Assembly (NCBI GenBank): GCA_033032175.1
Contig: CM065329.1
Location: 9,492,985 to 9,556,984 of the forward strand
Source of the DNA: Saturnia japonica
Lineage: Eukaryota > Arthropoda > Insecta > Lepidoptera > Saturniidae
Length of the DNA: 64,000 bases
Direction: 5' to 3'
The notes under the pieces are model-generated. The model had not been told where the DNA came from. It searched no databases and saw only the letters and a list, made by a program, of their open reading frames with translations. Below, in pieces: positions 1-64,000 of the stretch. Numbering within the stretch: position 1 is the stretch's first letter; each line of letters opens with the position of its first letter. Made by a program: the position numbers and the translations under genes.

Positions 1-125
1 ATGGAAAAACAGACGACGGGAGTGAATTCCACTCCTTTGCCGTTCGCGTAATGAACGACAACGCGTAACGCTTCGTGCGAATCGGGAGAATTTCCACAAC
101 ATAAGGATGGAAACTTCACGTCTAG

Positions 126-350
126 TAGTTCACTAATAAAGTAGGTAATAACTAGTAATTTGGCAGAATACGTGCTATTCAACTAGTGATTTATTTCTAC
201 GCAATTAGAGCTGAGTAAATCGCATATTAGTATTATCGACATCAATAAAAACAGAATATTATATTACACACTGAGGATCATGTTCCGTTATGTTTTTTTT
301 TTTTGATGAGCTAGTAATTTTTGTTAAACACATGTCATATACAGGGAGGA
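126..350 (+). repeat. Dispersed repeat, copy 1 (pairs with 47433-47657)
   Basis: This AT-rich stretch aligns by eye with 47433-47657 on the same strand. Shared landmarks in order are TTCACTAATA, CTAGTGATTT, AGTATTATCGACATC, ATATTATATT, and GCTAGTAATTTTTGTTAAA followed by ATGTCATATA. No terminal inverted repeats or coding potential were recognised, so the class is unknown. Bases 1-125 hold nothing I recognise. Confidence 0.6.
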
Positions 351-375
351 AAAGTATATGAAATCGCCAATCCCT

Positions 376-477
376 TCCACAGGCAACCAAGTTCGGTGAA
401 GCTGTAAAAGCCGCAGCGGCTTCAGGGCCACTAAGGATAACAGTGTAGTCAGTTCAAAAAAAAAAATCCACAGGCAA
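376..477 (+). mobile_element. 80-bp insertion of the Jockey LINE 3' end, with 11-bp target duplication
   Basis: Bases 387-466 match the extreme 3' UTR of the Jockey element at 26955-36288. They start CCAAGT, contain the small palindrome AGCCGCAGCGGCT, and end in a run of 11 A. The direct repeat TCCACAGGCAA lies at 376-386 and 467-477, as expected of target-primed reverse transcription of a very short 3' fragment. Bases 478-700 hold no recognised gene. Confidence 0.85.
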
Positions 478-700
478 GCGCCATATTGGAAAAAAGTGAC
501 TCGTCCAGGAGACTGCGAAATTGGCGGCCATTCAGTAATTTAATAATTTGTCAGTAATTTTGCACAGTACCTTTAAATAAAACTTACATCGATATATTCT
601 TTATGAATTGTCTTAACTGATAAATAAATAATTTAAACAAATTGGTATTTCATTATTTTGTAAATCTAAGCTAAAAATAGGGTAAGAGGATATTTGTTAG

Positions 701-1571
701 TGTTGGCGACAGAACAGTGTTTTTTCGTGTCTTAGGTTAAGGTATTTTGTGTTATTATTATATTGATGTGTCATATATTATGTATTACAATAAAATAGAT
801 TAATATTAACAATATTATAGAAAAATGTAAGCGAATACGCTACATTACAAGTTGCATGTGGTATGTTAAGAGATATATAAACGATTATGTATTGTGTGTC
901 ACATATGTGAAAATATAGCTAATATAGAACAGATTAACATATAAAGTAAGCCAATAGGTTAAGTATGTCAAAAGTTATAGAGATTTTACGAGCAGAAAAT
1001 AGTGATGTCGCCCGTAAATTACATTGTTTTTGGCTTATGTACGGAATGTATATGTAATGTATATTATAAGTGAATATGTAATGGATAGATAATTCAAAGA
1101 GGAACATTTTGATATATAACATGTGTACATAGGATGTATAATGAGAGAAATATAAAGAGTTTAACAGGGCAACCAAAGCGAAAAGTAAAGTTAAAACATG
1201 AAATAAACACGAAATAAAACGGGGCTCTCTTTACGGTCATTCCTCGAACCACTTAAGCTCGAAGAAGGGCCGTATTGGGCACGGTGCAATTCAACGAGTC
1301 TACTACGAGTAACTACAAGAAGAAAGCTTTGGTCGTCCTGCGAACAATCTACGGTCAAGATATCGAGTTTCATTGAAGACCCGGCACCTCAAGCGGTCGT
1401 GCATTATTGCACCCCCCGGACCCCCTCACCACCAACATCACGCCGCCCACTGGCATCCGTACGGTATCTACGAGACGGGCATCCGGCGCAACAAAACGCC
1501 CGTCCAAACCGGGGAAACGTCACACCCCCCCCCCCTCCCTCACGCAGAGGGGAAGTGACGCGTACCCAACA
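701..1571 (+). repeat. BEL-1 5' LTR
   Basis: This is an 871-bp direct repeat of 7141-8007, starting TGTTGGCGAC and ending CCCAACA. The first half is very AT-rich (U3-like). The last 200 bp are GC-rich with a C run near 1527. The short frames inside it recur in the 3' LTR and are not genes. Confidence 0.95.
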
Positions 1572-1573
1572 GT

Positions 1574-1591
1574 TGGTCCTTCGAGCCGGAT
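1574..1591 (+). other. BEL-1 primer-binding site, complementary to tRNA-Tyr
   Basis: Two bases after the 5' LTR the sequence TGGTCCTTCGAGCCGGAT begins. Its reverse complement ends CTCGAAGGACCA. From memory this matches the T-arm, acceptor stem and CCA end of eukaryotic tRNA-Tyr over 18 nt. Position and TGG start are canonical for a minus-strand primer site. A tRNA database comparison would confirm it. Confidence 0.8.
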
Positions 1592-1609
1592 CCTCGATAC
1601 CGTTACGGG

Positions 1610-4600
1610 ATGCCAGTCACCAGGAGCCAGAGGGGCTCTCCGAGGGAGCAGCCGCTTGAGGTTGCACCACAAGAGAGCAGCACAGAGACCACAGAAGTTA
1701 CTTCATACGAGACCACCGTCACCGGCACGACGCGGGAAACAGCTTCAAGGGAAGACCATGATGCACCAACGGTGAAGAAGAACCGTCCTGCATCCATCAG
1801 GTCTTCAAGAAGACGGAAGGAGCTGGAAGCCCGCGCCGAACTGGCCGATAAGGAGCTGCGAGAGGCACAAGCAGCCACGACAGCTGCCAGGCTGCGACTG
1901 GAACTCATCCAGGTGGACAACGAGGAAGAAGACTCAGTTATTGAAGAGCCAATAGACCGGGTGGACCAGGTCAGGGACTGGGTCCAGAAGGCTGCAGAGG
2001 GCGTCTCCAAGGAGGGACACGAGGGGGAGGCACCCAAGGAGGGGTGTATACGGACCCCCCCACCTTCCGCACGCGAACCCGATACTAAGGCCGATATGGA
2101 GAAGAGTCATCAGAGCCTTGCAAGAGTCCTCACTGAAGCATTAAGGGGAGTCCAGATCCAGAGCCAGGCACCGCAGCCAGACTACGTGCACCAACTACCA
2201 CTGTTCGATGGTGACACAAGAGAATGGATGGCCTTCAAAGCTGTATACGAAGACACCGCTCCGCTCTTCTCTGCCACACAGAACATGGCAAGATTAAGAA
2301 GAGCATTGAAGGGAGAAGCAAGAGAGGGAGTTCGCAGCCAACTGTACTCCGAGAGCACACCGGAGGAAGTGATGGAAGCCCTGAAGCGGAGTTATGGAAG
2401 AGCGGATGCACTGGTTCTGGCAGAACTGGACAGGATAAAGAAACTGCCACCGATCAGTGACAACGCCTATGACGTATGCTTGCTAGCAGGCAACGTCAAC
2501 AACACCGTGGCGGCAATACGAGGACTGCGAAAACCACAATACCTGCAATCTCCAGAAATACTGAGGAGCATCGTCGACAAGATGACAGCAATATTGAAGT
2601 ACCGCTGGTACGACCACGTAGCGGACAAGGCCGAAGGGGATCCTGACCTCAACATGATGGCGGTATTCCTAAACAGGATGGCGGATCGCTGTGGACCACA
2701 CGCGATACCAGACACCACAACAAGGAGGCAGATACCAAAGCGACAAGCTGCGCACACTACAACCGAACACGTGGACCAAGAGAGGCCAAATAGAGAAAAG
2801 CGGGGGATTGAAAGAGAAGGAAGAGACAAAGCAGCATGCCCACATTGCCACGAGGAACATTACCTGCGGGAGTGTCCAAAGTTCCGTCAAGCACCTGTGA
2901 AGAAACGATGGAGTATCGCGAAGGAATCGCGACTATGCTACAAGTGCCTGAGCGGAAGGCATAGGAAAGAGACCTGCCGTCAACCTTCATGTACAACCTG
3001 CAAACGATGGCATCACAACTTGCTTCATGAGGACAGAGAAGAGTCCAAGCAAGAAGATGGAAAAGAAGTAGCCAACAACGTGAGGCTACCAGTGAACTGC
3101 ACCAGGTCTTCAAGAGCCTACTTGAAGATGCTTCCCGTCGAGATCTACGGACCAGCAGGAGCAGCTGAAGTCCTGGCACTGCTGGATGAGGGGTCAACAG
3201 TCACACTCCTGGACTCGACGGTGGCAGAACAGGTTGGCCTCAAAGGACCTAAGGAGACGCTTCATTTGGAGACTGTGGGTGGAAAATCCATGGTAAGCAA
3301 GGATTCAATGAAGCTCAACATGCAGATAAGGTCACTACACCAGTCCAAAAAGCGAACAGTCACCGGGGTGCGCACCATTGACGACATGCATCTGACTCCT
3401 CAAAGACTGGAGAGGAGCACCATAGAGAACTGCGCACACCTAAGGAAGCTGGTGAATCAGCTGCACCACGAAGAGGGTTCTCCCAAATTGTTAATAGGGC
3501 AAGACAATTGGGAGCTCATTATCTCAAGAGGAACGCGGAAAGGAAAGAAGAACCAACCAGTAGCATCCTTCACACAACTTGGATGGGTGCTGCATGGGTT
3601 CGATGGAGGCGCATCAAAACCAGTCAACTTCACCACATGCGCACACGTATCAGCACGTGAAGAAGCATTGGAGAAGTTGATGAAGGACCATTTCGCGGTA
3701 GAATCATTGGGGGTTCTACCTAAGAGGCCAAGCACAGAACAGGACCAGAGAGCAATGGACATATTGGAGAGAACCTGTCAACGCTTGGAAGATGGACGCT
3801 TCGAAGTCGGGCTTCTGTGGAGAAATGATGTTGAGGAGTTGCCAGACAACTTCAAAGCCGCAGAAGTAAGACTGAAAGGGATCATGAAGAAGCTACAGAA
3901 AGATCCGGAACTGAAGATAGAATACGAGAACCAAATGGAGAACCTATTGAAGAGTGGATACGCTGAAGAAGCCGAAGGAGAGTCCACTTCAAGGAGGAAG
4001 TGGTACTTGCCACATTTTGCCGTCACGCATCCTACCAAGAAGAAGAAACGCCTGGTGTTCGACGCTGCTGCCAAGTCAGGAGGGAAGAGTCTGAACGACC
4101 TGCTCTTACCCGGCCCGGACCTGCTGCAGTCGCTCTTTGGTGTCCTGCTGCGCTTCCGCCAGAAACCGATCGCAGTGGTAGCAGACATCAAAGAGATGTT
4201 TCTTCAAATACGGATACGAGAAGAGGACCGTGACAGCTTAAGGTTCTTATGGAAGGGGAATCAAGCAGAAGGACCCATCAAGGAATACAGAATGACATCA
4301 GTCATATTTGGGGCCGCCTGCTCTCCTAGTGCTGCAATCTTCGTGAAGAACAAGAATGCCGCCGAATATCAAGATCAGTTCCCGGAAGCTGCTAGTGCAA
4401 TAGAACATAATCATTATATGGACGACTACTTACAGAGTTTCGACACAGAAGAGGAGGCAATCAGAGTAGCTAGTGATGTGGACACCATCCACCGGAAAGC
4501 CAAGTTTGAATTGAGAGGATGGGCATCCAACAATCACACTGTGATAAGAAGCCTCACCAAAGAGACCGGGCAGCAAGAGATCAGCATCGGACCAAGTGAA

Positions 4601-7108
4601 GAGAAGACCCTGGGCTTGCTATGGTGCACGGGAGATGATGAACTGGGTTTCAGAACGTGCCTTCGCAAACTCAAAGAGGACGTCGCGATAAGAAGAGGAC
4701 CTACCAAGAGAGAAGTAACGAGTGCGGTCATGGCCACCTTCGATCCTATGGGAGTGGCATCACCGGTTCTCATACAAGGGAAGGTACTCATACAGAACAT
4801 ATGGAGAAGCGGCGTCGATTGGGATGAAGAAATCACTCCGAAAGATCAAGAAGCCTGGAAAGAATACCTCACCAGCGTACAGATCCTGGAAGGTCTACGT
4901 ATCCCGAGATGCTTCACGGACTCGAGCGACGAGGGGGAGCTGCACGCGTTCACCGACGCCAGCGAGACAGCCTACGCTTGCGCAGTATACTACAGAGCGA
5001 GCAAAGGACAAGGAGGCTATCAAGTCGCACTACTAGCAGCCAAGGCAAGAGTGACTCCCCTCAAGCCAGTATCCATCCCGCGGCTAGAGTTGCAAGCTGC
5101 GCTATTAGGCACTCGGATGACACGAGCGGTGGAAGAAGAACTGGATCTGAAGATTAAGAGACGAGTCTACTGGACTGATTCAAGCACAGTCCTTTCGTGG
5201 ATAAGATCAGATCCAAGGACGTTCAAACCGTTCGTGGCACATCGACTCGCGGAAATAGAGGACCTCTCAAAACCTCAAGAGTGGCGTTGGGTACCGACCA
5301 GTCAGAACCCAGCGGACGACGCAACAAGAGGGGTGCCGCGAGACTTCGGACAGAACCACCGTTGGTTTAATGGACCCGCGTTCCTGAGCCAAGAAGAGAC
5401 CAGCTGGCCTGAACCTCGTTCATTCAAGTCGAAACCAACGGGAGAAGAGAAAGAGAAGCACACTGTTGCCACCGCAAGGATCTCAAAGGATCAGCCGCCT
5501 ACACCAGAACCTGAACGATTCTCGAGCTGGACGAGGCTATGGAGAGCGACGGCAAGGGTGCTTCAATTTATTGACCTGTGTCGCAAGCGAAAGGAGCACA
5601 CTCTTGTTTCCCGTAAGATGGAAAAGAAGGACCCGACTTGGAGAAGAGCAAAGAAAAGGAAACTCAAGAACGTGACGAAGGCAGCAACACCAAAAGAAGC
5701 AAAGAAGTTCCTAATTCTGGATAAGGCTCACTTGGAAAAAGCGGAGAAACTGTTGCTGATGAGAAGTCAAGAAGAGAGTTTCGGGAAACCTACGGCATCA
5801 AGAGACTCCGATGGACACAACAAATTGAAGAAGCTTGACATCATCAAAGAAGATGGACTGTTACGAGTCAAAGGAAGGATCGACGCGGCTACGTTTATGG
5901 AAAGAGCATATCGACGACCCGTAGTCTTGGATGGCAAGAACAAGATCACGAGGTTGCTCATACGACATTACCACGTAGCGTTCAACCACGGGAACCATGC
6001 AACCGTGATGAACGAGATAAGACAACGCTACTGGGTTTTGGGGCTGCGATCGACAGTACGGACGGTGGCATACCAGTGTCAATGGTGCAAAGTATACAGA
6101 AGCGCACCATCTAGACCACCCACCGGAAACTTACCAAAAGAGCGGTTACGATTCGGCGAGCCGCCATTCACCTGCACCGCTGTGGACTACTTTGGGCCAA
6201 TGACGATCGCGATAGGACGGCGACACGAGAAAAGATGGGGAGCGCTGTTTACGTGTCTCACCACGAGGGCAGTACACATAGAGTTGGCGGCGTCTCTATC
6301 GACGGATTCGATGATACTGGCACTTCGACGCATGGTTGCTAGGCGAGGAACACCTAGCACAATATACAGCGACAACGGAACCAACTTCGTCGGAGCCAGT
6401 AAAGAGCTAGAAGAAGCAGTCAGGGGCTTGCAGAAGGAAGATCTCACCACCGCAGCAGAGAAGATGGGCATCCGGTGGAAATTCATACCACCTGGGGCTC
6501 CAAATATGGGAGGTGCGTGGGAACGCCTAGTCCGTTCCATCAAAACGGCACTAGCGGCGACATTAAAGGAAAGGTGTCCGCAAGAAGAGACCTTACACAC
6601 TCTTCTTTTGGAAGCGGAACATATGGTAAACGCAAGACCGCTCGTCACCACGGAGGAAAATGAAGGTGAAGAAGCCCTGACTCCCAATCACTTCCTTATT
6701 GGGAGGTCCTGCGGGTCTCCACGGATTGGAACCTTCACAGATGAAGACCTCATCGGGCGACGGACCTGGAAGGTGGCGCAGCGCATGGCCGACCATTTCT
6801 GGAGCAGGTGGCTAAAAGAATACCTACCCACTCTGCTTACCAGGAAGGTCGATGGACGAAACACAAAGGACCTGCAGTGCGGAGACACTGTCCTAATAAT
6901 TGACTCCACACTGCCACGAAACACATGGCCCCGGGGCGTCATTACTCAAACGCACCCTGGACCAGATGGCCGCATCCGAGTGATAGAGGTGCGCACCGCC
7001 GGCGGAACACTGAAGAGGCCGAGCTCCAAAGTAGTGCTGCTGGTTCCTGCAACGAGCTACGAGCAACAGAACGACGGATCCAGGCAGACTACGACAGCGT
7101 CGCCATGA
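1610..7108 (+). CDS. BEL/Pao Gag-Pol polyprotein
   Basis: The frame encodes 1832 aa with no stop or frameshift. Gag has an N-terminal MPVTRSQ start, a coiled-coil region near residues 65-105 and a DUF1759-like core. Zinc knuckles start near residue 410 (CPHC..H....C, then CYKC....H....C). The aspartic protease motif LLDEGSTVTLLD is near residue 525. RT follows with LVFDAAAKSGGKS and YMDDY near 937. RNase H carries HAFTDASETAY near 1113. Integrase has an H-H-C-C region, VDYFGP near 1525, SDNGTNFVG near 1587 and GGAWERL near 1633, then a DUF5641-like tail. The product is cleaved to build virus-like particles, copy the RNA and integrate cDNA. The ATG lies 38 bp after the LTR, just past the primer site; a related MVVTRSQ start occurs in the BEL copy near 57.5 kb. 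Confidence 0.96.
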   Translation: MPVTRSQRGSPREQPLEVAPQESSTETTEVTSYETTVTGTTRETASREDHDAPTVKKNRPASIRSSRRRKELEARAELADKELREAQAATTAARLRLELIQVDNEEEDSVIEEPIDRVDQVRDWVQKAAEGVSKEGHEGEAPKEGCIRTPPPSAREPDTKADMEKSHQSLARVLTEALRGVQIQSQAPQPDYVHQLPLFDGDTREWMAFKAVYEDTAPLFSATQNMARLRRALKGEAREGVRSQLYSESTPEEVMEALKRSYGRADALVLAELDRIKKLPPISDNAYDVCLLAGNVNNTVAAIRGLRKPQYLQSPEILRSIVDKMTAILKYRWYDHVADKAEGDPDLNMMAVFLNRMADRCGPHAIPDTTTRRQIPKRQAAHTTTEHVDQERPNREKRGIEREGRDKAACPHCHEEHYLRECPKFRQAPVKKRWSIAKESRLCYKCLSGRHRKETCRQPSCTTCKRWHHNLLHEDREESKQEDGKEVANNVRLPVNCTRSSRAYLKMLPVEIYGPAGAAEVLALLDEGSTVTLLDSTVAEQVGLKGPKETLHLETVGGKSMVSKDSMKLNMQIRSLHQSKKRTVTGVRTIDDMHLTPQRLERSTIENCAHLRKLVNQLHHEEGSPKLLIGQDNWELIISRGTRKGKKNQPVASFTQLGWVLHGFDGGASKPVNFTTCAHVSAREEALEKLMKDHFAVESLGVLPKRPSTEQDQRAMDILERTCQRLEDGRFEVGLLWRNDVEELPDNFKAAEVRLKGIMKKLQKDPELKIEYENQMENLLKSGYAEEAEGESTSRRKWYLPHFAVTHPTKKKKRLVFDAAAKSGGKSLNDLLLPGPDLLQSLFGVLLRFRQKPIAVVADIKEMFLQIRIREEDRDSLRFLWKGNQAEGPIKEYRMTSVIFGAACSPSAAIFVKNKNAAEYQDQFPEAASAIEHNHYMDDYLQSFDTEEEAIRVASDVDTIHRKAKFELRGWASNNHTVIRSLTKETGQQEISIGPSEEKTLGLLWCTGDDELGFRTCLRKLKEDVAIRRGPTKREVTSAVMATFDPMGVASPVLIQGKVLIQNIWRSGVDWDEEITPKDQEAWKEYLTSVQILEGLRIPRCFTDSSDEGELHAFTDASETAYACAVYYRASKGQGGYQVALLAAKARVTPLKPVSIPRLELQAALLGTRMTRAVEEELDLKIKRRVYWTDSSTVLSWIRSDPRTFKPFVAHRLAEIEDLSKPQEWRWVPTSQNPADDATRGVPRDFGQNHRWFNGPAFLSQEETSWPEPRSFKSKPTGEEKEKHTVATARISKDQPPTPEPERFSSWTRLWRATARVLQFIDLCRKRKEHTLVSRKMEKKDPTWRRAKKRKLKNVTKAATPKEAKKFLILDKAHLEKAEKLLLMRSQEESFGKPTASRDSDGHNKLKKLDIIKEDGLLRVKGRIDAATFMERAYRRPVVLDGKNKITRLLIRHYHVAFNHGNHATVMNEIRQRYWVLGLRSTVRTVAYQCQWCKVYRSAPSRPPTGNLPKERLRFGEPPFTCTAVDYFGPMTIAIGRRHEKRWGALFTCLTTRAVHIELAASLSTDSMILALRRMVARRGTPSTIYSDNGTNFVGASKELEEAVRGLQKEDLTTAAEKMGIRWKFIPPGAPNMGGAWERLVRSIKTALAATLKERCPQEETLHTLLLEAEHMVNARPLVTTEENEGEEALTPNHFLIGRSCGSPRIGTFTDEDLIGRRTWKVAQRMADHFWSRWLKEYLPTLLTRKVDGRNTKDLQCGDTVLIIDSTLPRNTWPRGVITQTHPGPDGRIRVIEVRTAGGTLKRPSSKVVLLVPATSYEQQNDGSRQTTTASP

Positions 7109-7127
7109 CATGAGATTGGTGCTGCGC

Positions 7128-7140
7128 ACGAGGGGGAGGA
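7128..7140 (+). other. BEL-1 polypurine tract
   Basis: The purine-rich run GAGGGGGAGGA directly abuts the 3' LTR start at 7141, the canonical place for plus-strand DNA priming. It lies shortly after the gag-pol stop. Confidence 0.85.
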
Positions 7141-8007
7141 TGTTGGCGACAGAACAGTGTTTTTTCGTGTCTTAGGTTAAGGTATTTTGTGTTATTATTA
7201 TATTGATGTGTCATATATTATGTATTACAATAAAATAGATTAATATTAACAATATTATAGAAAAATGTAAGCGAATACGCTACATTACAAGTTGCATGTG
7301 GTATGTTAAGAGATATATAAACGATTATGTATTGTGTGTCACATATGTGAAAATATAGCTAATATAGAACAGATTAACATATAAAGTAAGCCAATAGGTT
7401 AAGTATGTCAAAAGTTATAGAGATTTTACGAGCAGAAAATAGTGATGTCGCCCGTAAATTACATTGTTTTTGGCTTATGTACGGAATGTATATGTAATGT
7501 ATATTATAAGTGAATATGTAATGGATAGATAATTCAAAGAGGAACATTATGATATATAACATGTGTACATAGGATGTATAATGAGAGAAATATAAAGAGT
7601 TTAACAGGGCAACCAAAGCGAAAAGTAAAGTTAAACATGAAATAAACACGAAATAAGACGGGGCTCTCTTTACGGTCATTCCTCGAACCACTTAAGCTCG
7701 AAGAAGGGCCGTATTGGGCACGGTGCAATTCAACGAGTCTACTACGAGTAACTACAAGAAGAAAGCTTTGGTCGTCCTGCGAACAATCTACGGTCAAGAT
7801 ATCGAGTTTCATTGAAGACCCGGCACCTCAAGCGGTCGTGCATTATTGCACCCCCCGGACCCCCTCACCACCAACATCACGCCGCCCACTGGCATCCGTA
7901 CGGTATCTACGAGACGGGCATCCGGCGCAACAAAACGCCCGTCCAAACCGGGGAAACGTCACACCCCCCCCTCCCTCACGCAGAGGGGAAGTGACGCGTA
8001 CCCAACA
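7141..8007 (+). repeat. BEL-1 3' LTR
   Basis: This 867-bp copy of the 5' LTR is 4 bp shorter because of one missing A (near 7636) and three missing C (near 7965). Substitutions were seen only near 7549 (T to A) and 7657 (A to G). The copy of the target duplication, GTTAG, follows at 8008-8012. Confidence 0.95.
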
Positions 8008-8673
8008 GTTAGGCTTGCATACAAACACTCCAAAAATTAAAAAAAAACTAACAATGAATGTCACAATTTTTTATTTTAATAACATTAGCGATCATATAAT
8101 TTTAATATATAATAAAATAAACACGCCTCTACTCCACACAAATTTTTTACAGCATACGCTTCACAAAAGATAACTAAAATTCACGATCCATGCTCTGACT
8201 ATAAAAACATACTCATGTTTCAAGTAAATTTTTGAGAACACTTCCACTGAAAGACTAATGTTGAAAACTAAAGATCGTACTCAGTCTTAAGTTCCGAAAT
8301 TGAAATTTATAGCCGCAAGCTTAGCATTAGTTCAGCTCTGACTGAGTAAAGTTCAATTCATCGAATTTGACGATTTACGGAAGACTTTGACTTTGACAAT
8401 CAAAAAAAATAGTATAGCATAATAGTGACCTAACACTGATTTTATACACATTTTAAATTATCTGTATTGCTTGATTCTTATTGGCTATACTATATAGAAA
8501 TTACTGTTTTTATTACGTTTTTGTTAAATTTAATCTTTTTATTTTATAAACAAATAATCTGTCATTTTTAGTTTAAAGCAAGCTGAATATTATACAATTA
8601 CACAATTAAAATTCTATTTTAAATATCTTTTTCATTTTCTATATAATTCGAAATTTATTTATATACATATTTG

Positions 8674-9852
8674 TGTTAGCGACGCGTAGGCCTAAGCGTG
8701 ATGATAAAAATCATAATTGTAAATATAAGTTGTAGGGACTAATAATTTATATACACAATCATCGATTTAATGTTTTGAATATAATATTACAGCTATTAAA
8801 AATGCTTATAATACCATAGAAATAGTCTCTTAAAATATTGAACTTATGTCTCGTCAATAATCTGTGTTTTATAGAAGTTATGTGTAATATTTAATGTTGT
8901 ATAGGATAATTAGCCTGATATGTATGTTTTATAAGGTTTATAACGTTCAATAGTACGTACATACCGTGTTTTTAGGCCGTTTATGGTTGTAATGTTCATT
9001 GCTTTATATTTACGATGTTTATCAATCTTTAGTGTTGCAATTAGTGTTTTTATATAGGTATTTATGTCCACAATAACATAAGACAGATTTTATAGTGATT
9101 CGATAAGAATATTAAAAGATATTAACGATTTATTAGACATTGTGTAGGAATAATAATAATAACATAGACAGGGACATCAATAGTGCAGCCGCAACGCGTC
9201 ACCGCGGTTAGCGGGCCATGACCATATTTGGTAATGCTAGAGCAGTAAAGATATAGATGCTATCGCTCCGTCCCGCTCCAACGGTGAGATAAAAGTCTAG
9301 CCGTCGGGGCCTACCGGCACAGACAGGTGCCACAAACTGAAGACTCAAGAATCAAGACTCAAGACTGGAAGAAACAGTACTAAGAAGACAGTACTAAGAA
9401 AATAGTACTAAGAAAATTATTGTATATTGAGAAGAGTTTTGTATCTTGAGAAGAATACAGCGAAATTTTATTGTGGTATCTGTGTGTCATTGTGTCTTCA
9501 AGTGTTCAACCCGCCAGCGACCCAGTCTTCTCCGCTCCCGTGCTACGTCAGCGCCACGCCTACAAGAAGGCACCTCACTGCGTGTGTACCTTAATGTTTC
9601 GCCTTCTTCACGCCTAGTAGTTTCGGGTGTGAGCAGGGTCGGTCACACGTAGTGAGAGGGGCTCGCACGCACTGGTTTCCAGACAGCTGGTTACCGTAGC
9701 GTGTATTCCGCCGTCGGTAATACAGAGTTCGAGGGAATCGTTTCCGTCGCGTTTGCGCTCTCGGTGCGCGGTCCCGCTCTGTATTGTTGACGTAGCACAT
9801 TTGTAACGGGCAGACGCACGCCCATTTTAATTTGAGTTGAATAAATTTAACA
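8674..9852 (+). mobile_element. Possible solo LTR of a BEL-like element
   Basis: The segment starts TGTTAGCGAC, close to the BEL-1 start TGTTGGCGAC, and ends TTTAACA. Like BEL-1 it has an AT-rich first half, a GC-rich second half and an AATAAA (9840-9845) near its end. The flanking five bases do not form a clear target duplication, so the borders are tentative. Short open frames here show no recognisable domain. The neighbouring 8013-8673 and 9853-11070 are AT-rich and contain nothing I recognise. Confidence 0.3.
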
Positions 9853-11074
9853 GTCCGGGTGTGGTATCGAAACGTTAATTATTGAAAGTTACCAGTCACT
9901 CCCAAAACGACTATAAATTCAAAAGCTAAGATTGCGCCGAGTAAATTCTCAGCCAAGTTTGAGCTAAGCTGAGGATGAGCTAAGACTGAGTACGCTCTAT
10001 AGATTTTGACCTTAGTGACAAGGGTTTATTTTAAGTTGGGTTCATAAATAATGTCTCACGTGAGAATTTAGCTAAGAAAAGTTTAGTCTTTTATTTACAA
10101 AAAAAAAAAAAAAAAACTTTAAATTTAAAATCTATACGAAAACTGGTATGAACAAACTTTAGCAGTTTAGAGTAAGTTCTATCCATTATAATATGAATCA
10201 AACTTAACATTTTCAATTTAGATTAAATTTACTAACAAAATTGCAAAAGAATATGGTTAGTTATCTTACAAGAACATTTCACAAATCAACGCCAAACGTT
10301 GACGTTAGGTGTGCGAAAGGCACGCGTTTACCTTACCTACCTACACCGGCTAGCGAAGTACGACATAGTATGTCTTTTACGAGAAATATATTGCTCTTAC
10401 TTTTTACAAATATGTTTTATTATTTTAATATATTCAGATGCGAACAAAACAAAAGTATACAGATAATTCATTACTTATATAGTAACAAAAATAATATGTT
10501 ACCTCAAATTATATGTGTCACAGATTAACAATAAATGAAAAAATGCCAGTACAAAAACTAAAAAATAATTATAATGTTACATTATTTTTTTAATCTACGT
10601 AAATTTCAATAAAATATATCTATGCGTGGAAAGAGCTTATTATATCTAGTAGTCATTATCAACTAATTTACATAAGTTAAATACAACAGGTTTTCAATAA
10701 TCAAACAAACCACCTTATGGTACGTGGGCCATATGAGGATACAACACCTTGGTGCTCGGAAGTATATGCAATTAGTGTAAAACAATGAAATAATATGAAT
10801 TTATAATGAATCACAATAATTCAATTATTGAGTAATTGATCAATTACAATAACGGACAATTTCAAAAAACCTATTGAAATTGTGTATAAAACTAATTTAT
10901 TCATACAAATTTATAATATGTTAGACATATTTTAAGATAATTTTTTATTATAATATAATTAATAAACTGTCTCTTAAATATTTCTGAAGTACTACATCTT
11001 ATCGATAGATGGCGACATGGATTGTCGGAAGTAATAACGAACGCACCCAGATATACGAATACCAGCCAACTAAC

Positions 11075-12165
11075 AAAAAAATCGGTTTAGTAGTTCTTGA
11101 AGCACCAATACAACAATATACCAGACAGGATTCGTAAAATCGGTTTAGTAGTTCTTGAAACACCAATACAACAATATACCAGACAGGAATCGTAAAATCG
11201 GATCAGTAGTTCTTGAAGCACCAATACACAGACGGAATTAGTAAAATAAAGTAACCGCACTATTTATGTAATACGCACGACACGTCATGGATGTAAAAAA
11301 ATCGAGAAGTAATTAGTAAAATCGGTTTAGTAGTTCTTGAAGCACCAACGCAACAACATACCACACAGGAATAGTAAAATCGGTTTAGTAATTTTTGAAC
11401 CACCAATGCTACAACATACCACACAGGAATAGTAAAATCGGTTTAGTAGTTCTTGAAAGACCAATGCTGACAACACACGGATAGGATTAGTAAAATCGGT
11501 TTAGTAGTTCTTGAAGCACCAACGCAACAACATACCAGACAGGAATAGTAAAATCGATTTAGTAGTTTTTGAACCATCAATGTCACAACATACCACATAG
11601 GAATAATAAAATCGGTTTAGTAGTATTTGAACCACCAATGCTTCAACATACCACACAGGATTAGTAAAATCGATTTAGTAGTTTTTGAACCATCAATGTC
11701 ACAACATACCACACAGGAATAATAAAATCGGTTTAGTAGTATTTGAACCACCAATGCTTCAACATACCACACAGGATTAGTAAAATCGATTTAGTAGTTT
11801 TTGAACCATCAATGTCACAACATACCACACAGGAATAATAAAATCGGTTTAGTAGTATTTGAACCACCAATGCTTCAACATACCAGACAGGATTAGTAAA
11901 ATCGATTTAGTAGTTTTTGAACCATCAATGTCACAACATACCACACAGGAATAATAAAATCGGTTTAGTAGTATTTGAACCACCAATGCTTCAACATACC
12001 ACACAGGATTAGTAAAATCGATTTAGTAGTTTTTGAACCATCAATGTCACAACATACCACACAGGAATAATAAAATCGGTTTAGTAGTATTTGAACCACC
12101 AATGCTTCAACATACCACACAGGATTAGTAAAATCGGTTCAGTAGTTCTTGAAACAGCAATAAAA
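11075..12165. repeat. 58-bp tandem array with a 116-bp higher-order unit
   Basis: About 18 monomers share the core AAAATCGGTTTAGTAGT, then TTGAA, CACCAAT, CAACATACCA and CAGGA. In the right half two alternating monomer types (GTAGTATTTGAACCACC and GTAGTTTTTGAACCATC) form a dimer. The mark GAATAATAAA recurs at 11601, 11717, 11833, 11949 and 12065, exactly 116 bp apart. The left half is more divergent and is interrupted near 11230-11310. The array ends 9 bp from the stop of the piggyBac gene, so it would lie in that gene's 3' UTR. Confidence 0.92.
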
Positions 12166-12173
12166 TGAAGAAA

Positions 12174-13861
12174 CTAAGATGAATGTAGAGCAATAAAGCA
12201 AGGTGTCATACATACCGTTTTCTCACAACCCACACAGTAGAAACGAATCAGTTTTTTGCAAATGACGCATGCCCGTCTTTTACGGCTGTTTTTGCTGGGT
12301 AAAAACTGGTACTCAGCTAGATGGTGTTTGATTTCGATACGTTCTACTGGGGTTGTATTAGAATCAGACAATTTGTTGCTGTGGTGTTGTAGTATAGTCT
12401 CTATTAATTTAATTCTAAAAGAACGGTGTGTAATAGAAGAAGAAGTAGACTGCTTAAATAAAATGTAGGCGTTTAATACAGACACGTTAAGGAGCCTACG
12501 GAATAGTTTTTTATACCATATCCGTGTGAGTTTCCTTTCAATGGGGAACATTGCCAGCATTTGGTCTTTTTTATCTACTCCCCCCATCATAATGTTGTAG
12601 TCTTGAACTACTGACGGTTTTAGTGTCGAATTGACCATGTTGGTGGTATTACCATGGTATGTAGAGATCATCGCCACTCGGTTCCTATCTCTCCATACTA
12701 TCAAATCGACATCACCAGATGTGAATCCGGTGATCTGGCCTGGCTGCATATTTGCCTTGGTAAGGGCGTTCAGTTCTTGTGGCACAAACTGGCGATTGGT
12801 CCTCAAAGTGCCAACACAATCAATACCTAGAGTTTTTAACTTTCTTGCAAGAGCTGGGGAATTATAAAAGTTGTCCATCCATAACGTGTAGCCCTTGTGC
12901 TCAAGACCATGAATTAGTCTTAAAACAATTGCCGGCGTATAAGCGTCTAAGGGGTCCAACTGCTGTGACATAGGCCCGGCATTTTTATGAGAGTGAACCT
13001 CAAACCGCCACAAGTAACCTGTTTGCGATTCACAAAGCTCATACGTTTTAATGCCCAATGAGGCGGCTTTGTTCGGAATAAATTGATTGATGTTCAACCA
13101 ACCTTTCCACTGCAGCAATGATTCGTCTAGCGCTATATTTTGGTTCATATTGTATAGTGATGAAAATTTACTGTTAAGGTGCTGTATTACTGGCTTAATT
13201 TTAAATAATTTCGCCTCGGAATTGTCAAGATTTTGCTGGCACATGTCTCTGTTGTCGTTAAAATGCAAACATGTGTTCAACAGTTGAAACCGTTTCAGAG
13301 ACATGTGCAACCGAAATCCTGGCGTAGCAAATATGTTACAGTTGGCACCCCAATATTCTTCAACCTTGCTTTTAACGACGACGCCCATTGCAAGCAAGAT
13401 TGAAAAATATACATATAATTCGTCAACACACGTATCGCGCCAGTCATTAATGCGGCTTGCAGCAGCGAGTGTGGAGCTAGCAAGCATTTGGAGTGCCAAC
13501 TGCTGTGCATATTTGTTGGTCTCCGAGGCGATGTGTTCCATTATTTGTCGATCCCATATAGCTATAAAAGCATTATATGGGTTGGCATGTGGAACTGTCG
13601 AACCGACATTAGTATTGCAAAACGTTTCCCTCCTCGACTCAGCTGAAAGCGGGGAATTGGGATAACGTGTCCATGTGAAATCGTATAAGTTAGTTGGCTG
13701 GTACATATCTGTGTTATCAGAGACAGACTCAACCGGTTCTGGGACAATATCTTCTGAATCCAATGGGGTTGGCAGCAGGGCTTGGGTCGTCCTGGAGATA
13801 TTATTAAAAATGTCAGATTGTTCCTCCTCCTCCTCCTCGTTTTCACTTTCTATTCCACTTC
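12174..13861 (-). CDS. Exon 7: piggyBac transposase domain (DDE_Tnp_1_7-like)
   Basis: The exon encodes about 562 aa. Its first part is acidic (a Glu run). It then has the piggyBac core with IALDESLLQWKG, GYTLWMDNFYNSP and YNIMMGGVDKKDQML, whose Asp residues correspond to the catalytic triad of known piggyBac transposases (spacing 84 and 100; about 78 and 101 in the moth founder). The C-terminus has a Cys-rich finger (CVICKK..RFYCVGC...C...C). No stop or frameshift is present. Upstream of the exon the sequence reads TTTAATC.. and an acceptor AG, not a clear piggyBac terminal repeat with TTAA. So it reads as a host exon rather than a fresh element, though an old element supplying this exon remains possible. 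Confidence 0.9.
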
Positions 13862-16800
13862 CTGTTTAATCAAAGTAATATATTTATTTATACAATAACC
13901 ATCAGCATTCTGAAACAGTTGTATAACCACACATCGGAAAGTGTTTAACTTACCATTATTTACCAGTAACTCAACTTCATCATCATGAAGTGGTCTGCCT
14001 CCAGCTTTTGTTGGTTCAGCTAACTCAACATACCTGGAGAAAAAATAAACATAAATTTAACAAATACATATATGAATTACCTAGGTTTTAAAGCGATTTA
14101 GTTTATACCCTTGACCTTGCACGTGTTAAACTATTGACTGAGGAAAAAATGCATTTTTCCGGAATAAAAATTATCCTACGTTACTGTAGATTTCAAACTA
14201 ACTATATACTGTAATTTCATACCAATCGGTGCAGTAGTTTTAATGTGAAAGAGTAAAAAACCAACAAACACACTTTTGCAATTGTGATATTAGTAGGCAT
14301 ATTAAACTAAACAACTTACATTGCCGGGGATGGCGAATCCTCAGGATATAAACCGTCTCCTGCAAGTGATGGCCCTGGAGCTTCACCAACAGCAGAAGAA
14401 GCAAGAGACGACCAAACATCGAGCTGGCTTGTGTTCGGCCAGGAAGCTGTATATAAACTGGTGTAAAGGAATAACAACATAAGTTTTTACCGAAATATTA
14501 GTAAATACATACACTAACAAAGTTTAATACTTACGGGTTCCAACTGCGCCTTTTTTTGTTAGTCAAGGGTTGCTCCAAACGAGAAGCGATAGGCCAATCG
14601 CCTGTATTACTGATATAGGGCCTAAAACATTATAATTAATCTTTAATACTAGAAAAATAGAAATGAAAAACTTTTAAACTAATAAAACAAAAATTGCATG
14701 TCAATAGCGGAGGGTGTTTTATTGGCTTGTCCGATGCTATCCCGGCCACTCTGCTGATGGAGAATTCACCTTGCACGTCCACCTCTTCCACAACTTCCAT
14801 GACCAACAACAACCCCACTGCCTCTGCCGTCAAGAGTCAGAATCCTTCCACGACCAGTTCGAGGCCCTCGCACTCTTAAGACGAGCTCTTACGCTAATTA
14901 GGAATTAAAATTGTTAAAATAAAATTATATTAAACATAAAACCGAACACTGTTACTGAAAAAACAGTCTTTTTGTTCTTTATTGGTCCAAAGTGTGGCGC
15001 CAATTCCATTCTCGTCGTACCTTTAATTAAGCCAAGTCTTGTTTGTTTTGTCACCTAATTTTAACTACATACAGTATTTCAATAAACTTTAAAATTACTA
15101 TCGAGGTATAATTTCTACAAAAATATCAACTATAAAAAAACACAATGAAGTTAATAGTGATATCAGATATTATCATCATTAGAAGGAATATAAAAATCTT
15201 TACTAAATATCAACAATATTAATTAACTTGTAATTCTTTCATCCATACTTGCACAACTGTAATGATCTAGACAATTATATGTAGGTCGACCATTTACCTT
15301 TCCCGCGATAACATTTGTTTGTATTTTAAGGGTTTTAAGTTCAACTTTTTTGTGAATTGACAGATTGTAACAAATTTAAACTTTTATTACATTAATAATA
15401 ATTACTTATATTATAGATATTAATTACAATCCTAGTGTAAATATAGCTACTTTATTACAAGGAAGAATAATCTCGACATGATGTTTCAGTGGCATGTTGA
15501 GTTGATTTAGGAATATGACAAAATATTTCACCACCCAGCATTTCATTTCACAATGCCAGTCACCGCCATTTTGAAATCCGCTGATGGGTACTCACCTATT
15601 TGTTCTTCTTGCATTGGTCTCGAATTGGACTTCTTCAGTAGTTACCAGTACATTATTACATGTCCTTGTGTCCTCAGTATTATCCAATATTCCTTGCACT
15701 TCTAAACACTTAATTTTTTTTATTGAACGATGATTTTTATCCTCATCTTCTTCCCTTATATTTAACGACAATACAGTCTCCGTATTTTCAGGTTTTACTC
15801 TTTGTGAGTTTATTTTTAACATCTCCTCATCCTAGAAACGACAATAATAATTTAACTCATCAGTAACTTACAGCCAAATCAGCCCGGAGACGTTATTAAG
15901 TTCGAAGTAGTGTACGGAAGTACACGTGTAGCTACTAGCTCGCGCAAACTGTTTTATCCAGTTTACTACAAACGTAAAAACGTCTCAAAGCTGATTCACC
16001 TATAAGTTGTTACAAACTAAGTGTTGTTAAAACATCGTTTTTTTTAGACTGTCGATAGTAATCGATTAATTATCAATTGTTTTAGTAGCGTTAGCAAGCT
16101 CATCGTAATCTACATAATGGAGTTATGCGATAAAATAAAAATATATACAATTTAAAGGAAAAAAACTTTAAAGTTACACTTTGTGTTTGTATATTTTAGT
16201 CACGTATATTACAGAATTTAATGTTTTAATTTAGCTTCAAGTATCGTAACCGAATTAGAATTATTTTCATCATCACTATTACAATTTATAATTAATTCAA
16301 AATCAAAATATTTCATTTATTATAACTCTTATTTTGGCGCGTTTAGTAGAGGGTAACAAATAGACTTAGGTACGCTTGCTACTTATTACGAAAGTGCGAC
16401 ATTTTTTATTATGTAAAAATAAAATTAAACTTTATATTAAGTCCTTACATATAAAATTGGCGTTTTATATGGAAAAAGAAAAACGAAAAAAATATTATGA
16501 ACTTATATATTTGATCAATCGAACGATATTACCATTAACCAACCGTTATTATCTATGAAGTTTTCCATTTTGTAAAAAGAACGATATCAAAGAAAAATCA
16601 AATAGTGCTAAAACAAATGAATCACTAAATTCGAAAGACAAATACACAAGCCTAAATTTGAAATAAATTTGGATTTGGAATTCCTAACCAAACGCCAGAT
16701 ATTTGAGATCAAAGTGGCCAGTTCAACAAAACACCAATTTCTTAAGTAGGAACCTAATATAAATAAAAACTATTTTAATCAAATAAAAATAACCAATTTT

Positions 16801-19245
16801 CTTAACCCACCTTCGTGAGATGAAACTACTATACCAGTTAATGAGAGGAGAACTCTTGATCAGAAGTGAGATGCAAAATGACATTAGTACTAATTACTTA
16901 CTTCAAAAACTAGTTTACTACTGAAGCTAGATTGAGGATATCCATCCTCAGGAAATTCCTTCTTCAATTTTTCCAACACATTATCCTTACTGTCATAGCA
17001 GTTTCCATACTCTTGTGACTCTAAGTAACCAGATGGATACTGGAATATATTGAGTGGTTCAGATGAAATATTTTTAGATAAAATTAATATATTCCTAGAG
17101 TCTAGGGCATCGGCCGAAGTTATCTATTAAAACATTTAAGAAGAAATTTTATACTATGCTGTAAATTCAACAAACAATCAGTAAAACTATGCAGCTCTTC
17201 AATATATCTATACTAACTGTGCCTGCGCTTGCGCACGTGTGGACTACAGAGTGCCGTCGAACGAGCACACGCGCGAATCGCTCCCAATTATTTTAAAGAC
17301 AAAAATGCTTATTGTGGGTGAACCTTAGAAGATAAACATATGCTCCAGCTGACTTTTTTGTTGGCCTTTTTATGATCTCCAATTCTTTAGTGCATTAACT
17401 TGATATATCTCTATGGTTTAATCAGTGTATGCCATTTATGCGACTGAATTGATTCACCGTACCAGTTTATTTTATTTGCATGGAATCCTAATTATTTTTC
17501 TAACAGTGAAAGCCTGGTCAAAAGCAGTCTAACTGTATCGGGGATTACTTTGAACAAACAAACAGTAAGACATATAATTTTTTTTTAAATTGGTATTATC
17601 TTTTAAGTACCGAATAAACTTTCATATGCCTTATGTAAAAAATTTATTACACAAATTTGATGGATCTGTGGAGTAAATAAAATGGATGAGATCAGAAATT
17701 AGTATATTAGGGGAAGTCATAAAATAGCACCAGTCATAGAGAAGTTGAGGGGTTATAGGCTAGCGTGGTGTGGGCATGTCATGAGGAGGGATAAAAGTCA
17801 TCATGTATGTAGAAGAAGAATGTTAAGTAGATTTTCTCGTTTTTAGCACGGTAGTTTATACACGTGTTAGTGAGATTGGTTAAAAAATTTTTTTTTTCCT
17901 TTTTCGGCTATAATTATTAATCTAAAACCGGGTTATTTTGGCGGTGGATAGTGAATTATTTGTACAAAACAGTAAGTGCATTTATCAACAACACTCGGTA
18001 ACTCCATTGCTTTATACAATGTTGTTACGACCTCCTGATCCCCCGATCGTTTTGATCGAATTGGCTCCAATCTAACTTCTATTCCTACTGCTACGGCAAC
18101 TAAAAGATCCCTTGTAGACACAGAAACGACTAATGTTTCAAAAAATAACCATAATAAACCTATCTTCAGCCTCACTATCGATTCACACTATTTATTTGCA
18201 CCCTGCATTAAACAACTCTATTAAAATCTATGATAATTTTGACAAAGGTCCCTTTATAGTGCATGTTTCCCCTTTGGAGCTTGATTTGGCAGCGGGTTTA
18301 TCTATAAGACCGATTAAATATGGCCAATTTTTAAATCATCATAAAATAGAAAATAGTTGTGGTAATGGAGTTAAGAGGGTGGGCAGAAATAAGATCTCTA
18401 TTGAATTTAAATCAGCAACTGATGCTAATAATTTCTTAGGAAAGTCTATTATCGCTCAAAATAAATATACTGCTATTATCCGTACTTATAATATAACTAT
18501 AATGGGCCTGATCCTAATTAATGAATTTATCCTAATTAACAAAATAATGCTTTAATTACATAGATATTTTGTACATAATTTGTTGTGTATATATTCATTA
18601 ACTTTGGGTATATTGATAAATTGGTTTGGATACTACATGCTAAAATTATTCTCTTTTGGACTTCTATCATTTATCAATCAGTCTGCTTCCTTTGTAACTC
18701 TATCTACCATAGATAGTGTACATTCATATCTACAGACATTGGCGAAATTGTGTTAATTACATATGGTGCCATAAATAAGAAGAATGTTAAGTATGAAGGT
18801 GTATGGATATATGAGTAAAGGAGGACCGAAGAAGGTGTGGATGGATTGTGTGAAGAATGATATGCACAGGTGTGAATAGTGAGATGATATTATATAGAGT
18901 TGTGTGGAAGAAGAAAACATGTTGTGTCGACTCTACTTATGTAAGATAAGGGTTAAGAAGAAGAACACCTTTAGCAGAAAGTTGTTATTTTGACATTATA
19001 AACACACTTAAATTCTATTTATTTGTATAGATTGAAAAATACATGTTCAGAGACAAGTAGGAGACACAGTCATAATAAAATAATATAAACAATACCATAT
19101 TGTTACTGCAAGGTGGTTCCTCATCTTTGCACTCTACTGTTTCATTTCTCAGTGTTGATGTAGACATTTGTAGATTCCTCTGTGCCTCTGGAACTGTGGT
19201 ACTCAATGTATCACAGATTGGTGCTAGACATTCCCTTCTGTCCAT
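12174..19245 (-). CDS. Seven-exon gene: zinc-finger-paralogue N-terminus fused to a piggyBac-type transposase
   Basis: Proposed exons on the minus strand are 19096-19245, 16902-17039, 15596-15831, 14535-14621, 14320-14457, 13954-14033 and 12174-13861. Each junction has GT-AG, phases are compatible, and the total of 2517 nt predicts 838 aa. Exons 1-3 align with exons 1-3 of the plus-strand gene at 38119-46516 (shared LAP.CDT, YDSKD.VL, ILDN.E, VLVT) with the same phases. Exons 4-6 are low-complexity and acidic, with PLHDDEVELL. Exon 7 is a DDE transposase. The start is the ATG of MDRRECLAP, matching MDSKEYLAP in the paralogue. Cell role is not known; a DNA-binding, chromatin or domesticated transposase role is inference. 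Introns hold LINE relics. Splicing is predicted, not observed. Confidence 0.78.
17213..17585 (+). repeat. Interspersed repeat of the AACTGTGCC(C/T)GCG family
   Basis: It aligns with 44745-45020 and 48645-49050. Shared blocks are CTGTGCC.GCG, TTTTAAAGACAA, TTAGAAGATA, CTATATCTC, GAATTGATTCACC, CAGTGAAAG and GGAACAAACAGACAG-like ends. This is a common lepidopteran repeat type, probably derived from an RTE LINE or SINE. The exact family is not known to me. Confidence 0.55.
17690..18960 (+). mobile_element. RTE-type LINE C-terminal relic, split by a nested insertion
   Basis: Translation of 17740-17810 gives EKLRGYRLAWCGHVMRRDKSH, and 18794-18955 gives GPKKVWMDCVKNDM and VWKKKTCC. Both are typical of the C-terminal tail of RTE-type LINE polymerases in insects. 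They are separated by the nested segment at 17830-18776. It is non-functional and lies in intron 1 of the piggyBac gene. Confidence 0.75.
17830..18776 (+). mobile_element. Nested fragment with LINE Gag-like ORF, 17-bp target duplication
   Basis: The segment lies between exact direct repeats AAGAAGAATGTTAAGTA at 17813-17829 and 18777-18793. Near 18235-18520 it encodes GPFIVHVSP, KRVGRNKISIEF and SATDANNF, resembling the N-terminal region of Jockey-type ORF1 (Gag-like) proteins, with a stop soon after. It holds no RT, so it is an internally deleted or truncated copy. A poly-A tail is not obvious. Confidence 0.65.
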
Positions 19246-19419
19246 TGTTCTGTTTGTTTCAACCAATTCTTCTAATTCATTTGGTTATTTAAGTAACTTG
19301 AATTTATAAATGAGTTTATTATTGGAATGTGTTTATTTAAAGTTACAGCTGAAATTAAATGAGATTAAAAATGTTTTGAATTGATAATATTTGTTCTTCA
19401 AGGTTTTTATCACTATTGA

Positions 19420-19900
19420 GAATGGTCTGTCATGTGTAACTTTCACCCATGACACAATATGTGGACTGAATAGGGGGAAGGTGTCGATAATCGGGCAACC
19501 TTTTTTTTTATGGCGCAAATTAGACGCGCGACCCATCTCTATTGGGGCAGTTGGGATATAAAAGAGGTGACGCCTCACTATTCGGTCTACTCCGTCGTTC
19601 ACACCAGCAGTCCTCACTTGTGCGCTTGCGCCTAGTATAATGTGCCGTCAAAGTAAAAAAAAAATATTGCCCACCCCTTTTGCCGGGGCGTGCCTGCGCA
19701 ATTATTAATTAAAAAATTACAATAAAAAGTGTATTAACCGCGTTTATAATCCCTATGAGGATACGCTGATGTAACCTAAGGCGATGTGCCGGCCAAATTG
19801 CAAGTGTAAGTTTCTTTAGTTCGTCTTTTTCCCGGGACGTGGTCCCCTCGAGGTTGAAATAAAAATGAATCGGAATACATGAATTTCTACCCGTTCAAAT
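19420..19900 (+). promoter_or_regulatory. TATA-containing GC-rich stretch, possible LTR or promoter
   Basis: GGGATATAAAAGAGG at about 19553-19567 resembles a strong TATA box, with TCACTATTCGG about 20 bp downstream as a possible start. The direction is away from the piggyBac gene that starts at 19245 on the other strand. It could be part of a decayed LTR; no partner repeat was found here. Confidence 0.25.
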
Positions 19901-19959
19901 GGCAGTTTTCTTTCAAATTAACCCGAGTGATTGAGAAGATATCTCGCGATAAAGTTAGG

Positions 19960-20170
19960 AAGTGAATGGGTGTATACGGGCAGCACGTGGTCGTGCGGGG
20001 CGGCGCCCTAGCCGCGCCAATCTCCATCGGCGGGACCAGCGGGGCTCACGCGAGGATAAGCGTGGGTTCATCATCAACAACATCAGGGCTGGTGAGCGCG
20101 GCCGCCGGCTACCAGCAGTTGCAGCCAGGCGGGCGAAGAAGCCGAGGATCGACGCCAGATGCCCTTTCCT
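19960..20170. other. GC-rich island of unknown origin
   Basis: About 200 bp of distinctly GC-rich sequence sits in AT-rich surroundings (GCGGGGCGGCGCCC, GCGGCCGCCGG). Frames on the plus strand stay open across it but show no family I recognise. It may be a LINE fragment. I see no RNA gene in it. Confidence 0.3.
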
Positions 20171-20415
20171 CCCCCCAAGTTATCTTTCTCAATACTTATC
20201 AAGTATCGGTTTTTTTTATTAGGAAGGTAGGTAGGTACCAAACCTTTACCACCTTAAATGTTTTTCCTCTTTCAACAAGATACCCTCTAGTTAGCACATA
20301 GATTAATTGTTTCCATATGGGATTAACTTATTTAACATTTTTTTTAATTTTAATAATATTTTTTTTTTTTTCACTTGACAGGACTTATGATAATTAAGAG
20401 AGGGTAAATGACAAA

Positions 20416-20645
20416 AAAAATGATACAACTAAGGTGGTAAACAAGCATACGGCTCGCCTGATGGTAAGCGGCCACCGTAGCCCCATGATCGATTGATTTT
20501 GATTCCCCTTCTTAAAGATCTCTGAAAGTCCTCCCAGTGTTCACAGGAACATAACACAAGGTTATTTTTGGCTGTGGTCTTCTGTAGGGTGGAAGTACTC
20601 CCCCAGTCGGACTGCACAAAGTAAAGAGAAATCTCCAAAGAAATT
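20416..20645. repeat. Lepidopteran LINE 3'-end relic (CR1/Zenon-like)
   Basis: It contains AAGCATACGGCTCGCCTGAT, GGTAAGCGGCCACCGTAGCC and then a conserved CAGTGTTCACAGGAACA block. I recognise this motif as common in lepidopteran intergenic DNA and LINE 3' ends. The family assignment is from memory. Confidence 0.45.
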
Positions 20646-21085
20646 TCTCTGTGCCATATGTCTCTTAAAATATCATTTAGTTAATTCTATCCTATTCAGA
20701 TTTTCTCAATAATCTACATATATATAGTATATATATACTATAGTCATAAAAGTTCGTGCTCGACCGTCCTGTTTTCGACAGACGTTAGCGGGGACGAGGT
20801 AAAATAAACGACAACGGAGCGAGTAATCTAGCGGGAAAGGAATTGCGTGACGTAGGACAAACAGCCAATACGAAATGTAGGTAAATTTCAGTACAAAATA
20901 ATCGCGATTACGCAATTTATAACTAATGACGAAATATTCCTAGAATTTAAAATTGTTTTCATTTATTAAACTTTAAGCAAAAAATTGTGTTTTTAAAGAA
21001 AAATTACATTCCCATTCACAATCAGTATTGATAGTAGAAATAAAGCCAAATAGAAATAATTTAAATTAAAACTTTTAATAATAAA

Positions 21086-21633
21086 TATACACTAATATAA
21101 AGCTGAAGAGTTTGTCTGTTTGGTTTAACACGCTAATCTCAGGAACCACTGGTTTTAATGGAAAAAGTGTTTCAGTGTTAGATAGCCCATTTATCGAGGA
21201 AAACTATAGGCTATATAACATCACGCTATGATTAATAGGAGCGGAGCACCAATGAAAATGTTGGAAAAAGGGTCAAATTTATTTCTTTTGCGAGCTTCCA
21301 GTGCGCTCGCTGCATAAATAGTTAAAGTTACGCAACAATTGTGTGTGATAGAATTGTTTAATGAATATCTTAGGAGATATCACAGTTTTAAAATAACTCG
21401 GCAGCAAAATAATGATCAAGTACCGCGAGCGCATTTTTATTATGCACAATAATGTGGGAGGCGGGCGGTCATGTGGGGAGGGAAGGGCGAATGTTGCTCA
21501 AATGGTTCCTAGATAAAACAAAGAAAGTTTCAGCTCCTTTTGAATTGTATTAAAGGTGCCTAAGACCAACTCTCTCTAACCTCTCTCTCTCTCTCTCTTA
21601 TGTGACAGAGACAATTTTGCTCGGGTCAGTTAG
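21086..21633 (+). mobile_element. Non-autonomous Helitron-like element, copy A
   Basis: It carries GAAGAGTTTGTCTGTTTG, CGCTAATCTCAGGAACCACT, TTAGATAGCCCATTTATCGA and AGGCTATATAACATCACGCT. It ends with a CT-repeat and a terminal stem (TGAC...GGTCA) before TTAG followed by T. It aligns with copies B (22621-22841) and C (40247-40902). The 5' TC is mutated, so the left border is approximate. Confidence 0.7.
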
Positions 21634-21959
21634 TATAATATAAAGATAATAATGACATTTTACTATAGCATTGTAATAATAATAATCACCATCATTTATT
21701 GCCAAAAACAAGTTACATTATAAATGAATATAATTACGTACACAATTTGGCAATGGGACAGACTCAGTTGATGCTATGTGACGCGGACACCACAGAGTGC
21801 TGCTAAAGTAAGTAGGTAACCCATGAAATATAGTCAGAGAGCAACCCTAGTGCAGCTTTAGGTAATAATGTAGTGCTACCTCACCCTCACCAACATCTCT
21901 TACATGGGAAGGTTGCGGACCAACTTGTTGCACCAACCAAAACATATGGGCATTTTACT

Positions 21960-22565
21960 AGCAGCCTAGGCTATTATCTCAAGGAAGGTCAAGAACCAGC
22001 CAATCCACATTCTATCAGATAGCATGGCTGCAATACTGGCTCAGAGGTTCTAGCCAAGTTCAGGAATGTAGCTGAGAACTGACTCAGGAATAGCACACAG
22101 CAGATTACATGGTGTTGATGCAGCAAACGATCTTGCGAGAAGGGGATCTATAGGTAGGGGATCATGATAATGTCAGGTCCGGAACCAATTATTCCTCTTC
22201 CTTTTTGTTGGATCAAAACAGAAATATGTTTGAGAACATGACAAATCACAACCAGCTAGGAAATCACTGGCCCTTGTAAGTCCCAAGAGCTCCTAAACCT
22301 TTTTGTGCTTGAATAGGTCAAGCAAGAATGATTACCATAACAGGAAAGGGTAACAACAAACACCTTTTTAATCTATGTGTTGCTGAAGGCCCCCTGTGTC
22401 GAGCATGCATGGGAGTAGAAGAGACAGGCAAACAAATACTCTCGGAGTGCAGAGAGTTGCCCCACTACCAGATTAAAATAATCGGCACACCAAGGACTCT
22501 CCCAGAGGTGTTTGACAACATTGGGTGACTGACGGAGTTCCTGGAAGCATTGGACTGGCATGATT
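21960..22565 (+). pseudogene. LINE RNase H and C-terminal relic
   Basis: Around 21990-22040 it reads IHILSDSMAAILA, an RNase H-like segment. At 22330-22530 it reads HLFNLCVAEGPLCRACMG, EETGKQILSECREL and FDNIG, matching the tail downstream of RNase H in insect LINEs. Stops and frameshifts disable it. Bases 21640-21960 hold nothing clear. Confidence 0.65.
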
Positions 22566-22620
22566 CAAGTTGACTAGTATCATGCAAAATAGATGCGAAA
22601 ACTTGATACCTGATCAATAA

Positions 22621-22841
22621 TCTATACATAATATTATAATGCTAAAGAGTTTGTCAAGAATGGAATGTAAAAATTGTTTTAGCGTTGGATATCCCATTTA
22701 TTAAGGAAGGCTATGCACTATATAACATCGCGCTACAACCAATAGGAGCAGAATATCAATGAAAAACATTGCAAAAATGGTGAATATTTATTCCTTTTCA
22801 GAGCTTTATGTGACCCAGACAAATTTGCATGGGTCAGCTAG
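22621..22841 (+). mobile_element. Non-autonomous Helitron, copy B (complete ends)
   Basis: The 221-bp element starts TC after an A (22620) and ends CTAG before a T (22842), the A|T target rule of Helitrons. Just before the end, TGACCC and GGGTCA form a 6-bp stem with a 14-nt loop, a typical 3' hairpin. Internal sequence matches copies A and C (GAGTTTGTC, CCCATTTATTAAGG, CTATATAACATCGCGCTA). Confidence 0.85.
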
Positions 22842-23798
22842 TAAGTGATAAAATTTAGAGTAAACCAGCACCAGCTCCTACAGAAGGATGCTTACTAAGC
22901 TCACTAGGTTCATGCTTTTACTCATCACAAGGAACCTAAAAAGAGTAACAAGCTACCTGTTTGCTTTTGAGATAGATACATTTTAGGTAAACCTGTAGTG
23001 TTCCTTTTATATAAAGAATAAAATTTACAAAAGCCCATTTTTATAAAAGAAATTAGTGTAAAATTATTTTTCATTATTTAATATATATTGGAACCATCCA
23101 TTACAAAAAAATAGCCTATAAAAGAGACTAATCTCTATCAATTTCAAAATTCATGCCAAAGTATTCTAAATTCAACCCTGATATACCTACCTACCTAAAT
23201 AATTACATCAAGTAAAATATAAACATACTTACAATAAAAAATGTAAGCCAAGCCAAACTGCGTTCTTTGTGAGATGGGTACCTCGTAATTATTCTATCGT
23301 AATTGTTACCGCTTCCGCATCCTCAGTGGATTCAACCACGTTGGTAATTCAGGGTAATCGAGATAAATGTAGGAAAACGGCTTATACAAAAATAGACTTT
23401 TTCACTATGTAGCGAAGTTCACATTATTTAAAAACTAGCTGTGCCCAAGGCATAGCTCGCGTGGACTATAGAAGAACGCATAGTGCGTACAAAAATTGTA
23501 GTTGCATAAAACAGTTAAAACTTGATTAAATGAAGATATCGTGTTATTTTTTTTTTTATAAAGAGTAAACCAAAAAAATGCTCAAAATCAATCCAGACGA
23601 TTTTGCGTAATGCGCGTACAATGGCAAAACTGAAACATTTTGTTTATAGATAGATTTAAATCACATAATTTATTTAAAATAAATGCCACACACGTTTCAG
23701 CTTCCAGTTTTACTCACTTTTACCATTACAAAAAACTTTTTTAACAAATTTTCAACGTTGGACGACACCGAAGAGAAAGACCCATAGAGTAAAGTAAT

Positions 23799-23855
23799 TA
23801 CTTGTACATCAAGGAATATAATACTTTACGAGAGTTGTACATCTATTAGTCTGTC
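23799..23855 (+). mobile_element. 57-bp micro-insertion with 8-bp target duplication (copy 3)
   Basis: The unit starts TACTTGTACATC and ends GTTGTACATCTATTAGTCTG plus TC. It is flanked by AAAGTAAT at 23791-23798 and 23856-23863. Its ends match the 24-bp units at 60018-60041 and 62977-63000. The 9-mer TTGTACATC occurs twice inside; joining at that repeat gives exactly 24 bp. Confidence 0.75.
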
Positions 23856-24039
23856 AAAGTAATGGGAAGTAATGCATCGGGAAAAAGACCACAGATTAGA
23901 TAATATTGTTATTAGTAGCCATAGACTTAATAATTAATGGATAATTCACTAATACGGGAAATGTACTCTGTGGCCTTTATATATCAATTAATTAAAGAAA
24001 TATCAATTGTTTTTCGCTATCAATTTTTAATGGTTCTAA

Positions 24040-24345
24040 CGTTTTTTTTTTTGTGACAGTAGGTATTCAATCACCCTTTTTCTTACTAACTAGTCCTCTT
24101 TATTGAAAAGAATTATCAAGTGAATATAGTGTACTGTTTTAGAACGAATTCAGTATCCCAACAAGATAGTGGCTCCCTTGTTAAAATTTTCTATGTAGGT
24201 AGCTTTTGGAACAAGCATCTCTAAATATATGCTTCCAGTTTATATTTATAATCCACTTCACATAAGCCCAAAAATCAAGCTATATCATGCAAAATGCCAC
24301 CAATATTACATAATATAGGGTCCAAGACCTAAAATAATGAATTTA
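24040..24345 (+). repeat. Dispersed repeat R24, copy 1
   Basis: Aligns with 24430-24720 and 36880-37165: TAGTCCTCTTTATTGAA, GTATCCCAACAAGAT, CTTTCAG/CTTCCAG-TTATATTTATAA, CCAATATTACATAATATAGG. No coding potential. Class unknown; possibly a foldback-type element. Confidence 0.6.
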
Positions 24346-24429
24346 AAATTAAAAAGCTCCAAAAACTCCAGTCACCCTTAAATATCACCCATAAATATAA
24401 ATAGGCGTGTCGCGTCAACCTTACTCATA

Positions 24430-24720
24430 TTGTGTATTGTACTTCTTTTTCCTAACTTGGCATCCGATCCTCTTTAATGAAGACCATTACTGCCATTATC
24501 GAGTGAATTGTAGTGTCATGTGCTATGACGAGGATGAGTTAGTATCCTAACAAGATGGTAGCTCACTTGTTAGAACTTCCTAGGAAGATTTTTTGGGGAC
24601 TCAGAATTAATGCTTTCAGCTTATATTTATAAGCCACATAAACCTAGGTTTTTGACCCTAAATTATGTAATATTGTTGGCGTTTTGCGTGATATAGTTTG
24701 GTTTTTGTGCTTATTTTAAA
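24430..24720 (+). repeat. Dispersed repeat R24, copy 2 with inverted terminal part
   Basis: Bases 24440-24650 run in the same sense as the other copies (CCTAACTTGGCATCCGATCC, GAAGACCATTACTGCCATTA). The end, about 24650-24720, reads as the reverse complement of the corresponding end in copies 1 and 3 (CCTAAATTATGTAATATTG, GGCGTTTTGCGTGATATAG). Confidence 0.6.
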
Positions 24721-25344
24721 AATATTTAAAGGGTTCTGCGTACATAATATGAAACTGGTCATTGGAATCAAGTCGGACGCTTAAATGGCTTACGTTGATT
24801 AAACCATAACAAATATATATCATATTAATGTACTGCATAATTGTAAAGATTAAAAAGATGCCCGTAGGCCTGATCGAAGACATTCTGTAATAACGCGAGC
24901 GCCGCCGCGGGCACAGCTAGTTCTGAATAACATTGAACGTCTTTAGGAGCCTACGCTGCGACACTTCGTACAAAATATATAATGAAAGAATACAGCATTT
25001 GGCATCGCAAGAGTATAATAATTTCTTTTTTTTAATGTAATTGATACCTAATATTTCAAATTTAAAGTTTTCTACGCAACGCGCTGACAATACTTTGTTT
25101 CAATAATTCAACGACAAACACTTGCAAAAGCTACAACACAAAACGTAATCCGTTCATTCATTTTAAAAAACAATCACTTAAATTTTAATGGAAATTTAAC
25201 AAATGGAGAGCTAATGATGACTTTCTTGCAACTGACTGTCAGTGAATGATAGTGATGTCTGAAAGTGACACCCTTTCTGTGCATCCACTAAATTGTTAAT
25301 ATTATACCTAATAATAAATTAACATTTGTTTAATTAAAAATAAG

Positions 25345-26060
25345 GGAATTCCGATCGAGTTTCTTCTCGATGTCTGGGATATTTTCCGAACTGGCAGTAG
25401 TGTTTTGACGTTCATAAGTGCCTTCTTAGGGCCTAAATTGATTAAAGGATTTTTGATTGTTGTCTGTTCGTATAATGGAGCTCTGTTATTATAATTATAT
25501 CATATTTTAATTTGTTAAAGTATATTTGTTTTTTCTTACTGTATTACTAAATTCATTCCTGCTCTTTTTTAATTAATTTTTTTCTGCTCACCGTGTGTAA
25601 TCGTGTCATAAACTCCTATAATTAAGATTGCATTTGTTTAGAGTCTTTGTTGGTAAGCTCATAATTAGTTAGAGTGTAAATCTAGTTATATACCTATGTA
25701 TTCTCAGCCCATAGCTGATATGATTCAGCTGACCCACCGTCGTTCCCACGAAAGGGCTAGACGCTAGGTCAGCATATTTAGATTAGTTAGAACTTAGAAG
25801 TAAGTTTAGTTTTTAACACCAGCCTATAATCGAGATCTAAATCTTAACCAAATTAATTTTAGTTTAGTTTTTTTAAAAAGGCTGTCGCTCCCCGAAGTTA
25901 ACTATCTTGTTGGTGTTCTTTTTTAATTTTAAATAAATAAATTTTATAATCTGTATTGCACAAAAAAGTGTAAATGGAGGACTTAATGCTAAAAGCATTC
26001 TCTACCGGACTTCCCGGGGAGTAAGAGAAAGGTATATGCAACTTGTGCATAGTATTTAAT
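25345..26060. mobile_element. Decayed LINE fragments
   Basis: Bases 25380-25460 (GGCAGTAGTGTTTTGAC, CATAAGTGCCTTCTTAGGGC) are the inverted counterpart of 60285-60340, a Jockey-type LINE 3' end. Bases 25970-26030 (GGACTTAATGCTAAAAGCAT, TCTCTACCGGACTTCCC) resemble another common lepidopteran LINE segment. No usable frame remains. Confidence 0.5.
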
Positions 26061-27224
26061 AAAGTAAAAAAAAAAGAAAAATCATAAATAGGTACCATAA
26101 AGAGATATATTTTCACAAAGTCACAATTTACGATTGAGTGTCGATTCCAGGTAAAATTGTCGACGCAACCTTTAACAAAATATTATTTTGTGTGCACACG
26201 TGCTCCTTTGATATATTAAGATCCCGAAGCACATTACCCATAAAAAGGATACATTGGCATAACATAAAACAGCCACAAATTTATACATAATAGGTACTTG
26301 ATTTAAGAACTGCATGCATAATATAACACTACATAATATTGTAACGCAAGTAATAATGGAAAAGAGGTGAAGAGACGCGGTGCGGGGGTGAAGAGAGAGC
26401 GGTGTGATATATTTTTTAAAATGGGTATTCTACCTCCTCCAGACATTTGTCATGGTTAAAAAAAACAGAGACGTCAAATATAAAAATTATTGCTTTACAT
26501 GTTTTATTAATAATATGTTATTTTATTCGAATGATTATTTACAGAAACTTAATTTTAAATATAGCAAAAAGTTTCATTTGTATCAATCCTAACTAAGAAA
26601 AGCAAAAATTTGCAAAAAATGAACAAGTAAATTAAATAATACGTGTTAGGAATAAGGTTTATAAATACGTGTTAGGAATAGATATAATAATATGAACTGA
26701 AAATGTGTATTTTAAAACGATTAGAATAAGAATATAGCTAGCTGTAAGTTTAAATGTATAAATTTCACTAGTTGTAAGGATGAACCATGCCAGACTCGGA
26801 ACATCTGGCATGGTGACTCATGGTACTGCCGAGAGCGCGCACACAGGGCGTGCGCGCTCATTGGCTGAGCGACGCCCCGCACGGAATCCATCGCACTACC
26901 GGTTGCGAGGCAAAGGGCGAGGATAAATATAGCGGAGAGGGCGGCAGTACTGCGGGGATTCCGATTTCGACCGCTGACGTGAACGGACGTGTCCGCTCGC
27001 GCTCTCGATCGCTCTCTGAATTTCGCGCTCTGCTTAAACTAGTGTACAAACTTGTTTACCCTGATCCACGGACCCGGTCCTAGGCCTGCCGGTTCAGAGT
27101 ACACAGTTCTAAGCTAGTTTTTTAAGCTTTTCATACCGCGTCTTATAGCGAGGTCGGTGTATTGTTGTGTAGCGAGTATCTAGGTACTCGTTGCGCGTAT
27201 AGCGCCGTCTCGCTCGCACATTTC

Positions 27225-27293
27225 GTGTAGCACTTCGGTGCACACGAAAAAACCGTACTTTTCAGTACGATAATAAACGCGCTTTTCAGCGCG
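27225..27293 (+). other. Three consecutive stem-loops in the Jockey 5' UTR
   Basis: CGTGT-A-GCAC-TTCG-GTGC-ACACG (27225-27246), CGTACT-TTTC-AGTACG (27254-27269) and CGCGCT-TTTC-AGCGCG (27278-27293) are perfect or nearly perfect hairpins. Two have the same TTTC loop. They lie between the 5' end and ORF1 and could be RNA structures. Confidence 0.7.
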
Positions 27294-27757
27294 AAATCCT
27301 GTTTCCAAAGACACGCAAATCCACGGTTTAGTGGTCGTTCGTCGGATACCTAACGGTGCTAACGAAGACGAACGGGGCGTGACCCGAGCGCTCTCCGGTT
27401 ACTGATCCTTCTGAGGTAAACGATAACTCGGACGGGCCTGGGAATCTTAGCCTTTGCCTTTTTGCATAGTTAAGCCCCAGGTGTCTCCTACCCAACCCTT
27501 CCTATCCTTACCATCCATCCTTGTGGTTGTTTGGGCGGAGCCACGGTATATACCGGCCTGCGTCCTCTGCCACAAGACTGCTAGGGACTCCCCTAGGGAA
27601 ACGATAGGTCCTTCTCCTGTGTTTCATTACACCGTGACACACAGGTCTCATTGCTCCGGGCTCGGATAGCCCGTTAAATTCATTCGGCGTACCCCCCTGC
27701 CCTCCAGGCAGGGAGGTGAATAAATTCACTTCCCCCGTCCTCCAAACAGCTACCGCG

Positions 27758-29577
27758 ATGGCCGAATCAAAACTCGCGGAATTAGAAATCCGTTTTAGGC
27801 AGCTGGAAGCCGAAAACCAGCGCCTAGTTAATTTTATGTCTCTTCACATGCCCGAGCTCAGCAATGAGTATATAAGTAGGTCACAGATGGCGGACTCGCT
27901 ACGTCCGCCGTCAGCCAACCAGAGCGCCGTTACCGCGCACGCCATCCCCTCCACCTCCGCCGCGATCTCACCCGCCGCCGCGCCACCCGGCTTTCACGCG
28001 ACCCGCCTCGGTCCCTGCGACCGAGTACCCCCACCCCACTAACCTCGCAAGCGCGAGCCACGCCCCTAAGTCCCGAGCAAAATCGCAACAGCGATCTTTT
28101 ACCCGGTCCCTATGGCCGCCCCGCTAAACCCGTTGCCCCCGCGGCAACAAAATCAACACCGGTGTCCAACTCTTTTTCGGCCCTTCCAGCCGAAACAGAT
28201 ATGGATGCCCCATTAAGTCCAACCCCCTCCTCGGAAATGGAACTCTCGCTCCACTTCCAAGAACCGGTCCTAATCCCGACCGAACCTACCGCGGAAAATG
28301 ACGAATTCACGGTCGTCAAATCCCGCAAACGCGCGCCCCGTGATAGCCCCGTTGAGGAAAACGCGGCTAAAACAACCAAAACGACGAACGGCTCCGCCGC
28401 CCCCGCACCCTCCTCCAATACCGACGAACCGATCGTCGGGAAAAATCAAAAACCCCCTCCGATAATTATCCACGACAAAACTGTCTGGACAAAGCTCACC
28501 AATGAGCTCAAAACACTAAAAATAGGCTACACCAAAGCCCGTAATACCGCGACAGGTATCTCCCTGACGATGAGCACGTCAAACTGCCATCGCAGATTGA
28601 CCACCCTCCTCCGTAGTAGGAACATTCCCTACTACACTTACGCCCTCGAAGAGGAGCGTGTCTTACGGGTTGTGCTTCGGCGTATCCCCGTCGAGATATC
28701 ACCAGAGGAAGTCTTTGCCTCCATAGAAGCCCAAAAATTCCCCATCCGAGAGGTACATCGGATGTACAATAAAGAGAAACGAGCCCTTCCAATGCTCGTG
28801 TTAATTTTAGATAAAACGCCTGAGGGCAAAAAAATATTCAATTTGGAAATTGTATGCGAGCTCTCCGGAATAACCGTAGAGCCTCCATACAAAAATTCGA
28901 AGCCCTTCCAATGCCACAACTGCCAGTTGTACGGACACTCTGCCCGCAACTGCTTCCTTCGTCCGAGGTGCGTTAAGTGCCTCGAAGACCACCCAACCAG
29001 GGAGTGCACGCGTCAGCGTGACTCTAACACCCCCCCGAGCTGCGTACTATGCAGGGAGGAGGGACATCCTGCGAACTATCGCGGATGCCCCAAGGCCCCG
29101 CACACCATGCACCCCCGCCGCCCTGGGCAGGCTGCCCCTCAGCGGGCACCCCCCGCCTCAGGGTCCCGGGCGCAGAAACCTCTGCTCAATCCAGAGGTCT
29201 TTCCGTCCCTCCCTGCCCCCCGCCGCACTCAGGCGACCGTAGGCCCCCCCGCACCCCAGGTGCAGCCCAAACCCGTGCGTTCGACTCAGAACGCATGGGC
29301 CCCCAAACCGCAGCCCCTTATGGCTATGGACATCCCTGCGCCCCGCGCTCCAGCGCCCCGCGCCCCAGCACCACGCGCTCCAGCGTCCCGCGCCACCACA
29401 ATGGATGACCTTATGTTATCGCTCACTCGTGAGCATGAGATACGCGAAATCCTTGCATACAAGGCCCATATGGAGCAGTACGGTTTTGTCGAAACCATAG
29501 CTGCCTTTCCCCGGCTCGTAGAGACGTTACAGCGTCTCGATCGCGAAGCCGCCAACCTCAGGCCTCTCAATGGCTAA
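27758..29577 (+). pseudogene. Jockey ORF1 (Gag-like, PRE_C2HC type) with one frameshift
   Basis: Frame 1 starts MAESKLAELEIRFRQLEAEN, a coiled coil, and runs to a stop at 28042. The frame resumes from about 28030 and continues to 29577, so one shift lies in the C-rich run near 28027-28037. The second part has a PRE_C2HC-like domain (REVHRMYNKEKRALPMLVLI) and three zinc knuckles (CHNCQLYGHSARNC, CVKCLEDHPTREC, CVLCREEGHPANYRGC), then a Pro-rich region with four PRAPA units. Such proteins bind the LINE RNA. Its stop overlaps the ORF2 start by 8 bp (ATGGCTAA). The run-length shift may be a base-call error. Confidence 0.85.
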
Positions 29578-31953
29578 ACTCAAGCCGAGAGGTTTAAACA
29601 TCTCCTTTTTTAAGGCGCGGAACTTATATCCGCAGCGTGATCTCGTCGCGACTTATCTTAAAGATCACCAAATAGACGTTCTCTTAGTACAGGAAACGCT
29701 CTTAAAGCGTGCTAAACGCAATCCGAGTATCGCAAACTATAACATCGTCAGAAATGACCGCGGCGGCCGCGGGGCGGCCCGTCATTTAACTAAGTCCGTT
29801 CCTTGGGTGATGCCATAGATCTGCCACCTTACCAATTGGAAGTACCGTGTGTAGACTAGAATTACCGATATCCGTCCATAACGATAGTACGTCACCTCAC
29901 CAGAAAGTACCTCTCGAGGTGTAGAGAAGGAACCTTTCTTGCATTCGGTCATTATCGCAGTGTGAACAGTGTCACACCCTAACAATTGGAGATGTACCTC
30001 AATGGGGTTATTCTCGAAGGGAGGTAGATGTTAAATTTGATCATAGCGCTCCCTCTTACGACGCATTAAGCACTTACATTCAATGTGACATAGCCCTCCG
30101 AAAAATCGGCGCTTCGGTACCCTTCATTCGGGTTGTACACGACTCGACTCCGATTGCCTTACGCCCGGTCATCCCCAGCCCAACAGTGACAAGCCGCACT
30201 CAGCAATTGGATAGACTTGCAAAATTAAAAACCTCGCAATAGGAGTCCCGCCCAGTCTTAAGGGCCGAACGTGGGAGTCAGTTGCGCGTAACCACGACCC
30301 GCAGTTGAACCACAATCTGCATCGGAGAGGCCTCGAGAGGTTCGAAGCGGCAAACGATTCCTTTGAATACTACTTCACGAACAAGTTTGACGGAGAAGAA
30401 TCGCACTCTGCAATCTGTGACGTCTTGTATCACATATCGCTACTTCAAGAGCGGTTAAAGCCCGTATAACCGAGCTCAAAAGTCACAGATGGGACACCTT
30501 AGTCGAAGGGCTAAGGCCGTCACATCTGACTTATTGGAAATAGCCCAGCCCTTAAAATAGACACCCAACCTCGCATGCCCCCCCTCGAAAGGGGTCCCGG
30601 CACTACACCCGCTTTCGATACCATCGACAAGGCGGAGTGCCTTGCCGCTTGCTTGGAGAGCCAGTGCTCCCCGAACAGCGTCAAGAACACCGACCGAGTC
30701 AGAGACATCGAAGCCCGCGTGGAGGAGCTGAATAAGCCCCCGGCATCAGAATCCCTGTCCCCAGTCACTTCTGAGGAAATCTCTGCCATTCTCAAAAGCC
30801 TTAAGCTCAGAAAGTCACCAGGTCCCGACGGTATCAGGAACGAAGTACTCAAACTTCTTCCCGATCACCTCATAGCTCTATTGGTCTGCATATTCAATGT
30901 AGCCATAGCCAACTGCCATTTTCCAGCCGCCTGGAAAACGGCCATTGTCATAGGTATTCACAAGCCCGGCAAGAGCACGTCGCTTCCCGACAGCTACCGC
31001 CCTATCAGTCTCCTAAATACCCTAGGTAAAATCTATGAGCGGATCCTCCTGAACCGTCTCAAATCCGTAATAGAGGAGAAAAACCTCTACCCGCCTGAGC
31101 AATTCGGTTTTCGTGCTAGACATTCTTGCACTCATCAAGTGCACCGCCTCACGGAGCACATTCTGTTTAACTTTTCCGAGTTATCCAAACCCCGTCGCAC
31201 GCTGGCAGTCTTTTTCGACGTAGCCAAGGCCTTTGATAAGGTCTGGCACGAAGGATTAGTCTATAAGCTGTACTCCCACGAAGTCCCCGATAGATTAGTT
31301 AAAATCATCCGCGATTACCTCAAAGACCGCACCTTTCGCTACAGAGTGGAAGGTGAACTATCCACACCCCATCCCATACGCTCAGGCGTCCCCCAAGGTT
31401 CCATCCTGGCACCTAGCCTCTTCAATCTGTACGTCAGTGACCTACCAAAACTTCAAGAGAAAGTTGAAGTAGGTCTATACGCTGACGATACAGTCATATA
31501 CTCCTCTCAAAGGCAAACGAGAAACCTCAAATGTAGGATCCAAAGGGCCGTGACCACTCTCGGGAAGTGGTTTAACGACTGGCGAATAGCCATAAACCCC
31601 ACGAAGAGCGCAGCGGTGCTCTTCGACCAAACCGCCACAAAGATACCGCAAAAACTCAAGGACAATCCCCTTGAACTCTTCGGTAATCCGATCCCCTGGG
31701 AAAAGGCGACCAAATATCTAGGTGTAACCCTAGACAGTAGACTCTCCTTTATACGCTACATCAATCTGGTTAGGAAAAGGGCCTCCTGGACCCTCGCCCG
31801 ACTACATCCTCTGTTATGTGCTGCAAGCAAAATGTCCACGAGACACAAGCTTACGCTCTACAAGATGTGTATCCGTCCGATCATGACATATAGCTGCGTT
31901 GCGTTCGCACATATGCCAAGTTATAACTGGGAACGCTTACAAGCCATCCAGAA

Positions 31954-32065
31954 GTACCGCTACTCGACGCTAGATGTTGCTTTATAAGATATAAAGATAT
32001 TTTGTATTACAATTATTATTTGCAAAGCAGCTATAAATTCGATTCTTTTGGAATAGGGATGTCAG
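31954..32065. repeat. Dispersed repeat (inverted match to 48000-48132)
   Basis: The reverse complement (ACATCCCTATTCC, TATAGCTGCTTTGCAAATAA, TGTAATACAAA, ACATCTAGCGTCGAGTAGCG) matches 48000-48132. Its end coincides exactly with the point where the first RT copy breaks, so it may be a real insertion into the LINE. The next 850 bp (to 32920) contain a duplicated phrase TATTTGGTGACC.CGA but no gene I can name. Confidence 0.55.
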
Positions 32066-32919
32066 ACACTTTGTTACGAGAATTAGGTTATTCGTTTAAT
32101 TAAGATATTATTAATGAAACAAAGAAAAAATTCTTTATTTTGGAATAAAATAAAATATAAGTATGTTTTAAAGGCAAATTAACGGCTTTTTACTAAAGGC
32201 ATATTATGTGGCATTCATAATTTTTATTGAGTTTTGGCAAAATATTTTAAGAAAAAGAAAGACAATTTATCATTTGGTTTTGAATCTATATATATTCCAA
32301 TTAGCAATTGTGATATGGGGCAAACCACCCTTATTTGGTGACCCCGAAGACTACGCAACCTGGGAGCTCATCGTGACCACTGTGGCGCTATAGGCTATTA
32401 TTTGGTGACCGCGACGATTGCGCAACCTGGGAGCCTCGGAGCGTATTATCGCATTTGTCACCACTTTTGTGTGATGACTCAAGACAGTGTTCTGGGTACC
32501 ATTATTGGAGTTGCTAACTTAATAATTATTGTGGCCCTACTTCGCGCTACTGAAATGGCGATCACTCTTCATATCGTGGAGCTTCTACACCGGACGCAGC
32601 TTCAAACTGTGCAGGCATATCCAGCGTGACATCCTAGACTGATACGTGATGTCTCTATATGGAAGGTCGCAGCTTGCTGCAACACCGCGCCGCGCTTGTC
32701 TGCTGCCTGAGATTTTGTCCTGCTTCGAATAGCGGAACGTGTGTCATCTCTTACTGCATGACATCGCATTGCATTGCATGTTATTGACAAGACACGTAAC
32801 AACATGACGTTGTTCACTTCCCTCGTCGCACTCTATCTGCTCATGTTTTCTCATCCGTATCTTGTGTATCACCTCGGCCTGCTCCCTTGCACTCAGATCA
32901 AACTATACAACCATATCAG

Positions 32920-33580
32920 TTTTTAAGCTATTGCATAGCTTCTATCGCGGGCCTTGGGCGTGGAGACCGAATCCAGAAATTCCATAACGAAAATAACCTA
33001 ACACCCCCCACTCCGACCGGCACAGCGGTGAAACTTTGACTAGGGTGTCGCGACAGGCTCGACGGGAACACGGACTCCTCTCACCGCTAGATGGCGTTGT
33101 AAAATATGTTTGATAAAAGAACGACATACATAGAGTTATAAAACCTACATAATTTTATTTGTTCATTATAAGTTATAAAATAATATATATGTATATATAT
33201 AAATAGTTTTTTTTTTTACATTTTGATATATTTTAATATGCAAGAATAGCAATTTTTGTCAAATTTGAGTATTATTTCGAAAGAGAAATTACTTACAGCA
33301 TAAATTTTCATAACTAAAACTAAATAAAAGCAAATTTTTGGTCAGCTGGCTTTTATTTTACTTATTTCAGATTCGGACGCCAACGACTGGATATACATAG
33401 AAAATGATTTATTTTATTATTAATAAATTATTAGGAGTATGATAAAATTATAATATTGTGGTTTTGCAACTCTATACAATTCGACATTCAGACGCATTTT
33501 CCAGGACCGGATCTAGAATATAATTTCTTTACGAAAAATTAGTACTTAGATCTGTATGATAATATAATAAATAGATGCAA
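32920..33580 (-). repeat. Dispersed repeat X, inverted copy of 59440-60085
   Basis: The reverse complement of this segment follows 59440-60085 almost end to end: CATACAGATCTAAGTACTAA, TCCAGTCGTTGGCGTCCGAA, CAAACATATTTTACAACGCC, CGGTCGGAGTGGGG, GGAATTTCTGGATTCGGTCT. It lacks the 24-bp micro-insertion present in the other copy and has only one copy of its 8-bp target. Class unknown; the CCATCTAGCGG motif is common in insect MITEs. Confidence 0.75.
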
Positions 33581-33810
33581 GTCCTTAACAGACAAAAACC
33601 TTAAAATTTTCTTGGTAGGTACAGTATACCACCGCTTTATGTTGGCGCAGCATTAAGCCATTCACTGTGTATATAATAACCTGTGTTTACCATTTATATT
33701 ACAAGTATGATTGACTCTAGTAAAGTGAATAAGGTTCGTTATGAAATTAAAATACAAAAATATTTAATTCATCTAATATATAACAATAACTTTGCACCAC
33801 GGTTTCACCT

Positions 33811-34123
<313 letters not shown>

Positions 34124-35755
34124 GAGGAGCTGAATAAGCCCCCGGCATCAGAATCCCTGTCCCCAGTCACTTCTGAGGAAATCTCTGCCATTCTCAAAAG
34201 CCTTAAGCTCAGAAAGTCACCAGGTCCCGACGGTATCAGGAACGAAGTACTCAAACTTCTTCCCGATCACCTCATAGCTCTATTGGTCTGCATATTCAAT
34301 GTAGCCATAGCCAACTGCCATTTTCCAGCCGCCTGGAAAACGGCCATTGTCATAGGTATTCACAAGCCCGGCAAGAGCACGTCGCTTCCCGACAGCTACC
34401 GCCCTATCAGTCTCCTAAATACCCTAGGTAAAATCTATGAGCGGATCCTCCTGAACCGTCTCAAATCCGTAATAGAGGAGAAAAACCTCTACCCGCCTGA
34501 GCAATTCGGTTTTCGTGCTAGACATTCTTGCACTCATCAAGTGCACCGCCTCACGGAGCACATTCTGTTTAACTTTTCCGAGTTATCCAAACCCCGTCGC
34601 ACGCTGGCAGTCTTTTTCGACGTAGCCAAGGCCTTTGATAAGGTCTGGCACGAAGGATTAGTCTATAAGCTGTACTCCCACGAAGTCCCCGATAGATTAG
34701 TTAAAATCATCCGCGATTACCTCAAAGACCGCACCTTTCGCTACAGAGTGGAAGGTGAACTATCCACACCCCATCCCATACGCTCAGGCGTCCCCCAAGG
34801 TTCCATCCTGGCACCTAGCCTCTTCAATCTGTACGTCAGTGACCTACCAAAACTTCAAGAGAAAGTTGAAGTAGGTCTATACGCTGACGATACAGTCATA
34901 TACTCCTCTCAAAGGCAAACGAGAAACCTCAAATGTAGGATCCAAAGGGCCGTGACCACTCTCGGGAAGTGGTTTAACGACTGGCGAATAGCCATAAACC
35001 CCACGAAGAGCGCAGCGGTGCTCTTCGACCAAACCGCCACAAAGATACCGCAAAAACTCAAGGACAATCCCCTTGAACTCTTCGGTAATCCGATCCCCTG
35101 GGAAAAGGCGACCAAATATCTAGGTGTAACCCTAGACAGTAGACTCTCCTTTATACGCTACATCAATCTGGTTAGGAAAAGGGCCTCCTGGACCCTCGCC
35201 CGACTACATCCTCTGTTATGTGCTGCAAGCAAAATGTCCACGAGACACAAGCTTACGCTCTACAAGATGTGTATCCGTCCGATCATGACATATAGCTGCG
35301 TTGCGTTCGCACATATGCCAAGTTATAACTGGGAACGCTTACAAGCCATCCAGAACAAGTTTCTTCACCGCCTTACCGGTGCCCCCTGGTTTGTTCGTAT
35401 GGAGGATCTCCATAGAGATATGGACCTTCCCTCGATACATGCATACGCCAAACACCTTTCTCGCTCGTATTTCGACACCGCGTCGAACCACGCGAACCCC
35501 TTAATAAAAGCGGCAGCTTCTTATGTTCCCGACCCCAACGCCTGCCGGAGAAAACGCCGGCCGCGTAATATATTCACTGACCCGCCCGACCAAACCGAAA
35601 AAGCTAACGCGTTCTACGCCGACACCGTCTCTCCAAACAGAGCGTGCCACCGCCCACGCCCGCGTAACCACCGTTCTCTCCGCAGAGGACGGGCGGTCAA
35701 CTTCGCTCCCGCACACCCGTCACGTCCACCCTCTCTAGCGGCAACCCAAGCCTAG

Positions 35756-36288
35756 GTCCGTTCCTCGGTGTGAAGCCCTTGGGTCAGGCAGCCGCCCGCG
35801 CGATACAAAGTGACACTATACGTGCAACACTTAGTTACCCACACACAACATTACACACGTATGAACACACACACGTGCACACCACACAGGTACATAGGTT
35901 CTGTAAGGGACCTTTTTTTTTCTTTTTTTGCGCTAGTTAGTGTAGAAAAACCATTCCGATTATTAAATACACATACGCATGGTCCACTCCTTCCTCCCAG
36001 GAGGAGGGGAACGTGCATATGAGTATATATTAGTTAGCTCGAATTCTCATAAGATTAGGGAATTAGTTAGATCGCGACTTTTTCGCATTCGCGACGACCG
36101 CCCGAGCCGAGGTTCGGCCACTCTGGCACCCTCGTGCGGGTCGTCACAAACTTTCGCGGCTGAGTGCCCTAAGCGCTCGCCCCCAAGTCCGGTGAAGCTG
36201 TAAAAGCCGCAGCGGCTCTGTTTGACGATAGGGCCCCTCAGGCTAACAGTGTAGTCAGTTCTAAAAAAAAAAAAAAAAAAAAAAAAAA
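35756..36288 (+). other. Jockey 3' UTR and poly-A tail
   Basis: About 500 bp follow the ORF2 stop, including CA-rich stretches. The terminal module CCAAGTCCGGTGAAGCTG (from about 36184) carries the palindrome AGCCGCAGCGGCT and GGCTAACAGTGTAGTCAG, followed by the A tail at 36263-36288. The terminal module alone recurs at 387-466 and 47189-47275. Confidence 0.85.
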
Positions 36289-36544
36289 GGCAGTACTGCG
36301 ATCAGTTCGAGAAACACTACAACAACAGCAAGCAGCGAATCTACAAGCAAACTACAGTCAAGAACGTTATTAAGAAACCACATTGTTACTACGAACTACT
36401 GTAACTTTGTAAGAAACAAGAATAAAACAAGCGCTATTAATTTAGCACACATTAAAATATTGTGGACGTCTTTTATTCACAATAAGTAGTTTCAAAGATT
36501 AGCGTGTTTAAACAAACAAACGAAAATCTCTTCCGCTTTATTAT

Positions 36545-36740
36545 ATTACTAGCTGTGCCCCGCGGTTTCAACTGCGTATAATTTCGGGATAAAAAGTACC
36601 TAAGCCTATGTGTTAATCCAGGGTGTCAACTACTTCCATATCAAATTTCATTAAAATTTGTCCAGCCTCTTGAGCATGAAGAAGTAACAAACATTCAAAC
36701 ACACTCACAAACTTACGCATTTATAATCTTAGTAGAATAT
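36545..36740 (+). repeat. Interspersed repeat, CTAGCTGTGCCCCGCGGTTT family
   Basis: It starts CTAGCTGTGCCCCGCGGTTT and contains ATTTCATTAAAATTTGTCCAG, AGAAGTAACAAAC and a TTATAATCTTAGTAGA end. The order is typical of short RTE-derived insect repeats. A smaller relative starts at 23433 (CTAGCTGTGCCC). Non-coding. Confidence 0.5.
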
Positions 36741-36879
36741 AGCATGTATAGATTTCTACTGATTTTCATTTTAGTTTACCAATTTTTGTCACTTAATTTA
36801 CCATTTATGTAAAATTTAGGTTGGCAACACTGGTTAATGGTTCCTGGCATAGTTGCAAAAGTTCCCGATTTATTAAGAG

Positions 36880-37165
36880 ATGGACTGATTTTGGTCTTCT
36901 TCTTCTTCTTCCTAACTTGGCAACCGGTCCTCTTTAATGAAGACCATTACTGCCATTAACGAGTGAATTATATTGTCATGTGCTATGACGTTTCAGTATC
37001 CTAACAAGATGGTGGCTGCCTTGTTAGAACTTTGTAGGATCTCTGAATGAATGCTTTCAGCTTATATTTATAATCCACCTCACTTATGCACAAAACCAAA
37101 CTATATCACGCAAAACGCCAACAATATTACATAATATAGGGTTAAAAACCTAAGTAAATTAATTA
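36880..37165 (+). repeat. Dispersed repeat R24, copy 3
   Basis: Aligns over its length with 24040-24345 and partly with 24430-24720 (GAAGACCATTACTGCCATTA, ATTGTCATGTGCTATGACG, GTATCCTAACAAGATGGTGG, ATTACATAATATAGGGTT). The preceding GGTTGGCAACACTG (36825-36838) looks like a hAT terminal repeat with no visible partner. 37170-38080 is AT-rich and holds nothing I recognise. Confidence 0.6.
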
Positions 37166-38118
37166 ATATAAAAACCACAACATGTCACTTCAAGATCCCG
37201 CCAAAAAAGAACCACGATACACGTCAATTTTAGGATTTCAAATTGTTATCTTCTGGTTCTGATACATACACACCGAGTATTTTCCTCTCATTTCATTTCA
37301 AATCATTGAGTAAACTCCTTCTTTCTTCTTCTTTATATAATGGCAGCGTGTTTGTAAACACAATGTCACGTATATAGAACCATAAACTAAGGAGATTTAT
37401 CGTAAACTATGACCAGATCTTTATTAAATTAAAATGTATTCGGCCCGGGCTATTCTTATACAAAACACAAAGACAAAACAACACAATATACATTATAATA
37501 TAATCTAAACCAGAGATAAATAACAATTAAACCTACAACTTCAGTAAATCAACCATAATTGAATAACTCAATTATTAATTAACTTAAAATCGCCCTCCAA
37601 TTCTATGTACTTTACGCCCATAGGGTGCTCGAGAGTGTGTTGTTATATGCTGTAATTTAATATATATAAACTGTAAATATATATGTGTATGAAAATTATT
37701 GAAATGATTACAAAATATAATTATTTATGTACATTTATTTATAATAAAATGTTACCGAACGTATGACAAAGTAACCGTAGGTAAATCGAAACGTTCAATA
37801 GCGTGAATTCCCTCTGGTTATTGGTCTATGGTGAATTCTATATAATCTGTGGTAGGTATTGACAAATATTGCAGAAATAATCGTTTTCTATTATATTTTT
37901 TTCTCAAAAACTACGGGTTTCCGCATGTTGAAACTTTGTGTATATGCTTATAATAATGTAATCTTTCTGTAAAAGGAATTTCATCCTCCTACTCGATGGA
38001 CGTCAATGGAAAGCTGAGCCCGAAAATATTCTCAAAAACCAAAATTATTAATAACTTTATTTCAAAAATAAATACATAATCAGTTCATTAGAAAGACGAG
38101 ATTGAAACAAATAGAATT

Positions 38119-41100
38119 ATGGATAGTAAGGAATATCTAGCACCCAGCTGTGATACAGTGAGTACCAAAGCTCCAGAGGTACAGTGGAATCTAAGGATGT
38201 GTATCCCCACACTGAAAGAAGAAACAGTAGAGTGCTTATATGAGGAAGAATCGGCTTGCAGTGACAATATAAACATGGTATTGTATAATAATATATTATT
38301 CACAGTATTAATGTGTCTGTATTATTCATAGGGTTGCAATTGGCCCATTCTAGCAGATATATTGGGACTGTCTTCATCCTTACATCCTCTGTCCCAACAT
38401 CCCGACAAAACACTATAACGTATCAATTTTCCATGCAGTGATAGCTTTTCAAAAACTTCCAGTAAAACTACTTTGCCACACTGTCAAAGGAGGAAAATTA
38501 TTTGGAGATTTTAAGCAATGGCTGCTCTTAACTATACAAATCCTGAAAGCAAATTCCAAATGCTCAAACTCTGCATATATTTGTTTATGATAGGTACCTG
38601 ATCACAAGACCACTGTGGAATGTATATTTTTAATAATGAACTAGTGGACTGATGAAACAAATCGCCTGCTGCTGAAGTCTGTACAGTTAATATTATAGTG
38701 CTAATAAATTACTAAAATATGGAGTTTTATAAACTTGTATGAATTGAGCATAAATTACTTAGAAAATTTGTCTCCTTGCAACCCTACTCATGCAAAGTCA
38801 CAAAGGTTGGCTTCACAAGCCAAATCAGAGCTCATTAACGTTGGAGTTGAAATAGTTGCTGTGGCTGAAATCAGACAGGATTTCATCATCATTTTTCAAC
38901 TTGCAGTCTTGCATAGAAGAATGGCATATCTGACTCAGTGATGGACTTGGAATTAGAGCAAACCGGCCACTTACAATGTCAGTACTTGGATTCATTATAG
39001 ATAAATAAGTTTAGAACTATTATTGAGATTTCATATCAACTAATTTTGATTTGATAGCTACTCACATGTATGCATCCTAGCCATTTTACTGCTCAATTGA
39101 TTTTTCACTCATTATTATTTATTTATTTGATGTCTGATGATGCTTTATTTAATTAATTGGGAGGGTATCATCAATTCAAACATTTTTTAACAGATGATCA
39201 GCTATAAATTTGTAAGTTATGAACTGATTTGGATAATTCTTTTTTTTTTAAGTTGCATTTTAATTTCATTGGCATTGGACCTTCAACTATGAAAATACAC
39301 TAGGAAATTCTTCATCATCACTGAAGTCGGTTTTATTATTTGTTAAAAATTGTATTGGAGTAAATGGTTTATTCAAGAAGAATATAATTTTGTCTGTAAA
39401 TGTTTAAAATTTTGTTCCAGTATCCATCTGCACCCTCAGAGCCATCTAAGTTTATGAATTACTATGACAGTAAGGATTATGTGTTGGATCAACTGAAGAT
39501 GGAATTCCATGAGAATGAATGTCCTCAATCACGTCATGTCAGTATGAATAGTAAAATAACTTTTGATGTGAGTAATACTAAATTTTTCTGTTTATTCGTT
39601 TTGCACTACACTTTTAACCATGAGTATAGTTTGAGCCTTTGTAGTCATTGGCTTAAGCAGATATACTTACTGCATAATTTAATCCCGTAGGAATTATGAG
39701 TTTTTTTTCTGAAACTTATATATATATGGATATGATATGGATGAATACTTAACCTTGTATTGAACAAGCATTTCAAACTCCAAAAGTATGTGTCCCTTCC
39801 TTTCTCATAAGGTATTCTCTGCAATAAATAGATTAAAAAGATGTTTGTTATAGTGCCCATGGCTCTTTAAGGGCTTGTGTAGACTGCACCGTGGACGCGC
39901 TGGAGTCGCGCTTTTGTGCATCTATACTGCCGCAGCCACGCCGCCGCTTTATTTGTCTATCACTGGTACATTTTTAGTAATATATTGTTAGCCACTAACA
40001 TCATACATGTAGGCATACCTAAATATATGATGAATTTAACTAAAAAAAAGGATTTAGCGTATGCACACTACATATATGTAAGGAAATGGCTAAATAAAAA
40101 TAAGAAGTCAAATAGACACTTATGGGTTCATCCTATTTTGATGCAAAGACATGGTGGATTCCGTACACTTTATAAAGATCTATGTTACTCTAAGTTTTGT
40201 GATTATCTTCGGATGCATATCAAAATTTTCGAAAAATTGTTAGATACTAGCTGACCTGCGCAACTTCGTCTGCGTCACACAAGAGAGAGAGAGAGAGCGT
40301 TAGAAAGAGTGGGACGTAGGCACCTATAATTCGCATAATAAAAATGCGCGCGCTGTTCTTGATCTTTATTTTGCTGCGGAGTTATTTTTAAACTGCTATA
40401 TTTTCTAAGGGATTCATTGAAATCAATTGATGTAAAGGGCAATTTTGTTTAAAATTAAATACTTGTGATGAATGAATGTATGTATGGTATGTACGTATGT
40501 ATTACGATAAGGATTAATACCATGTTTATAAAAACACCTTCACAAATGATGCATTATTTTAGAATAAATGTAAAAAGGTTACATTGAGTCAACCTTAAAA
40601 TATAGATATAGGCTATCGCGAACTTTTTTTTAGAACTTTTAAAGAGAAACAGTTCCATCGCACATGATTGTTACGTAACTTTAACCATTTACGCAGTGCA
40701 CGGAATAGAAGTTCTCAAAATGAATCAATTTTCCCCGTTTTTGCAACATTTTTCATTGATGCTCCGCTCCTATTGGTCGTAGTGTGATTTTATATAGTCT
40801 ATAGCCTTCCTAGATAAATGGGCTATACAACACTAAAATAATTTATCTATTCGAACCAGTAGGTACTGAGATTAGTGCGTTCAACCATTAGTATATATAT
40901 CTATTATATGCAAACACTCAATTTTTTATTTATTAAAATTCAACATGTTCATTATTCCTACACCTAAAATTTTCATGGTAAGCAATGTATTACGAAAAAT
41001 GTACAGTGATGTAGTAATCATGCGGCGGCGGCGGCGCCGTTTACACGATCCCTAAGACTCCATGTTGGACATCTGTTCATGCATTAAATGGTTCTAGAGA

Positions 41101-44100
41101 ATTTGGGATAAACTGACAGGTTATATTATGTACACACATCTGAGTTAGTGCTTTGCGGCACTCATGTAATGAGATGAAATTGTTTAGAAGCCAGTATTGC
41201 AGCCATTCGTATCTGATTGAATTTGAATTAGATGGTTCTTTGCCTTCCATGATTATAACCTGAGCTGCTATAAATATTGTTACAAGAGAAAAACTTTTTT
41301 TTTCTATTGCATAAATCATTTATTACTTTAATGTGTGTTAGTTTATACATTAATATAATAACAATCAAAATATATGAAGCTCATTCAGACATGATCGCCA
41401 TTGGCTTTAATACAGTCCTATAAACGTTGAGGTCAGTAATGGAAACACGCACTTTCTTCATGGAGAAATTCTTCACTGCCAAATTTATGGATTGTTTTAG
41501 GGACTCCAAATTATCATGGCGTTTAGAGCATGCCATACTCTCTAAAACAGACCGATAAGATCATAATCCAGGGGATTAAGATCGGAACTAGATGACGGCC
41601 AGTCTTCAAGCTCTGATGAAAGTCCGAAACATTCGTTTCCAACCACGCTTGAGTGGATTGAGCTTTATGACCCGATACTGAGTCTTGCTCAAAGGACCAT
41701 TCTTGGTTATGGAACATGGTGTTTTTAAGAGGCTCAACCACCTTCTCAAGAATTGTATCTTGATACACTTGTGCCGATGTTTTGATACCTTTTTCACAAA
41801 AATATGGCCCAGTCACTCCTTGATAGCTAATCACCTCCACCAAACCATCACTGAAGTTGGATAATGTCCACGTTGTACTCTGCTGACTAATTGGGAAGCT
41901 TCTATAGAGCTTCGAGCATAAACTCGGTCATTCTGCTTGTTAAAACATTGCTCAATAGTAAAAAATTTCTCGTCAGTAAATTTCATTTTTCTATTGACCT
42001 CCCTTTGCGTACCGCTTAAGAAGTTTTTTTGATTTTACAACCCTATTTATTTTTAAATTATCAGTTAAATAATGACCAATGCATCTCTTATAGGCTGCAA
42101 GTCCTAAGTCATCGTTTAAAATACGCGACATGGTTCTAGGTGCTATAATTCATTTCTCGAGATAAAATTCTTTTACTTTCGGACAGGATTTCTTCTAATT
42201 CTTTCCTACACTACTTTGATCGCATTTTTTGTACGAATACTACGTGGACGGCCAGATCTTTTTCTGACACAAACAGAGGAGGTTATCATTGTACCTATCA
42301 ATAGCCCGGTATACAAACATTCGACTAATACCAAGAGGATGTACAGTTTTAAAAATTGCATTTGGCTCCCTACCTGCTTTGTGTAATGCTATCACAGCAA
42401 TTCGGTTCTCTTTATCACCCCCACTCCATTTTAATATCACAAAAATATTTAATACCGTTTGGTGCGAAAATGAGAAAACACAATGAATATTCCTAGAAGA
42501 ATAACAGATTTCAAATTTGAATACAATATTGTGTTTTTTTTTTAAATGTAACAGTATTTATGGCCAGACTAAATAATATTATATTCTGCCTTAATGATAG
42601 TGTAGCGGCGGATAAAGATAGGAAAATGAGTGGATACCTCGTTTTCTTCGGCGCTGGTTCTGATGATAGCGGTTGAGGCAACTTGTATATATGCACGTTT
42701 TAATGTCACGCGCGCGTGGTGCTTCAGTGGACAGCGGCAGACTCACTGAATTTTTGAGGTAGGGACGAGAGCGGGGTGAAATGTGGGGTGGGAATGTAGG
42801 GTATATTTAAAAGGAATCGAAGAAATATATATGATAGATAAAAGAGAAGGTTAGAATATATAATATAATGGTGTGTATGTATACTCGGCGCAACCAGATA
42901 GTGTTATGGAAACGCGGAGCCATAAATCAATGCTTAAATCTTCTGAGAAGACACCCGTACTGAACCTGCAGTTGTTTTAGAGCCATCTATGAAGATTATG
43001 AGTACTTTCACAATGAGGCTCTTGTTGTGTTCCTCATACAATTGTATTTTGTATTGAAAACAAATTGTACTGGTATTTTATCGCCGATAGCACCTGTAAA
43101 TGGAATATCCTCCATGACTACATGTAGTATGAAAGTGTGGGGTGTAGGACTATTTTTCAATAAGCTTAAAATCTTCAGGCGAACTGCCGATGCTGTTGCC
43201 TCATGTTGTGTTAATAGGTATAAGGATGGCAGGTTGAGCATGGTCTCAAAAGCAATAGAGGAGGTGGTTTCATGAATTCTGTAATTGCCATGTCTGCCTT
43301 TGCAATCGTTTTAATGTAGATTTCCTTGTTTGTTAAGACCTCCTCTATTATACTTGTTGCCATGTTTAACGCAGATTCTGTTGTTTCGCCAAGAATTATA
43401 GGCTTGTTGGTTTTTATGTAACATTAGCATCCTGTCACATATCCTCTCCAGCGTTTTGAGGAGAAATGTTGTGAGGATCATGGGTTTGAAAGATTTAAGA
43501 ATTATGTAGTTACTCACTTTCCTCCATTTTAGCAGTATGTATTTGTTTGTTAACACTACACTACACTGTGGTCGTACTTACAGCGTCTGTTGTTTTCACC
43601 GCTCTGTGGTTGTAACCCTATTGCAGATTTCTTTGTTTTATCGTTTCTTGATTTCGTTCGGTTGTCTAAAAGAGAACTGTCCTTCATTGACACATGACTC
43701 GTTTAATGAATATGAAATCACGGCTGATTGATGACCACAAGTACCTTACTGCGTCTCGCGAGTCGGAGATAATCACAGAGTGCGAGGTAAGAGATAAATA
43801 GCTTTAAGTATCAGAATTTTTAAAGTCTTTGTTTTGGTCACAGATTTTAATTATTTATTTGTACGTAGTTGGTAACAAGTTTAATACCGGAAAGTTTAAA
43901 TTATTATTTTTATTTTTAGAATATGGAATTATCAAAATTTAGAGACAAACAAGAAATAAAACATGAAAATTCCGAGGATCAAGAAGAAAATGTGGATAAA
44001 ATGTACCAGGTTACTATAAAAACAGAGAGGTTATTAGAGCAAGATATATTGGATAATGCTGAAGCGATTACCATACATTATGATGTCCTGGTGACTCCTC

Positions 44101-46516
44101 AAAAAGTTCGATGCAAGTTATGTGGTAGAATATTCAAAAATAGGTGAATACCTGACAAATTACTCATAGTTAATGACATACTGACATACACTATACTATA
44201 GAAATCATGAATTTATTACCTAAATCTCTTTAGAGTACAGCAAACATAGATAAATCCTATAAACGAAGTAAGAACGAATATTTATTATAAAGTGTGCATT
44301 TATTTAGGGAAAAGTTCTTACATTACAAATATGGTGGTATTAAGATATTTTACTTTTAATTATATTGTGTGTACGACACACATTTATTCTATAATAGCTT
44401 GACACATTGACGGTAGGTACTGTCCCTAATCCCAACGAAACAGTGACCCCCGAGATATCGCAATCGCTCGACAGTCGCCGCTTGCACGCCGTCCTGCATA
44501 AATTTAAACTGAATATGCACAGGCTGATACCAAAACGCGACGCGCAAAAGCGATTCACTCTGACGGATTTTTCACCGCTTGCATGGTGGTTGCGACCCAG
44601 TCGAAAATCGTTAGTCGTCGGTTTGTACGCAAAGAAACTTTAAAATCTTAATCGCCTGTGCCGTCACACCACTATAAAGTAAGATTAAATACAATTAATA
44701 AAGGCATCATTTATAATCATAATTATATTAAAATAATTTTTACTGTGTACTAACTGTGCCCGCGGTCCATTTAGCGTGGTCTACTGAATGTCAGTACTGT
44801 GGTGACCCCACATCCACCCACGAAGCAGGCGACCAGCCCGTTATATCAAAGACAATGATGCTTTTTATTATTTGCGTGGAACCCTAATGCATTTTCTAAA
44901 ATTAAAGTGGACTAAATTGCTCTTTATAATATTAGCTATCTGCCAGTGAAAGTCCCGTCATAATCGGGCCAACCGTTTCTGAGAATACCTGGAACAAACA
45001 GACAGACAGTTTTTTTTTAAAGTACCGTTATATCCTTTCATATGCATTTAGTAAAAAGCTGTTATTTTACATTACAAAAAGTCACTTCAATTTTATTAGT
45101 ATAAGATACCATCACGCCTGTATCCCCGACGGGCTAGGCAGAGGTGCACTAATGTACACCCACAGTTTGCCGGCGGGTATGATTTTTTTTAGATCCCATG
45201 TAATAATTGCCATTAATCGGGCACAAAGCCAAACTCCGAGTTGCTACTGAGAATTTCATAGTAAAACCCAATAACACTGTGCTCGACCTAGGAATTGAAC
45301 CTGGGACCTCGAGATACGACCGCTAGGTTAATGTATAATTTTATTGTACAGGTGGTTTGCCCGGCACACTGTAATGCAATTCAACAAGCTTTAGACCTAG
45401 TGGGAATTGCAGCTAAAGTTGTCTTAGTTTTAACTGTACATCCTGACTTATAAAACATTAGAAACAATATATTATCATTCATTATTATATTTTAACATTT
45501 CCAGTTTCAATTTATTAATGCACAATAATGAACATATAAAAATTGAAATAAACACATTAAGGGATAATGAAATGAATGAGTCAAACAAGTGCCAATATGG
45601 CGACAGAGTTTTTAATAATAGTGATAATATGCTTACACGAGTCGGTGATGTTCACAGCAAGATAAAAGCTAAAGGCAAATTATGCGGAAAACAATTAGCC
45701 TTCTCCCTGCACCCCGATGGTAACATTAATAACAAATTTACTGGTAAAGAGGATGGGAAAATGAGATATAAATGTGACTCGTGCGAGCGTGTCTGTAAAA
45801 GCAAATATATTTTAACAATGCATATAAAAAGGACTCATTATGATTATGGGAGAATGTTTGGTTGTTGGTGCGGGAAACAGTTTCGTACACCGATACACTT
45901 ACGTGTTCATATGAGGCGGCAGCATGATGGTAAAATGAAAGATATAAATAACTATAAAGTTCAATGTGACGCTTGCCAAAAAATATTCAAAACCAAGTTC
46001 TACTTAGAAAGGCATATAAAAAAAGTTCATCATGATTACGGAAGAATGTTTGAATGTTGGTGCGGAAAACAGTTCCGTACACCAATGCTTTTGTCTGACC
46101 ACAAGAGGACCCAACATGGTGCTAAAAAGGTATACAGATGTGAATACTGCAAGGTTGTATTTAATTTGAAGTGCAGTTTAACAGAGCATATGATGAGAGT
46201 TCATTATGATTACGGGAAAAAGTTTGATTGTTGGTGCGGGAAACAGTTCCGTGCACCGATACACTTAAGTCAGCATATGAGACGGCAGCATGATGGCAAA
46301 ATGAACGATAGAAATAACGACAAAGTTCAATGTGATATTTGCCAAAAAGAATTAAAAACCAAACACTATTTAAAAAAGCATATAAAAAAAAATCATTATG
46401 ATTATGGGAGAACGTTTGAATGTCGGTGCGGAAAACAGTTCCGTACACCGATGAGCTTAAGTCAGCATATGAGGCGGCAGCATGGTGCCAAAGTGAACGA
46501 TAAAAACTCATTGTGA
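38119..46516 (+). CDS. Four-exon C2H2 zinc-finger gene, paralogue of the piggyBac-fusion gene
   Basis: Proposed exons are 38119-38277, 39421-39567, 43920-44143 and 45505-46516, all with GT-AG borders; 1542 nt predict 513 aa. Exons 1-3 align with those of the minus-strand gene at 19245-15596. Intron 3 splits a finger: exon 3 ends VRCKLCGRIFKN and exon 4 begins FNLLMHNNEH, giving C-x2-C-x12-H-x3-H on joining, which supports the splice. Exon 4 adds nine more fingers, four of them with an unusual C-x-C pair (CWCGKQFRTP). Family knowledge suggests a nuclear DNA-binding regulator; the target is unknown. AATAAA lies at 46552-46557. Introns 1 and 2 contain repeats, intron 2 several transposons. Start chosen by alignment with the paralogue. 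Confidence 0.82.
39871..41052 (+). mobile_element. PIF/Harbinger element remnant with TIRs and TAA duplication
   Basis: The ends are imperfect inverted repeats: GGGCTTGTGTAGACTGCACCG, and GGGATCGTGTAAACGGCGCCG read from the right (16 of 21 match). TAA flanks both sides (39868-39870 and 41053-41055), the Harbinger target rule. At 40080-40255 it encodes NRHLWVHPILMQRHGGFRTL, YKDLCYSKFCDYLRM, the N-terminus of a HARBI1-like nuclease. Helitron copy C interrupts it at 40247. The catalytic part is absent. Confidence 0.8.
40247..40902 (-). mobile_element. Non-autonomous Helitron-like element, copy C (nested)
   Basis: On the minus strand it contains GCGTTCAACC (reverse of GGTTGAACGC), CTAATCTCAGTACC, CCATTTATCTAGGAAGGC, GGAGCGGAGCATCAATGAAA and a GA/CT repeat. 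It ends GGTCAGCTAG followed by T. It aligns with copies A and B. It is inserted in the Harbinger element, so it is younger than that element. Confidence 0.75.
41370..42450 (-). pseudogene. mariner-family transposase relic
   Basis: The minus strand encodes an N-terminal helix-turn-helix (RIAVIALHKAGREPNAIFKT, ISRMFVYRAIDRYND near 42420-42290) and a catalytic part (SYQGVTGPYFCEKGIKTSAQ, QDTILEKVVEPLKNT, EWSFEQDSVSGHKA, TQAWLETNV). The last Asp motif appears as NPLDYDL in a shifted frame. This order and spacing fit mariner elements of the DD37D type. Several stops and shifts make it inactive. Terminal repeats were not located. It lies in intron 2 of the zinc-finger gene. Confidence 0.8.
42930..43556 (-). 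pseudogene. Degenerate LINE (RT and RNase H fragments)
   Basis: From right to left the minus strand gives SFKPMILTTFLLKTLERICD (RT fingers), then LNLPSLYLLTQHEATASAVR (post-RT region) and IIFIDGSKTTAGS (RNase H). The middle of RT is missing and frames change. It resembles R1/Jockey-type LINE ORF2. It sits in intron 2 of the zinc-finger gene. Confidence 0.65.
44745..45060 (+). repeat. Interspersed repeat of the CTGTGCCCGCGG family, copy 2
   Basis: Aligns with 48645-49050 and 17213-17585: ACTGTGCCCGCGGTCC, AAAGACAATGATGCTTT, AGCTATCTGCCAGTGAAAG, TCCCGTCATAATCGGGCCAA, GGAACAAACAGACAGACAG. It lies in intron 3 of the zinc-finger gene. Confidence 0.55.
45110..45345 (-). mobile_element. tRNA-derived SINE, partial
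   Basis: On the minus strand the right part reads AACCTAGCGGTC...CGAGGTCCCAGGTTCAATTCC, with a good Pol III B box (GGTTCAATTCC). The body contains CCTCTGCCTAGCCCGTCGGG, a motif I recognise from lepidopteran SINEs. The A box side is incomplete. Intron 3 of the zinc-finger gene. Confidence 0.55.
45505..46516 (+). CDS. Exon 4: tandem zinc fingers, alternating C-x2-C and C-x-C types
   Basis: After a 70-residue linker with poorly formed CC motifs the fingers run CDSC, CWC, CDAC, CWC, CEYC, CWC, CDIC and CRC, each followed by x12-H-x4-H. Even-numbered fingers share F(G/E/D)C(W/R)CGKQFR, then L..H.R.QH, whereas odd-numbered ones follow the ordinary KCD/QCD pattern. The array is therefore a repeated finger pair of about 55-60 residues. 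Linkers such as RTHYDYGRMF and VHHDYGRMF recur and are not the usual TGEKP. The exon ends with a stop at 46516. Confidence 0.85.
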
Positions 46517-47188
46517 ATTGTCGCCATGAATACACTTTTTGAGATATGCTAAATAAAAGGCATAATTTTTTAATCAGAAAATTCTGGAAACATTTAAATT
46601 AATGAATAAAACCTTATAAAACTTTTAAAAAGATTTTTTTTTTCATTTTTAATCTCCAGGGTTATTTATTAAATTCAAATTAAATCCTATTTTAAGCAAA
46701 AATAATTTCACAAGTGCAGTGTTGTTAAATTTCGAAAAACATCAACAGTATCTACCAGATTTCAAATTAGAAGGGAAGAATTGAAGAATCCCGATGAAAT
46801 GGCAGGCACCTGCCACATAATATGGTCATGGCCATGGGTAAAATGGCTTCATCCTGCTTATGACTAGGTAGGTAATGCTGCTCTGAGTATTTTAATTCTA
46901 TGTTTCCAACAGTAAAAAACATATTCCCTAAATATAATGATTGTGTAGGAATTTGGTTAGCGATAGAAGGTCCTATAAAAGTTTTGTACAAGTAGTTATA
47001 TCCGTACAAAATTTGCTATACGGACAGTCGTGGACAAAATACTCTAATCGTCCAATCAGAAATGAAAACACTCGATTATTCTGCACGCGGGTGTAGGAAT
47101 GAATTTGCGCGGTGCGGGAGGCTAGCTCAGTCCGATGCGACTCATGTCACCGCGCGACAGGTAAAATAGTGCGCGTTTGAAAACAACG

Positions 47189-47275
47189 CCAAGTCCGGTG
47201 AAGCTGTAAAAGCCGCAGCGGCTCTGTTTTAGGATAGGGCCTCTAAGGCTAACAGTGTAGTCAGATAAAAAAAAA
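47189..47275 (+). mobile_element. Short insertion of the Jockey 3'-terminal module
   Basis: This 87-bp copy starts CCAAGTCCGGTGAAGCTG, contains AGCCGCAGCGGCT and ends with nine A. It begins at the same base of the parent element as the insertion at 387-466. No clear target duplication was found. The region 46560-47188 holds no recognised gene. Confidence 0.75.
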
Positions 47276-47432
47276 GCACTTTTACGTGATGCAAATAAAC
47301 AGTTTTAGAGTGTAAAAGCGATGGTAGAAATGAAAATTTTCTAAATGGAGGTATTACATACAATCTTAAAGTAACATCTTCTTATTAATTAAATAAAATC
47401 ATATTTTAAAGAGAAATAAGTGGTGTTATAGA

Positions 47433-47657
47433 ACTTCACTAATAACAAACAACCTTAAAGTCATAGAAACAAAGTTTATTTTAATTTATCTAGTGATTTG
47501 TTGGTACTCAATTAGAGGTGAATGAATCGCTTACTAGTATTATCGACATCGATAAAAATAGTATATTATATTCCGTACTGACGATCAATTTCTGTACCTA
47601 TTTTTCTTTTTTTAATGGGCTAGTAATTTTTGTTAAATAAATGTCATATAAAGGTGG
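47433..47657 (+). repeat. Dispersed repeat, copy 2 (pairs with 126-350)
   Basis: Same landmarks as 126-350, including AGTATTATCGACATCGATAA and GGCTAGTAATTTTTGTTAAA. Non-coding. Both copies lie within a few hundred bases of a Jockey 3'-module insertion, in opposite order. 47660-48000 is AT-rich with nothing recognised. Confidence 0.6.
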
Positions 47658-47999
47658 TTTGACCCATATCACAATTGTAAATTGATTTAAATATAAATTC
47701 AAAGCCAAATGATAAATCGTCTTGTATTTCTTAAAAATTGTCAAAACCCAATAAAAAGTTTGTAAAGTATGAACGCCACTTAAGCATGTAGTAATAAGTT
47801 GTTATTTTGCTATTACAAACAGACACTTCAATTTTATTAATTGTATAGGTACCAACATTTATTTTTACCATAATTATATTTTGTCTCCACTTTTTTCGCA
47901 AAATATTGTAAATTATAATCTTTAAAAGTTTCATTAATATGAAAACTAATATTATGACCAAAATAAATCATCGACAAGTAATTCTCGTAACAAACTGCC

Positions 48000-48132
48000 A
48001 CTACATCCCTATTCGAATAGCATTGACTTATAGATGCTTTGTAAATAACAACTGTAATACAAAGATACTAGATATGTAGCGAATAAAATGTTTTATAGCG
48101 ACATCTAACGTCAAGTAGCGGTACTTGTTGTT
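48000..48132. repeat. Dispersed repeat (inverted match to 31954-32065)
   Basis: ACATCCCTATTCGAATAGCA, GATGCTTTGTAAATAACAAC, GTAATACAAAGATA and GACATCTAACGTCAAGTAGC align with the reverse complement of 31954-32065. MITE-like; ends not fixed. 48140-48640 shows nothing recognised. Confidence 0.55.
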
Positions 48133-48644
48133 AATTTAAACATTGCTGGAGTCTCGAATAAAAAAGGTCTAAATGGTGATTGTATACAAAATAAAATTAA
48201 GCCTTATCGTTTACACAGAGAGTTTTATTTTGAATATACACTTTAGGTAACTTAACGCCTGTTGGATTAACAATGCTTTTGAATTGTGATTGGTGTTTTA
48301 TTAGTAGTATATGTTTTGTTTGTGTGATTTTGCGACATAAGTCCCGATACTGAGATACAAGTGTACCAATTACCAATTCCAACTTACTCTTTATCGTAGA
48401 GGTGTTATATTAGGCTGATATTTAAAAACTCATATTAGGTTCCCGTACCTATTACTTGATATTAGTCAAATAATAGTCACCAATTCAATATTCGCTATTC
48501 GCTACCTACTTGAATCTAATACCTACTGATATTAAACATATAATCTCTACTTAAAAGATTGTTGTGAATATTTATTATTATTATCCGTATTTTTATTATA
48601 TAACGTAAATGAAAAAGTGATTAAATTTTCTTTCGTATTAATAA

Positions 48645-49150
48645 ACTAGCTAGGCCCGCGGCTTCGCTCAATTGTACTACAAAATGTCCACGTGAATCTT
48701 ACTCCCCGCTCCCGGCTATTTTAAAGACAATAATGCTTAATGTAGGCGTTCCTTAGAAGATAGACGCATACTCTCCGTGACTTTTTTGTAGGTCTTTTTA
48801 ATGCTTACAATTATTTAGTACGTTAATTTGCTATATCTCTTACAGTTTACTCAGCGTAAGCCATTTTAAGCGCCCGAATTGATTCACCATGACCAGTTGT
48901 TTTTTATTTATGCAGAACCCTGATTCTTTTTCTAAAATAAAGGTAGCCTAAGTTACTTCCTATAAAATCAGCTATCTACCAGTGAAAGTCCCGTCGAAAT
49001 CGTTCTAACCGTTTTGGAGATTACCCGGAACAAACAGACGGACAGGCAAAAATTATAAAAATTGGTTTTTTGTTATATTTTGGTATCGTAGGTATATATT
49101 TTCATATGAATTCAGTAAAAAGCTGTTATTTTGACATTACAACCAGAAAC
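48645..49150 (+). repeat. Interspersed repeat of the CTAGGCCCGCGGCTTCG family, copy 3
   Basis: Longest copy of the family also at 17213 and 44745. It includes CCCGCGGCTTCGCTC, GAATTGATTCACCATGACCA and TACCCGGAACAAACAGACGG. 49200-50200 is AT-rich with one GC-richer patch (49540-49600) and no gene I recognise. Confidence 0.55.
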
Positions 49151-50224
49151 TTCAATTTTATTAATTGTATAGTATACATATTTACTGTATGGAACGCAAA
49201 AATAGTCTCCGGATATTTATGTATTACGTTTGACTTATGATATTTTATACGTAGATACGGCATTAACGCTCATTACATTTCACCCTGAATCGGTGCTGCT
49301 TCATCTACAAAATACTAAAACAATTACCAACTTCAAATCACAACTGCTTCGATAATTGTTTAATAAACACGAGACGGAATGATAACGAAGATAAATGATG
49401 ACGAATCTGGTTAAACTACTGTATGACTCCTCGTGAGAGTTTGTTGAATTGTTCTTGTTGTGCAAGTACCAGGGAAGGTTCGTGATCTTATGCGATTGAG
49501 GCGGTCACATTCACTTACACACAATTTACTCCACATACATAATATACATAATCTAGGTCGATGGGGTTGCGTCCAAGAACATCGCACCGAATTCGGGGGT
49601 GTCTTTTTTTTTGTCTTGCTTATAATATTAACTTTGTTATTAACCAGCTGCGAAACGCAGTTTTCAATGTTCGAAATAATTGTGAAGCGCGAAAATTAAA
49701 TTGCTCTAGGGCCCAGCACGTCACGGGTTTTGACGTCTTGAATATTCTAGAATACAATCACATAGTACGATAGTATTTATATGTTAATCTCTATAAAACT
49801 GATTTTACATGTAATTTTTTCGTGACGAACAGTGCGCTCTTTTTTTTGTTACTGGTCGTGAAAAATAGTAGAATGCCTGTTATTTTTCATTGTCATTTTA
49901 AATTTATTGATTAAATTAAAAGTAATGCATTCAGATGCCTGTTAGTAACGCCTATAGAAGTTTTATTCGATTTTTTATTTATTAGAGTACTATTTGTCTT
50001 TATAAAGCTATCTGGAGAATCGGGATTTTAATCTTGCTCTAGCAAGATATTTGGGGAAATTGGACATTGACATGCTGCTCACTCGGTGTGTCGGTCTCTC
50101 CTAGTCAGTGTGACCCAATGTGGTAGTTTTCTACATTTTTGATAGTTTGAGGGCTCTTTAGGCTTGATTTTGGTAGTGAAAAAGTATTCGGTAGGTTTTG
50201 GAATATTCGTCTGGAACATCGGCT

Positions 50225-51884
50225 TCAATATAATGATGGGTCCTCACAATTCAGTTGCCAGTAGTTTGCGTTCCGAATTAACAGGTATACAATAATGTAA
50301 GTGCATTTGTCACTCAATGCATTTATGCGCCAATGAAGCTTGCAAAAACTACCAAGACTGTGAGGATTTATCAAGAAACGTGTATGTATTTTTCAAACAT
50401 AGTGCCAAAAGACAATCGGAATACATTGAATTTCAAGAATTTATGAATACAAAAATTCACAAATTACTACACCCGTCGCAAACTAGATGGCTATCGCTGG
50501 TGTCTGTAATAAATAGGTTGCTAGAGCAATGGGAGACCTTGAAATTGTTTTTCATCCACCAGTGGCTAGCAGAACGCACTGTCGCTGAGGAGCTGGTCTA
50601 TCGTGAATTAAACGACGACTTTCTGAAACTCTATATCTTATTTTTACAATGGATATTACCTAAATTTGTGAAGATGGACGAGTAATTCCAAGGAACGGAT
50701 TCTATTTTAATAGAACAGGATGGATAGTATAGAACTGCTTTACAAAGATCTCTTCCAATACTACATGTCCAGAGACTATGTTAACCAAACTGAAATATAC
50801 TACATTGACCCAGAAAACTCAAAAAACCAATATCTTAAACCAAAAAAGCTCTTGGTAGAATTTTATATTAGTTGCCGCGACTTTCTAGTTACAAGCTGCA
50901 AGGAAATTCGGAAGCGTTATGATTTAGCTAATGAAATACTTCCGCCCCTGAATAATCTGTCACCTGAAGAGGCTGTGCGCCACAGTAATAGAGAGATTTT
51001 TCCATCAATGTTGCCATTAACCCAGAAACTACCACGAATTGTCAAAATTGAAAATTACCTTCAAACAATCGAAGATGAGTGGAGACTTTTACCAGATGTC
51101 AACAAATTTTCGACATTAGACATCGGCACCTGGAATGCTCACGAATTTTGGGAAAACATCCATCAAACAACCGTCTGCAAAACTCTAGCGAAGTTTGCTT
51201 TAGACGTTCTATATTTTCCACACAGTAACGTAAACTGTGAAAGGATATTCAGTCAAGTTAACAACATTGTTTGCACCTATTTATTGTATTGTGAATCGAT
51301 GATCTAATGTTTCTTCCCTGAATCTGCCCCCCAACCCGATCCGTCTAATTTCCTACCGATTTCTTGTACCTATCGTCGTGCGCACCACATCTTCATTGAT
51401 CTAGCGTAAACGAACCGTCACTCCGACAAAATCGTGCCGTTGAGCCTGACCAGGCGGCACATACCTCAAACTTTGTCATTTGGAAGAAAGGATCCATATT
51501 CGGGCTGGACAGATTGTGAGTACCATTTTTTCCTATCCTACCTATATTTGTTCCCCATTATCGGATCGGTTCACATATGATTTTCACTTAGTATTCTTAG
51601 GTACACCAAAATCTTTTAGCTTCCGCTTAATTTTAATAAATCCATACAGTCCACTCATTTTCGCGCAAACAAACATGAATACCAAGATGCGATATAAGTT
51701 AGTAACATCGACTGTAAATAAGACTCTAGCAAGACAACTGATTAAAAAAAAGGCAAAGTTTAAGGTGTCGCGCGACATGTGCGACAAAATGAGAAGCAAG
51801 GACAAGTACGCACTAGATAAACATAAATCTGAAGTAATAGAAATGATAAGAAACCTTTATGGAGAAGAAACAAATGAGGACTAA
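50225..51884 (+). pseudogene. hAT transposase relic
   Basis: The first part (to 50685) reads MHLCANEACKNYQDCEDLSR, HKLLHPSQTRWLSLVSVINR and LYILFLQWILPKFVKMDE, typical of the middle of hAT transposases, then a stop. The second part (50720-51265) ends ALDVLYFPHSNVNCERIFSQ plus VNNI, the hAT dimerisation signature. After about 400 bp, 51675-51884 gives NTKMRYKLVTSTVNKTLARQ, which resembles the segment that normally follows it. A GTGAGT at 51515 is donor-like, so the gap could contain an intron or an insertion. Stops and shifts make it inactive. The end lies inside the 1.46-kb direct repeat A1. Confidence 0.7.
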
Positions 51885-52927
51885 ATAATTTTAAAATAAA
51901 TAATGAAATACGGCAATTTATTTTATTTTCCCTTAAAATATGGCAAACCAGACTATATATAACATACGTCAGCTCAGATTTTTACGATAACACCACTGGC
52001 AAAATGTAAAATTTAGGGATGCAATTTAAAAAAAAATTGTTTAATGAATGCTCCTGGTATATGAGTTTTGTAATTTATGAATATTAACCCTCTGGTTATT
52101 GGTCTATGATTCTGTTAATTTAAAATAAAATAAGTTAAAAAAAAAAAGACTTGTGGCACTCGGGGACTGCTGCGGTAAAGCTATTTTGCATAGTATTTTT
52201 TATCAACTTATGCAATTATAATTATTTATTTATGCAGTTTTTTTTCCTTTTTTTTTCTTTGATATTAATTCAAGTTACACTTTTTGAGCGTGGTGACTGA
52301 TAAACCAATGCCACCTAGAAGCGAGTTGCGCAACTAAAGAGAAGCGTGATCTTTGAAAAAAGTCATTAAAAGTTCTGCTATTCATCGATAGATGCAAAAC
52401 TAAATAAACAGGGACGGATCTAGGAAATAAATTATTAAATAGCCAAGCTGAATTAGATCGAGAGTGTGTGTATTATTATAACAAATTATTTTGTGATTAG
52501 CTTTGCCCACGACTTCATCCGCGTGTGATATGTTTTATTTTTCAAAATACTCAATATGCAAATAATACTCCTGAAATATTTATTATATCAAGTAATTTAC
52601 AGGTTATTATTTATAAGTTAAGCGTGTAAACAAACTCACTTGCGTTGCGTATTTATAATATTTGTCGGAAAAGCCTTTTTCTTCGATAAGTGGAATAGGC
52701 TAATGCTAAATATTTTGGAATATTTTTTCAAACCGAACCAGTAGTTTAGTTAGCACGTTGAACGAAAAAGAACACAAACGTGCAAACAAAAAACACTTTT
52801 GCTTCATAATATTAGAACATAAGTGAAAAATAGACAGCATACTTTATTCAATTTGTATGTAATCATTAATCTTTCTTTTTTATTATATCATACTTGCATC
52901 TATTTATTATATCATCATACAGATCTA
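51471..52927 (+). repeat. 1.46-kb direct repeat A1 left of BEL-2
   Basis: From CTTTGTCATTTGG to CATACAGATCTA this matches 58015-59473 with about 15 differences by eye (about 1 percent). It includes the hAT C-terminal piece and, at 52497-52810, a copy of an RTE/SINE-type repeat (TTTGCCCACGACTTCATCCG). Its right end meets the outer end of the BEL-2 LTR. Confidence 0.85.
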
Positions 52928-53553
52928 TTGTGAATAAAAGGACGTCCACAATATTTTAATGTGTGCTAAATTAATAGCGCTTGTTTTATTCTTGTTTCTT
53001 ACAAAGTTACAGTAGTTCGTAGTAACAATGTGGTTTCTTAATAACGTTCTTGACTGTAGTTTGCTTGTAGATTCGCTGCTTGCTGTTGTTGTAGTGTTTC
53101 TTGAACTGATCGCAGATTCGCTGCTTGCTGTTGTTGTAGTGTTTCTCGAACTGATCGCAGTACTGCCGCCCTCTCCGCTATATTTAACCTCGCCCTTTGA
53201 CTCGCAACCGGTAGTGCGATGGATTCCGTGCGGGGCGTCGCTCAGCCAATGAGCGCGCACGCCCTGTGTGCGCGCTCTCGGCAGTACTATGAGTCACCAT
53301 GCCAGATGTTCCGAGTCTGGCATGGTTCATCCTTACAACTAGTGAAATTTATACATTTAAACTTACAACTAGCTATATTCTTATTCTAATCGTTTTAAAA
53401 TACACATATTCACACATATTCAGTTCATATTATTATATCTATTCCTAACACGTATTTATAAACCTTATTCCTAACACGTATTATTTCATTTACTTGTTCA
53501 TTTTATACTATTAGACTATCGTTATTCGCCCGCCCTGCTCGCTGTCCGCAACA
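52927..53553 (-). repeat. BEL-2 3' LTR
   Basis: On the minus strand it starts TGTTGCGGAC after the purine tract and ends TTTTATTCACAAT. Within it a 48-bp unit (from GCAGCGAATC to the next) is repeated twice in tandem near 53055-53160. A related LTR lies at 26616-36482. Confidence 0.85.
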
Positions 53554-53582
53554 GTTCTCCCCCCGGCGTAGCCTGCGCAGCC

Positions 53583-56500
53583 TCACTCTCCTCTCAGGAC
53601 GGCGAGCTTCGTCGTCGGACGCCGGAACAGACCGCTCCTCGTCTTCACGTCGGCGCTCCGCACTCCTCCATCTGGTCCGGTGTAGGTTCTCGTGACGATT
53701 CCGCGCGGCCAGGTGTTGCGCGGCAAGGCAGAGTCGACAACCACGACCAAGTCTCCGACGTTCAGAGGGCGCGTGCTGTCGGCTGAGTTCCCGCGTGGCA
53801 CCAGTGTAGGGAGGTACTCCTTAACCCAGCGCCGCCAGAAATGATCGGCGAGCGCCTGGGTTGCTCGCCAGGTACGCCGGTCCGCCGTGTCGCAGGTCCC
53901 CGTCGTAGGCATACCCGTCGAACTCCCAAGCAGAAAATGGTTGGGAGTGATCGCCTCTGGGTCCCGCGGGTCGACGCTCACGTGCGTTAGAGGCCGCGCG
54001 TTAATAGAATGCTCGGCCTCCGCGAGCACGGCTTGGAGCACCTCTTCTTTAGGCGCACGCTCGTTCAAAGTGGCGGCGAGCGCGGTTTTTACCGACCGCA
54101 CTAGCCGCTCCCATGCACCTCCCTGGTTAGGCGCGCCGGGCGGGATGTAGCGCCACTCGACGCTGTGCCCTAGCCCCTCCCCCCGTAGCGCAGGTGCCCA
54201 TTCGGCGTAGGCGGCGCGTAGCTCGGTGTCTGCCCCACGGAAGTTGGTCGCGTTATCGCTGTAGTGGCTGAGTAAGCCGAGCGGGTCATAGATTGACATA
54301 ACCGCACTCAGAGCTTCTCGTTTTGTAGGTGCCCGCTTGTGTGCGCGTACATCGGCTGGTACTCGATGCATGGACGTGTTAAACTCTAGTTCATCCGTAG
54401 CTGCATTCCAGTATAGGCCCAGGATCTTTTCTTGTTCATGCCCGCCAAGTTGTGCGGGCGATCGTGCGCGTAGCTCGTCCGGTGTTCCACTGAGTACGCT
54501 CGCTCGGTTGCTGCTCCATCCGCGTAACGTAAAGCCGGCTACTGCGTGGACTTCTTGTATTTCCCTTATAGTGTGGATAGCTGTTTCTTCATCGTCGTAG
54601 CTATCCACCAGGTCGTCCATGTAGTGGCTCTGCGTTATTGCCTTGAACGCGTCTAGATGCGTTCGTTCATGCTTTTCAGCATTGCGGTCGCGTACACTGT
54701 GTGCTATGAATGGTGAGCTTGCTGCGCCGAATATCAACGATCTCATTTTATATTTCTGTGGCGGCTTGTTCCGGTCGTTGCCTCGCCACAGAAATTGTTG
54801 TGCCGGCTGGTCCGCTTCGAGTATTCGTATTCTCAGAAACATTTCCTCTATATCAGCAGTGACGGCGACGGGCTTCTCTCTGAACCGGAATAAAATCCCC
54901 TGCAGCGATCGTAGCAGGTCCGGTCCCTCTAATAACTCGTCGTTTAAACTCGTAGTTCCACTGCGTGCTGCGGCATCGAACACTACTCGTAGCTTGCCGG
55001 GTTTGTTCGGGTTGAATACAGCGAAGTGAGGTAAAAACCAGCTGATGTTGCTAGTCTGTTCGTGTCCCTCGCAGCGTACGGCGTAGCCCTTCTTAAACAA
55101 GTTTTTGATCTGACTTGTATACGCCGCCGCAAACTCTGTGGAACGATCCATTTTCTTTTCTATCGAGTGAAGTCGTCGTAGCGCCATGTTGTAGCTATTA
55201 GGTAGTACTACGTCGTCGCGGCGCCACGGTAGACCTACTTCGTAGCCTTCACTGCATTGTTGGATCGTTCCGTCGAGAATTCGCGTCGCGCGCTTGTCGG
55301 CGTCGCTGATTCTCGGTTCGCGGGCTACGCCGAGCGCGTCTATTTTGAAGTGCCGTTCTACGAGCTCGTGTAGACTTTCGTTCCGGATCTCGCTGCCAGT
55401 GTTGCGTTCAGGTGCGTATATGTGTAGCAGGGCTTCGCTGTGGCCGATGATCACGTGTGGTGCGGTTCCGTGCACCACCCAACCCAGTTGAGTTTTCGAC
55501 GCCGCCGGCTGGTTCGGTTTGCCGACGCGTAGCTCTCTGGATACGATCATCTCCCAGTGGTCCGTACCTATCAATATACGCGGCCTCGCCTTCTCATAGC
55601 ACACCTGCTTCACTTTCAAATTGCGCAAGTGAGCGTGTTGGAGTGTGCTTAGAGACACTGTTTGTTCGCGCAGTCGGAGTCCTTTTATCGTTCGAGCTCG
55701 GAACTCGTGCTTCTTGTTGCCGCCCGGTTCGTACAACTTCGCTTGTACAATTTGGCTATTCGTGTACTCTTTGCCCATATTGACGCCTTGTAGTTGCAGT
55801 GGATGTGACGGTCCATGCGCTCCGATGTCCTTGGCCAAGTCCTCGTCGATTAGCGATATAGTCGAGCCCTCGTCCAACAGAGCGTACGTATTCACCGCTC
55901 CTTTGGGGCCCGATATAGCCACCGGACAGATTTTTAGTATAATCTGTCTCGGTTCTATAGTTGTTGCGACAGCCATTACCGTCTCGCTCGTTGACGGTGT
56001 CACGTTGTTCTGAGCTAGCTCTTCGCTATCGCTTGGTCTGTCGTTGTGAAGCGACGAGTGATGCGGACGACGACAGGAGTTAATACCGCACGGCTTTCCT
56101 TTGCAGTACACACGACGATGGCGTTTGTCAATACATTTGAAACAGACGCCTTTGCTCTTCACTAGCTCCCACCGTTGCTCGACGTTCAGTGCCTTGTATT
56201 GCGGGCACCGAGACAACGGATGGGGCTTATCGCAGCTAGGACACAGATGTTCGGTTTCTGTATCCACCGTAGCAAAGACGTTCTGTCTCTTTCTGGCGGC
56301 GACTTGCGGTGCGGCAGGCTTCAATACTTCGCGTCTAGAGGTCGCTGTCGAAGCGGTGGCGGGCGCATATGTGTGTTTTAAAGCACGGCTAGCTTCATGC
56401 ATTAGGAAGCGTGATAATACAACGACCTCTGGATCAGTTGTTCCCTCGTTCTCTTCCGCATAGTCGCACCACCGGGACTTCAGGTGTGGGCTAAGTTTTT

Positions 56501-57496
56501 CTAATACTTCCCGAGCCAGCATCGGGTTGTACAGGTAGCTCCGTTTGTCGAGATTTAGTAAAACACAGACTATGTTTTGTAGTTTTACTGCGAACGCGTT
56601 CAGTTCGCTTGCGGTAGCTCCCGGTCGTGGTAATTTCCGCATATCATCCAGCGCCTTGTCTATAATTACTTCCGGCCTGCCAAAACATTGTTTCAGTGTC
56701 CGCATGATTTCATCTGGATTGTTCGCGGTGTGTAGTAGCGCTGCCACTGCGTCGCGGGCATCCCCACGCAAGCTATTACGTAGGCGCGCTATGTTTTCTA
56801 TCGGTGAGAAACGATATAGCTGCGTGGAGTCCCTCATAGCTGCTTTGAATGGCAGCCACTCGTTGATCGCTCCAGTGAAAACAGGTAAGTCAGCGGCTTG
56901 GCGTGGCGGTGGATGAGTATGCGTCATCTTTTCTAGTATCGCGGCGAGCTGTTTAATATCACTGCTCGATTGCGACGGTGATTGCGAACGGGCACGTCGT
57001 TCAGGCCTGCGTTCGTCTTGTTGCCGCGCGTCGTTACGGGTACACGGTAATTGCTCCCCCCGTGTAGCTTCGGGCTGTGAGCGGAGCCAGTCATCCACTC
57101 GGTGAATACGTTCATCTGGCTTCTCGTTCGTTTGCTCACGTACGTCCTCTGCTTCATCCCGTATCGACGTTAACTCCACGGCGAGGCGTTTCTTTATTAA
57201 TTCTGCCTCGATACGGAGTTCTTCACGGCGAATTGCGGCTAGTTTCTCTTCCGCTTGTATGCGGCGAGGCGTGGTCGCATAGTCGCACTCGTCGTCGATC
57301 TGTGTGAGCGTGGCGGGGAAACGTGGCCTGTTCTGACGTCAGTGCGAGTAACAGGTACAGAGGGTGTTCCCTCCGGTCGGGGTGTGCCCTCAGCCCTCTG
57401 TGTGTCTGGCGATAGCGGCGATTCTTCGAATACTCGGACTGTGTTATTTCTGTTTTGTGATTCCATTGCGTCTCCCTGGCTTCTCGTAACAACCAT
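53583..57496 (-). pseudogene. BEL-2 gag-pol with in-frame deletion and an early frameshift
   Basis: A 1198-aa frame (57179-53583) keeps Gag with DUF1759-like core, zinc knuckles (CPSCDKPHPLSRC, CFKCIDKRHRRVYC), protease (LLDEGSTISLID), RT with YMDD and the integrase end (SDNATNFRG, GGAWERL, DUF5641-like). Near 54267 the RT-connection sequence IYDPLGLLS runs straight into the integrase second-Asp motif, so RNase H, the zinc-binding part and the first Asp of integrase are gone. Compared with BEL-1 about 500 residues are missing, yet the frame stays open. The natural Gag start (MVVTRSQGD, 57496) is in another frame; the shift lies near 57300-57335. Confidence 0.87.
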
Positions 57497-57601
57497 TGAT
57501 CTGGGTACGCCGTTCGTGGATACAGATGTATTGATAACACGTCGTTTCTTCTTCAAGCGTTGTTGTAGATCGGCGAAATGTTCTGTTCTTTTTTCTTCCG
57601 A

Positions 57602-57621
57602 TCCGGCTTCCGAAGGACCAG
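57602..57621 (-). other. BEL-2 primer-binding site, tRNA-Tyr-like with 2-nt insertion
   Basis: On the minus strand the LTR end is followed by TGGTCCTTCGGAAGCCGGAT. This equals the BEL-1 site except for two extra bases after TGGTCCTTCG, so ten 3'-terminal tRNA bases still pair. Confidence 0.65.
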
Positions 57622-57627
57622 ATAATA

Positions 57628-58014
57628 TTGTGAATAAAAGGACGTCCACAATATTTTAATGTGTGCTAAATTAATAGCGCTTGTTTTATTCTTGTTTCTT
57701 ACAAAGTTACAGTAGTTCGTAGTAACAATGTGGTTTCTTAATAACGTTCTTGACTGTAGTTTGCTTGTAGATTCGCTGCTTGCTGTTGTTGTAGTGTTTC
57801 TTGAACTGATCGCAGATTCGCTGCTTGCTGTTGTTGTAGTGTTTCTCGAACTGATCGCAGTACTGCCGCCCTCTCCGCTATATTTAACCTCGCCCTTTGA
57901 CTCGCAACCGGTAGTGCGATGGATTCCGTGCGGGGCGTCGCTCAGCCAATGAGCGCGCACGCCCTGTGTGCGCGCTCTCGGCAGTACTATGAGTCACCAT
58001 GCCAGATGTTCCGA
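57628..58014 (-). repeat. BEL-2 5' LTR, truncated
   Basis: It matches the inner 387 bp of the 3' LTR, including both 48-bp units, up to GATGTTCCGA, where repeat A2 begins. The missing part is the start of U3. Confidence 0.85.
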
Positions 58015-59473
58015 CTTTGTCATTTGGAAGAAAGGATCTATATTCGGGCTGGACAGATTGTGAGTACCATTTTTTCCTATCCTACCTATATTTGTTCCCC
58101 ATTATCGGATCGGTTCACATATGATTTTCACTTAGTATTCTTAGGTACACCAAAATCTTTTAGCTTCTGCTTAATTTTAATAAATCCATACAGTCCACTC
58201 ATTTTCGCGCAAACAAACATGAATACCAAGATGCGATATAAGTTAGTAACATCGACTGTAAATAAGACTCTAGCAAGACAACTGATTAAAAAAAAGGCAA
58301 AGTTTAAGGTGTCGCGCGATATGTGCGACAAAATGAGAAGCAAGGACAAGTACGCACTAGATAAACATAAATCTGAAGTAATAGAAATGATAAGAAACCT
58401 TTATGGAGAAGAAACAAATGAGGACTAAATAATTTTAAAATAAATAATGAAATACGGCAATTTATTTTATTTTCCCTTAAAATATGGCAAACCAGACTAT
58501 ATATAACATACGTCAGCTCAGATTTTTACGATAACAACACTGGCAAAATCTAAAATTTAGGGATGCAATTTAAAAAAAAATTGTTTATTGAATGCTCCTG
58601 GTATATGAGTTTTGTAATTTATGAATATTAACCCTCTGGTTATTGGTCTATGATTCTGATAATCAAAAATAAAATAAGTTTAAAAAAAAAAGACTTGTGG
58701 CACTCGGGAACTGCTGCGGTAAAGCTATTTTGCATAGTATTTTTTATCAACTTATGCAATTATAATTATTTATTTATGCAATTTTTTTTTCCTTTTTTTT
58801 TCTTTGATATTAATTCAAGTTACACTTTTTGAGCGTGGTGACTGATAAACCAATGCCACCTAGAAGCGAGTTGCGCAACTAAAGAGAAGCGTGATATTTG
58901 AAAAAAGTCATTAAAAGTTCTGCTATTCATCGATAGATGCAAAACTAAATAAACAGGGACGGATCTAGGAAATAAATTATTAAATAGCCAAGCTGAATTA
59001 GATCGAGAGTGTGTGTATTATTATAACAAATTATTTTGTGATTAGCTTTGCCCACGACTTCATCCGCGTGTGATATGTTTTATTTTTTCAAAATACTCAA
59101 TATGCAAATAATACTCCTGAAATATTTATTATATCAAGTAATTTACAGGTTATTATTTATAAGTTAAGCGTGTAAACAAACTCACTTGCGTTGCGTATTT
59201 ATAATATTTGTCGGAAAAGCCTTTTTCTTCGATAAGTGGAATAGGTTAATGCTAAATATTTTGGAATATTTTTTCAAACCGAACCAGTAGTTTAGTTAGC
59301 ACGTTGAACGAAAAAGAACACAAACGTGCAAACAAAAAACACTTTTGCTTCATAATATTAGAACATAAGTGAAAAATAGATAGTATACTTTATTCAATTT
59401 GTATGTAATCATTAATCTTTCTTTTTTATTATATCATACTTGCATCTATTTATTATATCATCATACAGATCTA
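58015..59473 (+). repeat. 1.46-kb direct repeat A2 right of BEL-2
   Basis: Second copy of 51471-52927, again with the hAT C-terminal piece (to 58428). Unlike A1 it runs on without a break into repeat X (AGATCTAAGTACTAATTTTT), the same junction as in the inverted copy near 33545. A2 therefore has the ancestral right flank. Confidence 0.85.
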
Positions 59474-60085
59474 AGTACTAATTTTTCGTAAAGAAATTAT
59501 ATTCTAGATCCGGTCCTGGAAAATGCGTCTGAATGTCGAATTGTATAGAGTTGCAAAACCACAATATTATAATTTTATTATACTCCTAATAATTTATTAA
59601 TAATAAAATAAATCATTTTCTATGTATATCCAGTCGTTGGCGTCCGAATCTGAAATAAGTAAAATAAAAGCCAGCTGACCAAAAATTTGCTTTTATTTAG
59701 TTTTGAAAGTGTATGCCGTAAGTGATTTCTCTTTCGAAATAACACTCAAATTTGACAAAAATTGGTATACTTGCATATTAAAATATATCAAAATGTAAAA
59801 AAAATAATAATGAACAAATAAAATTATGTAGGTTTTCAACTCTATGTATGTCGTTCTTTTATCAAACATATTTTACAACGCCATCTAGCGGTGAGAGGAG
59901 TCCTTGTTCCCGTCGAGCCTGTCGCGATACTTATGACAAAGTATCACCGCTGTGCCGGTCGGAGTGGGGGTGTTAGGTTATTTTCGTTACGGAATTTCTG
60001 GATTCGGTCTTCACGTTTACTTGTACATCTAATAGTCTGTGTTCACGTTCAAGGCCCGCGATTAAAAGCTATGCAATAGCTTAAT
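59440..60085 (+). repeat. Dispersed repeat X, copy with a 24-bp micro-insertion
   Basis: Inverted counterpart of 32920-33580. It overlaps the end of A2 by about 30 bp. It carries the CCATCTAGCGG motif near 59880 and the micro-insertion at 60018-60041. Non-coding. Confidence 0.75.
60018..60041 (+). mobile_element. 24-bp micro-insertion with 8-bp target duplication (copy 1)
   Basis: The unit runs TACTTGTACATC to TAATAGTCTGTG. It is flanked by TTCACGTT at 60010-60017 and 60042-60049. The inverted repeat copy near 32958-32975 has the same neighbourhood with a single target (CCACGCC-like) and no unit, an empty site. Confidence 0.85.
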
Positions 60086-60254
60086 AAAAGCGTATACAAA
60101 TAAGTAAATGAAAATGAATGCAAAACTAGAAAATATGATATTTATTACTATTATTAAATTTGAAATACACATTTACTATTTTCATTAGATATAACTATAT
60201 CCTAATACATCAAGTATGTACTTAAATCTGATAAATTATAATTATGTTGTAATA

Positions 60255-60610
60255 ATTAAAAATCAAAATAACCTTTATTCAATTAGGGCCCTAAGAAGGC
60301 ACTTATGAAGATCAAAACACTACTGACGGTTCATAATATATCCCAGACATTGAGAAGAACCGGCAAGGAACGCGATCGGTTTTTTTTTCAACTGTACTAA
60401 TTTTAATACAACAGGTACAATAATAACAACTTAGTGGATGCACATAGAGGGAGTCATTCACATAATGATCCACCCTAAAAATAACCTTTTGACAGTAAAA
60501 CCTGCTTGACATGGTCCTTAAACTTTTTGTCTGGCAAATCAGTAATGTACTTTGGAATCTTATTATAGAACCTAACACTATTACCTAAAAAACTTTTATT
60601 TGTCTTAATA
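60255..60610 (-). pseudogene. Jockey-type LINE C-terminus and 3' end
   Basis: The minus strand reads SVRFYNKIPKYITDLPDKKF, KDHVKQVLLSKGYF and stop, which I recognise as the C-terminal tail of a common lepidopteran Jockey-like polymerase. The 3' UTR continues with AGAACCGGCAAGGAACGCGA, GTTTTGATCTTCATAAGTGC and ends near 60255 (AAATTAATAAAGG-type tail). Related to 25380-25460. Confidence 0.65.
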
Positions 60611-60761
60611 GGTCTAAAACTTAGTACTTATGACTAATTTATCTCTATTTCTAGTATTAACATTGTGCTGATATCTTTGACTAAATGTAACTTGACTAAG
60701 TTTTTGCGAACATACATTGTTATCAAGGATAACTGCTATTATTAATAATATTAATAGGATG

Positions 60762-61262
60762 ATTTGCTGATCTCATGTTTTTATATAATTTGATGAACAA
60801 TAAAATCGATTGTTCATGTTTGTTGGAACAAATTGGTCTAAGGACTACAACTAAACATATCCGTAAACCTCAGACCTTTCACGTTCATACAACCAAGACC
60901 AATTATGCCCGTAATTCAGTGTTGATAAGATGTACACAGTTATATAATGCAAAAGCTAAAAATTTCGACATATTTTTTGACAGTAATGCAGCTTTTAGAA
61001 GAAAAGCTATTGATTTATTCAGAGTTTGATAAATATATGTGATTATTACACACACACACACACACACATTCACGCCAGAAGCACTACATCGTTCTTTTTG
61101 ATGCAAATAATATTTCATTAATAATTTCGTTGGGGTATAGAATTGTTATATCTTTATTGTAATACGATTGAAATCATTTTGGCTAAGCCAATATGTCAAC
61201 TTAATTATGTATGTAAGTTAGAATTTAAGAGCTGTAGATTTCCTGAAATAAATAAATAAAAT
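60762..61262 (+). pseudogene. LINE polymerase C-terminal fragment with 3' UTR
   Basis: 60810-61029 encodes LEQIGLRTTTKHIRKPQTFH, NYARNSVLIRCTQLYNAKAK, NFDIFFDSNAAFRRKAIDLF and stop, matching the end of insect Jockey/CR1-type ORF2. The 3' UTR holds a CA repeat (61048-61068) and ends in AAATAAATAAATAAAAT near 61262, a usual LINE tail. 61270-62040 is AT-rich and appears empty. Confidence 0.65.
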
Positions 61263-62073
61263 ATATTGGGAGAGTAAAGTTACTATACCATATTCCTGGA
61301 ATTTGTACTTTATTGAAACGTGACGTCTCATGCTGTATATTGCTTGTATTGCCCACTTTTGTAATATGAATAACATATCTATAACTCAATATTATGAAAT
61401 ATGTTAAGTATATGAAAAATATACTATATATTATATACTAATTGTAACTGTTATTATAACATTTCTTATACATTAATAATTGAATTTGTTGCATACTTAT
61501 GAAATGAACTTATGAAATATGTATGAAAATAAGTTAAAGTAGGATGATAATTTACTTCACATTCAATTTTTTCATGTAAATTATGATAAATGAATATAAA
61601 AAAAAATTCTTTGTATCTTAATAATCAATTTCCAGCCAATAACAATATAAACCCTTAATGCTACTTTCAGCACAAGTTCATTTCCCCATTTGATGCTATA
61701 AATACCAAGAAAAAAAAACTGAATATCAATGTAATTGTATAGTCAAATTAGAGGCACATATACACATTTATCATCAATAGACTATATAACATTGACGCAA
61801 CAACATTCCTTACAAAACTAAAAACATATAAACTATTTTTGTATTATGTTAGATTTATACTTTTGTTTTTCCAAAAAAATCATTTTAGAAAAGTCACAGA
61901 CTTGGGATTTCTAGTAGTTTATGGTTATTATCAAAAATACCTGAGTACTACTAAATTATTTTGTCTTATGTTCAATAATACAATAAGAATTAACCACATC
62001 CTTATAATTAAGAAATATTTCAATTGAGCAATATTTCAGTGTCAATCAATTTGTCAAGTAATTAAAAGTAATG

Positions 62074-62880
62074 TTAAATATTTTCATGGTTTCCCATAAT
62101 AATATCCATAATGCTTGCATACTGTGTATTGTATGAAGTTGGTTGTTGCAACTTTTCTTTAATCAAATCACATGGTGACTTTGTGTTGAAATCAAATCTG
62201 ATTACTTTGTTTTGTTGTATCTTTACTTTTAGGTATGGTGCAGCAACTGGTCTTAACCTTGCAGTCAGTACTTTACCAAAAGGTGAACACTTAACCTTAT
62301 TAACTTTTTGTTTTAAAACATATGAAATATCAGTCTGACATGGTAATATAGGGGGTAGTTTCTTATCATGTAGTGATTCCTCAGTTTCAGATAATTCACA
62401 AACCTCATCAAATTGTTTATTGTTTTCAAGCAATAAAGATTCAAAGGAACTACTGCTACTAGTTAATGCTTCAGTTGGTTTTGGTATCGCTACAGGCGTT
62501 TGAATTGCTGCCAATAAATCTATTACATACTCATTGTCTTTCTCTTCTTGGAGGGCCAGCTTATTCATTTCTTGTTCTAAACGTTGCCTCTCTTTTTGTT
62601 CTTTACGTTCTCTAGCTTTGACCATGTTAGATATTTGGTCAGCGAGAACCTTTTCTATTGGACTTTCCGAGACGCAGTATTTCGGTAAGGAAAGTTTTTC
62701 TTCGGGTGAAATTACGCAAGGATTCGATAAAACGCTTTGTACATCACTTAAAAACGGTGTTGGTATAGATTCAGGTGGCGTGCCTTCTACAGTGGCCGAG
62801 TTTATATCTTCTACGTTGTATTTTGTTAAATGATTAGCTACTAAATCTAGTAGCGATGTGTATGAACTGGCGTCACTCAT
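62074..62880 (-). CDS. Uncharacterised 268-aa protein, possibly HBS1/SKI7-like adaptor
   Basis: The single open frame starts ATG at 62880 and stops at 62074. It is host-like in codon use and has no transposon motif. The N-terminus (MSDASSYTSLLDLVANHL) is followed by a Pro/Ser-rich part and a charged coiled coil at about residues 85-115 (KARERKEQKERQRLEQEMNK). After a Ser run come a conserved-looking C-terminal part with CSPFGKVLTARLRP and IRFDFNTKSPCDLIKEKL. The last phrase resembles the FDF-TPSPDD motif of HBS1/SKI7 family N-terminal regions, which link ribosome rescue or the Ski complex to the exosome. This is a weak guess; no GTPase domain is present. It could also be a first exon. Confidence 0.6.
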   Translation of the reverse strand: MSDASSYTSLLDLVANHLTKYNVEDINSATVEGTPPESIPTPFLSDVQSVLSNPCVISPEEKLSLPKYCVSESPIEKVLADQISNMVKARERKEQKERQRLEQEMNKLALQEEKDNEYVIDLLAAIQTPVAIPKPTEALTSSSSSFESLLLENNKQFDEVCELSETEESLHDKKLPPILPCQTDISYVLKQKVNKVKCSPFGKVLTARLRPVAAPYLKVKIQQNKVIRFDFNTKSPCDLIKEKLQQPTSYNTQYASIMDIIMGNHENI

Positions 62881-62976
62881 TGTGGGTTTTATTATAGTCT
62901 ATTTATTCAAAACTTGTAATAATAATCAAAACATAATAATATCAGTATTAATTAACTTTACACCCGAATTTATAAC

Positions 62977-63000
62977 TACTTGTACATCTAATAGTCTGTG
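62977..63000 (+). mobile_element. 24-bp micro-insertion with 8-bp target duplication (copy 2)
   Basis: Identical to the unit at 60018-60041. It is flanked by TTTATAAC at 62969-62976 and 63001-63008. It lies about 100 bp upstream of the 62074-62880 gene start. Confidence 0.85.
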
Positions 63001-63023
63001 TTTATAACAACAAATATATTATC

Positions 63024-63660
63024 AGTGTTGCCAACACTGTATTTAGAAATAGAGCTAGAAGGTTATGAAAAAGGAGCTAATTACTTATAGTTAAAAAGAG
63101 CTAAATAAAAATGTATATGGAAATAACATTTTAATCAATGGCTTATACTGACATATAAGACAAACAAAGATCAAAGATCTTAACGTATACGATAATGTCT
63201 AATATTCTTAAAAGATAATGCGAAATATTTCTAAGTTCTAAGACAGTATTTACAAATTGGCAAATGTCAGATAAAATATGATTAATTATCGTCATCAGAA
63301 CAATCATTTATTAAATTTATAAATGCTATTCCACTTGTAGTTGGTTCTTCTTCATTCGCCCTTGAGTTTTCGTAAGTTACCATTGTACCTATTTCTTTAA
63401 ATACATCTTTCGGCAATTCAAGCTGTGACAACATTTTTTGACTCGTCGTAATCCTGATTTGATCGTGATCCTGATCCTGTTTGTTTCGTAATTAGTTCTT
63501 GATAATATTAAACTGACTAATACCCTTTCAACTTTAGCGTTAGACCAGGGCAAAGAAATTATTGAAAGAGCGAAAGAACACAATTCTTTGAAAGGATTCA
63601 TGTCAGCCACATCTTTGCATAGTAAGGCCGGATACAGTGTTTCACCAACCATCAGTGCGT
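63024..63660 (-). pseudogene. hAT element relic (terminal repeat and dimerisation domain)
   Basis: CAGTGTTGCCAACACTG near 63024-63040 looks like a hAT terminal inverted repeat. On the minus strand 63652-63389 encodes FKELCSFALSIISLPWSNAK plus VERVL, the hAT C-terminal dimerisation signature, then degenerates. The other end was not found. 63670-64000 holds nothing I recognise. Confidence 0.55.
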
Positions 63661-64000
63661 ATGATCCGTCCTGATGGTACCTATTAAACGACCGTCAGTT
63701 TGTAGCTTTCAGTGCTTTACTATCTTCGTAAACGTGTAAGGAACAGAAGAACGAGTAAGGAACGTACACCTAATCGCCACCCAAAGAGCATTTCAAGAGG
63801 AATTCACTACTTTATATTGATTATTGCGCGAAGATGAAGATTTTTTTTATTAATTCGGAATGTCGATCAAAAGTATTGATGAATTATAAGCGAAATTACA
63901 AGACAACTTAAAACATCAACCTTATATCACCTGTGGAAAGACTTTTTTTGACGATAATACACATATCCGTGTGGTCGGTTTACCGGTCGGTGAAGCACTG

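Follow-up and report, generated by a model that had tools for sequence, protein, structure and literature searches.

A duplicated C2H2 zinc-finger gene of Saturnia japonica and a putative piggyBac transposase terminal exon in one of its two copies

Two genes in opposite orientation share their first three exons within the window, that is the whole stretch of 64,000 nucleotides of Saturnia japonica DNA analysed here. On the plus strand, four exons encode a spliced protein of 513 aa carrying 8 zf-C2H2 stretches (Pfam, each at E up to 1), and an AATAAA is present at 46552, 36 nt past the stop:

38119..38277, plus strand: exon 1 (blastn, splice borders)
39421..39567, plus strand: exon 2 (blastn, splice borders)
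43920..44143, plus strand: exon 3, with the CxxC half of an interrupted C2H2 finger at its end (blastn, Pfam)
45505..46516, plus strand: exon 4, C2H2 zinc fingers (zf-C2H2 matches in the spliced protein)

The junction of exons 3 and 4 divides a canonical finger, with the CxxC half in exon 3 and the HxxxH half in exon 4, and Pfam places a finger (residues 166-185) across this junction. On the minus strand, the three related exons are followed by putative short exons and by a large exon encoding a transposase:

19096..19245, minus strand: exon 1, 50 codons, ATG start (blastn)
16902..17039, minus strand: exon 2, 46 codons, donor GAA/GTAAGT (blastn)
15596..15831, minus strand: exon 3, 78 codons plus 2 nt, donor TAG/GTGAGT (blastn)
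15613..15624, minus strand: FETN codons replacing CKLC of the plus copy, relic of a half-finger (protein alignment)
14535..14621, minus strand: putative exon 4, with a weak acceptor at 14621; start alternatively at 14609 (same frame, higher score)
14320..14457, minus strand: putative exon 5, donor AAT/GTAAGT (9.4), acceptor 9.8, in 7 of 15 printed splice paths
13954..14033, minus strand: exon 6, in all 15 printed splice paths
12174..13861, minus strand: exon 7, piggyBac transposase (DDE_Tnp_1_7, PF13843), single large 3' exon
13125..13127, minus strand: first catalytic Asp (LDE), D247 of the ORF (aligned to piggyBat and 6x67)
12873..12875, minus strand: second catalytic Asp (MDN), D331 (same alignments)
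12573..12575, minus strand: third catalytic Asp (GVD), D431 (same alignments)
12183..12269, minus strand: C-terminal Cys-rich motif CxxC-CxxC-C-CxxxxH (by eye)

Exons 1-3 of the minus strand (19245-15596) are paralogous to those of the plus-strand gene (38119-44143), since blastn within the window paired exon 1 with 38087-38300 (76.6% identity, E 1e-38), exon 2 with 39415-39576 (73.2%, E 9e-22) and exon 3 with 43983-44152 (67.1%, E 1e-6), and global alignments of the three pairs scored 19.7, 14.1 and 9.8 s.d. above shuffles (100 shuffles each). The scores of the seven 150-base flanks tested in the same way were just 0.4 to 3.2 s.d. above shuffles, and blastn similarity extends about 30 bases 5' of the ATG and about 20 bases beyond exon 1. 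With such high exon scores and low flank scores, the homology is almost limited to the exons and an inverted duplication of the whole block is therefore not visible. The inverted duplication proposed in the first-pass annotation can only be inferred from the orientation of the two genes. Every one of these exons starts in phase 0 in both genes, exon 3 leaves two extra bases in both, and the lengths of the paired exons, compared without alignment, differ by 9, 9 and 12 bases. Besides the paralogy and the equal phases, that same annotation was right about the three splice borders it quoted, which are present in the sequence, about the two open spliced frames (838 aa for minus, 513 aa for plus), and about 3' parts diverging into C2H2 fingers on one side and a full-length DDE_Tnp_1_7 match on the other.

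Regarding the zinc fingers, both cysteines of the half-finger are gone from the minus copy (FETN vs. CKLC), and a tblastn search of the window with the plus finger exon returned nothing below E 1 except that exon itself, so that a second zinc-finger exon was not found in the window and the idea of a hidden one in the minus locus was set aside; zinc fingers were thus found in the plus copy and not in both. No Pfam match at E up to 1 was obtained for residues 1-300 of the minus protein. With the plus finger split but whole, the minus cysteines lost and no second finger exon, the earlier proposal that the change fell on the minus copy is supported, and the sequence favours a zinc-finger ancestor from which an altered minus copy would have arisen. 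No relative of the finger exon was confirmed in viral contigs, and Rfam gave no match in the window at gathering scores.

Exon 7 (1.69 kb) matches PF13843 over its entire length (positions 1-349 of 349, E 2.2e-84), as well as the PDB sequences 9c0f, piggyBat (E 2.2e-37), and 6x67, entitled 'Transposase' (E 3.5e-23), which we take to be the T. ni piggyBac. Aligned to these two proteins, all three aspartates of the DDD triad are in place. As for the Cys-rich motif, recognised by eye, its order resembles a variant described in PMC8086355 and is unlike the T. ni order given there. With both ends sought inside the window, no TTAA-anchored terminal inverted repeats beyond chance were found, where a mobile element should show 13-15 nt with TTAA; the best TTAA-anchored pairs in three ranges reached 10, 11 and 10/13, which 71.5, 32 and 83% of 200 shuffles matched, and a search of the window for the 16 bases adjoining a TTAA near 15.03 kb, with as many as 3 mismatches allowed, gave no further copy. 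No relative of the transposase was confirmed in viral contigs, prokaryote genome contigs or phages.

How exon 3 would be joined to exon 7 is more ambiguous. Splice sites were scored with general consensus weights, which may not suit this genome, and paths were searched with the exon 7 acceptor fixed and up to three intermediate exons of 25-320 bases each. Exon 7 could be entered by 17 open paths in phase 0 (best score 56.0), 27 in phase 1 (57.0) and 23 in phase 2 (58.3), the path drawn in the first-pass annotation scoring 55.4. While the frame is continuous from minus exons 1-3 into the transposase over 838 aa, the other phases likewise reach exon 7, and this open frame is consequently no evidence for a join between exons 3 and 4. 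Of the four acceptors, that of exon 4 scores lowest (3.2 vs. 9.8, 11.2 and 6.3). Exon 6 contains 7 and 2 stops in its other two forward frames, and exons 4, 5 and 6 are jointly open in 0.65% of 2000 shuffles, a figure to be read with borders that had been chosen for openness. The first AATAAA or ATTAAA past the stop of the minus gene lies 1.2 kb off, beyond a minisatellite. The segment 14823-14770 is possible as a cassette exon and forms part of the best phase-2 path. A Gly/Arg-rich private first exon (about 14890-14770, donor 8.5) was set aside, as it is by eye without an in-frame ATG and the opposite strand is open too. The proposed host-transposase fusion accordingly keeps its shared exons, its transposase and its open frame but gains no specific support for the join of exons 3 and 4, three phases giving similar scores; the idea of a captured transposase fits the layout and the terminal repeats not beyond chance, but meets an ambiguous join and a possible stand-alone start.

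That start belongs to an alternative that is quite possible, if doubtful, in which the transposase belongs to an old element or to an independent piggyBac-derived gene that has 5' exons and a start of its own and lies by chance downstream of leftover exons 1-3 on the same strand. Its simplest beginning would be an ATG across the junction of exons 5 and 6 (MYVELAEPTKAGG...DDEVELL), at residue 250, opening a frame of 589 aa. Exon 6 holds an acidic DDE-like stretch, at which a piggyBac protein would normally begin. The similar-scoring splice paths, not bound to the phase of exon 3, point the same way, as does the abundance of transposons in the window. A possible private first exon of five codons is also present in intron 3 (15314-15298, strong donor of 9.4), but the counts of such exons (ATG, phase-2 donor) in this 974-bp intron, i.e. 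4, 1 and 1 at thresholds 3, 5 and 7, are no higher than in seven control stretches (0-8, 0-2 and 0-1). Domesticated piggyBac genes can moreover acquire introns, both in the 5' UTR and within the coding sequence (accessible part of PMC3257199), so that introns upstream of the transposase need no host exons. Against an independent gene stand the terminal repeats not beyond chance and the opening of exons 4 and 5 in one frame with exon 6.

The minus copy may otherwise be a truncated or decaying zinc-finger paralogue, read into its intron until the stop in AAT AGG TGA and giving about 175 aa or nothing, with an unrelated transposase nearby. The loss of the half-finger cysteines suits such decay, as do a dN/dS of 0.735 between the two copies of exons 1-3 (interval 0.48-1.19), obtained from a protein-guided codon alignment, in which gaps necessarily come in multiples of three, and the even divergence of codon positions (49, 52 and 45 differences of 168), from which amino-acid constraint on these exons appears weak. 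The in-frame TGA right after the border of exon 3 could be counted likewise, but this TGA is shared by the plus copy, which looks functional. Yet the minus exons 1-3 keep their splice sites and an unbroken frame without any stop despite dN of 0.34 and dS of 0.47, and the donor of exon 3 is strong (TAG|GTGAGT, 10.3, vs. 7.0 in the plus copy). In simulations that left half of the divergence (about 0.18 substitutions per site) unconstrained on the minus copy, only 10 and 18 of 1000 runs, for the two possible ancestors, were stop-free; with 0.08 substitutions per site, 96 and 110 of 1000 were, and function may hence have been lost recently. All considered, decay is distinctly unlikely. Chimeric readthrough, whereby occasional transcripts would run from exon 3 to the transposase without any selected product, finds some ground in the plentiful splice-like sites between exons 3 and 7 (21 donors and 37 acceptors above loose cut-offs) but is highly improbable.

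The explanation retained, at little short of an even chance, is that the minus gene is a duplicated C2H2 gene that lost its finger exon and uses a resident piggyBac transposase as 3' terminal exon; as a single fused gene, it is plausible but unproven. The fusion is favoured by the paralogous exons with equal phases, the finger split in plus and lost in minus without a second finger exon below E 1, an exon 3 donor that was kept and outscores its plus counterpart, exons 1-3 stop-free as is rare in simulated unconstrained runs, TTAA-anchored repeats not above shuffles, and exons 4-6 jointly open at that low shuffle frequency, with borders picked for openness. It is also favoured by the placing of the whole transposase domain in a single 3' exon preceded by several others, as reported for PGBD1 and PGBD2 (accessible part of PMC2268245). 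It is disfavoured by the non-specific join with its weak exon 4 acceptor, the stand-alone ATG and possible private first exon, the weak constraint on exons 1-3 and the poly(A) signal lying 1.2 kb beyond the stop, past the minisatellite. In such a fused gene, a C2H2 zinc-finger gene would have duplicated and the minus copy lost its zinc-finger exon; the host promoter would drive exons 1-3, and splicing would proceed from the strong exon 3 donor, by way of two or three short exons, to the transposase exon of 1.69 kb. The product would begin with the tail typical of this zinc-finger family at its N terminus and continue into a transposase that retains its DDD triad and has an apparent Cys-rich motif of its own, the transposase half taking the place of the lost fingers. 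If expressed, this product would most likely be immobile and serve as a regulator or as a DNA-binding protein.

Should transcripts confirm it, the fused gene would parallel mammalian PGBD1 or, in primates, CSB-PGBD3, fusions of the 3' exon-trap kind. Fusions of host genes with transposases are known chiefly from vertebrates. Like PGBD1, the minus gene would have several upstream host exons, a transposase in one large 3' exon and, across the putative join, an N-terminal part of C2H2-protein type (PMC2268245, PMC6015446 and PMC9499001, in the parts accessible); unlike PGBD1, it shows neither SCAN nor KRAB (no Pfam match in the first 300 residues at E up to 1), its zinc-finger sister is present within the window and the fusion is predicted from sequence. 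As in CSB-PGBD3 (accessible part of PMC2268245), the transposase would form the last exon, with host exons ahead of it and a phase that suits their donor. PGBD3, so far as the excerpted literature goes, retains terminal repeats and TTAA and its host still yields the full-length protein, whereas at the minus locus the repeats are not beyond chance and no finger exon is left in the window. PGBD5 is likewise a piggyBac-derived gene with introns, but these lie inside the transposase domain (accessible part of PMC3902484) rather than upstream of it. The DDE_Tnp_1_7 domain and the DDD triad are shared with T. ni piggyBac and insect piggyBac-like elements, which the apparent Cys-rich C terminus also recalls, and the minus gene differs from T. 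ni piggyBac by the introns upstream, the lack of terminal repeats detected in the window and the order CxxC-CxxC-C-CxxxxH of its Cys motif (by eye; PMC8086355). A capture by F-box genes is also reported (PMC12062965). No insect piggyBac-zinc-finger fusion was described in the titles and abstract beginnings among the matches listed, and the accessible parts of two animal piggyBac surveys (PMC12732532, PMC10813416) contain neither the word 'intron' nor the fusion word looked for.

It is somewhat unlikely, yet worth considering, that an insect independently built a PGBD1-type protein, a finger duplicate having swapped its fingers for a triad-intact transposase with the unswapped sister in the same 64-kb window. 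If true, the states before the replacement of a DNA-binding half (plus copy with its split finger intact) and after it (minus copy with the finger lost and a transposase downstream) would stand side by side, and the order of its steps would therefore be testable. With its intact DDD triad, the product may still cut DNA. The moth would then possess two proteins with a common tail and different DNA-reading halves, possibly competing for the same partners.

Exons 1-3 of the two genes, which stand head to head with their start codons 18.9 kb apart, are homologous far above chance as judged from alignment, the likeness being almost limited to the exons themselves. The two gene models are as follows.

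38119-38277, 39421-39567, 43920-44143, 45505-46516, plus strand: zinc-finger gene, 4 exons, encoding 513 aa
19245-19096, 17039-16902, 15831-15596, 14621-14535, 14457-14320, 14033-13954, 13861-12174, minus strand: gene model ending in the transposase, 7 exons, encoding 838 aa

Between the minus and plus copies, blastn aligned exon 1 at 76.6% identity (E 1e-38), exon 2 at 73.2% (E 9e-22) and exon 3 at 67.1% (E 1e-6), and global alignment scores for these exons were 19.7, 14.1 and 9.8 s.d. above shuffles, against only 0.4-3.2 s.d. for seven flanks of 150 bases. Phases are equal between the copies and the exon lengths are 9, 9 and 12 bases apart, so that the paralogy with equal phases described in the first-pass annotation is borne out and its observation on the gene pair is sound.

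Regarding the surroundings, LINE sequence lies between the paralogues (27880-35755, plus strand), with PRE_C2HC in the frame 27880-29577 and RVT_1 in the frame 33680-35755. Long single-base runs at 33805-34266, just before a second copy of the LINE reverse-transcriptase frame at 30530-31987, are possibly an assembly artefact. Two Pao/BEL-type retrotransposon polyproteins are present at 1559-7108 (plus) and 53583-57338 (minus), with stop-to-stop frames of 1849 and 1251 codons, as well as a fragment with a hAT dimerisation region at 50714-51307 (plus; Dimer_Tnp_hAT, E 4.7e-5). A repeat in intron 1 of the minus gene (17279-17503) recurs at 48707-48935 (79% identity in 232 aligned columns) and, less closely, at 24718-24857. 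By eye only, intron 2 of the plus gene seems to contain an old mariner-type transposase remnant at about 41300-42500 (minus).

The plus protein holds eight zf-C2H2 stretches (Pfam), and its exon 3/4 junction splits a canonical finger, CKLC ending exon 3 and H-x3-H beginning exon 4; since this finger is rebuilt across the junction (Pfam match at residues 166-185), the plus gene model is supported. Minus exon 3 has FETN at the position of CKLC, and tblastn with the plus finger exon found only itself below E 1 in the window, so the minus copy has lost its fingers. A zinc-finger ancestor would be the more parsimonious direction, because in the reverse case a CxxC would have had to appear in exon 3 at the very spot to which a half-finger was later joined.

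As for the 5' half of the minus gene, dN/dS between the copies over exons 1-3 was 0.735 (dN 0.344, dS 0.468; bootstrap 0.48-1.19, reaching at least 1 in 9.4% of 1000 replicates), and differences were spread evenly over codon positions (49, 52 and 45 of 168), which points to weak amino-acid constraint, as could match a disordered tail or relaxed selection. The minus frame is nevertheless without breaks. Under simulated unconstrained change, stop-free runs came to 10/1000 and 18/1000 at 0.18 substitutions per site, and to 96/1000 and 110/1000 at 0.08; the minus copy thus probably spent most of its history coding, but a recent loss of coding function may have occurred.

That the minus gene region ends in a piggyBac transposase was confirmed by a complete DDE_Tnp_1_7 match in exon 7 (Pfam, E 2.2e-84), with the catalytic aspartates D247, D331 and D431 all present. 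Two distinct PDB sequences were matched, piggyBat 9c0f (2.2e-37) and 6x67 (3.5e-23), the latter named "Transposase" and which we take to be T. ni piggyBac. The C-terminal Cys-rich motif, read by eye as CxxC-CxxC-C-CxxxxH, appears nearer the variant type than the T. ni type, as these are distinguished in section 5 of PMC8086355. In the window, TTAA-anchored terminal repeats are no better than chance: the best pairs matched at 10, 11 and 10 of 13 positions, and 71.5, 32 and 83% of shuffled sets did as well. No relative was confirmed among viral, prokaryotic or phage sequence collections. Starting 13 bases past the transposase stop codon is a 58/116-base minisatellite (11078-12161), in which the 58-base unit is repeated 18.6 times; only on its far side, at 10949, does the same strand show its first AATAAA.

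The weak point of the fusion reading is the join of exon 3 to the transposase exons. Splice paths enumerated between 15595 and 13861, with consensus splice weights, were open for incoming phases 0, 1 and 2 in 17, 27 and 23 cases, with best scores of 56.0, 57.0 and 58.3 against 55.4 for the path first proposed. Both spliced frames are indeed open, over 838 and 513 aa, but as all three phases offer open paths of similar score, this is nearly weightless for the join; likewise, of the proposed exchange of the DNA-binding half, the loss of fingers stands while the acquisition of the transposase finds no specificity in the splice paths. Exon 4 is ambiguous (start at 14621 or 14609, or a different exon, 14823-14770), exon 6 occurs in all 15 printed paths (acceptor 11.2) and exon 5 in 7 of them (acceptor 9.8). 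Exons 4, 5 and 6 were jointly open in 0.65% of 2000 dinucleotide shuffles, their borders having been chosen for openness. The minus copy retains the exon 3 donor (10.3 vs. 7.0 in the plus copy). Introns upstream of the transposase are notable yet two-edged, since domesticated piggyBac genes also gain introns of their own, in 5' UTR and coding parts, as described in PMC3257199.

The strongest rival is a stand-alone gene downstream of leftover exons 1-3, its transposase starting at an ATG spanning the exon 5/6 junction and giving a 589-aa protein. The 974-bp intron before exon 4 offers one strong candidate private first exon (15314-15298, donor 9.4), but the 4, 1 and 1 candidates at three donor thresholds are no excess over the 0-8, 0-2 and 0-1 in seven control stretches; such an exon may exist all the same. 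Opposite this intron, at 14702-14875 (plus), a Ser/Thr/Asn-rich stretch was seen by eye, followed by AATAAA; the sequence taken from there for Pfam contained a stop codon.

Of the readings compared, the fusion is the likeliest, with odds slightly below even. If exon 3 is joined, the host promoter and exons 1-3 would provide an N-terminal tail and the transposase a ready-made 3' terminal exon. An "exon trap" of this kind has been proposed for piggyBac in PMC2268245, which also describes CSB-PGBD3 and the tolerance of N-terminal fusions by the T. ni transposase. PGBD1 joins a piggyBac transposase to SCAN, a motif with which C2H2 proteins frequently begin, according to PMC6015446. The first 300 residues of the minus protein gave no SCAN, KRAB or other Pfam domain; as a putative fusion without recognisable SCAN or KRAB, the minus locus would be an insect counterpart.
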